Below are positions 1-64,000 of a DNA stretch of 64,000 nt, in pieces. The notes under the pieces are model-generated. The model was not told the DNA's origin, searched no databases, and saw nothing but the letters and a program-made list of their open reading frames with translations. Origin of the DNA: Amphibalanus amphitrite (Eukaryota > Arthropoda > Thecostraca > Balanomorpha > Balanidae); NCBI RefSeq assembly GCF_019059575.1, contig NW_024881613.1:682001-746000 (forward strand), read 5' to 3'. Position numbers and translations under genes: made by a program. Position 1 is the first letter of the stretch; each line of letters opens with the position of its first letter.

Positions 1-367
1 TGAGTGCCCCGTAATGGAAATAATTTTGTGGAAGGGGTTCAGCACGCTGTTCTGATTTATAGCGGCACAAATCCGATGAGGAGTGGGTCGGGCGCCGGGC
101 ACAGATTGAGAGCGCGGGCTACCCGAGATTAGGCCCGGTGGACACCATGAGTTATGAGAACACCCGATGATATCACCGCAGCGATATATCGAAACAGACC
201 GACTCGGCCATAGCTCTCCCCAGACCGACAATTTTCCAGCCAATTACCAGCCGTAAACCTGAGCCGGCCGCACTCTTATCCCTTCTAATGTCCGAGCCAG
301 ACCACTGAGCACTCCATGGCGCGTTTGTGGGACTGTGTGCATTGTCTGACCAGTCTTTTTGTTTCAG

Positions 368-427
368 TACGATGTCGGGAAGACCGCCTCTCACACCAAG
401 TGTCTTCAGAACCAGTTTTGCTTTATG
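368..427 (+). CDS. Gene 1 exon 2 (Cys-rich module, first part)
   Basis: The acceptor gtttcag (361-367) and donor gtaagt (428) bound 20 codons carrying the pair CLQNQFC. Exon 2 of gene 2 has the equivalent CLKQEEC at the same place relative to its introns, which is why I number this as exon 2. A first exon with a signal peptide is not present in bases 1-360. Confidence 0.8.
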
Positions 428-3400
428 GTAAGTGCAGAGTGGCGGGCAGGACAAAAACTTTATAACCATGGCACGTACAAAACAATGGCTTTGATGGTAC
501 CGATGGTCTACTTTTTGTGATTCATTAGAGGGCAGATAGATGTCACTTAGCGGATAATTTCATATGACTGCTAAAAACGGTTGCTCTGATTTCCCTTCTC
601 TTTGTGTTAGGAGAGAATCGTGTATTTGTTGTAGAAGTAATCCAGGTGCGGGTTCGATTACGTGAATATGATTTTATCAATCGTGAATTTATTTTGCATT
701 ATATAGTATTTTACTTTGTAGTACTTGACAATGCTTACAATGGTACGATGACTAAGCCACCGCAGCCGAAGAGTGCCATGCCGCATTTTTGTCGTTTATT
801 GCATTGACATTTCTGCTTCTTTTGATGACGTGGGATTAAACTCCCCGATCGGCAGTAATGCCACAGACAATTGACGGATGCCAGTCGAATCGTGGCGACT
901 TTTTGCGGCCGCTCAGTAACGAGCTGGGCCTGCCAGCTGAGCAGTAGTGCGGTTCACTTGTGGTCCCATGTGTTGATGCACTTGTGGCCCGGTCTGTCTG
1001 CGCACCAGTCTGATATCGTGTCCCGGGGCCGCTCTCCTGCTCTCCTCTGCTCTTGCGCGGCCGTCGTCCTGCGTTCCTCTGATCTGGCGCGGCCGTCGTC
1101 CTGCTCTCCTCTGATCTGGCGCGGCCGCGGCCACGAGTCTGGCGTGCGGCCGCTGCGGGCCGGCAGGCAATGAACGACCGGCAAACGGCGCCCACCAGCT
1201 GCCCACTTTGGGCGACGCACGGCAACGGCCATTTATAGGGTACTAAACCGCAGCATTCAGAATAACCCGATCTGTTTGCATGCAATGGTGGCTCTCGAAG
1301 CGCCCGCGGCGGCGCGCCGGTGTGCAGTAGTGCTCCGGAGGGCTGTCCGCCGGCCATCCCTGTCTTCTGGCCGCGTGTCAGCGCCGCTCAAATGGCCGCA
1401 GCCGGCCCTCAGACGCGACAGCCTTCTGCGAAGCCGAGCCGCTGGAGGAGCGGTGGCGAGCCGGACTCAGCGCGGCGCGTCCAATGGCGCCGCCGGCTGA
1501 AAGCGCGCGCCGTCCGCTGGCATCACCATCCGAATGCATTCCAGGCGCGCGCGGGGGCTTTATTCGTGGTCGCCCGCCCGTAGTAAAGCCGGGCGGATCC
1601 CTGGCGGAGCTCGCTCGGACACGGGCGCGGCTCGCGCTCTGAGAGCTCTGATGGTGAAGGGTGGGTGAGCTCCGGTAGGTCACAGCGCCGCGGCCGGGCC
1701 GGTGTGTGACCCTCCCCGGGCGGCGCGGAGGTCCGCTCGTGACCCGCCGTGTGACCCTCGGCGGCGCGGCTTCCTGCGCAGCCGGTAGCGCGGCGGTTCG
1801 CTCCGTCGCTAATCAAAGCGCTGGCATCAACAACAGCCGGGCGGCGCGGCGGCGGCGCCGGGCCCCGAGGCCGGTCCGTCAGCTGGCGCGCCACTGCCCA
1901 GTAATTGTCCGCGGCTCGCCCGCGGCACCCGCCCGCCATAAGGACGAGAATCCCGGCCGCGCCGGGCGGCGAACACCCTTACGGCCACGCACCGGCGGCC
2001 AGGAGTAATTACCGTGGTCTTGCGTCGGTAGGGGCCATTAAGGCCCACCGTGGCCCCGTGTAATATGCCCCTGTGGCCCGGCGGACGGCCGGCGCCGGTT
2101 ATGCTAAGAGAACCGGGCGGCGTCTGTTCGGGTAATATCAGAGAACTGGCCGGGTTGTGTTTGTCCGTGCGGCCTGTGTCACCGGCCGCCACTCTCCAGA
2201 GCAAATACGCACACCGCGCGGCCGATGAAAGCCAGTCATTAGAGCTGCGATCAGGATCAGGCGATTACACGCGCCGCGGCGGCGGCTAATATGAAGCCTC
2301 GGCGGCGATCGTGGCGCGATGCCGCCGCGGAGACGAGAAGGAGACTGGGAGGAGGCGAGGGGAGACGGCGGAGCTGCCGCCGCCGGACGACATAATGCGT
2401 GTCCCCACTGGATAACATCAGGTGCCGGTGGAGGCCGTGGGTGGGTAATGACACCTGGACCTTCAAAGTGCCGCCGCCTCTGTGTCGCGCCTCCCCACAC
2501 CCTCCCCCTCTGCCCTTCCACCCTGTCGCCAGCCATCATCTCGCCGGCGTGATCGTCCCGAGATGGGCGGCCCCCCGCTCCGGCCGGCGCGCGGCGCGGC
2601 GCGGCGCTCTCTACTGTCTGACCGTCCGTGCCCCTTTGTCCGCAGTGCTGGGAGAAGTGCGCCTCGCTGCAGGACGTGCTGGCAGCCAAGTTCACCTCCT
2701 GTGACCGCGTCCCGGACTGTGTAAGTATTTGCCCGGCTGCATGGCTGGCCGTCGGCCGGCGGCGGCGCCGTGCGCTCGCGGCCCTCATCTATCGCCACTC
2801 TCGCTGGCACTGGTCGTGACTGGCGTTTAAAGAAAGCGTTGTCGGCACTCGCTGGGCCTGACATCACAATTCTGCGAAACCGCCGGGCGCTGGCGGCGTG
2901 GTGTGGCTCGGCGCTGTGCCAGGACCGCCGCCGTCCACCGGTCCCGGCCCTCCGGTGTGCGAGCGGCGCCCCGGACCCTCCGAGCGGCCCTGGGACGCTG
3001 CGCCCGGCGTCCGCTCTAAGTAGTATCGTTTAATTGCGTGAGTAGGCTGTTCGAGGCTTTTATAATGACGCAGTGCTCTTGCCAGTACAAAAGAGCAATG
3101 GCATCGCGAGCGCTATAAAGTGCAGGCGTATTAGGGCGTAATGAGTCGGCCAGTTGGGCGAAAAACTCGTCACTCGGGCGACATAAAGTCATAAATTCAC
3201 GCCACGGCGGGGCATTCAGAGCTCACGCCAGCGAGACGGCTAGAATCTGGCTCTGAGGCCAGCAGGAGATTAGTCACACGCAGAGATATCCTCACCGGAG
3301 ATTCCTGAGTCATGCGTGGATACGGTGACTTGGCCAAGTAAGAACGGTGTTGAAACGGAATCAGTGAAAAATCTCGCGAAACATCTGCTATCCAGCTTAT

Positions 3401-6400
3401 CCAGCCGTGGTTTTGCAATGTGCAGCGCGCTTGGAAACCTTCCACCATCATGCACCTTTTCATACAGGCCACATGTCAAGAGTGTTTTCTGTACTTGTTC
3501 ACATTTTTGCTGGCCATGCATCCATGCGTCGTTCAAAAGGCGTTCCTAATTCTTATTATCGGCGGTCGTAATTTGTGTTATCTCCAGTCATTTGTGTTTG
3601 CGTTCATTATCGATGGATTCAGGGCCTCGGCTAACATGTTAACTACTGGGGCAAATGCCCCAGTAGAGTCGAGGAATGCCCCAGTAGTGGTCAGGCTTTG
3701 CCCAACCTCCACAAAATAAGAATATACCAATATTAACGTACATTCTTTCATTCGGGAGCGGTTGAAGACGTTTGTGGCAAGAAATCAGAGGCGGCGGAAG
3801 AGGGAGTGCACGGTGTGCAGCTGCACCCTCAATTTCCATCCAAAAACATAGGCGTGCATTGGCAAACATATCTTTTTCCACCCCATAATCCATCTTCGTT
3901 CGAAAGAACGTCAAAAATAATGACGAAATTACTTCGGCCACTTTTTTGGTCAGGTCAAAGGTCAGGTCATGGTGATGGCCAAATTTCGCCGATTTTCAGG
4001 TCGAATATCGACAGTTTACAAGATGCCGACGCATAACTCGGGAACCAATAAGAGCTACAGCACCGCGGAAAAGCGCATTTGATAGCCATATTAGCATGCT
4101 TTCTGGCTATTTCTCTTAGATTTGACCTAACGTCAACGGTTTTGCCTGCAAGGGGCAAAAACTACCAAAATAGACGATTTTTTCGGGAGCAGTTTTTTCT
4201 GCAATAACTTTTGACTCATGCCTTGCACGAGCTTTCTTTTACCGACATCGTATTCCTCTCGTCAAGACGCATCAAATTGACTAGAATTTGACCTTGAAGG
4301 TCAACTTGAAAATTCGACCTCAGGTCAAGGTCATGATCTGACCGGAAGTTGTCATGTTGCATATCAGTCGATCTGCATCGTCGAGCCAAACACAACTATG
4401 GCATTTTCATCGATCTAGCGTTACTCTTTCAAAAGTTATTCGCGAAAAACTGTTAGATACCTACCATTCGTGAACTGAGATGACCTCAGGGGCATAAACA
4501 AGGGTCACGGGTGCTATTTTCATGTTCAGTGTGTCAAAGTCGCGTACAGTGTTTTATAGTGTTTAGAATAGCTTACATCCAAAAGAGGTGGTTTTGAATT
4601 TTCTCCCATTGACTTATAATAGAGGTCGCAAAATTGAGCTGACCTTAGGTCACCGATATGAAAATTCCGAGATATAAATTTTGTACATGCTGTTGCCCTT
4701 ATCAATCGCTGAAAGTTTCAAAGCGATATGTCACTCGGTGTAGCTACGGCATACATTGAAACATTTTATGAGGTGAGGTCACTTGAAGTGACCTGGTGAC
4801 CTGATGTTGAATGACCTTGGTCTGAAATTTTTACAACACGTGTAGAATTGATGGATGATGGAGCGCCGCCGTTTTTTAGATATCCGCGAAAAACCGCAGG
4901 AAAACCCGCAGGTGTTCAACCCCCCAGCAGGGCGCCAACACACTTTGACGATTTGCCCCAGTAGTCAAAATTCCTTAGCCGAGGCCCTGGATGGATTGAC
5001 GTTCAACAATCATCATTGCTAAATATAAAGTAGCTTTAGATTATTCTGAGTGAATTGTTGAAACACAAATTAAAAAGAAAATGCACCTTGATGCCCGACA
5101 TCATAACAATGTTGTAAATTTCCAATTAGTTATTTTGTATGTGTTCGAGCATGTGTCATGATAACTTTCGGCAGTCTACAACTTTGTTGCTAAGATTACG
5201 CCTGTATCGCGCACCCATCACCTTTCAGGTCCTAGTCTGCCCTGACCTGATCTGACCTGTCCGGTGGCCTGTTGCAGCGTGACGTGGGCTGTCAGCTGGC
5301 GTGCCGGTTCCACGCGTCTCCGCCGTCGGCGCCGCGGCTACTGCCGCTGCTGCCCGTCCGGCTGGACGTGCAGTTCGGCTGGTCAGAGGCCCGCTGGACG
5401 GTCACAGAGGGCGGCGACTCACAGCTCTCCCGGCGCGGCAGCATCGTCTACCTGCTGCTGGCCAAAACCGGAGACCAGTGGAAGGAGCTTGTCCAGGTGA
5501 GAGAATGACGACGACTCGCTGGGGGATTATATTTGTACATTTGACGTGGATAGGCACTCATAAGCAGTTGCGATTTGACGCGATGGCCTGAAATTTGTCA
5601 TTTTCTTATTCGAATTTGCCGTTAAACATACCGCCAAATGAGCTCTTATCAACTTTCAATCAGTCTCCTTCGTTTTATATGCAGTTAAAACCCTTCTCAC
5701 GCTTAAATTCACACGCTTACCCAAGTTACGCTGACCACTCTCCCAATTCTCACCACCCCTCTTTCTCTCGTCAGACCCCGGAGGTCAGCGTGGTGCTGAT
5801 CAACCTGCCGGCGGGCACGACGCTGCGCCTGCTGGCGATGACGCGCCACGGCCAGCTGACCGCCATGGAGACCGTGTTCGCCCCCACCGAGCCCGACCAG
5901 CTGGTCCTTGACGTGCAGGACAACCGGCTGCCCGGGGACCAGGAGCGCCAGATGGAGACCTACCAGATCGAGGTGGGCACGGGAGCGCGAGTACCTACCA
6001 GATAGAGGTGGGTAGCGGGAGCGCGAGTAGCTACCTGATAGAGGTGGGTACAGGCGACCAGGAGCACTCAGAGATGGAGATCTATGAAATAGAGGTGGGT
6101 AACGGGAGTCAGAGAAAGCACCAGATCGGGGCCGGTAAAGGGTCGGGGAACGTCCCGCGAAGTCGGGGAACGTCCCGAATAGATGTCAGCAAGTGAGTCA
6201 GGAGACAGGGAAGGTAGTTTTGTCGTGTCTCAGGGAGAGGTGGAGTTACCGGAGACCTGTGACTACAAAAGCCCGAGGACTTATTACAAAGTGTTTGGAA
6301 TTACGGGGTGATGGTTGGGGAGAGGGAGGGACGTGACGTAATGGACGCCACGAACGTCAGAAACTCACAGATATTGCCTTATTTTGGATTTTGGAGCGGC

Positions 6401-9400
6401 TAGCAGACGAGAAGTGCTGCCCAATTACAACCGATGATAAGAGATGCGGATCATTAGTGAGGTAGGCTCTTGAGGCAGGATGTAACTTCTTTCCAGCGCA
6501 ATAATTGGCTATTGTGGTGGTTATGTGTAGTTTGGCTATGTGAACGGAACGTAAGCGGGCAGCGTAGAGGGCGGAGAAAATTGGCCGTAATTGGTCAATA
6601 GGGTGTGTCACTAGAAACAGATCAATTGCTTCCGCTGATTTTCCTTGTCCCTGTGTCTATGGAAGCCCATTGGTGCAGTTCTTTTTTCCATGCATCGAAA
6701 ATTCGATCGGCGCCGGCTAAAAGAAGTTCGGTATTTATCGTGGCGCCCGGCGTTGCAGTCTCCATGTTTGGCGTAATGCGTTTGATGACACTAACACCAG
6801 CCGCGCGCGTCTTCGCCTGTTAGCGTTGACAGACGCTGTCAATACGGATGTAAGCAATGCAAACGAGGCAGTATCCTCTTTTTAGACAACGGTTACACAG
6901 AAAAGATGCATCTTTGCCATTCAATAGCAAACTGAATTCAACTGAATTAGCATTTGCCTACCTTGTATGGTTCAGGGGACCGATTTTCTTCCAGGCCTCC
7001 TTTGAGGAGATGTTGCCCGTCCGCGCGGCTCTGGTGAGCTGATACAGCAGGAGTTGGTCGCTGCTGTGGTCGGCGATGATGTCCGGCAGATCCAGCTCTG
7101 GGCCTCTCACCAGTCACCGGTCGGAACTTCACGGGAGAAAAACGGTGCACGGAGCAGCCAGCTGCCTTACCCAACGGCCCCGTGAATGATCCGGGTCCAC
7201 TGGTTTTGCCGTCCAAGTTCTGGAACACTTCCCTGAGTACAAGCTCATTCGAGTGCAGCTGGCAAGCAAACCAATGGACCGTTTTCTCTTGAATAAGCTC
7301 CAAAAGTCGGCATATTCCACCAGATCTGCCCGTATTGACGGCCGCGCCATCGCAGCCTATTAGCTAGAGTGGCAGCGTTTATCAGCTCATTGGCTTGATC
7401 AATGGCTTTACCCGAAATTGGCGTAAAGTTGGAGAGATATTCGTTTCCTGGTTCTGCTACCTTAGCCACATGTTCCTCAGCTGCCGTGTCGCCGCCTCGG
7501 CCCGTGCTAGTTTGATCATGCCTTCCATCAAAGTACATGGCCTTGAGCTCAGCGTCGCTGTGTTGTTGGTCCCGCGCTGCCACTGTACTTTGTCTCATCC
7601 GGCATCTTTCTCTCTATACTTTTTCGGGTCGACCAGCAATTCTGCTTTGCCGCTCGCTACGCGACCGATATCCATCTGAAAACCGTTGATGACGGCCGTC
7701 ACAGCACGGTTGGATAAACCATACCTGTCAGTCAGCTGCCAGTGCAGTGTTTGTCATATCATCATCGTTTGAGTCTTTGATGCATTTCTTCATCTCAAAT
7801 CATCTTCAGTGCATCACTTGTGACGTCTTCATTGCTGTCGTTGGTGTCGGTCGTTGCCGACGAGTCTACCTGGCCTGTCTCGTCGATATTGACGCCGTTG
7901 GAATAGGTACGGAGGTGGGAAGGACCAGCTTGACCCACGTCGCCCCTCCTCTCGTTCCGCTCCCGTCTCATTCTAAGGCTCGCAGTCTTACGCCGTTTCC
8001 TTGTCTCCTCGTAGTCCACACCACCCAGTCTCATCTTCCGAACTCCTCTCTGGTCTCGAAGGAATGCTATTTCCGCTGGCGGTACCCGGTTTGAAAGTGG
8101 ACAGGTACAGCTTCGCCGATCTTTACAGCGGCAGCGGGCGATGTCAAAAAGCTTACGAAACAGACTCGCTTCAGAAAGACTTTGTTTCGCTTGTCCCTCC
8201 TGCATTCTTTTGGGCACCTTATTCGATCGGCGAAATCTTTCGTAGATTTGCTTTACCTTCCGAACCACATTGTGCATTTGTATCGTTGGTATGCCCTCAC
8301 TCGACCACATTGCAACCACAGCTTCCGCTGCTTCACGTAAACATGCAGTGACTGTCCGCTCACTTTTTCTATCCCCTGCCAAGAGTCTCACATAGTTCAA
8401 TACAACTCTGTTTGTAGGCAGCTGATTAACCTACCGGCAACACACTGGGAGACCCGATAACAAAATGTTTCGCTTTGCTTCGCAACGGCATCACTGCGGC
8501 ACGGATAGTCCGATTCGATTGCGCCACACGCATTTCTGCTCACGCCGCAGCTGAAACCAGACTGACCCACGTTCTTCACAAGCTCGTGTGCCTCGGGGAG
8601 ACAGCACATGACACAAAAGCCGACACATTGTGTTGCCGACGGAGAAAGATACCCGAGACCCCGCTCACGTTGCCCTCTGTCCATCCGTGCTCTCATTCTC
8701 TCTGCCCCACTCGTGATAGTCTTGCCAAGGCTGCAGCGTGATCCTATTATATGGATCATCTGTGGGTCCCTGAATGGCCCCAACACATTAAGATAGCAGT
8801 ATGTTTCGTCCGACGTCCATTTAAACAAGAAATAGCAATCGAATTTTAACCGTCAAACGGTGTTGGCCGCAACAGGCCGACGGCGAGTCATATGGCTGGT
8901 GTTATCGCTACGGTACGCATTGTGTTCAGTATGGAGACTTCAACGCCGGGCGCCATGGGAAATGTCGAAATTGATTGGGCCCGCGCCGCCTGAATTTTCG
9001 GTGCAGCGAAAAAAGAACGGTGCCAATGGGCTTCAATGAACCCAGGGACGAGGAATATCCGCGGAAGCGCTTGATCTGAGACAAAAATATTAGATATGAC
9101 ACACCCTATTGGTCAAACTGGTTAGATACAGCCCAAATGATGCTGGGACTTATACCTGGACGCGAATAAAGAGCGACCATGACGGACTTGAAGGGCTTCT
9201 ATCGGCGAGACGACTGGGGAGCGAGGTCAGAGCGGAGCAGGTGGCTGAGGTCCGGAGGGGGTTGGTTTCCGTCACGTCCGGCTGCGGTACGGACGGTGTC
9301 CGGTGTGGTTACCAGATTGGACAGCGGTGTCCGGTGCGGTTACCAGATTGGACAGCGGCCGCGGAGGGTGGTGGGCTGTCAGAGACTGAGTGGCCGGTTG

Positions 9401-12268
9401 TGGTCGCCTGATTGGCCTGGGAGGAGCACGGCGGCGGCGGCGGGGCGGTGGGCAATCGGCCGGGGGTGGGCGGTTAGCGCGCGCGGTGGGTGATGGGCTC
9501 TGTCGGCTCTCTCGCTGCTGTTATTGGCCTCGGCCGGCCGACTGGTGTCGGAAAGTTTGACGGGCGCGGCAGGCCGCGTGCTCGGCGCACCAGACGCACT
9601 AATGAACACCTGGACTCGTCAAACGTCGCCTCTTGACGCCGGCTTTGACAGACAAATGACGGGGAGGTGCGCGTGCCGCGGTCCATGGGCTGATCGGCCC
9701 TCACTGATACTGAGTCGCCGCCCGGCCCGCACACCGCCCGAGGACCCGGCCGCCGTCCGCTGCTAGAGAATTTATGCAGATAACTGGCGTCAAAACCGCC
9801 GTGTTTGCTGTCAAATAGCTGTGGCTCCAGCCCACCGCCGCTGGGCGGGTTAGTGGGCTTATTTGCGCGACCTTTGCCATCAGTATTCAGATGTATGACC
9901 GCGCCGTGCTCGTCCGTATGCTACATTAGACGAGATAGTTGCGGGTAATTTTCGAGCCGTGTTGTCACTTAAACCAGCGGTCTCTTTGATGCGTGAAATC
10001 GTTGTTTGTCTCGAGAAGAACAAATGGCTGGCAATTAAAGAGACATTTGAATCTCAGGCAAATGTGCCCAGATGACGGTTTAATATAAGCCTGAATATAT
10101 CATCTCATCTTGAGTATGCTGATTGCGATGCTATGAATTTATCATCTCATACATCTGGGCCATAGCTCATCGTCTCCGGGTGCATAAAGCCATCGCTGAG
10201 AATTGTAACAAAACTAGTTCCTTTTTCATCTAACATGAGATGTTTTAGTTCTTGGGCAGTTACCGTGCCGGTAACAGGGTATTTCTCATTGCTCGGATTT
10301 AGAATGTTATTCATAATTTGTCAGTCTATCACGCCACGTTCACCCCATCCCTTATGGTCACACGTCTCCCCTCTGCGCGGCAGATTCCCGGCGCCTGGCT
10401 GCTGGAGACGGTCTCTGTTGCCCGCGACGACAACATGGTTCTGGCCGAGGTCAGCTGGCAGCCGCAGACGGCCGGTCTGGCAGAGTACCTCGTCACCTGG
10501 GAGGTCAGCGGCGGGGGCATCAAGGGCCACCTGTACACCGACATGACGTCTGTCACACTTAGCCTCTGGCCAGAGTCCATCTATAACATCCAGGTGAGTT
10601 ACTGGAGGGGAAGGGGACGAGAGGGAGGGGTGGAGGTCCCATATCGTGAGCCGGATCGCTCCGTTCCACTCGAGATAAATGCATCTGATGTGGGATTTAC
10701 GGCTATAACACTTTTAGGGACACGAACGTGTCGCGTGCCTGGAATATCATTGCGGCGTTATCAGCGCTATATTATCTGAACGCCGAACATATGCCATGCA
10801 GACTCGTATCGCGCCGCCGAATGGAGCCCGCCTCGATAGCATCGGATTCGAAAACACTTCTTTATCACTGCGAGCGACCATCAAAATTACATAAACGTCC
10901 CACCAAAGCGGCGGCCGGCGCGGCCAGCTCGGTTTGATGGCCGTCCGAGGCGCTATGGCAGGGGCTTGGCGGCTCGTCCGGGCCGGAGCTGCGGCGAGCT
11001 GCAGAGCTCAGCCAGCGCCGGGGCTCTGGCGGATCTCGGCGGTCGCGCCGCTGTATGACCCAGCCGGCTGCCCCGCCCGTCTGCCGCGCTCGCCGCTCGG
11101 CCCACACGCTCCTCTGACGAGGTTTTTGCTCCCGCTCGGTCGGCCACCGCCCCGCAGCGTCGGAAAAACTGCACTGGTTTGCGCCGGCCGCGGCTCCGCG
11201 CTGCGCGTGCCAGGTGCGGCGGCTCACGCGACGTCACTCGATCGGCACCGGCTCAGTCGGACGTAAATGGATCTCAATGGGGCCGTCGGCATTCCTGGCG
11301 CGACGCCGGAGAGCGTCGGCCGGGCGCGGCGCGAGCAGAGACCAGCGGAGGACCGGCCGTCCGCTCCGCTCCGGTCCGGTCCGGAGCGCCGGCCGCTGCC
11401 ACGGGGCGTCTTCGCCGCGCTCTCTGACTTATGGCGCGAGCGACTCCGCTTTGGGCCGGCTCGGCCGAGTAACTGCATCCTAATTGGCGTTATTAAATTT
11501 TGCAGCGAGCAATGATGCAGCCCGATGATAAATCACCACTCTACGATGCACAAGTGTGATTATTTGCATTAGTTTGATTCAGCGCGGAGGCCGGCCGGCG
11601 GCCCATGTGCCTCTCGGCGATCCGACCGCGCCAACAAATCTAAATTGGCGCTAAAACCCGTCGGTAATTAGTGGGCTGCGGCCCGTGCCGGTCGGCCGGC
11701 GGACCACCAGCAGATGAGCGGCCTTCGGGTCGGCCACCGCCGCTACCGCCGGCGGCGGCGCGGCGCGGCGGCGCTAGTTCGCCCGCCGGCCACCCGCGGC
11801 GCTAGTGAGCCGGCAGCTGGTCTCTCGCCCGTCCGCCAGAGGCGCTGAGTGCTGACTGTTTCTCTGTTTGTCCACCAGGTGGAGCTGATGGTATCGGAGG
11901 AGGGCGGCGAGCCGCTGAGGTCCGTACCGCTGGTTATCAGCACATACAGCGTGGCCGAGACGGGCCCGGCCGGCCGCGCCGTGCGCAAGGTGCCGCGCTC
12001 GGCGCTGGCCGGCGGACCGGCTGGCCAGCGGCTGCCGCTGGGCGACGCGGCGCTGCTGGCGCTGCTGCTGGTGGCGCTCTGCTGCACGGCCCTCTGCGGC
12101 CTGCTGGTGACGGCCCGGCAGCGGTGCGCCGTGCCGCGCCGGCCGGCTGCCGGGCCTCCGGCGCCCCGCCTCCTCCCAGCAGTGTCCCGCTGCGTGGCGC
12201 ACAAAACGGTACCCTCGCCACTAGATGTCACTGCGATCGCTGCCATACACCCGCCCCGCCGGCTCTGA
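368..12268 (+). CDS. Gene 1: Cys-rich, two-FnIII, single-pass membrane protein (5' partial, six exons in window)
   Basis: Exons are 368-427, 2646-2720, 5278-5496, 5775-5972, 10384-10593 and 11879-12268, giving 383 codons and a TGA stop. All are multiples of three, joined by phase-0 GT-AG introns. The start and signal peptide must lie before the window, by comparison with the paralogue at 46782-60980. Visible protein: cysteine-rich module (residues 1-54, eight Cys: 12, 18, 21, 25, 39, 45, 50, 54), first FnIII-like domain (about 64-155), second FnIII domain (about 187-285), transmembrane helix (309-331) and a 52-residue tail. The Cys spacing C-x5-C-x2-C-x3-C followed by a C-x3-C resembles, from memory, the anosmin-1 (KAL1) N-terminal cysteine box, but there is no WAP domain and anosmin is not membrane-spanning. 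The likely role is cell-surface adhesion or signalling; this is inference. The introns are invaded by transposons. No AATAAA is seen in the 250 bases after the stop. Confidence 0.85.
428..2645 (+). other. Gene 1 intron 2, GC-rich
   Basis: This phase-0 intron is extremely GC-rich from about 1020 to 2700, so it shows long chance open frames on both strands with low-complexity Arg/Pro/Ala translations. Apart from the 32-bp tandem repeat at 1055-1130 I see no gene, RNA or mobile element in it. Confidence 0.6.
1055..1130. repeat. 32-bp minisatellite in gene 1 intron 2
   Basis: Two near-identical 32-bp units beginning gcgcggccgtcgtcctg, at 1055 and 1087, are followed by a partial third unit at 1119. 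They differ at only two or three positions. Confidence 0.8.
2646..2720 (+). CDS. Gene 1 exon 3 (Cys-rich module, middle)
   Basis: The acceptor ends tccgcag (2645) and the donor is gtaagt (2721). The 25 codons start CWEKC and end CDRVPDC, matching CWASC and CKLNKAC of gene 2 exon 3, with 13 against 12 residues between the second and third cysteines. Confidence 0.9.
2721..5277 (+). other. Gene 1 intron 3 with an inserted hAT-like element
   Basis: This phase-0 intron of about 2.6 kb includes a complete 1370-bp non-autonomous element at 3620-4989. The remaining intron sequence shows no gene. Confidence 0.7.
3612..4997. mobile_element. Non-autonomous hAT-like transposon, including its 8-bp target duplication
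   Basis: The element proper is 3620-4989 (1370 bp). Its ends are CAGGGCCTCGGCTAA and the reverse complement, and the perfect 8-bp duplication GATGGATT lies at 3612-3619 and 4990-4997. An 8-bp duplication with CAGGG ends is typical of hAT elements. Subterminal copies of ACTACTGGGGCAAAT occur just inside both ends. The interior has no transposase frame but many AGGTCA/TGACCT half-sites. It is inserted in intron 3 of gene 1, away from the splice sites. Confidence 0.88.
5278..5496 (+). CDS. Gene 1 exon 4 (end of Cys-rich module, first half of FnIII-like domain 1)
   Basis: The acceptor ends gttgcag (5277) and the donor is gtgaga (5497), giving 73 codons. The start, RDVGCQLACRF, closes the cysteine module and matches SAGCRQACDF in gene 2. 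A Pro/Leu-rich linker follows, then beta-strand-like sequence with LDVQFGWSEARW and SIVYLLLAKTGDQWKELVQ, as expected for the A to C' strands of an FnIII domain. Gene 2 has no counterpart of this FnIII half. Confidence 0.9.
5775..5972 (+). CDS. Gene 1 exon 5 (second half of FnIII-like domain 1)
   Basis: The acceptor ends ctcgtcag (5774) and the donor is gtgggc (5973), giving 66 codons. VSVVLINLPAGTTLRLLAM reads like the E and F strands of FnIII. The end of this exon together with its donor is repeated three more times in the following intron. The first donor is preferred because readthrough meets an in-frame stop 11 codons later. Confidence 0.85.
5930..6130 (+). repeat. Tandem copies of the exon 5 end and its 5' splice site
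   Basis: The block ACCAGATCGAGGTGGG at the exon 5 boundary recurs as ACCAGATAGAGGTGGG, ACCTGATAGAGGTGGG and ATGAAATAGAGGTGGG. Donor-like GT sites lie at 5973, 6008, 6044 and 6095. The last copy also repeats upstream exon sequence (gaccaggagc...gatggaga). Use of any later donor would bring in a stop in the gene 1 frame. Confidence 0.8.
6591..9116. mobile_element. Long-TIR DNA transposon with broken transposase (element 6599-9108 plus 8-bp duplication)
   Basis: The ends TAGGGTGTGTCA and TGACACACCCTA extend into imperfect inverted repeats of roughly 200 bp that share the run gaagcccattgg and the motif ggcgcccggcgtt. Both ends are flanked by the perfect 8-bp duplication TTGGTCAA (6591-6598 and 9109-9116). 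An 8-bp duplication points to the hAT or P type of DDE transposon; I cannot assign the superfamily. Transposase remnants lie inside on the - strand. The element sits within intron 5 of gene 1. Confidence 0.85.
6950..8400 (-). pseudogene. Broken transposase of a YFDGR / DGKTSGP-type DDE family
   Basis: Collinear pieces on the - strand fall in different frames. 8400-7795 (201 codons) has SLFRKLFDIARCRC and PPAEIAFLRDQRGVRKMRLG; 7598 to about 7370 has ELKAMYFDGRHDQT and EEHVAKVAEPGNEYL. A shifted frame from about 7370 to 7160 has DGAAVNTG, then WFACQLHSNELVLREVF and LDGKTSGPGSFTGPLGK. A further frame at about 7090-6960 has SSDQLLLYQL and EAWKKIGPLNHTRW-like sequence. I recognise these motifs from a widespread family of uncharacterised arthropod and cnidarian transposon proteins; YFDGR and DG are plausible catalytic-acid motifs. 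There are at least two frameshifts and the C-terminal part is missing, so it is not functional. Confidence 0.7.
9295..9356. repeat. 31-bp tandem duplication
   Basis: Two copies of a 31-bp unit containing ggttaccagattggacagc, at 9295-9325 and 9326-9356, differ by one base. Confidence 0.85.
10384..10593 (+). CDS. Gene 1 exon 6 (FnIII domain 2, strands A to F)
   Basis: The acceptor ends gcgcggcag (10383) and the donor is gtgagt (10594), giving 70 codons. VLAEVSWQPQTAGLAEYLVT and VTLSLWPESIYNIQ are a canonical FnIII core (Trp in strand B, Tyr in strands C and F). It is strongly similar to gene 2 exon 5: EYLVTWEVSGGGIKGHL against SYLVTWELRSGGLRGHL, and LSLWPESIYNIQ against LSLWPDEDYVVQ. Confidence 0.93.
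10594..11878 (+). other. Gene 1 intron 6
   Basis: This phase-0 intron of about 1.3 kb is GC-rich from 10900 to 11450 and produces several overlapping chance open frames. No repeat, RNA or mobile element is recognised. Confidence 0.6.
11879..12268 (+). CDS. Gene 1 exon 7 (end of FnIII domain 2, transmembrane helix, tail, stop)
   Basis: The acceptor ends tccaccag (11878), and 129 codons end in TGA at 12266-12268. VELMV and PLVISTYSV complete the FnIII F and G strands. A juxtamembrane linker follows, then the hydrophobic segment ALLALLLVALCCTALCGLLV and a basic stop-transfer (TARQRC). The cytoplasmic tail of about 52 residues is Pro/Ala/Arg-rich and has no recognised signalling motif. Confidence 0.9.
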   Translation: MELMVSEEGGEPLRSVPLVISTYSVAETGPAGRAVRKVPRSALAGGPAGQRLPLGDAALLALLLVALCCTALCGLLVTARQRCAVPRRPAAGPPAPRLLPAVSRCVAHKTVPSPLDVTAIAAIHPPRRL

Positions 12269-15003
12269 TGGGTCCGAGCTGTGTCAGGTCGAGAAACTGC
12301 CTCCTGGTTGAGTGAGTGTGAGTCTGCAGTGTATGAGAGTGTCTGGAGTGCGCTGCGAAATGAATTCTACCTTAGTGTTTTCTAATGGGTAGCTTTACTT
12401 ATGAAGTGTCATATTTGTGTTGTAATTAATTGCGTTCGGTGAATATGACAGATTTGTTGCGTTCCTATAATGTGTTGATGTTCGCTTTACGCTGTAAATG
12501 ACTCGATACCATGTTGTCAACTGCGCTGAGTTGTAGGCCCATTCACACCATCTTCCGTGTCCTCATATTTCGCCTTCCCACCACGTCCATTCGTCTGGGT
12601 CCGTGCCCAGGCGGCGGTGTTGACAGATCTGTCAAATTTATGCGCTCGCTCGTGTAGCCTGCGGCCGCCAAATGCGTTCCATGTGGCGACCCGGAATGTT
12701 GCCTGCCGGTGTTGACGGCCGGCGGAGAGTGGCCGCTCATCTGTCACCGCTGGGCTGGCAGCCCGTCATCTGTGTCCGCCCGCCCGGCTGAGGGCCACGT
12801 GTGTCCCCCCCTGTTCGAACGGGTCACCGCCCCCCCCCCCCCCCGAGACTGACCATTATCTGTGATACGCATATGCATGATTCGCCGCCGCTGCGTCGCC
12901 GGTCGCGGTGCGCGCTGTACAAATACGTGCCTTCGTGTCTGTGAATACATCCAGTTGATCGCGAACGGTCTGTGTTCAGTGGCTGGAGACGCAGCAGCCT
13001 CCGGTCGGAGCGCACACCGCCCGCGGACTCCGCGAGCGCAGTAAACACGGCGCACTTCGTCTCCATTATGGCGCACAGCGGCGCGCGCCGGCGGCACAAC
13101 CGGCCACTCTCAATTATCAATTACGGCGCGGCAGTCAGCAGTGGCGGCGAGGAACGGCGCACAGCGCTGCGCGCCGCCGGGCCGGGGCGTGCGCGGGCCG
13201 CGCTGCCATGAAATATGCATATCAGCCGGAATATGGGGACTAATGAGAGGCTACGGCGCTGGGCACGAGACGGACAGCCAGTGCGCAGGTCCAGGGAGGC
13301 GCCGCCCCCTCAGGGCAGAGAGCGCAGATCGAGAGGGAGGGAGAGAGGGCTCACCGAAGGAGAGAGGGAGGGTGGGGGGTAATAAGACTCGATGAAGGTT
13401 AGTACCAAACGCTGTGGGCTGATTCAGGAGGACACCACGGACAAAGGTTGCAAGCACGGTGTAGTAAGGGTGACGCTTTCCTTTTTCTTACATGCCTATG
13501 TTTTGCTTTCAATTACATCAGCGTTTCACTCGGTTACCCAACAAGGCTCGTTAAGATGATGAAATGATAAAATCCCTATAACGATAAAATGACATTGTTA
13601 AAATGATTCGTCTCACGTTTGTATTATATGGTATAGGCCATGGTCTGCAATAAGGCGGCTTTTGCGTCGTAGCCCCATCATTCGGTGGCGCTGAACGCTG
13701 TTTCGCTCCGCCTGGAGTGGACGTTACGCGGATATTGCAGCAGCATCTTGTCGAGGAAGTGAATACTACTGGTGCCCTAATGAGCACCTCGAGTCTTTAA
13801 CCTGCAGAATCCGAGCCCACTCACCTTCTCATAAAACGAGGCTTGAACCGACCAACAAGACGATCCCGTTCGCCCCAACGATATTTCCAACTAAGCACAG
13901 CGCGTATTTCACACATAATGCCCGTTTAATTTTGAATTCATTCATTAATTTGCGTTACTATTACGTTCTTTATTTGTAAGCCGTTCAGGGCTGCCGTTTC
14001 GCCTTCAATATGAGCGGCGAGCGCGCTCTGCCCTAGGCGGGGCTTGAACCCCAGTTTGCCATATTCATGCGCTACTGCAGGAAATGGTCTGCACTTGGTA
14101 TGCAATATGCCATAGATGTGCGGCACAGGAGGTAGTCCACGTAACCCACGGCCAAGTGATTACCAGTAACGTGCGCCAAACCACGCAAGACGCTACTACA
14201 TAAGGCCTCAGATGAATTTATTATTTCCTTCACACGTAATGGGCAATACATGCAAGCAATCAAAAGAAGCGTTCTGAAAAGTGGGATATGGTCGAGTCCC
14301 GAGTGCATTCCGAAGTTCATGTTCCGCTGTGCAGTGCTTCCCTAAAAGAAAAAAAAAACTGGTGTGCATTTGAAGATTCAACTAAACACTGATATTCACT
14401 GCAGATGAGCAGCTCGCTGTAACTACACAGGTTTGATTTTACCCATCGTCCGAAATCTATCTCAATCGATATATCGGTGAGCCGAACAATGTCGGCGGCG
14501 CCCAGCCGAACGTCAGCTCAGCAGACCGATTGACGGCACTATCTCCCGTCGTCATTGCGCAACGCTCATTGTCTAGCCTGCAGTTGTCGTTGTGACACCC
14601 ACCCCCGTCCACCCGACGCATACGTCCGGTCCGCGGGCCTTGTGACCAGCCCGGTACCCGGTCAGCTCCTCACGCTATCGGAACAGGTGACAGTTACTGC
14701 CGGCCACGAATCAGCCGCCTGTCGGTCAACATGTTCAACTGGACGTCCAAACACGCTCGCCATCGGCGGTTTGGACACGGCCCGGTGAAGTGATCGCTGA
14801 TCTGTCGGGAACCTGTTCCTCGGACACCGGTCAGCGGTACCTAACGATGTTTGTTTGCGCTACTCACAGCACTGTAAAATCGAGTTTCTTTTGTTGTTGC
14901 TGCCTGGCCTTGCCCTTTATTGTGCATGCTGTTGGATGATACTGTGATAAAGAGCATGCACAACTTGTGTGCATGTGTGCCCCACAAAATATCATTGCAT
15001 CTA
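12269..15003. other. Gene 1 3' flank and intergenic DNA
   Basis: The probable 3' UTR begins at 12269; no AATAAA was found, and the 3' end is unknown. The region includes a C-run (12831-12844), a purine-rich stretch (13320-13380) and AT-rich DNA with no supported gene. Confidence 0.5.
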
Positions 15004-16874
15004 CTATGCATTTCAGACCCCATGAGACCCTGTTTTTCGGCGATAATTTATTTAATATTTGTCCAATTTGCTTCAAATTTTCACAATGCACATTTCAGCT
15101 CAAGCGCCAATTTTTGTCAATATGGTCTTTTAACAAAATATCAAATTTTAGGGTACTTGTCGTTGCCTCGTAATGTTAAAATCGGCCCCGTAAATCCGTC
15201 AGTGGAGTAGAGGCTATCCGTGCGTAGGTGTGACGTCACAAACACGTGACCATTAAGCTCCGCCCTCCCGGCGGACGGGGCGGTGACCTTGGCCGGTCAG
15301 TCGGCTGCGTGGAGCGGGCGGGGCAGTAGCCGTCGCACCGGGGCGGCTCGCATGGAGCGAAGCTGCCGTGCAGTTGTCGTTGCAGCCGTAACTTCATCGA
15401 ATGAGCTAAATAGCGCGCATAAGTAACACACTAACTGAAGCCCTTGACTTTCCATTTATCACAAATGTATACGTACACCTTGTTCAGTCACAACAAAATA
15501 TCTATTTCCACACAAGATTCGGGGCTTGTGAAAAAAGCGCACATAAAAAACGCTGTTGATTTCAAATGATTGCGTAAAATTATGTATCGTGTCAGACTAC
15601 GTTCAAATTGCAAAATAGAATCACAATTAATAGGATGCAATTTATGTGTTTGATATATGAAATTTGATTAGGAATGTATGCCGGTGTGATCGATTCATAT
15701 CATCCCAGTGCAACATAAGCATTGAACACCTTCAGGAGTAATCCATTTTGTCATCGACTTCGGTTGAGGAGGTCGCCGGACTAACTTTACCCCCAGATCT
15801 TATATGTTGAAATGCAAACATGAAAAGTAAAAGCCTAGAGAAAAGAGATAGGTAGTTACCTCACCATTGAGGACATACCTACTGCTACATAAGTTTTGCA
15901 AACAAAAAAAGTTTTGTGTTTCTTGATGATCGTTCTCGTGTAGTGCCCAACGTCCGCCTGCCACATTCCTATTTCTTTCTGTGCACGCCTTAACAATATA
16001 ACACACACACAATACACATGACATTCTACCATACGACACATTACGCTTCTGCCCCACCCGGCGCCCCGCACCGCTTCACGAATCACGAATACGGTCGTCT
16101 CGCTGGAGCGATGCCCCAGGCAATCGGCCGTGCCCGAGACTCTTCATCCTACCCTGTTGCTTTCTGCGCCTTCCTCAGAAACATCTATTGACGCTGCCAA
16201 ATATATCAATATTTTTTTGGTCATGCAGAGGCTTACGCATGATCTTATAGGTAATCGGGTAGTGACCTGACCCAACCTGACGATGAGATAGGTGCAACTC
16301 CGGCTTAAATAAATATTCAGAGTTCAAGAGTCCATCTATCTTTCCTTCTACGGCCGGTTCCGTTCCAATAGATCCTAGCTTTGATTCTGATCATTCTGAA
16401 TATTCTGAGCTGGTTCGACGTTTAAATACCAAAATAAGGAGAAGAGGACACCAAATGCCCTCGAACGGATAATTTTTTGGCTTTCGTCCCGAAACAACGT
16501 TGCCAGCTTAACTTGTCTCCATTATGTGGTCCCGCTGCGACCTCTCCGCGGTGCTGACACCGACTGAAGCGGCATAGACCCATCGCGGTCACGGCCGGTG
16601 GGCGGAGTCAAGTTGAGCACGGCGTAACGTGATTGGCCAGCGCTCCTATCCAATCCGGTGCGGCAACGAGCGAGCCTCTATCCGGGTGCAAAAACTGATT
16701 AACATTACGAGCCAACGACAAGTGCTCTAAATTTTGATATTTTGTTAAGAGACCATATTGACAAAAATTGGCGCTTGAGCTGAAATATGGTCTGCCAAAA
16801 TTTCAAGCTAATTGGACAAAAATTGAAGAAATTATCGCCGAAAAACAGGGTCTCATGGGGTCTGAAATGCATAG
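15004..16874. mobile_element. Long-TIR non-autonomous DNA transposon, TA-flanked
   Basis: The left arm from 15004 (CTATGCATTTCAGACCCC) and the right arm ending at 16874 are inverted copies over about 180 bp, sharing tgagaccctgtttttcggcg, ttaacaaaatatcaaa and cttgtcgtt. TA flanks both ends, the expected duplication for Tc1/mariner-type integration. The 1.5-kb core has no transposase frame. It contains a TGACGTCA and GC-box-like sequence near 15230-15330, and CCAAT plus GC-box-like sequence near 16600-16640. Confidence 0.8.
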
Positions 16875-16876
16875 TA

Positions 16877-18675
16877 AGCTACTCTAAAAAGTTTGTGAAA
16901 AAAAGCCTAATACACCGAAAAAGTTATGTACAAGTTTCCATCTTGGCTCGCCTTTAAACAATCGGTTAAACCAACCAAGTTCGTTTTAAGACAAGACAAC
17001 GACAGCTCAGAGACATCTCCGACGTCAAAAAGGCACATACACTAGACTAAACAATAAACAGCTTTCCAAGACGCTTCTGTGACCTTCAAGTGCATAATGC
17101 TTGCAGCTTACTGGCATTTAGCCAAAAGCTAGAAACGGTATATTATCGAACCCCGAAACTTCCCTCACGACCAGCTCGCTGAATGACGCATGCACATCTC
17201 ATCTGCATCACATCGGATCATTGTGCGTATCTCCCCTCTATACTTCAGTAGGTATAAGACAGACGAGTCGTCTTTTCTCGTCTCTCACTCAAGTGATGGA
17301 CAGACGAACACTCCAGTGCGGTCGCGGCGCCCGCTCTACCCGGCGCCACACAGACAGGCGTGTGCGATAGTCCGTCACGGACTTCCCTGCGCGCTAGCCC
17401 TGTCTCCGGCCAAAACAGATAATTAATTGTATCGTGACGGGCCGCTGAGTAGGTTTTGATGTCACCTTAACTCTCCCGGAATCAATAATAGCCGAGGCGG
17501 AGTGTCAGCCTCCTCGGCCGCGCCGGACTGCCGCCGGTGCGCCGGTAATCGTCTCCAAGATCTGCTGTTTGTCTCGACTCGTCTCGGCGCACTGATGGAG
17601 GAATAACGTGCGTGGCGCCGGGCCTGCGGGCGCTACTTTCGCCCCGGCAGCGCCGCGCGTCTGCCCGTGGGAGGGAGGGGTCACTACTCACTAACGAGCC
17701 TGGACCGGGGAGGGGCGAAGGTGGGACACATGGGATGGCCAGGTAGTAGACTCACCGGGTGGCAGGCAGACGCGGAACTGGGACATGTCCGGCTTACCGG
17801 GGGGCGAAGACAAGGGAAAAATATAACTTCAGCAGATGAGAGATAACGTGGTGGTGTCGATTAAGTGGGTGTCCTAGACGGAAGGTAGGAGGGTTAAAAA
17901 ACAAACCCACCCAGCACGTTTACCATCCGTCATTCATATTAGTCACCGAATCTATCAGTGACCGAATTAACCAGTTACCAAACTGGCCTCCTCTGCTCCT
18001 CTACATCGGGTGAAGTTAGTTTCCAGTTTGTATGAATTTATACGCAGGTCCGAGAAGTTTCGACCCAGAGTTATCCTTTTCTCTTCACTGGCGCCGCGGT
18101 GCAACTCTTTGCCACATTTTACCTTATTAATCTGCCTAAATTTGTCTGCCAGTGCAGTATCTCAATCTCTCCTCTGCGCGCGGTTCAAACGGACTCTGCT
18201 CTAACGGCCCGGCCCTCCTCGCCGCCTCTCTCCGCGTGTGACCCTCGGATGGCCATGACTTATGGCCGCTATCTGACTCTCGCGTGATCGGTCGGCGCGC
18301 GTCTGGACCGATCAGCGCTGACGCTTCTGACGCTAATTACGTCCGCTGTGCACCGCCGCCTCCGGCAGAGGAGACGACATCGGCAGGCGGCGCGGCGGCA
18401 TCCGGCGGCATCCGGCGGCATCCGGCGGCATCCGGCCCGGGCGGACCGAATGCCGAGCGTGGCTGCTGCTGCTGGTCCGCATTAGGCACCGCCTGATGCC
18501 GGCGCTTTGATGTCGCCGGCAACGTGACGAGACGGCGGAAGAGGGCGAGAGGAGATGGAGGGAGAGAAAAGGAGAGGGATGCAGAGTGAGTTCAAGGGAG
18601 TTTGCCTGCAAAAGAGAGGGAGATGCAGAGAATGAGAAAACACTGGTTCAGGGGTTGTCCATTTCCCACTGCAGT
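16877..18675. other. Intergenic DNA
   Basis: No gene is supported here. A 10-bp minisatellite lies at 18394-18436, and GC-rich tracts at 17500-17680 and 18180-18500 make chance open frames. Confidence 0.5.
18394..18436. repeat. 10-bp minisatellite
   Basis: About four consecutive copies of ggcggcatcc, followed by a diverged end. Confidence 0.85.
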
Positions 18676-19033
18676 GACTGCACTAGAGTTGCAAAGTTTC
18701 CCCCAAAGGCTGCTACCGGCACCGCCCCGCCCCACAAATTTTTTTGGGGATACCGGCATGCTACCACGCCCAAAGCAAAAACACCACCTAATTACCGGCA
18801 TACTAAAAAACCTGCATTGTTGCTTCCAGTTTACCCCTACAAGAATTGCCACATTTTCCTCTTAGTGTCCAAAGTTTGAATCATATGCTAATAATTTTTT
18901 TTTGTGCAAAACCAAAAATACCGGCATGCTACCGGCAAGACATGCCAGATACCACAAAAAAAAACCTGCGGTAGTGAAAAATTACCGGCATGCCGGTAAT
19001 GCGGTAGGGAAACTTTGCAACTCTAGACTGCAC
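18676..19033. mobile_element. Miniature hAT element with 8-bp target duplication
   Basis: The element proper is 18684-19025 (342 bp). Its terminal inverted repeats are TAGAGTTGCAAAGTTTCCC, perfect over about 19 bp, and the exact 8-bp duplication GACTGCAC lies at 18676-18683 and 19026-19033. The interior is AT-rich with repeated ACCGGCATGCTACC-like blocks and no coding sequence. The intact ends suggest a fairly recent insertion. Confidence 0.93.
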
Positions 19034-20668
19034 TGACCCCCTGGCAATTTGAACCTACCATTGACTTTATAGACCGAGAAACCAAACCAGTTTGGATTAC
19101 TTTTTGGACACCTTTTTTAAGTAAATGGTCAATAACATTCATTCGCTGTGGGCTTGTATTTTAAACGTATGTAATAAGTTTTGTGTGGAAAATATATGCA
19201 GACACAATTCAAAACTGTATTTAGTAAATAAACCTACAGATAGTCCCACCTGAGCGGAACTCAAAATTGAGCCCCGATCCTGCCTCGAGCAGTGCCCCGA
19301 GCGATCCCGAGCAGTGCCCCGAGCGACTCCGAGCAGTGCCCCGAGCAGTGCCCGGAGCGATCCTGAGCAGTGCCGAGCGGAGCGTGAAGGCCGCACCCGG
19401 CTCCGGCCGCCGGCAGGTGAATTACGAGCTCGCTTCTGACAAACCCTCTTAGCAGAAACACGCGCAACACTTTATTCGCCTGCTCCCTTAATTAGATCTG
19501 GTGCCGGCGGGCCACCGGCTGCAGCCGACGTCCCGCGCCCGCGGCCACCTCACACCGGGCCATTTGTATTCAACCGCCAGCCAAACAGGCCAAATGGCCA
19601 CTACCCGAGCCCCCGCGCGCGATGCATTCGTGCCTTATGTATATGTATGACTCCTGCGAAGCTCAGCGCGGCCGCTGCCCCCGTCTGGAGCACCGCCAAG
19701 GGTGATTGAGTCGTGCGCTGCCGGCGCGACGGAAGCTGCCCGGATCAGTCCGATTGCGGGCCGTGTGTGGCCGGGGCGGTGACCCCGCGACCCGGGACGG
19801 GACGAACTGACCAGTCACGGACGCGGTGTCACGCAGTGGTGGCCGCCGGACGCGGCCAGTCACGACAGATGCCGACAGAACCGAGTGAGCAGGCAGCGCC
19901 AGTTAGGACAGATGCTGACGGGATGGGGTGAGCAGGCAGCCCCATAGTTAGGACAGGGGCGGGGTGAGCACTGAGCAGGCTGTGAGCGTGACGGGACAGA
20001 CACCGTGGGTTCGAGGATGGGACCCATGGTTGACTCATGATCTTGGGGATAGAGCTCAGTATGGTTCAAGTGTTTACTTACGGCTTTCAACAAACGACGT
20101 CCGCAGGCATCATACGCACAGTAAAACGTGGTGTGTGCTCCTTGAGTAACATGCTCTAGGACATGCCGTGAGTCAATATGTGAGACGCGATCAAAATTTG
20201 ATAGACCAAATAATTATTTCATTTGCTTTTTGTCTTTGCTTAAATCTGAAAAGCCAACTTTCATATAGCACGCGTATGCGTAGGTGAAGCAAGCAGAACC
20301 AGATAAAATAATTCATATATCCAAAAATTTGCTAGATCTATGCGGGCTTCAGCGTAATGTAACTGGCAGTGAAGTCAAACATTGGCTAGCTGTACAACCA
20401 GGTGCGAAGTGACATACCGCCGAGTCATAACGGCCCAGCGAGAGCTGAAGCATCGGGCTCGGGACTAAAATGCTGAATGGGCACGGCCGGCATTCACACG
20501 AACGCTTCAGGAACAATTGTCTGGCACCACATCAGCTAGCTCATCGACGGGGATACGCTTCAGAATACGACCCATCTGAGATCATGTGAATGCTCACTGA
20601 TCGCCGGACAGCTGATCCCCGTTCAAACTTCGCACCGATCCGATCTAATCGGTAGGTGCCGAGATCCG
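19034..20668. other. Intergenic DNA with a small tandem repeat
   Basis: No gene is supported. A degenerate repeat of gagcagtgccccgagcgatcc occupies about 19275-19380, and a weak repeat around gtgagcaggcagc lies at 19880-19980. Confidence 0.5.
19275..19380. repeat. Degenerate minisatellite (GAGCAGTGCCCC / GAGCGATCC)
   Basis: Alternating short blocks gagcagtgcccc and gagcgatcc or gagcgactcc are repeated about four times. Confidence 0.75.
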
Positions 20669-20713
20669 CTCGGGGTCTCCCAGGGATCTGTGCTGGGCCC
20701 TGTTCTGTTCATT
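20669..20713 (+). pseudogene. Fragment of a LINE reverse transcriptase
   Basis: The + frame reads LGVSQGSVLGPVLFI, close to the conserved non-LTR reverse transcriptase motif GVPQGSVLGPLLF, and is followed almost at once by a stop. Nothing else of the element is recognisable on either side, so this is a short, heavily decayed relic. Confidence 0.65.
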
Positions 20714-20719
20714 GTCCGC

Positions 20720-23700
20720 TGACACGGGAGCCCGCGGGACGTCCTGTTGACAATAACACGGCACCGTGTCCGGTTGCACGGAGCCCAGCTGGCGGTCAGC
20801 GCTTAGTGCCGCTAATCCCCGCGACAAATACGGCGCACCGCCGCGCGGCGCTCGCTGTCCGGCCGGGCGACACCGAGCGGTCGCGCAGCCGCTCCGGAGG
20901 TGTCGTGTTCGCGCGTTAGAGCGTGATCGCGCAGCGGCGGCGATCGGCTCGCTTTCATCGCGCCGGCTGAGGAGACAATTAGGAGGTGCGTTAGCATTCC
21001 GGGACCCACCGGGTAGCCGGTGCTAATCCCCCGTAACAGCACGATCCTCAATTACCAGAGCTGGCCGGCTGTTTGGACGGTTTTATCGAGGCGCGGAGGG
21101 CCGTGAGGCCTGGCTCCGGTGTCCTATTCAGTGGTCATGAACACCAAGTGGATGGGAGATGGGGTGTTTGGTGCGAATCCAAATCACGTGTAAAATGGCC
21201 TGTGTTTTGGACGGTTAGGTCGGCGCTTATGCCGAGTGCGAGCTGCTGAAACACATCGGTCTGCTGCTGGCTGTACGAAAACAGTGCCTGTTGGCGCTTA
21301 CTGTTGTCACTTACTCAAAACACAGCCTGGAAAAACTTCCAGCCACTTACATGTAAAAACTTCGTAACATTTTGCGTAAGAAATAAATTCTTTCTCGATT
21401 TTGAACGTCTGTTGACTGTCAATCTTCCACCAACTAATCACCTGCGCAGTGCGCGTTGAAGGTTTCATTTCATGACAGGGTTTTCTTAGGCAGTTTCGTC
21501 CCTTCTAAGGCATTTTAAAGCTTCATCCGTGCTTATGAATCTAAAATGCATCCTGCAGTCACCAAATGTGTGCACCTATATACTATATAGCCATGCTATT
21601 ATTTCTTTTCCCACATATGCTATTATTCGCGCTTGAAAGCAGTTTGTGTACTAGTAAACAAACGGTTCCCCAAAAGAGCGACCGGGGAAGATCGTGCTTC
21701 CCGGTGAAACTAAAAAAGAAAAAAACGGAACACGGATATGGTAGGTAAAAATATGAAACGTTAAACCAGCTTTACGGAAAAGTGATGCCTAAGCGTGTTA
21801 GCGATTCACTAAACAAAAATAAGACAACGTTGAAATGATATCCAAATAAAACATATCATTATCAAACAAAAAGAAAAACGATATTCAAAAAGATGTATGA
21901 ACGTCACGCCTCACTGTTGCCCACCAAGCATTATTGCATTGAGGAAATTGCGCGCGCGGACCGTTGCAAGCACCCTGCTGCGCCGTCGCGGTACGCTCCC
22001 TCCTCCGGCAGCCCGTGCCATGAGCTCCGTTTACGCCGCTCCTGGCCATTAGTCGGGACCATCTGCGCAAAAACGGCCCGCCGCCCGGCCGCCGCTGGCG
22101 CCGCCATTGTGCCGCGGCCGCTCGTTACGCGGAGGCGCTCCTTTTTGCCGCGCCGGCCGCATGACGGGCACCCATGACGCCTCGCGCCGGCGGCAGGGGC
22201 GACGCCAGCGGCACGTGCCCGGGGGGGAGCGGACAGCAGAGCGGCGCGTGCACGCTGGGCCCGCTGCAGGGAGGTCCGCAAACCGCGCTCAGCCGGCGCC
22301 GGCCGCTCCAGCAGCGTTCATCGCCACTGGATGTGCGCGCTGCATGCAACTGCACGCGCGGCCGGCACGGGCGGCGAGACTCGTGCTGCACGGCACGCTC
22401 CCGAGACTGAAACCGCACCGGAGATCTCAACTGTTCTCAGGAACCCGAACACCACACCGGATACCCTCCCCCGACCGGGCCACGGCACAGCCGGCACAGC
22501 ACCCGCACTGTCAGACAGCGCGGCTTCGTTACGGGCGATCATTAACGGAAGTCGGGTCGGCCGAGCGGCGCCTAACAAGCGCCACGGCCGACGTGTCGGC
22601 ATTAACATGACCAGCCGAGTTATGGCGCCAATTATATCGACAACAAATAGATCGTTAGTGCAACGGGCGGCTATAGACGGCACACTACATGGTCACTGTC
22701 CCCGGTTTTTGTCGGATGTTGTTTGGATTTCTTGCGCAGGGCGCTTCGTTTGCGTCACACTCGCCGGCACATGACTCGTGCTGTGGGATCTCTAATCAGG
22801 GGACGGTACAGCGATGGTCGAACATGCATCCGAGTCTGACCGAGGCCAGTACACAGCTTGTAAGTAAGAACGAGAGAGCTTCGGCTTTCTGAAAGCTTCG
22901 GCTTTCTGAAAGCTTCAGCTTTCTGAAAGCTTCGGCTTTCAGCACAGAAGAAAAGCATGACACAGAGAGCGATTCAAGTATGACAATTTTTGACCGTGTC
23001 GAAGTCAACGCATGACGCATATCATCAACCTGACCTGACCTAAAAATATTTTGGTGCCAAACGATACGGCCTCAATGAAATGTCAGTATCCTGATTTCGG
23101 CCCGCTATCATAACGCAAACTGATCAAGCGCAAAAACCATCAGAGCTGAGGGAACATCTCAGCCGACCGGAGAAATGTCTACTCAAGTACTCACACTTCG
23201 GTACTCACATTTCGGCTTGGTTCGGTCACCCACACGTCCCACATTTCAGCCACCATTCGGTAATAACTGGAATCAGTCGCAAGAATTGTCCGCTTAGTCA
23301 GCACTCAGCAGTATACTGTCATCAAGGTAAAATGTATGTAGATAAGAGCTTTCTTTCAAGGCTACATATATCTAGCCTCTGGTATGCTTCTGCTTTCCCT
23401 TTTCGCATAACTATATTCATGGGTTTTGCTCCTGTATAGAGAGCATTTCATGCATCGAGGACCAATTACATATATCATTGGTTCACAACACTGTTTTATC
23501 TGTTGAACGTGGTCAGTTTCTCAAGAAGACCTGGATACATGTAAGGAGCCTGATCAGTGATAGCCAATATAACTATTTTCGTGAAGCGGCTAATTTCCCA
23601 GGTATGAAGGTAATTGATAAGAATTGTAATTCTCAACTTTCAATGCACACTTGCCATTTATATACCGATACCAATCATAAATGATGATTTATGGCGTGAA

Positions 23701-24211
23701 CCAGCCATCAATCATCATAAATTGCTCAGTTTTATATAGCTAGACATTGTTGTTGATGCAGTCGGCAATGCGTTAAACGGTAACTTCTTTAGATAGATAC
23801 GGGATTACGCAGTGTCTCGCGAATGGCTTGTTTGAGAAATATCAGATTAGTTTTACTTACGCTATCGCCCAATCACTAATACATTGCTCAAGTAAACGAA
23901 ATAATGAAAATTGTTATATGTACTGAACAAGTGAACAGCACACAGCAATATATTTTGCTGCCTTTAAAGCACAACAGACAGTTTTTTTGAAATAGCAAAT
24001 GATGAAAAATCGGTTACATTTGAAACACAATTAACGATTGGTCATCGCGCTTTGTGGCATGCGTGCATGATCAATATGATCCAGCACTTTCAAAACATAC
24101 TTTATTACTTTATTATCTGTCTTAGTTGACTTCAGCAGTGCTATTTGCTGTCATCAAGAAATTAATAAAATATGAGATAATTGTCTATTCATTGCACCCC
24201 AATAATGATTG
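20720..24211. other. Intergenic DNA
   Basis: GC-rich tracts at 20780-21110 and 21950-22650 give chance open frames. 22950-24200 is AT-rich. Only the 17-bp repeat at 22877-22940 stands out. Confidence 0.5.
22877..22940. repeat. 17-bp tandem repeat with a palindromic core
   Basis: Four copies of agcttcggctttctgaa. Each junction forms the palindrome GAAAGCTTC, so the array can fold into alternative hairpins. Confidence 0.9.
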
Positions 24212-24240
24212 CTGCGCTGCTCACTGAGTGAGCAGCGCAG
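24212..24240. repeat. 29-bp perfect palindrome
   Basis: Arms CTGCGCTGCTCACT and AGTGAGCAGCGCAG surround a single central base. It stands alone in AT-rich intergenic DNA with no polyT tract or gene end beside it. Confidence 0.85.
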
Positions 24241-24361
24241 AATTCGCTCAGCGCACGCATAAAATGAATCACCTTTTAGGTCCGACGTTATTTCATACAG
24301 CATAAACGAGTCATAACCCAGACCCACATTGGTGCTGTGCTTTTACGCTCGGCAGACGGGT

Positions 24362-24397
24362 CACACAGACACACACACACCCAGACACACACACACA
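24362..24397. repeat. CA microsatellite
   Basis: Imperfect (CA)n interrupted by g and cc. Confidence 0.9.
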
Positions 24398-24860
24398 GGT
24401 CCGTCGCCGTATATCCGTCACCGGCCGGGCCGTTTCCCGCACACCCGGCCGGCGCCGCCTCCCACCACAGCGCGCCGCGGCCCGTAAAGTATATCACCGT
24501 GACAGGCCAGTGGTTTAAGCGCCGCTGTCACTCTTTAACGGCTCTGGCGTCTGCAATGCTCGCTGTCGCTCCGAACTCCCCTATCTCAGACTTAGCACCC
24601 GTCCGAGAGGGACGGTCGGGTGTGTGTGCCGCCCGTCCGCGCCCCACCGTCCCCGCGTCCCCTCCCGTCCCCGCGCGGCGCTGCAGTAAATTCTGCGATA
24701 CGATCGGGCTGCGCGGGCCACATGTTTATGGGAAACGACGGAGGTCGGCGCGCCGGCCCGATCCCGCGGATAAACGACGGGCGACGACGGCACCACAATG
24801 GGGTCTCGACGGCGGGCCGCGCACCGACTGGCGACCGCGCATGGGAACCGAGCGGCTCCC

Positions 24861-24935
24861 AGAGGAGACACGAGGAGACCAGAGGAGGCCAGAGGAGACC
24901 AGAGGAGACCAGAGGAGACCAGAGGAGACCAGAGG
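24861..24935. repeat. 10-bp minisatellite AGAGGAGACC
   Basis: About seven copies of agaggagacc with few substitutions. Confidence 0.9.
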
Positions 24936-26052
24936 CTCCCGACAGCTCCCGGCGGAGACACGCGGCTCCTGAACACTGAAAACACCTGGTACACGACTTA
25001 CGAGCGACTCACAGCGACACGCGCAGCTCCTGAGCTGTGGACTGTGACCTTACCTTGCATATGCGTCTGCCATACACTGATATGACAAATGCATGCCTTG
25101 GTTCCAGGCTGTCGAATCGAGACCTTTGACAGATATTTCAAACTCTGCCTCTCTTTACCGACAGCTCACTGCTTGGATGATTGTACTTGGTTTTCGCCAC
25201 CCCTGTGCATGCAGCGTCAAGGCATTTGACAATCGACCTGACTTTATGGTCTCACTTGCGTTAGCAATGAAAGCCAATGGCTGCGAAATACAGCTGCCAT
25301 TTTTTCTTTCTAATAAAGATATAGGGAACATTCCAAAAGTGTGCTAATAGACTGTCTGGTGTCACGCAGAAGTATTCGTCGGATGCAGCTCATTTTGACG
25401 ATTTTCTTCGCAACAATACTGAAGATTGTTGCTTGTTCATTGCTGTGTGGCATATCAATTGCTGTGTGACCATCAATTCTGTTTGCCTGATAATAATCAA
25501 CCAATAACTTACCAGTTTCCGTACTCATTGAACTACATATATAAGATACCGAGACGCATAAATTCTCAGGTGTCGATAAGATAAATGGCCTTCATAAGTT
25601 ATTCTTATTTTCATCTAATATTATTATGCTCGATCTTAAGACCGATCTCCAAGTCCACACCCACCAAGCACGTGAGCGCCAGCGATTTGTAACTATGATT
25701 AGTTGTTGCACTAATGATTCAATGAGGGGGCCCGCGCACCGGCCCATTAGAGTCAGCTGTGATCTGGGGCAGGTGTTGCAGCTGCACCTCAGACCGTCTG
25801 TCTCTGTCTACGGGCGGCCCCCACCTGTCCAGTGGCACCCAGACCTAACCACAGCTCTGTCCGACATACCCTGAGCAAACACGGGCCGATTTGGAACTCC
25901 ATTCAACGGACCGTGGCAGCAGCTGTGTCAGCGGAGAGTTCTGCACGGATCATCAATCACGCTTCTTTGAGGAAAAGACCTTACACGACCTACCAGAACA
26001 GAACTGCATCTGACATAGGTATTCTAAGAGTGTCTATCGCATATTTGCTATC

Positions 26053-27387
26053 TTAACCCTCGCCCGCACATGGGGGGGGGTTGCCACCCCCCCCCCCAGG
26101 TAGTCTTTCTGCTCTGCAGTTAACATTTTTAGAGCTATGTAGAAGGCTGATTTTTCGTATAGCTGCTCCTCTATCCTTTCTTGATGTCCACTGAAAATTT
26201 CAAGTTTCTGTGATTTTTGGTTTCGGAGATATGGCCTTGTTTTTCAGGTCATGTCATGACCCAAATGGTCAATTCTCAACATCTTGCGCTGGCTATGGGC
26301 CTTGTGAGCTTTTGACACCTTGATTTCGGCCTTTTTTGCCAGTCTTACCTCCCAACTATCATGGAACATGTTGTTCGACGATGTACAGATGTCAAGGTCA
26401 AGGTCAAGGTCAACCTAGGTCATCTAAGCTAAGATAATTGCGTTTTAGGTAAGCGGAAATTACTTTTTGTCAAGTTTTTTTACTACATTTTTGGTATAGT
26501 TCGTTTTTTTTAAGGTCGACCCTCACTGTAAACATCTTTTTGGAAACAGCACGAGAATGGCTAGCTGAATTACTGAGAAAACTGGTTAGCGCACTTTGTA
26601 TTGGAGATATGAACTAATATTTTCAAAATAAGTTTCTAACACCGATGATACACTATTACGTTAAGCACCGTGCGATTCATTAATTAGTTTAGTTACACTT
26701 CCTGACAAGACCTCAATCCTTGTGAGGCTGCAAATACCGAGCTGCGAGTGGGGGAAAAAGGAGCCAGGTAGAAATAATTTTGATACAATTGATCGTCTGC
26801 GAAATCATTGTGCGCCAACGAGTTTCTCAGTAATTTAGCTTCCAATTCTCGTGCTGTGTTCAAAGAGACGTTTACAGTGAGGGTCGAACTTAGAAAAACG
26901 AACTATAAAAGCTTCTCAGATCATGATTTCATGTAATACGGACACAAAAACAATCGGTGCACACATAAGTATACACACAGACACACACAGATATACAAAC
27001 ACATATTATTGACCTTGACCTAACTTGACCTGACATGACCTCAGCAGCAAAAATCTGGTCGGGTAGTGTGACAAAGAGGTTCTAGCTGGCTTGGCACCAG
27101 AAAACAGCATCGTCATCGGTATATGGTAAGCAGCGCACTTGATATCCAACGTTGACCCAAAATAGCAACATTTTTTAGTTTGACCTGACCTGGAAGGTCA
27201 ATGACTGACCAGAGAAGGTAAAACTGGGTATCATTGGATTTGTCTCTTCCCAAAGAATCTTTTTGGTCTTTACCGCTAAGCTCTATCTCCAACAGGAACG
27301 AAATGGCGCGGGGGGTGGCAACCACCCCCCCCCCCCCCCCCATGTGCGTTCTAGGATGGGAAAATGGCATGTGCGGGCGAGGGTTAA
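26053..27387. mobile_element. piggyBac-like TTAA element A
   Basis: The element proper is 26057-27383. It lies between TTAA sites, with inverted ends CCCTCGCCCGCACATG and the reverse complement. Subterminal G-run/C-run hairpins (26070-26098 and 27308-27342) are a family hallmark. TTAA duplication with CCC ends is characteristic of piggyBac-type integration. No transposase is present. A TA-flanked miniature element is nested at 26497-26905. AGGTCA half-sites are frequent, for example the AAGGTC run at 26395-26412. Confidence 0.85.
26497..26905. mobile_element. Miniature TA-flanked inverted-repeat element nested in element A
   Basis: The ends TAGTTCGTTTTT and AAAAACGAACTA are flanked by TA. 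Inverted arms of about 100 bp share TCGACCCTCACTGTAAAC in the left arm (TCGACCCTCACTGTAAAC also in the inverted right arm) and CAGCACGAGAAT. It is 409 bp and non-coding, consistent with a Tc1/mariner-derived MITE. Confidence 0.85.
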
Positions 27388-27783
27388 AGCAACTATCTTC
27401 GACGGCCATTTTGATTTGGAGATAACCAGATGTCATCAAAGACGCGTTAAGATCACAACGGTCATTCGTGAAACCCGGAGCCACCCTCGGACTGATCATT
27501 TTTAACTGATCATTTTTGTTACTCGTTCATGCATTCAACGCGACATCAAATGTCATTCTAATGATTGAATGGTTTGATTTTTTAGCAAGATTATGATTCA
27601 ACTAATAATTCTTCATGAATGAATAACCTTTTACTCAAAACTGAAGGAGGCCAAAGACAATCTAAAAGGGATTGTTTTGGCTTTCTTTAGCTGTGAGCAA
27701 AAGGTTATCTCACTTTTATTGCATTCTTATCATAATCTAGTGTCATTACATTGTCAACAATCGTGGCACGTCCCATGTTGTCC
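27388..27783. other. Short intergenic stretch between two elements
   Basis: AT-rich; nothing recognised. Confidence 0.5.
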
Positions 27784-27785
27784 TA

Positions 27786-29944
27786 GGGGCATTCCACGTC
27801 AAGTGGGACAAAAAATGATCATTTTGAACCTCACCTCCTCCGATTTTTGCGAAACTTTGTGAAACTACTCATCTATATGTGAAAAGAAAGGAGACATATT
27901 TTTGTCAAGATATGACGTCACGTTTCCAAGATACACGTCATCAAACATTGACTTAGGCAAGGTACATTATCATCTTTAAAGCGTCATAACCATTGAAGTT
28001 TTAGATATATCACCACGAGACAAAGTGTGAAATGTAGGGAATAGGTCAGGCTTTAATTTGAGGATAACAATACTTACGTAATTAACTAATTAGTGAACTT
28101 AATTAAAATTCAAAAAATAAATTTTGATTTTCTGAAAAATGGGTTCCCTTCGATTTTGCTGATTTTTACATATTTTATTCTCCTTTACATTAGCTACATC
28201 ATATAAAAAATCCAGAATGGGCCGACGTCTACGTAACTGTCTTTTGGACTTCGTAATGTCTGGCACTCGCATGTTTCGTTTTAGCAACCAAGGAGAGGCG
28301 CTACCCGGAGATGCTTCATTCTACCCCAAACCAAAGCAAACCTAACCTGACCTGACATGACCTGACCTAATCTAACACGCGTAAATATGTACAGCCCTCA
28401 CGGCAGTTGCCGACAGGCCAAATGCTACCTAGATACGAATATTAGCCCTCACGACAGTTGCCGGCTGGCCAGATGCTACTTAAAAAACAAATGCGTGTTA
28501 AACACTTCAGGCTGACCCGCTGCGAGCCAGCGACCTTTTGATTTCGAGGTGGGTACAGTCGGCACACTTACTACTATTCCACGAATATAGCTGGTCATCG
28601 TAAGCCAGTTTTTTAATGATGAAATTGGTCATTCTCCGGGCAGCGCCTCTCTTTGGTTGCAAAAAGAAAATACGCCTGACTCCCAGCGCTAGGAAAGAAA
28701 AACCCGGTTTAGCCAAAAAAGGAATAAAAAAACGGAATTTGAATTGTAGGTGGGGCGGTGGGGAATTTTATCATGTGCCAATTTCATGGCCCTAGATCAA
28801 TATACCAATTCAAGATCAAATGAGGTTAAACGTGATCAAATTTGCTATAGTGACTATTTTGCGTTTATACGCCCATAGCTCTAAGAGATACTGGCCGATT
28901 TCCTATTTCTTCCTTTATACGACATTTGTAGTGTTATGAGAATCTCCAGTTAATCTTACCACAAATTTGGCAGTTAGTGGCTTGCTAAGAGTAAGATATC
29001 GCCGGCAGAGGCGGGGATCGGCCGACGCGGCCGGAAACGTCATAGTCATATATTGTTTTTGCACCCTAATAATTTAATTTTACCAGCTGATTTTCGTATT
29101 TATTTGAACATTAGATTGCCTGTACATTTTTAAGCCTTCACACAAAATTTGACACGAATCGATCATAATCAGCGGTAAGAAGCGCGGTACAAAGATGGAA
29201 CCGTCCCGCGCCAGCACAGTCTACCATTCAGGCGGCAACGGCCGGCGCCGGCCGCCGAGCCGCTCCGGCAGGAATGTTTGACTTTATACCGCTATTACTA
29301 GAAAAAGTTGCGGACCGATTTACCTATTTCTTGCACGGGAGGATTTGCAATTCAATTCTAGACAGATCCTGAAAGTTTGACGTTAATATAATAATTATGG
29401 CGTGAGTTATTGGCGATAAACAGGTGGAAATAGCGAAATCGGCCCCTTCCACCGCCCGTGCTACGTTGCACTACTTGTTGCTATATCATCCAAAGTTATC
29501 GTTGGCCCACTCTAATTTTCTCAGCACGTGTGCCTTACGTGTAGTGGAAGACAACATCTAAATTTGAGCAAAATCGAAGGGTACCCATTTTTCACAAATT
29601 ACATTTTAAGAAATTAATTCAAAATAAAATAAATTCAAAATCACCAAAAAAATGTAAAAATTGTCAAATTTTCCTAGCATAACTCCTTACGAACACGTTT
29701 CAGCTTGTTTGACATGGATAGCTTCAAAAATGTTGAAGCTATAGATCTTTGAAGATTGCAATACACATGCATTTCTGCTCAAAAAGCAGAAGTTTAGCGA
29801 CTTGTATCTCTGTAGCCCGAGGGCATATGACAAAATCCTTTCACCCTAAGAGATTTCACCCAATAGCCAATAAGTATACCAAGTTTGAACAAAATCGCAG
29901 AGGTGGCCGATTTTGGCTGTCCCGGTTGACATGGAATGCCCCCC
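27786..29944. mobile_element. TA-flanked non-autonomous transposon with GGGGCATTCCA ends
   Basis: The left end GGGGCATTCCACGTCAA and the right end TTGACATGGAATGCCCCCC are inverted matches, each next to a TA. The 2.16-kb interior has no recognisable transposase. It includes a two-copy 51-bp repeat (28393-28490) and an inverted pair around GCAACCAA(A/G)GAGAGGCGCT at about 28284 and 28650 that may mark a further nested insertion. Confidence 0.7.
28393..28490. repeat. 51-bp tandem duplication
   Basis: Two diverged copies begin agccctcacg(g/a)cagttgcc and are 51 bases apart. Confidence 0.75.
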
Positions 29945-29946
29945 TA

Positions 29947-30403
29947 GCCATCCTAAGTGACCTAATAGCACTCCTGCTTACAGTAAATCCTTCTGAGGCC
30001 AGTGAACGCACCTGCAAAGCGTGATATTTGTGCCTTATGGCATCTTTTGTCTCGCGCCTCTCTCGACCGAACTTCATTAAATGGCCCATTCGTCTGATGT
30101 ACGCCTATGCGCATATATTGCCGTTGCAGGACGGCCAATGATTCTGAAGGAGTCGCCGCGCCGTGATGTATAATTATGCATTGCCAATTTTGCCGATTAG
30201 TGGCGCACGTGTCATTCAGTGGCGCCCTGCTATAGAGCTGTGGTGACAATTCGAAACAAGACCAGTGTTTGCAATTGATGCACTTTCACTGGTGAAGGTC
30301 GAACGCCGCGACAAATTCTGAAAAGCGTATAGCATGCAAAGCAATATGTGTTGCATGTTGAGTATCCATGACAGGTTGGATGATGATGTAAATAATAAAC
30401 CAA
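29947..30403. other. Short intergenic stretch
   Basis: No gene, RNA or repeat recognised between the TA-flanked element and the Penelope-like fragment. Confidence 0.5.
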
Positions 30404-31635
30404 ATTATTACAAATGCATTCAAATATATTCAAAAAGACACACAAAGCTTTCGGTTCATGGAACCTTGATCACTGTGCAAATGAGTATAACAATCGCTGT
30501 AACCGTCTAAAAATTCTTTGAAATTAATCAGCCGCGTGTTTTCTTCTTCTGCTGGTCTACCAAGTTCACAGAAAACCGACAAACAAAGAGGATTATGTGC
30601 ACTTTTACTCAGCACACAGTCAAAGGACGAAAAGCGGAATAGTTATCGGTTTCTTTCTCAGAGCGCTAAGAATCTGCAGCGATGAATTCATTCAGGAAGA
30701 GCTCAATCATATTTATACTTCGTTCGAAAAACTGAAATATCCCAGAGGATTTTTAATCAAACAAAAAGAAAAAGCCGAAAAAATCAAAAATCGAAGAAAC
30801 GAACAAAACAGAAGATACGAACAAGAAACGAACCAAGCGCAAAACGATGACACCAACAGAAGACTCGAACAACGTACGAACCAAGCACACGAAGATGAGA
30901 CCGACAGAAGACACGAACGACGCGCGAACCAAGCAAACGGCGACGATGCCAACAGAAGAGACGAACAACGTGCGAACAAAGCACACGAAGATGACACGAG
31001 AAGAAAAGCCAACAAAAGAAAGAGATGGATTTCGGTCCCAAATTCGAAAAATATTGATATCATAGTAAGAGCACTTGAAAAGTCAGATATCAAAGTAGCT
31101 ACAGTAACAGGAAAGAAAACTCAAGATTTAGTCAAGCACCATGAAACCAAAAAAGATACCAGTGATGAAAAAAGTGCAGTTTACGAAATACCATGCAAAG
31201 GGTGCCAAAGAACGTACGTTGGGGAGACGGGAAGAGGGGTGGAAGTTCGTTTGAAGGAGCACAGAAGCGATGTAAAATTTCACCGAACATCAAATGCAAT
31301 AGTACTGCATATAGAAAAGTATAACCACTTACCTGACTGGGACGGTACGAAGATATTAGAAAACAATATAAAGAAAGGTACAAGGAAGGTCCTGGAAGCA
31401 GCCCACATCATCACACGTGATACGTTTAACAGTAGGAGCGGATTCATCACATGGTCGTCAATGGCAGCAAAATCGGTGGTAGACCAGCAGAAGAAGAAAA
31501 CACGCGGCTGATTAATTTCAAAGAATTTTTAGACGGTTACAGCGATTGTTATACTCATTTGCACAGTGATCAAGGTTCCATGAACCGAAAGCTTTGTGTG
31601 TCTTTTTGAATATATTTGAATGCATTTGTAATAAT
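30404..31635 (+). mobile_element. 5'-truncated Penelope-like element with 159-bp inverted termini
   Basis: Bases 30404-30562 and 31477-31635 are near-identical inverted copies (shared blocks ttcggttcatgg, gatcactgtgcaaatgag and tctgctggtctacca). Between them lies the C-terminal part of a Penelope-type protein. Penelope elements are known to have part of one end duplicated in inverted orientation, which fits this structure. Most of the reverse transcriptase is absent. Confidence 0.8.
30597..31511 (+). CDS. Penelope-like C-terminal fragment: RT tail, charged repeat linker, GIY-YIG nuclease
   Basis: The open frame has 304 codons. Residues about 20-55 (LRALRICSDEFIQEELNHIY, then KLKYPRGFL) match the usual end of a Penelope reverse transcriptase. 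Residues 65-143 are a charged, repetitive coiled-coil-like linker of about 16-residue units (such as RRLEQRTNQAHED). Residues 195-260 are a GIY-YIG endonuclease: VYEIPCKGCQRTYVGETGRG, then R and EH. The frame is open from upstream, so the methionine at 30597 is not a proven start; the N-terminal reverse transcriptase is missing, making it a truncated copy rather than a working element. The last codons (VVDQQKKKTRG) and the stop lie inside the right inverted repeat. Confidence 0.82.
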   Translation: MHFYSAHSQRTKSGIVIGFFLRALRICSDEFIQEELNHIYTSFEKLKYPRGFLIKQKEKAEKIKNRRNEQNRRYEQETNQAQNDDTNRRLEQRTNQAHEDETDRRHERRANQANGDDANRRDEQRANKAHEDDTRRKANKRKRWISVPNSKNIDIIVRALEKSDIKVATVTGKKTQDLVKHHETKKDTSDEKSAVYEIPCKGCQRTYVGETGRGVEVRLKEHRSDVKFHRTSNAIVLHIEKYNHLPDWDGTKILENNIKKGTRKVLEAAHIITRDTFNSRSGFITWSSMAAKSVVDQQKKKTRG

Positions 31636-33532
31636 GTGTTGCATACCTAGCTGCATAGTCTCTTCGCATTATTTATTGCATTATTTATATACGCACATCA
31701 CGCATGGCTGATCTATATTTAGATACGGATATGGCAGTAGAATTTGACCCCATGCTGAACGCATTTCATTTCCAGATATAGTTATTCAAGACGGTTCCTG
31801 CTTACTGCCTGCTGGCTCAGGCTGGTTTCGGGTGTAATGTTATACGAGTGTAGGAACATGCGTTGAACACCCCAGATAGCTATACAGTTACACACCAACT
31901 GGTCGTAAGCTTGCACATTGGATCGCATTGAAATCATTGGGACACGCAATTACAAGCTAAATGGCTCCCATAAAAGCTACAATCGGCCGCAGACTGAAAT
32001 CGATCCAGGGTCGCAATGGTGCAGTAGCCTCACACCTATTGCCAGGCTCCCATCCACGGCGGTATGCAATGACATGGAACGGCGCTGGTATGCCGGAACA
32101 TAAGGTGAGACATGCGGTAAATCAGCGCGAGGTCCTATTTGCCATCTACTCACAAGCGCTTTACCATTATGTATTTACCATTACAAGCCCTTTACCTATT
32201 ATTTTTCTGCTCTTTTAGCAGAAAAATAATCGTTTTGAAAATTTCTAAATGTGGCGCTTAATTTCTCATGTCCGTTTTACCGCCTTCTTCAATAGGTTAT
32301 GATGAGTAGTGAGTACCTAGCTACAATTTTCAAACGAAACCTAGCAAATGAATCTGCGAATCAATGTACGGCATACCTACGCATTTATTTATTCCACTCA
32401 TTTTGCACGCAAAACGAATGGAGCAGTCCTGGTAAAAAGCAGAACGGATCGTTTTTCCCTTACACAAATCGATCGATGTTCTTCTGGCTTGTCTCTTTTT
32501 TGGATAATCAGTTGCTATTGACTAATCATAATACCTGAAACTGGCACCACCAATCGGTACCACCCATGGAAATGAGCGTCCCACCGGCCCACCCCATCGG
32601 CCGATACCACCCCTTCCCGCCCTTGCCGTCTCCTTTCCGCTGATCCCGGCGATTGGTTTGTTTTTCCACCGGTGCCCCTAATTGACACCAACAGGCCCCT
32701 CTCGCCACCGCCAATTACTCTCACATCGCCATCAATTTCCCGGCGGACCTGATCGCGGCACCGTACCTCCTGCCTGGCAGATGTGCGTGAGATAGACGGT
32801 CCCTCCACCCGTCCGACCGTCCGTGAGCCCTGCGCCAGTCCGTCCGTCCGTCCGTCCGTCCGTCCGTCTATCCGTCCGTCCGTCAGCTCGGAGATCAATC
32901 CTCCGTCAACTCGAGCCGGGCTAGACCGTCGAGCCGAGCCGAGGTGACGGGATCAAGTGACGTGGGGATAGCATCTTCCAGTCGCACCCTTCCCGACGGC
33001 ACAGCGCAAACGCCGTGCCGTCCGCGAGATGCCGTCATCGGAGAGCGGCGGATCAGATGGCCGGGCAGGGAGGACAGCTCAGGGTAGGGAGGGGGAGAGG
33101 GGTGGACGAGATCGGGGGTGGAGCGTGGGTGGAGTGCCACGAGCTGAGGGTGGACGGGTATGGAGTGGACAGCAGGCATAGGTCAGTGCTGTCAGGTGGA
33201 AGATGCGGTCGACAAGAGGCAGATGCCGACGGAGACGGAGTGACGCGCGATAACCCGGCGTTAGAAAGACGCCCAAAGTCGAAACCGACTCTCACCTGGA
33301 CAATTCGGTAGGCTGAATGGCACGTGTGACCCCGTGGCGCGATGATACGATACCTTATTGACACTGGCTGGTGTACACCGTCTACCGCTTGGATCCGCGC
33401 TGGTCCATGTCTGGTCAGTGACAGTGGTGGCTGGCAGTTTCCATCATCATCTTATTCTGGAGCAATTGTTCCGAGAAGGTATACTTTACAACTTCGCGCT
33501 CGCCTTCCTCAGGAGCACTGATCACTTTTGCC
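31636..33532. other. Intergenic DNA
   Basis: No gene is supported. A GTCC microsatellite lies at 32838-32884. GC-rich frames on both strands at 32550-33360 are low-complexity. Confidence 0.5.
32838..32884. repeat. GTCC tetranucleotide microsatellite
   Basis: About eleven GTCC units with one interruption (ctat). Confidence 0.95.
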
Positions 33533-34575
33533 TTATCCCTCGCCGGCCGAGGGGGGGGGGGGCGGGTGCCGCCCCCCCCCCATAGGGTTTTTTCGCGATA
33601 GCTCCAAACACGCTGGCGATAGAGAGCTGAAACTTGGCATACCTGACCTTTGATCCAAGCCGCATCTTTTGACACCAACCGCATTTTTGGGTCAGGTCAG
33701 GTCACTGACCTATGACGTCATAAGTGAACCTCTGCACGGTCTTCAGATGTCGCAACTTCGCAACGCCCTCACTGCCAGAGGAGATGTCACAGGGAAATGA
33801 AACATGCAGGATCTAGTATCCATTATGAGTCCCACAACTTGTATATCTCGGATTTTTCCTAAAGGTCATATGAGGTCAGGTCATTTTCGTGACCTCACCA
33901 TTATAAGTCAATGGGGAAAAATTCAAACTGCTATTCTGGCGCCGGGAACGATCTCCAACTATCTCAAGCACACAGAATCGTGATTTGATGCACTCCTTGC
34001 AAGGTTAGATGCGTCACTTTTGCAATGTTGACCTTGCGTGACGTCATTTATGACGTCATCAAGGTCATATTAGTTTTTCGTCAATAACTCTTGATCAAAT
34101 TGAGCTAGCGAGTCGGGAAAGCCACCAATGGACTCAGGAAGACCTGCCGAATCGAATGATATGCGACATGACCCCTTTCGACCAACTTCGTGACCTGGGG
34201 GTGCTGACCTGACCTTGACCTGAGGTCAACACCCCAAATTGACCTGACCCGGACAAAAAGTATATCATTCGACGCGCCTGAGCGAGACGAACACGATGCT
34301 GCCAAAATCGGCGCTCTGCGGCCGTTTTTTGCGAAGTTATTCACCAAAAACTGAACCGTACCTTGGGGCACTTGACCTGACCTCAGAGGTCACCGGTTGA
34401 CCTAGGACCTTAAAATCGGGTACCAATCTCTGCGTCTCGTAACGGCGCACACGCTCGTTTTTTCCGCGACGCGCTAGCTCCACCAGGGGCGAAACGGCGA
34501 GGGGGGGTCGTACCCGCCCCCCCCCCCCCTCGGCCGGCGCGTATGTAGAAAACCAATAGGTCCGGCGAGGGTTAT
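33533..34575 (+). mobile_element. piggyBac-like element B, flanked by TTAT instead of TTAA
   Basis: The element proper is 33537-34571 (1035 bp), with ends CCCTCGCCGGCCGAGG and, on the far side, GGTCCGGCGAGGG. Both flanks are TTAT (33533-33536 and 34572-34575). It is nearly identical to copies C (40170-41202, inverted) and E (62927-63958). The subterminal G-run/C-run hairpins are present (33550-33582, 34499-34530). It carries a perfect AGGTCA-C-TGACCT palindrome (33699-33711) and three TGACGTCA sites (33713, 34039, 34051). There is no transposase. Confidence 0.9.
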
Positions 34576-35077
34576 TCCAAGAGGAGCTGTGAATCTCTCT
34601 CGGATGACACACTCCCTGGAGGACTATTCTGCTATACTTGCATTCAGTAGTCCCTCTGTAGTGATGAGCATACGTGGTGTCGGCCCCTACCTCAGTGGTC
34701 CCTGGTGGGATCTCCCACACCTCCCAGCAGGCTGGCGGTAGGCGCACACACCCCATATGCACTCTAAGTGCGCTGTATCCCGTGCCCCAGCTCCCGGTAG
34801 CCGCCGGCCACCGCTGATTACCATAAGAGCTGCTCACAGTGCCCTCCGGCCGGCCGGCTGGCAGCTGGCGGGCCGCCGGTGCCGGCCCCGGGACCCGCAC
34901 CGTCTCATTAGCCGGTCCGATTAGCATACGGCACTGCCTGCTGATGTAAGCCGGGCAGCGTCCGGTGGCGGCCGCACCGGCCACTGTGAACCGCCCTTCA
35001 CCGGCGGCGGCACCACGTGACCTGACATTCACCCGGTGTGACCTGACCTTTAGATGGTGTGACCCGCCTCTGATCTG
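34576..35077. other. Short GC-rich intergenic stretch
   Basis: No gene is recognised; an open frame running across it on the - strand starts in element B and has no family resemblance. Confidence 0.5.
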
Positions 35078-35899
35078 AGGCCTCTTGCACCAAAATACCT
35101 AGCTAGGTAGAATCGGCAAAATACCTACCTAGTAAAACTACCTACGGCGGCAACTTCTCTTGCACCATCCTAGTACCTACCTACCGAGGTAAATTTGACA
35201 GCTCGCGTTTTTAGGATTTGTTTTGATTGGCTGTTTGGTGGCGAATTATTTGTGGGCGCAAACAAATAGTAACTAAAGAAAACAATTAAATGGATATTGT
35301 TTTTATTAATATACATTTTGGTATTATGAAATCATTTTTCATTTACGTAAATACCGATAGAAGTTATTTTCATATTAAATTACTTGAACAAATAAGCTTC
35401 GTTTCCATGGCAACGAGTGAGTCTTCAACCTGGCTGTTCTGCTACGGATGTTTATCGCCTTGGGGTACGGAGAAGTACCTCTGTGAACCCATAGAACATT
35501 CGGTCAATTAAATTATTATTAATTATTCACTCATAAAACATTGATCTATCATTGTCTAAACATTTTGTAATATCTAATTTACATAAAAGTACCCGTGGAT
35601 TATCATGTATTGTGCCTATTGTTACTAATTGAATCATTTTACCTAAGGTTTTGCTAGTTATTTTGGCAGCCCTCATTTACCGTCAAACCGTCAAAAATTC
35701 CTCCGCGAGTACTTCTTTCCGGCCTTCGGTGCATGAGGAAAACAGCCGGTCGGACTTTGAGAATTGGTAAGTTCTTATACCGCTCGGTATAATTTCTAGG
35801 TAAATTTTCACGGTAGCGTTTTTTGGTAGGTAGTTTGGTGCAAGAGAATCTAGGTAAAATCTGAATTTACCTAGGTAGGTAGTTTGGTGCAAGAGGCCT
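35078..35899 (+). mobile_element. AGGCCT-ended element, copy 1
   Basis: 822 bp with ends AGGCCTCTTGCACCAAA and TTTGGTGCAAGAGGCCT. The terminal motif TCTTGCACCA is repeated once more about 75 bp inside each end, so the ends look internally duplicated. No transposase is present. AGGCCT is constant at both ends in every copy, so it is either part of the repeat or reflects a GGCC target preference; the superfamily is unassigned. Confidence 0.85.
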
Positions 35900-36130
35900 C
35901 AGGTCACATGAGCGGAATGTTCAGTCACAGAAGGGCCAGGTTATATCGACTGAAGGCTCGGTCACAGATAGAGGTCAGGTTATAGCGACTGAAGGTTTTG
36001 TCACAAATAAAGACCAGGGTCACATCGGACTGAGGGTGGGTCATAGTTACTTCAGAGTTCAGGTGAATCTCAGGTTCCACCCGGTGCAAACCAATTCATT
36101 CAGGGTTGGACCTTTCCGGGTGAAGGCCAG
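35900..36130. repeat. Degenerate tandem repeat between elements
   Basis: Loosely repeated blocks of the type aggtcac...gactgaagg (about 30 bp), about six diverged copies. Confidence 0.5.
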
Positions 36131-36554
36131 AGGCCTCTTGCACCAAATTACCTAGCTAGGTAGAATCGGCAAAATACCTACCTAGTAAAATTACCTACGA
36201 CGGTAACTTCTCTTGCACCATCCTACCTAGCTACCTAGGTAAACTTGACAGCTCGCGTTTTTAGGATTTGTTTTGATTGGCTGTTCGGCGACGAATTATT
36301 CGTGGGCGCAAACAAATAGTAAGCAAATAAAACTAATAAATGGATATTGTTTCTATAAATATATATTTTGGTATTATGAAATCATTATTCATTTATGTAA
36401 ATACCGATGAAAGCTGCCTAGATATCAAATTATTTGAACAAATAGGCTTCGTTTCCATGGCAACGAGTGAGTCTTTAATGAGGCTGTTTTGTTACGGAGG
36501 TTTATCGCCTTGATACGGAGAAGCACCTCAGTGTACCCATGAAGTATGTGGTCA

Positions 36555-37581
36555 ATTATATTCATGGGTGGAGAACCTGCCCCGGCCACCCCGGCCGTGG
36601 CCGGGGTAACTTTCAGCCTACCCCGGCGCGGCCGGGGTAACTTTTCCACTCTTGTAAATCCTAAAAGCTGTCGCCATACGAGAAAAGAAAACTGTCGTTT
36701 TTCGGACGTTGACTGCCATGGGCGTAATACTGCAACTCAGGAAGGTATTTACACTATTTAGGTACTCAACTTACCATGCGGTGGCGTTGAGCCCTAGGAC
36801 CCGCGTGTGGTTGGCAATGCCAAGATTGCTCTCAAATCGTGTTCAGTTTCGAAAATTTGGCGCGCCTTCGGCGCACTTTTTTAGAACCACTGCTTGACTT
36901 CACTGCCTTCGACCGGCCTGCCACAAACCGCAACCATACCGTCAGGGCGTAGCCGTCAGGATGCTCATACACCGAGCGTCCGTCACGCTGCGAGCTCGGA
37001 CTGTTGTAACCGGAACGCGTGCTCTCGCCACGCGGAGTCCAACGCTCAATCGATTGAGCTACGAGACCGGGACCGGTCGATATCCCTGGATAGACTCCCT
37101 GTTTGTCTTATAAGAGGTTGAGCCACCCAACATTGAAAAAGACTGTCACTGGATGTCAGTGACCCATTTTAGTGCTTTGGTTCGAACGTTCAATTTTCTC
37201 TGTAAAGCTCCTACGAAGTGAGCCGTCATCTTTTTGTAGTTATTTTGAGACACAATAAAAAGCTGAAAACGCAACATTTACTCATAATGACTCATGATAG
37301 GTATGGTTTGGATATGTTGTGAAATTGCATAAGTTTAAGTAAAAAAATCACTTAAAAGAAAATCGCCTTTTCAATCATCGCCAACAATGTTATGAATGAT
37401 ACAATGTCGGATACAACGCTCACCATTGAACAAACACAACGTCCATTATTCCATTTCCATGGGTCAGAATAGGGGTTTGTTTATGATGATCGTTGACAAC
37501 AACGTGAGCTTAGTCGTCTTTCCGACTATCGGTCGCCGGCCGGGGTAACTTTTTCAAACATTCTCCACCCATGATTATATT
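36555..37581. mobile_element. hAT-like element nested in copy 2, with 8-bp duplication
   Basis: The element proper is 36563-37573 (1011 bp). The inverted ends are CATGGGTGGAGAA and TTCTCCACCCATG, and the exact 8-bp duplication ATTATATT lies at 36555-36562 and 37574-37581. GC-rich palindromes near the left end (ccggccgtggccgg) and a tRNA-like block on the - strand lie inside. No transposase is present. Confidence 0.9.
36990..37062 (-). repeat. tRNA-like sequence (probable SINE head) inside the nested element
   Basis: The - strand reads TAGCTCAATCGATTGAGCG, a good polymerase III A box with a perfect 4-bp D stem (GCTC/GAGC). The downstream GCGTTCCGGTTAC is only a poor B box and the acceptor and anticodon stems do not close. 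It is therefore a tRNA-derived relic, not a functional tRNA gene. Confidence 0.4.
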
Positions 37582-37984
37582 ATTATTCACTCATAAAGGA
37601 TTGATTTATCATTGTCTTAAACATTTTATAATGCCTAATTTACATCAAAGTACCCGTGGATTATCATGTATTGTGCCTATTATTACTAATTGAATCATTT
37701 TACCTAAGGTTTTGCTAGTTATTTTGGAAGCCCGAGTTTACCGTCAAATCGTCAAAAATTCATCCGCGAGTACTTCTTTCCGGCTTTCGGTGCAAGAGGA
37801 AAACAGCCGGTCGGACTTTAACAACTGGTAAGTTCCGATGCCGTTCGTTGGAATTTCTAGGTAAATTTTCACGGTAGCGTTTTTTGGTAGGTAGTTTGGT
37901 GCAAGAGAATTTAGGTATAATCGGAATTTACCTAGGTAGGTAGTTTGGTGCAAGAGGCCTCAGGTCACACCGGCTGCAGACCAG

Positions 37985-38084
37985 AGGCCTCTTGCACCAA
38001 ACTACCTACCTAGGTAAATTCAGATTTTACCTAGATTCTCTTGCACCAAACTACCTACCAAAAAACGCTACCGTGAAAATTTAC
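37985..38084 (-). mobile_element. AGGCCT-ended element, copy 3, terminal fragment
   Basis: About 100 bp of one end, in the opposite orientation to copies 1 and 2, breaks off into unrelated sequence (38085-38288) directly before copy 4. Confidence 0.75.
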
Positions 38085-38288
38085 CAGCGATTACGAAAAA
38101 GCAGCGATTCGTTGCGAGAGGCACTCACTCTGGCTTCTCGTAATACGGAAAGGTGTACCCTTATACTCGACGGTTTAAAGAAACAAGAGGGAAGCTTCTG
38201 CAGACTAGAATGCTCCCAATTGATAACTATGTTCTACATCCGATGTGAGCAAATTTATTATTCAATTATTTATTATTTCATTCATCAG

Positions 38289-39098
38289 AGGCCTCTTGCA
38301 CCAAACTACCTACCTAGGTAAATTCCGATTTTACCTAAATTCTCTTGCACCAAACTACCTACCAAAAAACGCTACCGTGAAAATTTACCTAGAAATTCTA
38401 CCGAGCGGCATCGGAACTTACCAATTGTTAAAGTCCGAACGGCTGTTTTCCTCTTGCACCGAAAGCCGGAAAGAAGTACTCGCGGAGGAATTTTTGACGG
38501 TTTGACGGTAAAAGCGGGCTTCCAAAATAACTAGCAAAACCTTAGGTAAAATGATACAATTAGTAACAATAGGCACAATACATGATAATCCACGGGTACT
38601 TTTATGTAAATTAGGCATTACAAAATGTTAAGACAATGATAAATCAATGTTTTATGAGTGAATAATAATATAATTGACCAAATGCTCCATGGGTTCACAG
38701 AGGTGCTTCTCCGTACCAAGGCGATAAACCTCCTTAGCAGAACAGCCAGGTTGAAGACTCACTCGTTGCCATGGAAACGAAGCTTATTTGTTCAAGTAAT
38801 TTAATATCAAAATAACTTCTATCGGTATTTACGTAAATGAAAAATGATTTCATAACACCAAAATGTATATTAATGAAAACAATATCCATTTAATTGTTTT
38901 CTTTAGTTACTATTTGTTTGCGCCCACAAATCATTCGTCGCCAAACAGCCAATCAAAACAAATCCTAAAAACGCGAGCTGTCAAATTTACCTAGGTAGGT
39001 AGGTAGGATGGTGCAAGAGAAGTTACCGCCGTAGGTAGTTTTACTAGGTAGGTATTTTGCCGATTCTACCTAGCTAGGTATTTTGGTGCAAGAGGCCT
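38289..39098 (-). mobile_element. AGGCCT-ended element, copy 4 (inverted)
   Basis: A full-length 810-bp copy in reverse orientation to copies 1 and 2, with both AGGCCT ends present. Confidence 0.87.
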
Positions 39099-40165
39099 CT
39101 GATCTCTATATGTGACCTGATCTTCAGTAGATCGACCTTAACACTCTTGGTGAAGTTGTTATGATCCGCGCATGAACTGACGTCAAAATTCAGACCATTG
39201 CTCGGTGTCATCCCTCATGACTTGACATGACCTGACATCTACCCGTCCTGACCCTCCTTCAGCGCGTTGTGACCCATGACTTACGTTAAATGTCATAGCC
39301 CCCCCCCCCCCTAGGGGCGCTGCCATGTCAGGCTGTGTGAAGGCTGTGTGAAATGGGTAAGCTTAGCCATGTCACACAGCCTTCTTTCCGGCTCCAAATA
39401 CTGGCCCCATCACTCATGAGCTCACCCACCGCTGCCCCTGACGGAGTGCTCTGGCGGTGTCACCGGCGCCATGACCGACCGGTTACAAGTGCGAGATGAC
39501 CGACACCGTCTGAAGAGCCAATTGAGCCCCATCTGCGGGCGATTGGCTCCAATGGCTGACCTCCAGCAGCAGCGGCCGTCGGTCGACTCTCCAGTAGCAG
39601 TTAGAAGGAGCGGCTACTCCTCAGCGCCAGTCGACTCCCCAGCTCCAGCTCCAGTTCCAGCCGGCAGCGGCAGTTACCGACTCTCAGAGCCAGTCGACCC
39701 GCCAGCTCCAGCTCCAGTTCCAGTCGGCAGCGGCAGCTACCGACTCTGATAAATAAGATCTAAGTCGGACAGTACAGCAGTTAGACGGCGGCACGGCAGC
39801 GGCATCTAGCCCAGCGCCGATCTAACAGTCAAGCGAAGTGGCCAGAGCCCGTACCGTACTGTGCCCGAGCTTGTCCAATTGTTGGCGTGCCTATCGGCGA
39901 GGCATTTCTATTTCACTAGAAATATCTAGTTCTTTAAAGAACTTAAAATACGTGGTTTTCAGTACAGGAAACAGAGTGAGCTCGATAACCTTCCGATCTC
40001 GAATTCATGGTGTTTGATACCTGTGTCCACAACGTTATATTTTATATATTTACTTAGCACTTTATGGGATTTTCACCTGTTGGCGATTGATGAATCATAA
40101 GATTGTACAATGTGAATATTTGCCATTATTTGAATATTCGCCCATTTAATTGTACCATTCCACGA
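39099..40165. other. Intergenic DNA with a 63-bp duplication
   Basis: Contains a C-run (39300-39312) and a two-copy 63-bp repeat (39626-39751). The 92-codon open frame over it is repeat-encoded, Pro/Ala/Ser-rich and not supported as a gene. Confidence 0.5.
39626..39751. repeat. 63-bp tandem duplication
   Basis: Two copies beginning gccagtcgac at 39626 and 39689, about 90 percent identical by eye. Confidence 0.85.
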
Positions 40166-41206
40166 TTAACCCTCGCCGGACCTATTGGTTTTCTACACAC
40201 GCGCCGGCCGAGGGGGGGGGGGGGGGGCGGGTACGACCCCCCCTCGCCGTTTCGCCCCTGGTGGAGCTAGCGCGTCGCGGAAAAAACGAGCGTGTGCGCC
40301 GTTACGAGACGCAGAGATTGGTACCCGATTTTAAGGTCCTAGGTCAACCGGTGACCTCTGAGGTCAGGTCAAGTGCCCCAAGGTACGGTTCAGTTTTTGG
40401 TGAATAACTTCGCAAAAAACGACCGCAGAGCGCCGATTTTGGCAGCATCGTGTTCGTCTCGCTCAGGCGCGTCGAATGATATACGTTTTGTCCGGGTCAG
40501 GTCAACTTGGGGTGTTGACCTCAGGTCAAGGTCAGGTCAGCACCCCCAGGTCACGAAGTTGGTCGAAAGAGGTCATGTCGCATATCATTCGATTCGGCAG
40601 GTCTTCTTGAGTCCATTGGTGGCTTTCCCGATTCGCTAACTCAATTTGATCAAGAGTTATTGACGAAAAACTAATATGACCTTGATGACGTCACAAATGA
40701 CGTCACGCAAGGTCAACATTGCAAAAGTGACGCATCTAACCTTGCAAGGAGTGCATAAAACCACGATTCTGTGTGCTTGAGATAGTTGTAGATCGTTCCC
40801 GGCGCCAGAATAGCAGTTTTCATTTTTCCCCATTGACTGATAATGGTGAGGTCACGAAAATGACCTGACCTCATATGACCTTTAGGAAAAATCCGAGATA
40901 TACAAGTTGTGGGACTCATAATGGATACTAGATCCTGCAAGTTTCATTTCCCTGTGACATCTCCTCTGGCAGTGAGGGCGTTGCGAAGTTGCGACATCTG
41001 AAGACCGTGCAGAGGTTCACTTGTGACGTCATAGGTCAGTGACCTGACCTGACCCAAAAATGCGGTTGGTGTCAAAAGATGCGGCTTGGATCAAAGGTCA
41101 GGTATGCCAAGTTTCAGCTCTCTATCGCCAGCGTGTTCGGAGCTATCGCGAAAAAACCCTATGGGGGGGCGGCACCCGCCCCCCCCCCTCGGCCGGCGAG
41201 GGTTAA
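40166..41206 (-). mobile_element. piggyBac-like TTAA element C (inverted relative to B and E)
   Basis: The element proper is 40170-41202 (1033 bp), with TTAA on both sides. Ends, subterminal G/C-run hairpins (40213-40243, 41164-41190) and interior match B and E in reverse orientation. It carries AGGTCA-G-TGACCT at 41033-41045. There is no transposase. Confidence 0.92.
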
Positions 41207-41895
41207 AGTAGTTAATGGAAAATATACCTTTCTTTCTTAATCGATAACCATGTTACATTTTATACGTTCTTGTGATTATCATCCCCAACCACTTAGGTAA
41301 CTCGTCATTAAAACGTTGCGTCTCAAAGCAAAAAACAAACAATAATGCATGTCTTGTGACTGCATTTTAGACAATGGTGAGAAAAGTCTGCAGAAAAGAA
41401 GTTGGACGGGCATGGAACGAGCCGTCTCAATGGGCTTTTCGTGACGATTGCCGGTGCAACCTTGAAGAGCAGGATATCCTTGAGCGTCAAGCGTGCCATT
41501 TTAAAGTCGTGCAATTAATTTACTATCATTATAAAGCCGACACAGCAGTCGGAAAGTGAGACCGGCGCAGACTTTTCGCACGGCACTTTTTCCTTTGATC
41601 CAGTTTAAACGCGATCGGTTTCAAGCTGCCAACATAAATCCAGTACACTGCTGGACGTTTATGGACTGCAGTATGTCATGCGACATGATCTCGGGATCAG
41701 TCAATGACGGAGGACCGCAACTACTGACGACAGGTAATCGATATCGTGGTCTTCGGATAACATCCTGATCTCAGACACATGGATCGCCGGTAGGTAACTA
41801 TCTATCATTCCTTGATCCAGTCCGATTAACGAAATTATTTACTGGCGATTGGCGAAAAAATGAAAATCAACGTTTGACGGCAATGCAAAACTACG
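41207..41895. other. Intergenic DNA
   Basis: AT-rich; no gene or repeat recognised. Confidence 0.5.
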
Positions 41896-41897
41896 TA

Positions 41898-42841
41898 GGG
41901 GAAGGTGGGGTAAGACGGCCCAGCGGGGCAAGACGGACCACCAGCCCTCCCGGCTGAACCGCTGCTGGTATCTACTGCTTTATGCACTCACTATGTATGT
42001 TTTCCTTCGTAACAATGGCCACCTTGAGCTCATGCTGCTAGGATGCATAGCTTTTGAGTTATTGAGAAAAATGTTGTTTTTCGTCAAACCGATCTAATAT
42101 AAGGGGTCTACGGGTGATTCAATTACTGCGCCTTTCTTGCATGATTAGTTTCTATTTTGCACTTAACTGTGAAGAACAAAGTTATAAACTTAGTTATAGT
42201 CACACTTTAGGAAAGGCAAGTTTTTGCAATGTTGGGCTATTTGACATATACGTCATGATAATGACAGAATTTAGAGTTGGGGCAAGACGGACCACTGTGG
42301 TCCATCTTACCCTGTGGTGGTCCATTGTACCCTGCATATGGAAATTTCTTTTCCAAAACATTGACACATGTTTAAGTAAGCTAATTTTTCAGGAAGGAGT
42401 CTTTGTTGCATGTGAGCCATGCATGCAAGTGCTCAGATAGCATGCATTCATGCCAAACGACAATCAACACCCATGTTCCCAGCTTTTAGCTGCACTTCCA
42501 TCACACATGAGTAAAGAATAAAGGCTCATTTTGTTATTTTACCATTCTGGTTACTTTTTCTTACAAGAGTACAGAGCAGAAGTGTAACACACATGAACGG
42601 ATAGCAGGCACTGCTGGGTGGTCCGTCTTACCCCACGTTTTTTCTTGTCTGAGTTTTTGACATGTCCCTCTTTAAGAGCATCCACCACCTAGATGTCTTT
42701 AATTTGAAATTTAGTCTTTACACATATCAACAGAGGAAGGATTGAGCATTCCGAAGACTATAAATTATATGAATTACGAGAGCAGTGTAGCAAGATATGT
42801 GGCCTCAAAGCTTAGCTGGTCCGTCTTACCCCACCTTCCCC
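41898..42841. mobile_element. Mariner-type non-autonomous element with GGGGAAGGTGGGGTAAGACGG-type ends
   Basis: The inverted ends GGGGAAGGTGGGGTAAGACG and the reverse complement are perfect over at least 20 bp, with TA at both sides (41896-41897 and 42842-42843). The motif (g/t)gggcaagacggacca is repeated inside the left end, at about 42280, and again near the right end. It is 944 bp with no transposase frame. A TA target and GGGG ends fit Tc1/mariner derivatives. Confidence 0.87.
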
Positions 42842-42843
42842 TA

Positions 42844-43194
42844 CCGTGTGCTTTTACATACTGAAGTTTCCATTATTTGCTGACCAAAGGTTGTCTCAGT
42901 CAGATAGTGGCCTGAGTCCTGACTCACCAGAGCAGGCAGCCATTCTTACTTCAAAACTAACACAGCCATCGCTTGGATGAATAATTCGGGGTTAAATGAA
43001 GTCGTAGGGGTTGAAAAGTGGGACCTGTGACTGAGCATCCTGTAACTTCATAAAAATGCAAACGTCAATTTCGTTAAAGGTAGATTATGACCTTTTCCCA
43101 CTTTATTGGAGTTGGGACCATTTTTTAGTAGAAAATGTATAAATATAATGTAAATTCATTGCATTTTGCCGAAATCCCAAAATTACCATGTTTT
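42844..43194. other. Short intergenic stretch
   Basis: Nothing recognised. Confidence 0.5.
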
Positions 43195-43929
43195 TTAACC
43201 CTCGCCCCGGCAGGGCATTTTTCATAACACGGCCTGGCAGGGGGGGTCGATGCGATCCCCCCTCGCGATTGGCTCCTATGGCACCTAGAAACACCAAATT
43301 TGGTAGGTAGGTGGGCCCCCTGGAGTTCTCGCCCCTGTGCAAATTTGGTTGCTCTAGGTCAATATTTAGGGGGGTTTTGGGGGGTATAAATGCAAAAATT
43401 TCGCTAAAAACAGGTCAAAAGTTTTTCGCTTATAACTTTTGATCTAATTAAGATAAAGCAAAAAGAAAAGCACCAGTGAACTCAGCACGTCAAGGCGCGT
43501 CGAATGATATACTTTTTAGCTTGCTTAAGTGTACTTAAAGTTTTTCTTAAATCTTAAGTAAACTTAAATTTATAAATTAAGTTTAAGTTAACCAAATTGC
43601 ATCATATTGCATATCATTCGATTCGGCTGATCACCAGGAACACAATGATACCATTTTTTAAGCTCTAGCGTCATTATGTGCCAAGTTATTGGCAAAAACG
43701 TCATTTGACCTCAGTTGACCTCATTTGACCTGACCCATGGATAAGTACACCAAACAAAGAAGCACCAAGTGACCTGCTGTTAAGTACTGTGGTTTCAAAG
43801 CACAAAAGTGATGAAACGAAGCAGATATCTCCAGTATTTTCCGAATTTAGTATTTTCCCATAGGCTTAACATTACGTCGTAATGACCTCTAACTGACCTC
43901 AGGTCAGTGACCTCAAAAAACCCGAACTA

Positions 43930-45079
43930 CAGGGTGGGGCAGCATAATCGGGAATGCTTTTTGGGCTCTGGTCATGAGTAGGCATGGCATTATTTTGATA
44001 AATTATATCATGGCAATGAAACGCCCAAAAGTTGTGCATCATCTGACATGACTACATCCATGAGCATGCAACTTCCTGGAAAAGAGCAGCAAAATAGTTC
44101 GACGGTGCTCCAAGTGCTTTGCGCGCGCCCATAGACACTAATGTTAAACGAGTAAAACAAGAACATTTTGTTTAAAACAATGCCATTCCACGTAAAGGTT
44201 GCTGGACAGGTCAACGTGTTATCACGGACGATAAGGATTGTGTGGGGATACTTAGGACAAAAAGTTAACGTAATCATCGTAAAATAACTCTTAGCAGAGG
44301 ACATACAAGATGACTCACTTGAATATAAGGAAGAAGCTCTTGAGCATATTAAAAAGAAACAATGTTCAAAACTTCAGCGACCAAAAATCTTATCACCGAC
44401 TGGAATACGATAAAAAAGAATGGCATGCCATATAGGGGATTGTATCGAGAATATTGCAGCGGTCATGCAAAGTAAACATCCTGTTGAGGTGATGGACCTA
44501 TGGGTGGTCTTCAAGGGAGGTGCACGTGGTGCACCCTACTTCATCGAGCCCGGATAAAACGAGCACCTCTGGTAAATACATCCACACTCTGGCAGACTCA
44601 CGTGGAGTCGTCGGAAGAGAGGATCACTGACGGTCCAGATCACGTCTTACGAGGACTCTGTCCGTGCTGGTACTGCAGTGAGGACGACATGTTATTGTGT
44701 AGGGCACCTCCACCTGAGATGAACCAAAAACTTCTGGTCCTTCAACTCCGCCGATTTAAATCCGACCAAATTCTTTATATGGAGCGTTTTTTGGTAGAAG
44801 TTTAATGAACAACTTATCATCAGTAAAAACGGTCTTCAGTGCAAGGTACGAAGCTGATGGGCGATCATGGACAAGCAGGAGGCTGCACGTGCATGCGCGT
44901 GCTTTTGGACCCGCCTTGAGAAGGTCATCGACGCGAAGGGCGGTCAAATAGGATGAGGGATAGGTAAAAGGTGACCGATTGATGGGATGTTGTTAAAATA
45001 GTGCTTGGAGCTATATTTTTAAATTCATGACCAAATAATCCCGTTTGATATTTATTCCCGATTATGCTGCCCCACCCTG
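43930..45079 (+). mobile_element. Mariner element nested in element D
   Basis: The ends CAGGGTGGGGCAGCATAATC and the inverted copy are flanked by TA (43928-43929 and 45080-45081). It is 1150 bp, a typical mariner length, and contains a recognisable transposase remnant on the + strand. Confidence 0.87.
44732..44794 (+). pseudogene. Mariner transposase remnant
   Basis: The + frame reads FWSFNSADLNPTKFFIW followed by SVFW, a decayed version of the mariner catalytic motif (W-P-x-S-P-D-L-N-P-x-D-x-x-V-W). No continuous frame surrounds it, so the transposase is dead. Confidence 0.65.
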
Positions 45080-45328
45080 TATATGCTATACAACTCGGTG
45101 AACTTAGCACATCCTGAAAGTTTGAAGGAAATCAGTCCAAAACTGTGAGTTGGACAGGTGCAAAAAGAAAATTGAAATTTGACCATGACCTTGTACCGGT
45201 TTTTCTGACCTGGTGACCTGACCCTAGGTCACTCGGACCTGAAATTTTCAGGTCGTTTTTACGCTATCTTCGACAAACCTTAGGGGGGGTCGCATCGACC
45301 CCCCCCCCCCTGCCAGGGCGAGGGTTAA

Positions 45329-46781
45329 GTTAGCTCAAGCGCTCCGCGCTTGGTAGTGATGGGTGAGCAAGTACTTGCAGGTTTAAGTAAAATCGGTGAG
45401 TAAAAATAAATCAATATTTGAATTTTTTAGTACCACTAAAAATAAGTCAGTATGTCAAAAGATTCTTGTGATATATTGATACAAATACATTACCTTTCTT
45501 AGAATATCAGTGAGTCAAAATACCTACATGTGTACCGGATGACATAAATTTCGTAGCTGCGTTCCATCTGATTTGAATGGCCGCAATAACGCACGGCTAT
45601 GGGAATAACGCGTCGTTGTTTGAAACAAAAGCGCCGTACACTACGACTTTTTGAAAGAGAAGGACAAAACATTTCAGTGGGTTTTGCAAGTACTGCAAGT
45701 ATTGCTTATTTTTTTAAAAAATAAAAACAGCTTTCACATACGAAAATGTGCAAGGAAATTTTTATCTTTTTAATAAACTGCAGTAAAAATAACATGAAGG
45801 TCGAATAATTTTTATTTAAGAAAAAAGAAAGCTCATTATCTCCCTTTAATCCTCAGTGAAGTCGTCTCGCATTGGAGGTTGGTGAAACTATTGAGCATTA
45901 AGTAGCACATGTCCTACTATTTTACGCGTATGTACTTAACTTAATGAAGGCTTCTGACTTTTGTTTGTCATCCTACTCCTGACTTTGCTTTCTCCCAGTC
46001 CGCAGAAAAGAGCATTATGTTCTTTGACATATACATACACGTGTATTTGCAGCAGCACGGTTCACGTAGACGCACACTGGCCATCGCCCATTCTTGGGCT
46101 ATGACTGATTAAAGACGCTCCGCGGCTGCCCGCGCACGGGTAGTCGAAAGGTCCCACCATCGACAGAACAATGCGCCGCTCTGTCCCGCTCCCACTAAAA
46201 CAATGCGATACATTTACAAGATGAATGTGTACAACTGCAGTGAAGGCGCCCGGGCCCGGGAGGCGGCGGCGACGGCGCGGCCCATTGTGATCGGACGTGC
46301 TCAGCCGGCCGACATCGAGCCGACTGACGAGAGCTGACGGACGGATGAACGTGACAGTTCGCGACAGCCGCCTTCAAGGCTCGATGATTCAGGCGAATCA
46401 TTTGTTTGATTTTGGCAGGCCCAACTTTGAGACGACAGAGGCCGGCGACCTGTCGGAGTTGCCAAATCATCGGCAGCTATCGAATTAGCACGGCCTGCCG
46501 AAGTGAGGTCACCACTCCCTGCGAGGCGCGGCAGGCGGATCGCGTCCGAGAGTACCGCGGCCCGATGCGGCCTCACGATCCGTCAACAGCACAACTGGAG
46601 CCACAGTCAACACCGCCGCTCTCCCGGGTCAGACAGTCTCCACACACAACGACAACGCGCAAACATCACAGCCTCTGCTCAGATAAATACCATAACACAT
46701 CATCTTTGGTTTGCTCGTAACGCCTCGTGACGCCATGTGACGTTAACGTCACACTGCGCCCACGTCACAGTCACAGTCCGC
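45329..46781. other. Intergenic DNA and 3' flank of gene 2
   Basis: 45360-46100 is AT-rich with nothing recognised; 46200-46780 is GC-richer and probably includes the gene 2 3' UTR. No AATAAA is seen on the - strand close to the stop. Confidence 0.5.
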
Positions 46782-47126
46782 TCACCGGCGCGCGTGTGAT
46801 ATCACAAAGAGAGGCGCCATCCGCGCCGCGGCCACCGCCTTGCCCGGTGGTCGGAGGACACCGTCCACAGTCCGGTTCCTCGCCAGGAGGTTCCTCACGC
46901 GGCACTCCCGGCGGCCCTCCTCCAGCGGCAGCAGGTACTCGGCACTCCTCCGCCGCCGCTCGTGGCACGCCAGCGCGCAGCAGCCGACCACGGCGGCGGC
47001 CAGACACGCCAGCCCGACGGCGCCGACGGCGAGAGTCGCTGCCGACGGGGCCGCGAGCTTCTCCGCCGGCAGCGGCGTCTTGGTGCTGACGAACAGCGGC
47101 TCGCTGGCGTCGTCACCGTTGAACAC
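46782..47126 (-). CDS. Gene 2 exon 6 (juxtamembrane, transmembrane helix, tail, stop)
   Basis: The acceptor on the - strand ends ttttcggcag just before 47126. The 114 codons and stop begin VFNGDDASEPLFVST. The hydrophobic segment ATLAVGAVGLACLAAAVVGC is followed by HERRRR stop-transfer residues and a tail with EYLLPLEEG. The placement equals gene 1 exon 7, which shares the EPL near its start. Confidence 0.87.
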   Translation of the reverse strand: MFNGDDASEPLFVSTKTPLPAEKLAAPSAATLAVGAVGLACLAAAVVGCCALACHERRRRSAEYLLPLEEGRRECRVRNLLARNRTVDGVLRPPGKAVAAARMAPLFVISHARR

Positions 47127-50100
47127 CTGCCGAAAATAGCACGCGTGTTAGCTCAAGGATGGAGAGAGACAATGCACAATGACGGGCAGTTCACACCTGG
47201 CTTCGACAATGACGACCGAAATCACCCGAATGAACGGATAAATCTGGAGCTAGACACCTAACCCGAATCTACTGCATCATTTCTAGAAACGCTGACGTAA
47301 CTGTCACTGCACACTAAGAACCCATCGCATTTTTAGTTCTGTCTTTGCTTTCCCCGCCACATCATGTCATGGCATCGCTGTGCCGCCTCCGGTTCGGCGA
47401 AGACCTGAGTCACCAGGCGGCCTGCACTGTCGGAGGTCTGCAGCCGCCACACGAGCGGGGGTCGCTCCCACGCCTGGCTCAGTCCGCACGCGAGGCTCAC
47501 CTGCACCACGTAGTCCTCGTCCGGCCACAGAGACAGGCTGACGCGGGGCTCCTCGGAGACCAGGTGGCCCCGCAGGCCGCCAGAGCGCAGCTCCCAGGTC
47601 ACCAGGTAGGAGGCGTCCTGGCCGCGCGCCCGCCAGGTCAGGGTCGCAGAGACCAGCGGTGAGCCGGGCTCGATGGACGAGAGCAGCGGACGCCACCGAG
47701 CCTGTGTGCAGAGGAGAGTGTCAGTCACAGAGAAAGTGGAATATATTACAGAAAAATGTCCGAACTAGTGTGGGAACGCAGTGGGTTAGGAGTGTCCTGC
47801 GCGAAATTCATCAGATGAAGATCCTCATCGGATATCGCGCACAGAAAATACACAACTGTGAGCCGCATAATCCATGGACGATTGTTATGAACCGCCTCCC
47901 ACATTCTCCCAGCCCTTTATTCCCAGCGCGGCGTTAACGAGGTGCCTCCCCTTCTTCCCTCCCAGTCCCGGCACCCTCCCCCTCCCACCCAGACATCGCT
48001 GTGACTCAGGCGAACAGGTAGGTCCCAGATCGCTATCCCCGCGGGCCCGGCCGGCAGGAGATGCGTATCTCCACCTGAGGTCGCGCGCCTCAGTGGACAC
48101 CCGATCCCCGCCCGGCGCCCCCGATAGGCATCACCGCCCAGAAAGGGTCGCGACGGCCACAAAAACACACACCGGCCGCGGGAAACAAAGGTCGACTCAG
48201 CCGGGGCGACATGGGACAAAGCGAGACAATGGCGGCGCACGAGACGACGCTCAGCGAGAGGCGCGAGACGAAATGGTGCGCGGCGGTGGTGACAGGACTC
48301 GGGGGCGTGATCTGGGTATCACCTCCCCTCTTTTCTCCGTCCACCATTGAGTATCATCGCCCTTCCCTCTTCTTCTTTCTCCGCCTATCACCTGAGTATC
48401 ATTAGCCTTCCCCTAACCTCATTTTTTACAGCCCGTCCTCAAAGCAGCAAAGTAGAACCGGCATCCCAAGAGAGTTGCGCTGGCGCATGTATTACGTAAA
48501 CGTTTTACCCTGGCCTCGTTCAACATCAAGCCCTGCGTGACCTACACACTACCGAACACCCAGTACACACCTTGTGGTCCTGCAGGCCAGAGCTGGACGT
48601 CTTCTTATGAGGCTCCGAGGGAAACGAGGGAGGCGGGCCGTACAGAAGGCTCTCCTGCGCACTGTCCGCGGATGCTGGGGATGTTACTTTCGGCCCTGAC
48701 ACAGTGGTCGTCGCCTCAGGCGCCGCCTCGGTCGATGTCTGGACGGCCGGGTTCAGCTCCGTGGTGACAGACGCCGAGGTCAGGTAGAAGTCACACGCCT
48801 GTCGACACCCGGCGGACTGGAACGGACAGACGGCGCGGTCAGTTAGCTGGCGAGGTCCGATCCAAACGTCAGGGAGTCGGACACAGGCAGGCGGTCGACG
48901 CCAACTACCACGATCGCTCGATAAATTCACTAAAACGGGCCCAGCTGATACCAATTAACATCAACTAACGGGTGTTTTCGTTGGCCGCTCTGGATGGCAG
49001 GGATTAAAATCGACACAGCTGGTTGGAATATGTGAATGCCATCGGCGGCAGATGAGATAATGTGTTACGAGTACGTTTCCAAACAATCTCCGACACAAAA
49101 GCATCATGATTTCATTTGATAGTTTGCCCTAGGGCCTAGGTCATCACTCTTGAGACGTCACATTTACGGGATACTCACGCAGGCTTTGTTGAGTTTGCAG
49201 TACTCGCGGATGTAGTGGTCCCTCTGGAACGCCTGGCACGACGCCCAACACTGAAAGGAGAAGACGACCATCAGTCAGAAGAGGCCCAGTCAGCAGGCCA
49301 TGAATCAACGACAGAGCCCCGGCTCTTCCCGCACAGCGCGACTGACTGCGACGGCAGTAAACCAACACGACCCATTCCATCAGCGCGCGCCGTCCAATTC
49401 ATTCCCAGATCGGTTCCAGTCCGAAATAAAGCACTCCATTTCCCGTTGCTCATCTCGGCCTGTCGGCCCGCGGGTTGGGACCGGTCGTCACCGCTGACAA
49501 ACGCTGCCGCTAGCCCGAGAGAGAGAGAGGACTGTGCGGCGCGCCGGGCGAGGAGCGGTCGCGTCAGCCCCGGTCTGTGGTGGCTGGAGCAGATCGGAGC
49601 CACTAAGCTGGTCTAGACTGGGTCGAGGTCGGGTTCAGTGGGTCCGGGCTGTGTTTGGGAGTGATCAGGGTCTGGTGCAGTCTGGTCAGAGGCTGGTCTA
49701 AGGCAGGTCAGATTGGTCCAAAGACCGAGCCAGGCGAGATTGGTCCTGGCCAGGCCAGATGGATAGGTGCCGGTCCAGGTCTGCTCCCGAGCGATCTGTT
49801 TGTCACCGCCGCGCCGTTTGTGCCGCCGCCGGAGGCCGGCTCCATTCTCCGGCGGCCAGCTCCATTCTCCGGCGGCCGCACGCACGGCGGCCCGAATTAA
49901 TCCCCGTCGCCGGCCGAATGGCGCGCTCCGGGCCCTGAGTCGGCAGTTCTGGCATCAAAAACGATTTAGGCCCGGCCAGGTAAGGCCCATTGACGGCCGT
50001 GGCGCGGCCGGTGGACGGCCACAAAGGCAGCATTTCACGGCCTGGCGCGCCGGCAGCGGCGGCGGCCGGGGGCGGCATTGTGGCCCGCGGACCGCCGCCG

Positions 50101-53100
50101 GGCAGGGTCTCAGCCCGCGCCGTCAGCAGGCCACTGATGGTGTGTGAAATTCGCCGACCGGCCGGCTCACCCCTCGCCGTGTGATCAGCAGGCCCTGATC
50201 GCGCCGCCGACCGGAAAATGGCCACAAAGGGAACAGTGGCCCCACCGGCCGGCCGCCGCTCCACCGGCCGCCACAAACACCCGGGAAAGAGAGAGCGCCA
50301 ATCGGCTCTGATGATACGCACATCCGCTACCGGCACCCTGATGGATTGTGGTGAGTGCCGCCGGCGCGGCAGTCACCTGGCCGCCCGTGGGACGGGGCGG
50401 GGGCGGGGGCGGGGGCGGGGGCGGTCAAGGGGCAGAGAAAGGTCCGGCCGCTCGGCAGCCGCAGAGAACGCCCGAACGCGCGCAGATGGGAGATAACCGG
50501 GCGAGGTGTTGACACGGCAGATGCGATCTGCCCAAGGTGTGAGGTATGCGGTTTATCTCAGCCGATTGAAAGGGTTCCCCGGGTTTTGAGGAGGCTTATC
50601 TCCGCCTGCGGACGGGGTGGATCGATCGCTCGGTGATTGGGGAGGTCGCGGGCGTCTCTCACTCACCCGAAGGCATTCCTCCTGTTTGAGACAGCTGGCC
50701 TTTGAGCCGTCCGAAGTCAGCTGAAACAGAGAGAAAGGGACGTCAGTTCGGCGGCCCGGTCGGTTCCAACAGCGTATCAGGCATGGAAACAATGCTAATC
50801 ACGGGCTATCGAGCTGGGCAGCACCGGTCGAATGGTCTCTTAGCGAGCCCTTAATTATAACACCAGCAGCGGCACCGGGGCGGTCTCACACCCCTCGGCA
50901 GGCCAGTCTCCACGGGTAATGACACCGTCTCTAAGCGAATGGAGCCACCCGTCGGCAGTTCCTGCAGTAAAAACAGCAATTACGGGGTTCGATTGGGGCG
51001 TCCGGCGGGTCGGGGGCGGCCAACCGTTTGGCAGAGACCCACACCCACACTGAAAGAAAAAATGACACCCTGTACGGGGTATTGACGGTCATGTCAAAAA
51101 TAACACCCGAGTGGGGTGTTTTGAGGGGAGTCGCTGAGCTATTATAAATGGGGTGTTCGGCGTACACCCCAGAAGGGTTTCGACGCATAGTGGGGAGTCG
51201 CAGCCGCTAAAGGGGGGTCAGCGCCGGCCCACATGGGGTTCCGTTAGACTGCAGGTGACACCCCTCAAATATCAGCCGAGCACCCCTTTTTGGTCCCTAA
51301 GCACCCGACAGGGTATCAAACTCCCAAATTAGGGTGTAAAATATAGCAGCTCAACTCCCCTATTTTTCTGATTTAACTCCCCATATTGTTCCTGACCCCC
51401 ACGCGGGGAACCGCGCGCCTTCAGCAGGTAATCTCTCAGAGAAGTTTCACTCCCCTATACTTCCGAAAAACTCCCGGCGAGGATTAAATGTCCTTCGGAA
51501 CGAGAATCTCAGACTATATTTATAACCGGGTGAGGAGTTACTCTTTCCGTTCGCGGCCTTGCGGCGCCCTGTAGTGTGCACGACCAACGTATGACACGGT
51601 AATCAGTCTAGATATCATCATGATATAGTTGGCCACTCTACGCTATGCACGCTTTTGCCTTAGCTGCAAACATGCACCAGCCATTCGTGAAAAACAGGTC
51701 CCGATTTTACCAACTTTAGTTTGCGCCATCTATCGGTAGGATTTGAAGCTGAAAACACGGGGTGTCACTCCAGGATAATGACACCCCAGAGGGGTTTCAA
51801 CGGGGGTGTCTCAGCGACACTCCAATTTTTTGGCCTGCAATTTTTGGGGAGTTCGCTAGCCGAACCTCTCCCAAGGGGGTCATGTACATTTTTGCGGCGT
51901 CAAAAGGTAATGGGGCTCCCGTGTCGGGTGTCACAACACCCATGACATCCTAAAATCATGAAAACGGAGCCTAATTTAGGAGTATTTTGGAGTATGTGGT
52001 GTCAGATTGTAAGAAATGGGGTTCCCCGATTTTTTTCAGTGCAGGCGTCCGGCCGGCCCCCGCGAATTAGCCAAACTCCGCCTCAAAGGGCGGCGTTTAG
52101 CGACTGCGGGGCACAGCGCGAAAACAGGATAATCTATTCACGCGGGCGCGGCCGGCGGCGGCTCGGGTCTGCCGGGGTGCCGAGGAGCAGCTGTCGACAG
52201 CGGGAGCCGCCGCGCGCGAGACCGATCGGACGTTTACGTCTCTGTCGTTATTTTTATCGTTTCACGGCTGTTGGCCGGCGCGTGGGTAGGGTGGTGGATA
52301 GAGGTCAGCCTTCTGCTGATGGGATTTGGGGGTGTCGCAGATAGTTGGTAGGGCCGACGCGGTTCCTGTGACGCCTAACGTCTCTGTCGCCCCGTCCACA
52401 CGTCTACTTCCAATAGGATCGTTATCACTCACTAAAGCAGGCTATACCGGAGACGACCGGACTATGCAAGGCCATGAGCAGGCGATAATGGAGACGACCG
52501 GACTATGCAAGGCCATAAGCAGGCAATACCGGAGACGACCGGACTATGCAAAGGCCATGAGCAGGCGATACCGGAGACGACCGGACTATGCAAGGCCATG
52601 AGCAGGCGATACCGGAGACGACCGAACTATGCAAGGTCATAAGCAGGCTATACCGGAGACGACCGGACTATGCAAGGTCATAAGCAGGCTATACCGGAGA
52701 CGACCGGACTATGCAAGGCCATAAGCAGGCGATACCGGAGACGACCGGCTCATAATCAAGCTCTGCATTGAAACGACATCATTGAGACACTTGTTATTAA
52801 ACTTGAGATAAAAAGCCAGTTTGACTCAGCAGGTTAAAGTCGGTATGACTGGGGTAAGACATAAGCGGAAAGCAGCTCCGTATAGCATTGCCTTCGTAAC
52901 GTTGTCTTCGTATACGAAGACAACGATTGCATTGCTAGAGGCGTGACGCAAAAACCGTCAAGTGACACACCCGGATAATGCATGTAGTTTGAGAGAAAAC
53001 TCTGTCTGGGGGCTCAAACATAGCTCTGGTATTGCAGCCGGCATTCGGCAGTACCGGGAACGACGGGAGCATAAGCGAGCTATATATACTGAGCTGATGA

Positions 53101-56100
53101 GTTACTGAATTTGAGAGATGCTATGCTCTACTGGACATTTCATTACTTTAATAATTTGTTTGAGATATTTAAGATATCGAGTGCAAATTATCCTATGTGC
53201 TTCTAACGAGGTATTACGCATTGGGCTATGGAAACGGCCGGGAGATACCTACGTACTAATTTCTCCGACGGCTGCACCGGAGACGACCGGAGCCGAGACT
53301 GCACTAAGCCGACAACGCAGCTGTGAAATGTGTTACGGAAATTTGACCAGTAGTACGTATTTTATTGGTTTGCCATTAACAAGGCGGCAGCACCGGAGTC
53401 GACCGGAGCCTATGCTAGCTCGACCCTTTTATTGGTTTGCCATTAACAAGGCGGCAGCACCGGAGTCGACCGGAGCCTATGCTAGCTCGACCCTGAGACG
53501 ACAACGCTTTGAACGCGCGCTCGACTCAAACGCAGCGCTAGCTGAATATGCTACTGAAATTTGACCAGTATTTTACTGGTTTGCCATTAACAAGGCGGCA
53601 GCACCGGACTCGGGTGCGACCGTAGCATAAACAAGTTATTCATATACTTATATATATACTTATATATATACTGATAATATGCACTGAGCCGACAACGCAG
53701 CTGTGATGCCTATAAACGACGGAAAAGTCGCAAATAGTGCAGCCTTTTCTTTACATAGTCTGCCGTTTAATACGAAGAACCGGCAATGCCGATAAAATGA
53801 CCGGACAAACAAGCCAACTTGTGTTACCTAAAAATGTGGTATGTGGCGTGCCAACATGGCGTACTCTAAGTAATAGCCGGTAACACTTGGCATGGCCGGA
53901 GAAAAATCCAACATGTCCTGAGCCAGTGCAATTGAGAGGCCTTTATGCTACTGTCTCATGCCAGAAAACGCAGCATTTAATGCGTCAGGCTGCCCTGTGT
54001 GCCGGAGACAACCGGAACTTGACTACTAATGGAATAATATTGCCAAGTGACGCGTACTTCTGCTCATTTCTGCTCGTTAGAGAAAAAAAGCAAACCATAG
54101 ACGCACGGGGCACGCGTTAAGCGAGCCCTGTACTGAGGCAGCAATGCATAATGAGTCGTGTTACCCAAGGCTACTTTGTGTTACCAGAGTTTTATTATTT
54201 TTTTTTTATTTTGCAAAACGCCCGGAGACGACCGAGATTGAGGCAAGCGATGCACTGAGACGCCAATGCAGCGGTGGAAAAGCTCATATGTACTAATCCA
54301 TCGCAAAATTTTCATGCCAGGCTGCTGTAATAGCTGTAGTGATGTAGCTGTAAGTTATTTGTCCATCACTCACTTATGTATCTGCGTCCGAATCTGGTCA
54401 ATGCGAATCGCCTCATGCGGGAGAGAGGTCAGTAGGTCAATGCCCCGGGGGCCCAGTGGGCAGGTCGGCCGGACTAGTGTCCGGGCCGCGCCGGCCAGGC
54501 ACCAGACGCCGATAAATGCCCCGAGGCATGAGCAGCTGATGCGGCTGGCGACCGTCCACGGCACAGACGGGGAAGGAAACCGGTAGGCGGGGACGGAATT
54601 AGACCGTCCCATGCAGCTCAAAACTCAGCGAGAAGTTAGATTTTGCTTGATTGGTGCTACCTATAGGTACTTAGGTAATTTACAAACGAGCCTCCTAAAA
54701 TGCGAAAATCATGCTGCTAGACCGGAGGTTGACGAGGTAGACCGGAGGGCCGAGAATATTGCGCGCACAGCACAGACTGTCAAGCTCGCACGTAACGCGA
54801 AACATTAAGATGTCATCAGCGATGAAACCAGTCAGACTTGGAAAGTCAAGTCCAAGCAAAGAATCTAGATGCAATATCTGCTGATCGGCAATGCGGCCGC
54901 AAAGGTATCGACATAGTTATCACTAATGCGATCTCCAAGACACCTCACCTCCAGTGCTGTCAAGCAGCAGCAGTGTCGAAAAAAACACGACACGTCACGA
55001 AAAGCAGGAAGCGCCGCGCTCAGCCCACGGCTCAGTGGCTGACTGCTCTCGGCGGCGCTGCGAGCGCGAATGACCCGGGCTCGGGTCATGCGGACCTGAC
55101 GAGCGGGCGGTATGACGCAATCACATGGGCGGCGCTCGCCCTCACCGCGGAGAAAAAACATTATCAGTTGACTTATAATGTTACATTTATCGTTTCACGG
55201 CTGTTGGCCGGCGCGTGGGTAGGGTGGTGGATAGAGGTCAGCCTTCTGCTGATGGGATTTGGGGGTGTCGCAGATAGTTGGTAGGGCCGACGCGGTTCCT
55301 GTGACGCCTAACGTCTCTGTCGCCCCGTCCACACGTCTACTTCCAATAGGATCGTTATCACTCACTAAAGACCCAATGAAGCCTTTTAAATCGAGTGATA
55401 TTAGAGCTTATTAGATTGGTGGTGTGGTTTTGCTTTACGAAGGGAAATTAAAGAAGTGAAAAGGGACAACTTTTACACAACCCAAGGTCCGATGAATTAA
55501 AATTATCGCTTTAAGACTGTCACCTTTCACAGCTTCCACAAACGGGGTAACTAGTTACAATTCGTGCTGACTTGCGAGTGGGTGAAAAACAGCGCCCACT
55601 AAAAGCGACAAATTGGCTCCATTTTAGATCAAAGATTACCAACGTGACACATTGGGGCCGAATTGCTTTCGAATGTATCCACCCGGTAAGGCCATTAGAA
55701 AAGTCCGGTTAAGGCGATTCAGGTGAAAAGATGGGACCGCGGACAGGCGATTTCTGAGTTCTAAAAACGCAGTTTCACGAATGGCTGGTGGCTCGTACCA
55801 GACTGAGGTTCGGTGCTCAGTGTGGTAGCCTGTTAACAGCACTGGATCACGATAATTCGTGTAGCCTTCCGTTTAACTCTGAGACATGTTCAGTGTTCAC
55901 GGATGCGATCTTTCAGCCAGGAACAAACTAATATGGTGCTAAGCTGCTGACATTGGCTTCCCATTAAAAGCCCCCTAATCACTCTAACAATAAGACGACG
56001 GTCACTTCTCGTGGCCGTGTAATCGCAGGTGAGATCAGCAGGCTGCTATTAAACAAATAATCACCCGGTTACCGTCTGAGCGCACCGCAGAGCAGGGAAC

Positions 56101-59100
56101 AGGCGCGATCACTCCATCACGACCCCCTCGGCCGCCGTCTCGGCACAGCTGCGGCCGCTTCATCCCCGAACCACGCACTGTGCAGGGCTATCCAACCTTA
56201 TTGCAGTCTGCGGCGACTCACAGCACGGCATCCTTCGCTCAGAACAGACTCACGGCGGAATCACGGCGACTCTACGACGTTTCAGTGCAGGCTCACGGGA
56301 GATTCACGGTGAGATCAAGACGAACTAACGGCACACTCACGACGACTTCCGATCGGCTCACGGCGGGCTCACAGGAAGCGTGTGAGCCGAGACGCTATCG
56401 GTGTCCGTCGTGAGCGCTCCTCGGAAGCGTCACACGGGAAGGGCTCCGGCGCGAGCCGACGCCAACGGCTGCCGTGAGAACGGCGCGGAGTAACGACCGG
56501 ACCGCACAGCGTGACGTGACGTGACGTCGCGCACCGGTCCGCTAAATCTGGAGCCGGCAGCAGCCCGCGGTCTGAAGCCGGCAGCTGCCCGCGACTAGCG
56601 CGCATCAATCAGCAACGCCCACGGATAGAACAGGCGCCATCAATCCCCAATCATGTCCACTGAACTGCAAATATTGCCGATCCATCTTGGACGACTACTT
56701 AAAAGCCTATAAGCATGCCACCGATGATGGTAACGACGCCGGCCGCGCGGCGCCTGGTGAGCTAAGACGCCGCGCGCCGAGGGGCTCACGCCGCTTTACA
56801 CCGGGTACATGGCCGTACGTTTCGTTTATGTGCACGTGAGAGGTGGTGGTTTTTCACGGCGCCCGCTCGGAGGACACGGACAGCGTTGCACGGCTCTGGG
56901 CCGGGCTGCAGCGCCGGGTCGCGGTGACCCGCTCCGCACCGGCTCAGGTCAGCCAGTCACCCGACGGGGGAGGCGCATCACCACATTGCCGCCCGGCGGG
57001 GGTCGGCGCCCCCCGGCCGGCGCGCGCACGTAAAGTAAATCTTGCCGTGTCGAAGCGCCGCGAAACGAGCGCTCTCGTCACCCACTGACCCTAACCTCGC
57101 GCCCCGGTGACGTCATCGTTCGTCTGCAACGTGCCTGGTCACGTGATGGGCCACCCCACCCACCGTTCGGCGCCTCGCGTGAGCACGTGACTGGCAGCTC
57201 GCCGCCCATCTGGCCGCTGCTGGAATGCGCGGCGTGCGGCTCTCGCCGGTCCGCGGGCCATCTCGGCGGCCGCCGCTGACCAAGAGGCACATTCCGTCGG
57301 ACGGGCCGTCGACAGGCTCAGCAGCTGATTAATCGCAGCGCCGGCCGCAGCCCGCCGGGGAGCATCGATCACGGCGGCGCGCTGGTGCGCCACCTCTCCG
57401 CGCCTGCCGGGGAGCTGGCGTCACCCGATCGGAGCGGCCCGGAGCGGTCCGGAGCCGACACCCCACTCCCTCCCCGGGAGACGGTCCGGAGCGGCCCGGA
57501 GAAGGGCCGGAGAAGGGCCGGAGACGGTCCGGAGAAGGGCCGGAGAAGGTCCGGAGAAGGGCCGGAGGCCGACCTCGCCGTGTCGTCCCTCCGTCCCTGC
57601 CGGCTCGGTTCGGCGCGGCGCCGGCCCCCACTGATGGATGGCGCAGATAGCATCACCAGACGGAAAGGGGTGGGCCAGGGGAGGGACCACGCCGCGGGAG
57701 GCCACGCGCGAAAAACGAACGGACACAGACCGGGCCGGACCGGGCCGGGCCGAATTTCGGCCAGCGTCCGGCCGTCATACATCACGGCAGTTTCGTCTGT
57801 CACATGAATCCGTCACAGGGGACGATATGTCACAGACACGCGTCCGTCAAAGATGGACGCACTCCCAATTCGTCACGCAGAATCTGCCGAGCGAGCGAGC
57901 CGTCAGTCAGCGCGGTCTCCGACGGCCGCGACGAACGACGACCGTCGGGGTCGACACCACGTCGGTGGGTGATCTGGGTCGACGCGACGTGCCTCCGAGG
58001 GTGGTCCCGACGGAGATCGTCGCAGTCCCGTCACCAGAGTCGACACTAACGAGAGACGAGGCGCCGAGTGATTCTGGCAGATAGGGCGGCCGCGAGAGAG
58101 CCAGGACGTCGAAAATGTGACAGACGACAAGACGATGGAATAGGCGAGACGACACGGTGACGCAAAGTAGCTATGCGTGAAGTGTTTAGCGCGGCTGGGG
58201 ATGCGCCAGAGGAGATGACTTGGACAGAAGGAAATCGATCGGCGTCGCTGCTAAATGGCGAACCGCTTTGAGGGAAATGGATCTTCGGACAGTGATGACT
58301 CAAGCGGTAAATGAAATTTCACGACAAACAGAGAGAGTGGCAGCTGCAAATTCCAAGCTGTTTCCCGGACACCGAGTGAAGTAACGTCAGTCCGGCATAA
58401 ATACCTACACACAGACAGACTGGCCGACATCTCCCCCGGGCCCCTAAACATTCAGAAACATCTGAGAATTCAGCGGCGGTGTTCCTCATGCTCCTCTGTC
58501 GATTACCGATACTGCCTCCCCGAGGGACCCGTCTCGGATCATCTCACGGCTGATGTCACTCGAGAGACAGACAGGGACGGGCGCGCCGCTAACCGGGACG
58601 GAAAAGGAAAATAACCAGGGCGGCGGGGTGCGGCCGGCGGAGCTATGCCGAGCGGCTGTCGGGACTGTTTGGGGCGGCCTCTGAGACAGGGAGGGCAGGC
58701 TGTGTTTGTTGCTGTAACCGGGTGTCGGAGGCGGCAGTCGGAGGGAGACAACGGCGGCCCGTGTGATGCCGCTCCGACTCTCCGACTGACTCCCAGTCAG
58801 CCGGCGCCGGATCATGGATCATGGGACATGGGACATCAACATCGTCTTCCCTGCCCCCGTCCCGCCTCTGTTCGGACTGCCACCATGTCAACACACTCCC
58901 CCTCTCTCCCTACCATCCCTGCTTCAAGCTGTCGGTTGCTCGATAGAGCTCTGTCTCTCGACTCTCGGTCGCCGCTCGCCGTTCTCTCTCGGCCGCCTCC
59001 AGCGGCGGCGCCATGACTCGCCGCGGTGGCAGCTGCCGAGCCCGTCTGAATGGAGCCCGGCCGAGCGGCGCCAATGGCCGTCACAGCGCGTCACGCGCGT

Positions 59101-60980
59101 GACGCCGGCCCGGCGGGCGTTACTTCCGGCCGTCACGGGCCAGCCGGCGACCGGTGGCGGCCGGTGGCTCCCACGGAACCGTCCGGGAAGCGCCGGGAAC
59201 CGGCCGGCTCCCATGTGCAACTTCCGCGCTCGGTGGGAGCCGGCCTGCGCCGGCTCCCAGCCGTAACGGGCGAACGGTTGGCGTCCCACCGGCCGCCGCG
59301 GCGGAGCGACTCTCCCAGCGCGGCGCCGGCGTGGGCACCGGCCGTGTACTACAGCGGGCACGGGCTCTCCCAGCGGCTCGTCCGCTAACGACCGGCGAGC
59401 GGCCGGCCGTGCGGTTTACCGGCAAGAAGCCGGCGCGGTCACAGCGCGCCGCTTTCCCAGACCTCGGCGCCGCGCTTCTCGTTTTTGCGTTATAAACACA
59501 ACTCGGATCGTTCCCCTCTGGCGGAAGAGAAAATTGCGCCGACTCCGCGCCCGGCTACGTGCCCCATCGAGGCACCTGTTCCGTGGCCGGCGTGACGCGG
59601 CCACCACAGCCAGCTGTACCGCCACCACAACCACACGGAAACCCTGCAACTCAGCCCGGCAAAACTGCCGGTAAAAAGGACACACCATGAGCGCTGACGT
59701 CGGTCCACCGGTTTCCTGCGCAGCGCCGCTGAAAAGTGCGGCTCTGAACCCATTCAGCCGGCGATCTTTAAGCCGATAGCGTTTCATCGGCTCGGCACGG
59801 CCGAACAAAGCCGCCGCAGCCGGTGGCTCGCAGGCCTCAGGAGGTGGCGTGGTCGCGGAGCCTCGCACCGGTTCGCCGACGCGTTACGTCAGCCCCGGGT
59901 ACAACTTTCCGGCGAACGGCGCTCCGCGCGAGCGGCCGCTTTGGAGGCCGGCAGGCGACAGGGAAAAGGGTGGCTATAGGCGAACGAAATCAGAGCTAGA
60001 TGTCGAGATAAGGACTCGTCTCGCGTATAAATGACGGGAAAACTGGCGCAGTAACGCCGTCCAACCGAAACGTGCATGGACGGATTGATGTTATCCATAT
60101 GTGCGAGGCATTGACATTGTCAGCATCGACTTCAGCGAAACGACGCCGTTGTGGCGGCCGTTCGAAAATTATGGTAGCTGCCCGATCAACATTAGAGTGA
60201 TGATTGCTGATATCCGATTGTGCAGCTTACCCGCAATACATCGCGAGTTAAAGAAATGTGTCAAATTAACATGAAGGAACACTTTATATCGGAGGGTAAC
60301 ACCTCATTTGATTCATGGATAAACAGACACAGAAGAATAAGATATAAATTTTAAGGGAAACACCGATCTCAGCAGACAAACTAGAGCTTTGCCATGGTAG
60401 GAGGGGCAGAGTTCAAAGACATGTCAAGACCGTTGCTAGATCAAGATATGTTTAGCGATATCACCTCTTTTCACTAAGCCTTTTCATTAAATTGGCATTA
60501 AAAAAAGATTTCCTGTTCACCATTTATTTTTCATCATTGCTAAAGGCAATGCTGACAAGCATCGAAATACAAGCGGTTTTGACAATGTGCATAAAAAAAC
60601 GGGTTCTGTAGACTGCAGAGATAAATTATTATGTTCCTGTTCATCTTGAAACGGGCAGTTCATCCGTTGTCATATTAGTTAGTACGAAGTACCTGGACGG
60701 GCAGGCGAGCCAGTTACTTCGTACTAACGTTTCAGCAAACCCTTTAAAAACTTAGGACTTGTCATATTAGTGTATGCAATTCGACACATACCAATGTGCC
60801 GTGAAGGTCACACATCAACAGGTTAGACTAGCTAATAGCCCATCTCATCAGAGCTCAACTCACCTTCCTGGAGCACTGAGCGCGACATTTGGCCACGAAC
60901 GCGTCTCCTCCGCTGCCGGCGGCGATGGCCGTCCCCTGAAGCACCCACAGCAGCGCCAGTAAACCCCCGCAGGCGCGCAT
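46782..60980 (-). CDS. Gene 2: Cys-rich, single-FnIII, single-pass membrane protein (complete, six exons)
   Basis: Exons in transcript order are 60980-60864, 50720-50667, 49250-49179, 48816-48571, 47701-47501 and 47126-46782, giving 344 codons plus stop, all with phase-0 GT-AG introns. Protein: signal peptide (about 1-21), cysteine module with ten Cys (32, 36, 49, 55, 58, 62, 75, 81, 85, 89), Ser/Thr/Pro-rich stalk (about 94-163), one FnIII domain (about 164-235), transmembrane helix (258-283) and a 61-residue tail. The order C-x3-C, C-x5-C-x2-C-x3-C, C-x5-C, C-x3-C-(D/E)-F is like my memory of the anosmin-1 cysteine box. It is clearly paralogous to gene 1, with matching exon boundaries in the Cys module and FnIII, but lacks the first FnIII domain. 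A cell-surface role is inferred; no gene name is claimed. Confidence 0.85.
47127..47500 (-). other. Gene 2 intron 5, with open frame continuing from exon 5
   Basis: From the donor gtgagc (47500) the exon 5 frame stays open for 55 codons to a stop at 47333-47335. Its first 26 codons include VSLACGL and RPPLVWRLQTSDS, which would complete an FnIII G strand as in gene 1 (PLVISTYSV). Later phase-0 donor candidates follow 47414 (gtgact) and 47405 (gtcttc). Bases 47127-47332 hold nothing recognised. Confidence 0.55.
47501..47701 (-). CDS. Gene 2 exon 5 (FnIII domain, strands A to F)
   Basis: The acceptor ends ctgcacacag and the donor is gtgagc, giving 67 codons. The FnIII core SATLTWRARGQDASYLVTWE and SLSLWPDEDYVVQ aligns closely with gene 1 exon 6. 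The donor is chosen because gene 1 has its intron at the identical residue; the exon may extend to 47414 or 47405 instead (see the intron 5 entry). Confidence 0.85.
47702..48570 (-). other. Gene 2 intron 4
   Basis: Phase-0 intron of 869 bp; GC-rich chance frames only, no repeat or gene recognised. Confidence 0.6.
48571..48816 (-). CDS. Gene 2 exon 4 (end of Cys module and Ser/Thr/Pro stalk)
   Basis: The acceptor ends ccgttccag and the donor is gtgtgt, giving 82 codons. SAGCRQACDF ends the cysteine module. The rest is rich in Ser, Thr, Pro and Ala (for example STEAAPEATTTVSGPKV), with no FnIII strands, and looks like an O-glycosylated mucin-like stalk. Gene 1 has an FnIII-like domain in this position. 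Confidence 0.88.
48817..49178 (-). other. Gene 2 intron 3
   Basis: Phase-0 intron of 362 bp; nothing recognised. Confidence 0.6.
49179..49250 (-). CDS. Gene 2 exon 3 (Cys module, middle)
   Basis: The acceptor ends tcctttcag and the donor is gtgagt, giving 24 codons from CWASC to CKLNKAC. It is the counterpart of gene 1 exon 3, with the same intron positions and phase. Confidence 0.9.
49251..50666 (-). other. Gene 2 intron 2
   Basis: Phase-0 intron of 1.4 kb. GC-rich at 49800-50500; a degenerate ctggtc/gggtc repeat occupies about 49610-49770 and a GGGGGC repeat lies at 50394-50424. No gene is seen. Confidence 0.6.
50394..50424. repeat. GGGGGC hexanucleotide repeat
   Basis: About five tandem units of gggggc; a potential G-quadruplex within intron 2 of gene 2. 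Confidence 0.9.
50667..50720 (-). CDS. Gene 2 exon 2 (Cys module, first pair)
   Basis: The acceptor ends ctgtttcag and the donor is gtgagt, giving 18 codons ending SCLKQEECLR. It matches gene 1 exon 2. Confidence 0.88.
51048..52041. mobile_element. CACTG-ended non-autonomous element
   Basis: The left end is CACTGAAAGAAAAA; the right end TTTTTTTCAGTG is its imperfect inverse. Both are flanked by CA, and the length is 994 bp. The interior is full of GGGGTGT and ACACCCC blocks. CACTG ends with a 2-3 bp duplication suggest the EnSpm/CACTA type, but the duplication is too short to be firm. Confidence 0.6.
52253..52437 (+). repeat. 185-bp direct repeat, copy 1
   Basis: Identical by eye over 185 bases to 55186-55370. 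It starts tttatcgtttcacggc and ends atcactcactaaag. No coding or structural identity is recognised. Confidence 0.92.
52438..52752. repeat. 41-bp minisatellite
   Basis: Roughly seven copies of a 41-bp unit with the core accggagacgaccggactat and caaggccat(g/a)agcagg. It begins immediately after the first 185-bp repeat. Confidence 0.92.
52900..52925. repeat. 26-bp perfect palindrome
   Basis: Perfectly self-complementary; half-site CGTTGTCTTCGTA around the TATACG centre. Confidence 0.9.
53338..53630. repeat. 67-bp tandem repeat with a dispersed third copy
   Basis: Copies at 53360 and 53427 are 67 bases apart and near identical (ttttattggtttgccattaa...). A third, partial copy at 53571 also has the preceding ctgaaatttgaccagta block. 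Units contain an accggagtcgaccgg variant of the 41-bp minisatellite core. Confidence 0.85.
55186..55370 (+). repeat. 185-bp direct repeat, copy 2
   Basis: Second identical copy, 2933 bases after the first; the sequences flanking the two copies do not continue to match. Confidence 0.92.
57481..57569. repeat. 11-bp minisatellite
   Basis: About eight units of aagggccggag with acggtccggag variants. Confidence 0.85.
60678..60728. repeat. Hairpin-forming inverted repeat
   Basis: The arms GTTAGTACGAAGTA and TACTTCGTACTAAC are extended by CTGG/CCAG with one unpaired base per side, around a loop of about 13 bases. It lies about 140 bases downstream of gene 2 exon 1, in intron 1. Confidence 0.85.
60864..60980 (-). 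CDS. Gene 2 exon 1 (start, signal peptide, first Cys pair)
   Basis: The start is ATG at 60980-60978. The 39 codons give MRACGGLLALLWVLQGTAIA, a typical signal peptide, then KCRAQCSRK. The donor gtgagt follows 60864. An in-frame ATG at 61046 would add 22 charged residues before the hydrophobic core, so the 60980 start is preferred. Confidence 0.85.
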
Positions 60981-61078
60981 GGTCACCGGTCTGATCACAC
61001 CACCTGTTCCAGCGTGATACTCGGAGCGACCGAACACCCTCCTCACACCGCCGCGTCACCACACCGACTGCAAGGCCC

Positions 61079-61084
61079 TATATA
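61079..61084 (-). promoter_or_regulatory. TATA box of gene 2
   Basis: TATATA on the - strand within ggTATATAgggcc, about 100 bases before the gene 2 start codon. This predicts a start site near 61055 and a 5' UTR of about 75 bases. Confidence 0.55.
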
Positions 61085-61117
61085 CCAGGTAGGGTCGTCC
61101 GGCGATTCTACTGATCG

Positions 61118-61138
61118 TGACGTCAGCTCGTGACGTCA
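61118..61138 (-). promoter_or_regulatory. Twin CRE sites upstream of gene 2
   Basis: Two perfect TGACGTCA palindromes (61118-61125 and 61131-61138), 13 bases apart, lie about 35-55 bases upstream of the TATA box. TGACGTCA is the CREB/ATF site, so cAMP or stress control is possible; this is inference. Confidence 0.6.
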
Positions 61139-62922
61139 TCTGGGGGCAAGTCTTGAAGTCCCGTTTAAGTCCTATGCAAATGGGCGATTTTTGAAGCGCT
61201 CTAGAACAAACTCTGCTAAAGCTAGCACAAAACTAAGGGCATCATCGGAAAGCCGAGACATTTTTCTTCGAATTATCTAAGAAGCGTTTCTCACTAAACC
61301 CATTTGTTTTTCCAAAAATGCGTAAAAAAGCCCCCATGCCTCCGCAGCCTCCCTTCCGCCGGCCGCCACGCCGCCGCGGTAGTGTAGTGGTTAGGATGCT
61401 TGCGCCGTAATCCAAAGGTCGTGCGTTCGAATCTAGGCGCGGGTCGTACTTTATTTGAAATTGCAAGCAGAATATATGTTTTTTCTTGATAAATCACTTT
61501 AATTACAGCTAACCGTTCATAAAACTATCGATAACAATTGACTGAAGCCCAAAATATAGAATACATTCTAATAAAACAAATTCAAATATGGCGGCCGTTG
61601 CGCCAGGCTCCGCCCCCGACTCCGCCCCTTCGTGTGACGTCATCTGTGCACTTGGACACACAGGGAGATAGGGGACGACATGGGCCTGACCGACTGCCGC
61701 CCCGCCGCCGCCGCCGCCCGCCGCCCGCCAAGTACCCTGCGCCCGCCGCCCGCCACCCGCCGCCCGGCAGCCCCCGCCCCGGGCCGCCACCGTTCCGGCA
61801 CCCCGGCTCCGCGGCGGCAGCGGGGGGGGGGGGGGGGCGGGGGGTCCTCTCGAGGGGAGGGGCCGAGAGCTACCGACGGCCGGCGGGAGGGTGTTTGTTT
61901 CTGGGATTGACTCCCGGGTGGGAGGCAGCGCCAGTGATGATCGGCCGGATGATTAGGGCGTCTCGCTGGCGCCCGTCCGGCCGGTATTGAACCTATATCG
62001 GCTCGTCGATGAAGAGATAGATAGGCCGGGAGTGGGGGTCTCGCCGGCCGCCCACCGTCGCGCGCAGCATGCGGTCCTCTGTGAGAGGCTGCGATTAACA
62101 TACAGGCGGCCAATGCAACGGGATAACACACCAGTCACACTGTTTGGAAGCATGCCGAGCGTGTTTGCCAACTGGGAATAGCTGACCACCCGTGGCGGAG
62201 TGTGTGTTTTCCGAAGTGTTCTCACGAGGTACAACGAATTTGCACGCAACCTTCGAGCTGGAGCGCAATGAAGAAGTTGCAGATACATTGAAACATGGAT
62301 AATATTGATATATTACAACGTTAGAGAAATATTGAAAAGGTATTTTGTTAGCGAATGGCTGGGACCGTTTCCTATTTGGTAAAATCACCATAGGAAGTCA
62401 TTAAAGTCTTTTATAAATTTTGCATAAGAAAAGAGGAATTTCGTTGACAACTTTGTTGGATCGATGAATTTTTGAATTTTTAAAGCGCCGAATAATGTCA
62501 AATAAGCTCGGCATTACCGAATGACTTCCATGCCAAATACTGATAAGCCGAATGCCGAATAATTTCGTCAAAACGTCGTAAAAATTTTGAATAAGTATTT
62601 CAATTAGTACAGACACTGAAACAGCATCATACATAGTGTACATCTTAACAAAACAAGTAGCCCACACAGGAACGTCACGGAAAGAATGGGAAGCAAAAGT
62701 TCGATCACGCTTTTAGGACCGCGTCTGCAACTCAGCCAAGGCAAACATGTTTCCAGATTTGTTCTCAGCTCTGAAATCTAAGCCCCTTCTGGAAAGTGGA
62801 AGCCTTAAAACTTTAAATGAATAGTTTCAGCTGACAGCTTTTATTATCATTTCTGGCAAAAAAGTGAGACGTTATGGCTTATACTCAGCCCCAGCTCAAT
62901 ACAGGAAGTGAGTATGAATAAT
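61139..62922. other. Upstream intergenic DNA
   Basis: Contains a tRNA-like repeat (61373-61446), a GC-rich block with a 16-G run (61822-61837) and AT-rich DNA after 62200. Frames on both strands in the GC block are low complexity. No gene is supported. Confidence 0.5.
61373..61446 (+). repeat. tRNA-derived SINE head or tRNA pseudogene
   Basis: The A box TAGTGTAGTGGTTAGGATGC and the B box GCGTTCGAATC are about 43 bases apart, and CCGCG/CGCGG could close an acceptor stem. The T stem and anticodon stem are mismatched, so a working tRNA is unlikely. The polymerase III boxes look intact. Confidence 0.55.
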
Positions 62923-63962
62923 TTAACCCTCGCCGGCCGAGGGGGGGGGGGGCGGGTGCCGCCCCCCCCCCATAGGGTTTTTTCGCGATAGCTCCGAACA
63001 CGCTGGCGATAGAGAGCTGAAACTTGGCATACCTGATCTTTGATCCAAGCCGCATCTTTTGACATCAACCGCATTTTTGGGTCAGGTCAGGTCACTGACC
63101 TATGACGTCATAAGTGAACCTCTGCACGGTCTTCAGATGTCGCAACTTCGCAACGCCCTCACTGCCAGAGGAGATGTCACAGGGAAATGAAACTTGCAGG
63201 ATCTAGTATCCATTATGAGTCCCACAACTTGTATATCTCGGATTTTTCCTAAAGGTCATATGAGGTCATGTCATTTTCGTGACCTCACCATTATGTCAAT
63301 GGGGAAAAATGAAAACTGCTATTCTGGCGCCGGGAACGATCTCCAACTATCTCAAGCACACAGAATCGTGATTTGATGCACTCCTTGCAAGGTTAGATGC
63401 GTCACTTTTGCAATGTTGACCCTGCGTGACGTCATTTATGACGTCATCAAGGTCATATTAGTTTTTCGTCAATAACTCTTGATCAAATTGAGCTAGCGAG
63501 TCGGGAAAGCAACCAATGGACTCAGGAAGACCTGCCGAATCGAATGATATGCGACATGACCTCTTTCGACCAACTTCGTGACCTGGGGGTGCTGACCTGA
63601 CCTTGACCTGAGGTCAACACCCCAAGTTGACCTGACCCGGACAAAAAGTATATCATTCGACGCGCCTGAGCGAGACGAACACGATGCTGCCAAAATCGGC
63701 GCTCTGCGGCCGTTTTTTGCGAAGTTATTCACCAAAAACTGAACCGTACCTTGGGGCACTTGACCTGACCTCAGAGGTCACCGGTTGACCTAGGACCTTA
63801 AAATCGGGTACCAATCTCTGCGTCTCGTAATGGCGCACACGCTCGTTTTTTCCGCGACGCGCTAGCTCCACCAGGGGCGAAACGGCGAGGGGGGGGGTCG
63901 TACCCGCCCCCCCCCCTCGGCCGGCGCGTATGTAGAAAACCAATAGGTCCGGCGAGGGTTAA
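62923..63962 (+). mobile_element. piggyBac-like TTAA element E
   Basis: The element proper is 62927-63958 (1032 bp), with TTAA on both sides. It is nearly identical to B and in the same orientation. G/C-run hairpins lie at 62940-62972 and 63890-63916, and AGGTCA-C-TGACCT at 63089-63101. There is no transposase. The high identity between copies suggests recent spread. Confidence 0.92.
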
Positions 63963-64000
63963 CTTTGCCTTTACTTTTATGAAGTGAGGACGCTTCGCGT

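Follow-up and report, generated by a model that had tools for sequence, protein, structure and literature searches.

Anosmin is the human smell-disorder protein, and its cysteine box combines a C-x5-C-x2-C-x3-C core with flanking C-x3-C pairs. Anosmin proteins show the order signal peptide, Cys box and FnIII domains (PMC3580776, PMC1629024), and the Cys-rich region of the human protein contains eight cysteines, four of which are found in DmKal-1 (PMC1629024). DmKal-1 has only two FnIII domains and is located at the cell surface, and CeKAL-1 carries a predicted GPI site (PMC3580776, PMC1629024).

The window, the whole 64,000-nucleotide stretch of barnacle DNA analyzed here, harbors a convergent pair of predicted genes on contig C116, gene A with seven exons on the plus strand and gene B with six exons on the minus strand (Table 1), in agreement with a sequence-only reading of this DNA that had described two genes in opposite orientation. 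The same reading assigned both genes one exon plan with all introns in phase 0: GT-AG borders at codon boundaries were indeed found for all 11 introns (six in gene A, five in gene B), but gene A has one exon more. Exon 1 of gene A lies 4.2 kb ahead of the window start, the other six inside. Exon borders were picked by comparison with copies on contigs C608 and C860, the donors of gene A exon 5 and gene B exon 4 being the least certain splice sites. In the three assembled copies of each gene, the frames are open and GT-AG borders occur at corresponding places. Exon 5 of gene A encodes 66 residues, compared with 50 in the C608 copy, and a counterpart sought in gene B was not found. Exon 6 of gene B shares its opening VF and the P-(L/I)-F-V of its tail with C608 and has otherwise diverged (40/114 aligned residues identical). 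No tRNA and no Rfam match at the gathering score were detected in the window.

Table 1. Exons of the predicted genes A and B, in window positions unless stated otherwise.
Exon	Encoded feature	Position	Strand	Basis or remark
A, exon 1	signal peptide, first C-x3-C	C116:677635-677769 (window -4365 to -4231)	+	outside window
A, exon 2	second part of Cys box (YDVGKTASHTKCLQNQFCFM)	368..427	+	AG/GT at codon boundaries; counterpart exons in C608, C860
A, exon 3	Cys box, CWEKC...C-x5-C	2646..2720	+	C608 counterpart via translated comparison
A, exon 4	closing C-x3-C of Cys box, N-terminal half of FnIII-like unit 1	5278..5496	+	unit 1 against own-genome fn3: profile-profile, 70 columns, weak
A, exon 5	C-terminal half of FnIII-like unit 1, linker	5775..5972	+	donor picked against C608
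A, exon 6	FnIII-like unit 2	10384..10593	+	54/70 aligned residues shared with C608
A, exon 7	C-terminal end of FnIII-like unit 2, juxtamembrane segment, putative transmembrane helix, tail, stop	11879..12268	+	peak hydropathy 2.86 (19 residues)
B, exon 1	signal peptide, first C-x3-C	60864..60980	-	hydropathy
B, exon 2	Cys box, CLKQEECLR	50667..50720	-	
B, exon 3	Cys box, CWASC...C-x5-C	49179..49250	-	18/24 residues identical with C608
B, exon 4	closing C-x3-C of Cys box, 27-residue Ser/Thr-rich linker replacing FnIII unit 1	48703..48816	-	donor picked by comparison
B, exon 5	single FnIII-like unit	47501..47701	-	C608 and C860 copies identical in 67/67 residues
B, exon 6	C-terminal end of FnIII-like unit, short juxtamembrane segment, putative transmembrane helix, tail, stop	46782..47126	-	hydropathy, not similarity search

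Both genes follow a common layout of a signal-like start, a ten-cysteine box, FnIII-like sequence, one hydrophobic anchor and a tail, which is the order of Cys module, FnIII-like sequence and membrane anchor previously described. In all six models, hydropathy predicts a hydrophobic, signal-like N-terminus and a single strong hydrophobic stretch that leaves 52-63 residues to the C-terminus. Gene A contains two FnIII-like units and gene B one. The suggestion that one copy traded an FnIII domain for a mucin-like stalk holds for the missing unit, which B lacks at both loci, but not for a long stalk: the linker of the gene B in the window comprises 27 residues, 41% of them Ser/Thr.

On sequence comparison, A and B are paralogues, as had been proposed. 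Their FnIII exons align with a score of 125, reached by none of 2000 shuffles (maximum 53). The FnIII blocks quoted as near-identical agree in 8/12 residues, but over the whole exons identity drops to 25/67. FnIII unit 2 is encoded by the most conserved exon between the A loci (54/70), and 20 positions are invariant across six copies. Pfam fn3 gave no match in the A/B proteins at E<=10, and a genome-wide fn3 search (150 of 584 candidates scored) listed nothing on C116, C608 or C860. With a HMMER profile built from 25 fn3 pieces of the same genome, the best E-value for A was 0.19, compared with 0.99 for the reversed A sequence. Aligned by hhalign to seven fn3 domains of this genome, unit 1 matched over 70 columns (E 0.00045, probability 33%) and unit 2 over 64 columns (E 0.0039, probability 9%), both weak when each of the seven known domains reaches 91-99.9% against the others; reversed controls gave at most 13 columns (E 0.076-0.54, probability below 1%). 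In unit 2, the conserved Trp, Tyr and L-x-P-x-x-x-Y positions are in register with fn3. It is this weak profile-profile match that suggests the FnIII assignment of the A/B units. Searches of sets not expected to contain animals yielded six pattern matches in viral contigs and 18 in prokaryote genomes for the FnIII exon alignment, none of them confirmed, and no match in plasmids for 501 bases around the FnIII exon.

Ten cysteines are invariant across four aligned Cys boxes (two A, two B), and the motifs quoted earlier, CLQNQFC...CWEKC and CLKQEEC...CWASC, are present and joined across introns (CLQNQFC-FM/CWEKC in A and CLKQEEC-LR/CWASC in B, the slash marking the intron). The A-B box score of 85 is reached by none of 2000 full shuffles (maximum 64) and by 5/2000 shuffles that keep the cysteines in place (maximum 92). 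Anosmin membership, as suggested by the sequence-only reading, found no support in Pfam: Cys_box (PF17869) matched neither the four spliced proteins nor the four isolated boxes at E<=10, in a scan that covered the C116 and C608 copies and in which the HMMER filters discard most matches above E about 0.1. The sole Pfam listing on the Cys box was termicin, an antifungal peptide family, below threshold (one protein at E 0.094, one isolated box at E 2.1). Profiles of A and B did not match any of the PDB sequences, a set that may or may not include an anosmin chain.

These failed profile tests against anosmin and PDB, together with the part of the A-B box similarity that comes from cysteine positions and the termicin listing, argue for an independent disulfide-rich binding head, unrelated to anosmin, whose likeness in spacing would be due to convergence. 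We regard this as a serious possibility that falls only a little short of an even chance; in our judgement, convergence is much to ask for a box with ten cysteines and a CW-x2-C core that is followed, as in anosmin, by an FnIII-like unit.

A second, diverged convergent A/B pair is present in the same genome on contigs C608 and C860, which most likely represent two haplotypes of one locus. For A, 54 synonymous and 13 nonsynonymous changes separate these haplotypes (dN 0.015, dS 0.19), and A, at least, is clearly under coding constraint. The FnIII exon of B shows six synonymous and no nonsynonymous differences. The whole of B counts 35.5 and 41.5, respectively, with 24 and 33 in exon 6 alone, and B as a whole is loosely constrained between haplotypes. 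Pfam found no domain in the tails of A and B. Since the tails are not alike between loci and B is loosely constrained, a conserved intracellular partner is not evident. Between the loci, dS amounts to 0.85 for A and 1.6 for B, with residue identities of 190/376 and 140/299. From these comparisons, the pair was copied as one unit to the second locus with its orientation kept. The facing arrangement also fits an inverted duplication as the origin of A and B.

The two loci could be ohnologues from the barnacle whole-genome duplication (PMC11331182). That study reports paralogue peaks at Ks 0.8 and 1 and a mean identity of 41.58% for syntenic paralogues, values near those given above, and duplication of the pair as a unit with its orientation kept likewise favors this origin. 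However, none of the three neighbor genes tested supports a shared neighborhood. The PIG-S and UPF0489 genes, which adjoin the C608/C860 pair, turned up on those two contigs alone, and for a trypsin-like gene 26 kb past the window the nearest relatives among the 128 of 195 candidates scored lie on C36 and C1067, so that no neighbor common to C116 and C608/C860 exists among these genes. We consider an ohnologue origin possible but lean somewhat against it.

A and B could also be anosmin-1 (Kal-1) genes in a divergent form that has shed the WAP domain and acquired a transmembrane anchor, with an action on heparan sulfate and FGF-receptor signalling retained. Their domain order matches that of anosmin as published (PMC3580776, PMC1629024), and the FnIII number ranges from two to four among orthologues. 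The spacing of the A/B box appears to resemble that of the anosmin box. Besides the absent Cys_box and PDB matches and the fn3 units unrecognized by Pfam, this explanation has to accommodate ten box cysteines instead of the eight of human anosmin, four of them in DmKal-1, given by PMC1629024, and a predicted membrane anchor in place of secretion. It also faces the lack of a WAP domain, correctly anticipated by the sequence-only reading: Pfam found none in the four spliced proteins, and a genome-wide WAP search, with 150 of 206 candidates scored, placed none of its 150 matches on C116, C608 or C860. Two own-genome WAP profiles run in six frames over parts of C116 (94 kb), C608 (50 kb) and C860 (60 kb) gave a best E of 0.71. 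These scans are weaker than those of Pfam, because the control either had contributed to the profiles or was identical to a contributing sequence, and two further WAP domains of the control scored poorly with the narrow profile.

A canonical anosmin, sought elsewhere in the genome by Cys_box and WAP profiles, did not emerge around the Cys_box matches, but one may lie beside a single WAP match. The genome-wide PF17869 search (14 candidates scored) returned five places, none above the cut-off of 29, the best with 19.9 bits and internal stops. A WAP-like cysteine pattern was seen around none of the five (about 3.1 kb each, six frames) but at all four control WAP loci. In literature mostly outside subscription, we found no paper pairing barnacles with anosmin. 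The anosmin link, which consists of likeness in spacing and domain order, fails the tests made and is not demonstrated, and we consider descent of A and B from anosmin-1 unlikely. Quite improbable is the wider proposal of a membrane-tethered crustacean sister lineage of anosmin that dropped WAP, evolved facing two-FnIII and one-FnIII forms, kept the pair twice after genome duplication and serves as a local counterpart of the secreted axon- and epithelium-guiding protein.

We consider it probable that A and B belong to a small, not yet described family of arthropod type I membrane proteins with a common ancestor and a role in cell-surface adhesion or as co-receptors, a reading for which the sequence supplies gene structure, paralogy, pair duplication, coding constraint and a hydrophobic anchor. 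No literature on such a Cys-box/FnIII family was recognized by title or abstract start among the matches listed, mostly papers outside subscription. The arthropod origin proposed earlier fits contig C49 of this genome, which carries homeoboxes that we take to be of Scr-, ftz-, Antp-, Ubx- and abd-A-type. A and B would derive from one ancestral gene that predates duplication of the convergent pair to the second locus. Each protein would start with a signal peptide and the ten-cysteine box, continue with two FnIII-like units in A or a single one in B, and end in one transmembrane helix and a 52-63-residue tail. If the predicted topology and FnIII fold are correct, the membrane-proximal unit, and the Cys box, may form the face to which a partner protein or matrix glycan binds. 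Because of this putative surface position and binding face, A and B would most likely serve as cell-surface adhesion molecules or co-receptors, not as enzymes or soluble factors.

Since Pfam gives A and B no family name, automatic annotation would probably leave them unnamed, though complete. Without a link to anosmin, they offer a clean case of convergent genes retained as a pair at two loci of a highly polymorphic genome. If the link were true, the WAP domain and secretion would be dispensable while the remainder is kept, and the pair would provide a natural test of Cys box and FnIII function at the membrane.

With Anosmin-1/Kal-1 (ANOS1, DmKal-1, CeKAL-1), A and B share a signal peptide and an N-terminal Cys-rich box, which is followed by FnIII repeats there and by FnIII-like sequence in A and B (PMC3580776, PMC1629024). 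They differ in showing no WAP domain, a predicted transmembrane helix with a tail, one or two FnIII-like units, ten box cysteines without a Pfam Cys_box or fn3 match, and two paralogues in convergent pairs. Compared with FnIII-bearing adhesion receptors and type I single-pass co-receptors as generally known, A and B have no Pfam immunoglobulin domain, carry a ten-cysteine head and possess FnIII-like units too divergent for Pfam, but they resemble these proteins in their membrane-adjacent FnIII-like unit and their short tail free of Pfam domains.

Exons of gene A and gene B, the facing genes of the window that encode cysteine-box/FnIII-like membrane proteins, were set by conserved frame and splice borders, comparing the window with two other places carrying the same FnIII exon in this genome (807,550,619 bases in 2644 contigs; GC 0.52). 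Gene A lies on the plus strand and has 7 exons, of which exon 1, encoding the signal peptide, is located ∼4.2 kb ahead of the window; gene B, on the minus strand, has 6. As the sequence-only reading had proposed, the introns are in phase 0: all 11 in the two models show GT-AG at codon boundaries. This phase is a property of the models, in which exons were picked as whole codons, and it is supported by matching borders in two further contigs, C608 and C860, not by RNA. C116, which holds the window at 682001-746000, carries one A and one B coding sequence, as do C608 and C860; all six are free of internal stops. For the A protein of C860, exon 5 comprised 21 residues in the hhalign and hydropathy work and its full 50 residues in the codon comparisons.

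The predicted proteins (428 residues for A, 300 for B) both open with a signal-like hydrophobic stretch, followed by a Cys box with the pattern C-x3-C-x(12-14)-C-x5-C-x2-CW-x2-C-x(11-14)-C-x5-C-x(3-4)-C-x3-C. Its ten cysteines are invariant in all four aligned sequences, a set leaving out the C860 haplotypes. In A, the box is followed by FnIII-like unit 1 (exons 4-5), unit 2 (exon 6 and the start of exon 7), a transmembrane helix and a tail. In B, a linker takes the place of unit 1, and unit 2 is the only FnIII-like unit. The suggested trade of an FnIII domain for a mucin-like stalk thus holds for the missing unit, but the replacement in the window is a short linker of 27 residues with 41% Ser/Thr (C608: 36 residues, 25%). 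Between unit 2 and the membrane, B has 143 residues (24% Ser/Thr) in C608 versus about 21 in the window.

Both genes are paralogues, as supposed from the sequence. Their FnIII exons align with a score of 125 (shuffle mean 25.4, maximum 53, n=2000) and their Cys boxes with a score of 85, above the full-shuffle maximum of 64 (n=2000) and reached by 5 of 2000 shuffles with the cysteines fixed in place (maximum 92). Splice borders interrupt the box at the same points in A and B, although the exon plan is not the same throughout, with 7 exons versus 6. A genome search with the FnIII exon of A returned six places at E<=1 (all six candidates scored), three A and three B.

The second A/B pair, found on C608 and C860, is also convergent, with B (+) preceding A (–) on each contig and an A-B gap of ∼9 kb in C608 versus 34.5 kb in the window. 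Among the matches listed, the two contigs share collinear pieces that, where longer than 700 bases, are identical at about 86-92%. Flanking the pair on opposite sides are a PIG-S and a UPF0489 gene, both assigned by Pfam and each found on these two contigs only. C608 and C860 therefore most likely represent two haplotypes of a single locus. Haplotypes in this genome are very divergent, which together with GC content and assembly size suggests a barnacle such as Amphibalanus. Between C116 and C608, 190 of 376 aligned codons of A are identical in residue (dS 0.85) compared with 140 of 299 for B (dS 1.6; exons 1-5 alone, 54.1% identical, dS 1.77). This divergence indicates, at the level of sequence comparison, that the pair was copied as a unit, long ago. 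The two loci could stem from the reported barnacle whole-genome duplication: their dS and identity are compatible with the paralogue Ks peaks of 0.8 and 1 and the mean identity of 41.58% for syntenic paralogues given in the available part of that report (PMC11331182), but none of three neighbours tested links the C116 locus to the C608/C860 locus. A trypsin-like gene near the window has relatives, 55-57% identical, at C36:1281899-1289131 and C1067:29884-38870, presumably haplotypes; these relatives also form an inverted, convergent pair.

Substitutions between the haplotypes were counted with a simple Nei-Gojobori script. In A, 393 codons carry 54 synonymous changes and 13 nonsynonymous ones; in B, 441 codons carry 35.5 and 41.5, the latter mostly in exon 6 (33 of 41.5). 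The FnIII exon of B carries 6 synonymous and 0 nonsynonymous changes, and unit 2 is the conserved core, with 20 positions invariant across six copies.

Repeats of the window and a homeobox on contig C49 are listed below.

Coordinates of repeats and of the abd-A-type homeobox
Feature	Position	Strand	Description
1.24 kb repeat	window 30401-31638		327-residue frame enclosed by inverted ends of 162 bases (99%)
Dispersed ∼1 kb repeat, three copies	window 33533-34529, 40215-41188, 62923-63895		97-98%; middle copy inverted
Nested direct and inverted repeats	window 35174-39101		289-435 bases each, 88-97% similar; in the A-B gap
abd-A-type homeobox	C49:640728-640898	–	0.2 Mb from Ubx-type

The frame within the 1.24 kb repeat encodes a GIY-YIG domain (Pfam E 1.5e-5), and we take the element to resemble part of a Penelope-like element. 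It has at least 95 genome matches, including separate matches of the short ends (best 40 of 293 candidates scored); among those listed, many are at 97-100% and several form inverted pairs. Related copies of the dispersed repeat, at about 80-82%, occur in C608 and C860. Homeoboxes of the Scr, ftz, Antp, Ubx and abd-A types, named by our own assignment, lie together on C49, a set that fits an arthropod. The abd-A-type frame stops at IKIWFQ ahead of GTAGGT and, after TGGCAG 169 bases on, reads NRRMKLKKELRAVREI; this homeobox seems to be interrupted by a short intron rather than truncated. If the genome is a barnacle's, such an intron could be behind the absence of Abd-A from four barnacle genomes, and the incomplete segment in C. 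mitella, stated in the available part of the report (PMC11331182).

Domain searches bore on the identity of the units. Pfam Cys_box, WAP and fn3 gave no match at E<=10 in the four spliced proteins or four isolated boxes, in keeping with the proposed lack of a WAP domain. Own-genome WAP profiles reached at best E 0.71 in the three loci, in scans with a weak control. Below every Pfam cut-off, families were listed for the transmembrane stretch, the best at E 0.013, and termicin was listed at E 0.094 for the Cys box of one B (isolated box, E 2.1). NCBIfam and a PDB search with two profiles returned no match; a PDB search with one protein gave a single match (E 1.1), taken as chance. Against seven fn3 domains of the same genome, hhalign aligned unit 1 at E 0.00045 over 70 columns and unit 2 at E 0.0039 over 64 columns. 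The probabilities were low, at 33% for unit 1 and 9% for unit 2, and came to 29% and 19% with a 25-piece fn3 profile. For reversed sequences, E was 0.076-0.54 over at most 13 columns, and known fn3 domains, each against the rest, scored 91-99.9%. HMMER with the 25-piece profile left the A/B proteins unrecognised (best E 0.19; reversed, 0.99). The FnIII blocks of the sequence-only reading have a weak profile-profile match in hhalign and none in Pfam, and the units are likely FnIII.

The Cys-box spacing, which we take to resemble that of anosmin, forms together with the domain order the whole basis of a link to this protein. Because this link did not hold up in tests of profile match, WAP domain and secretion, the box was not upheld as anosmin-like and A and B are not filed as anosmins. 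Rather, they would be small type I surface proteins, with the Cys box and FnIII unit facing outward and binding a partner and a tail with no domain match in Pfam; a role in adhesion or as co-receptor would fit. The conserved unit 2 would likely be the binding face, by analogy with DmKal-1, in which the available parts of two reports ascribe the main role to the FnIII repeats and a modulating one to WAP (PMC1629024, PMC3580776). In the same parts, heparan sulfate and FGF receptor are given as the molecules that anosmin works with (PMC1629024, PMC3580776). The Cys-rich region of anosmin has eight cysteines in human and four in fly, as far as the available text describes it (PMC1629024), whereas the box of A and B has ten, which also speaks against an anosmin assignment.
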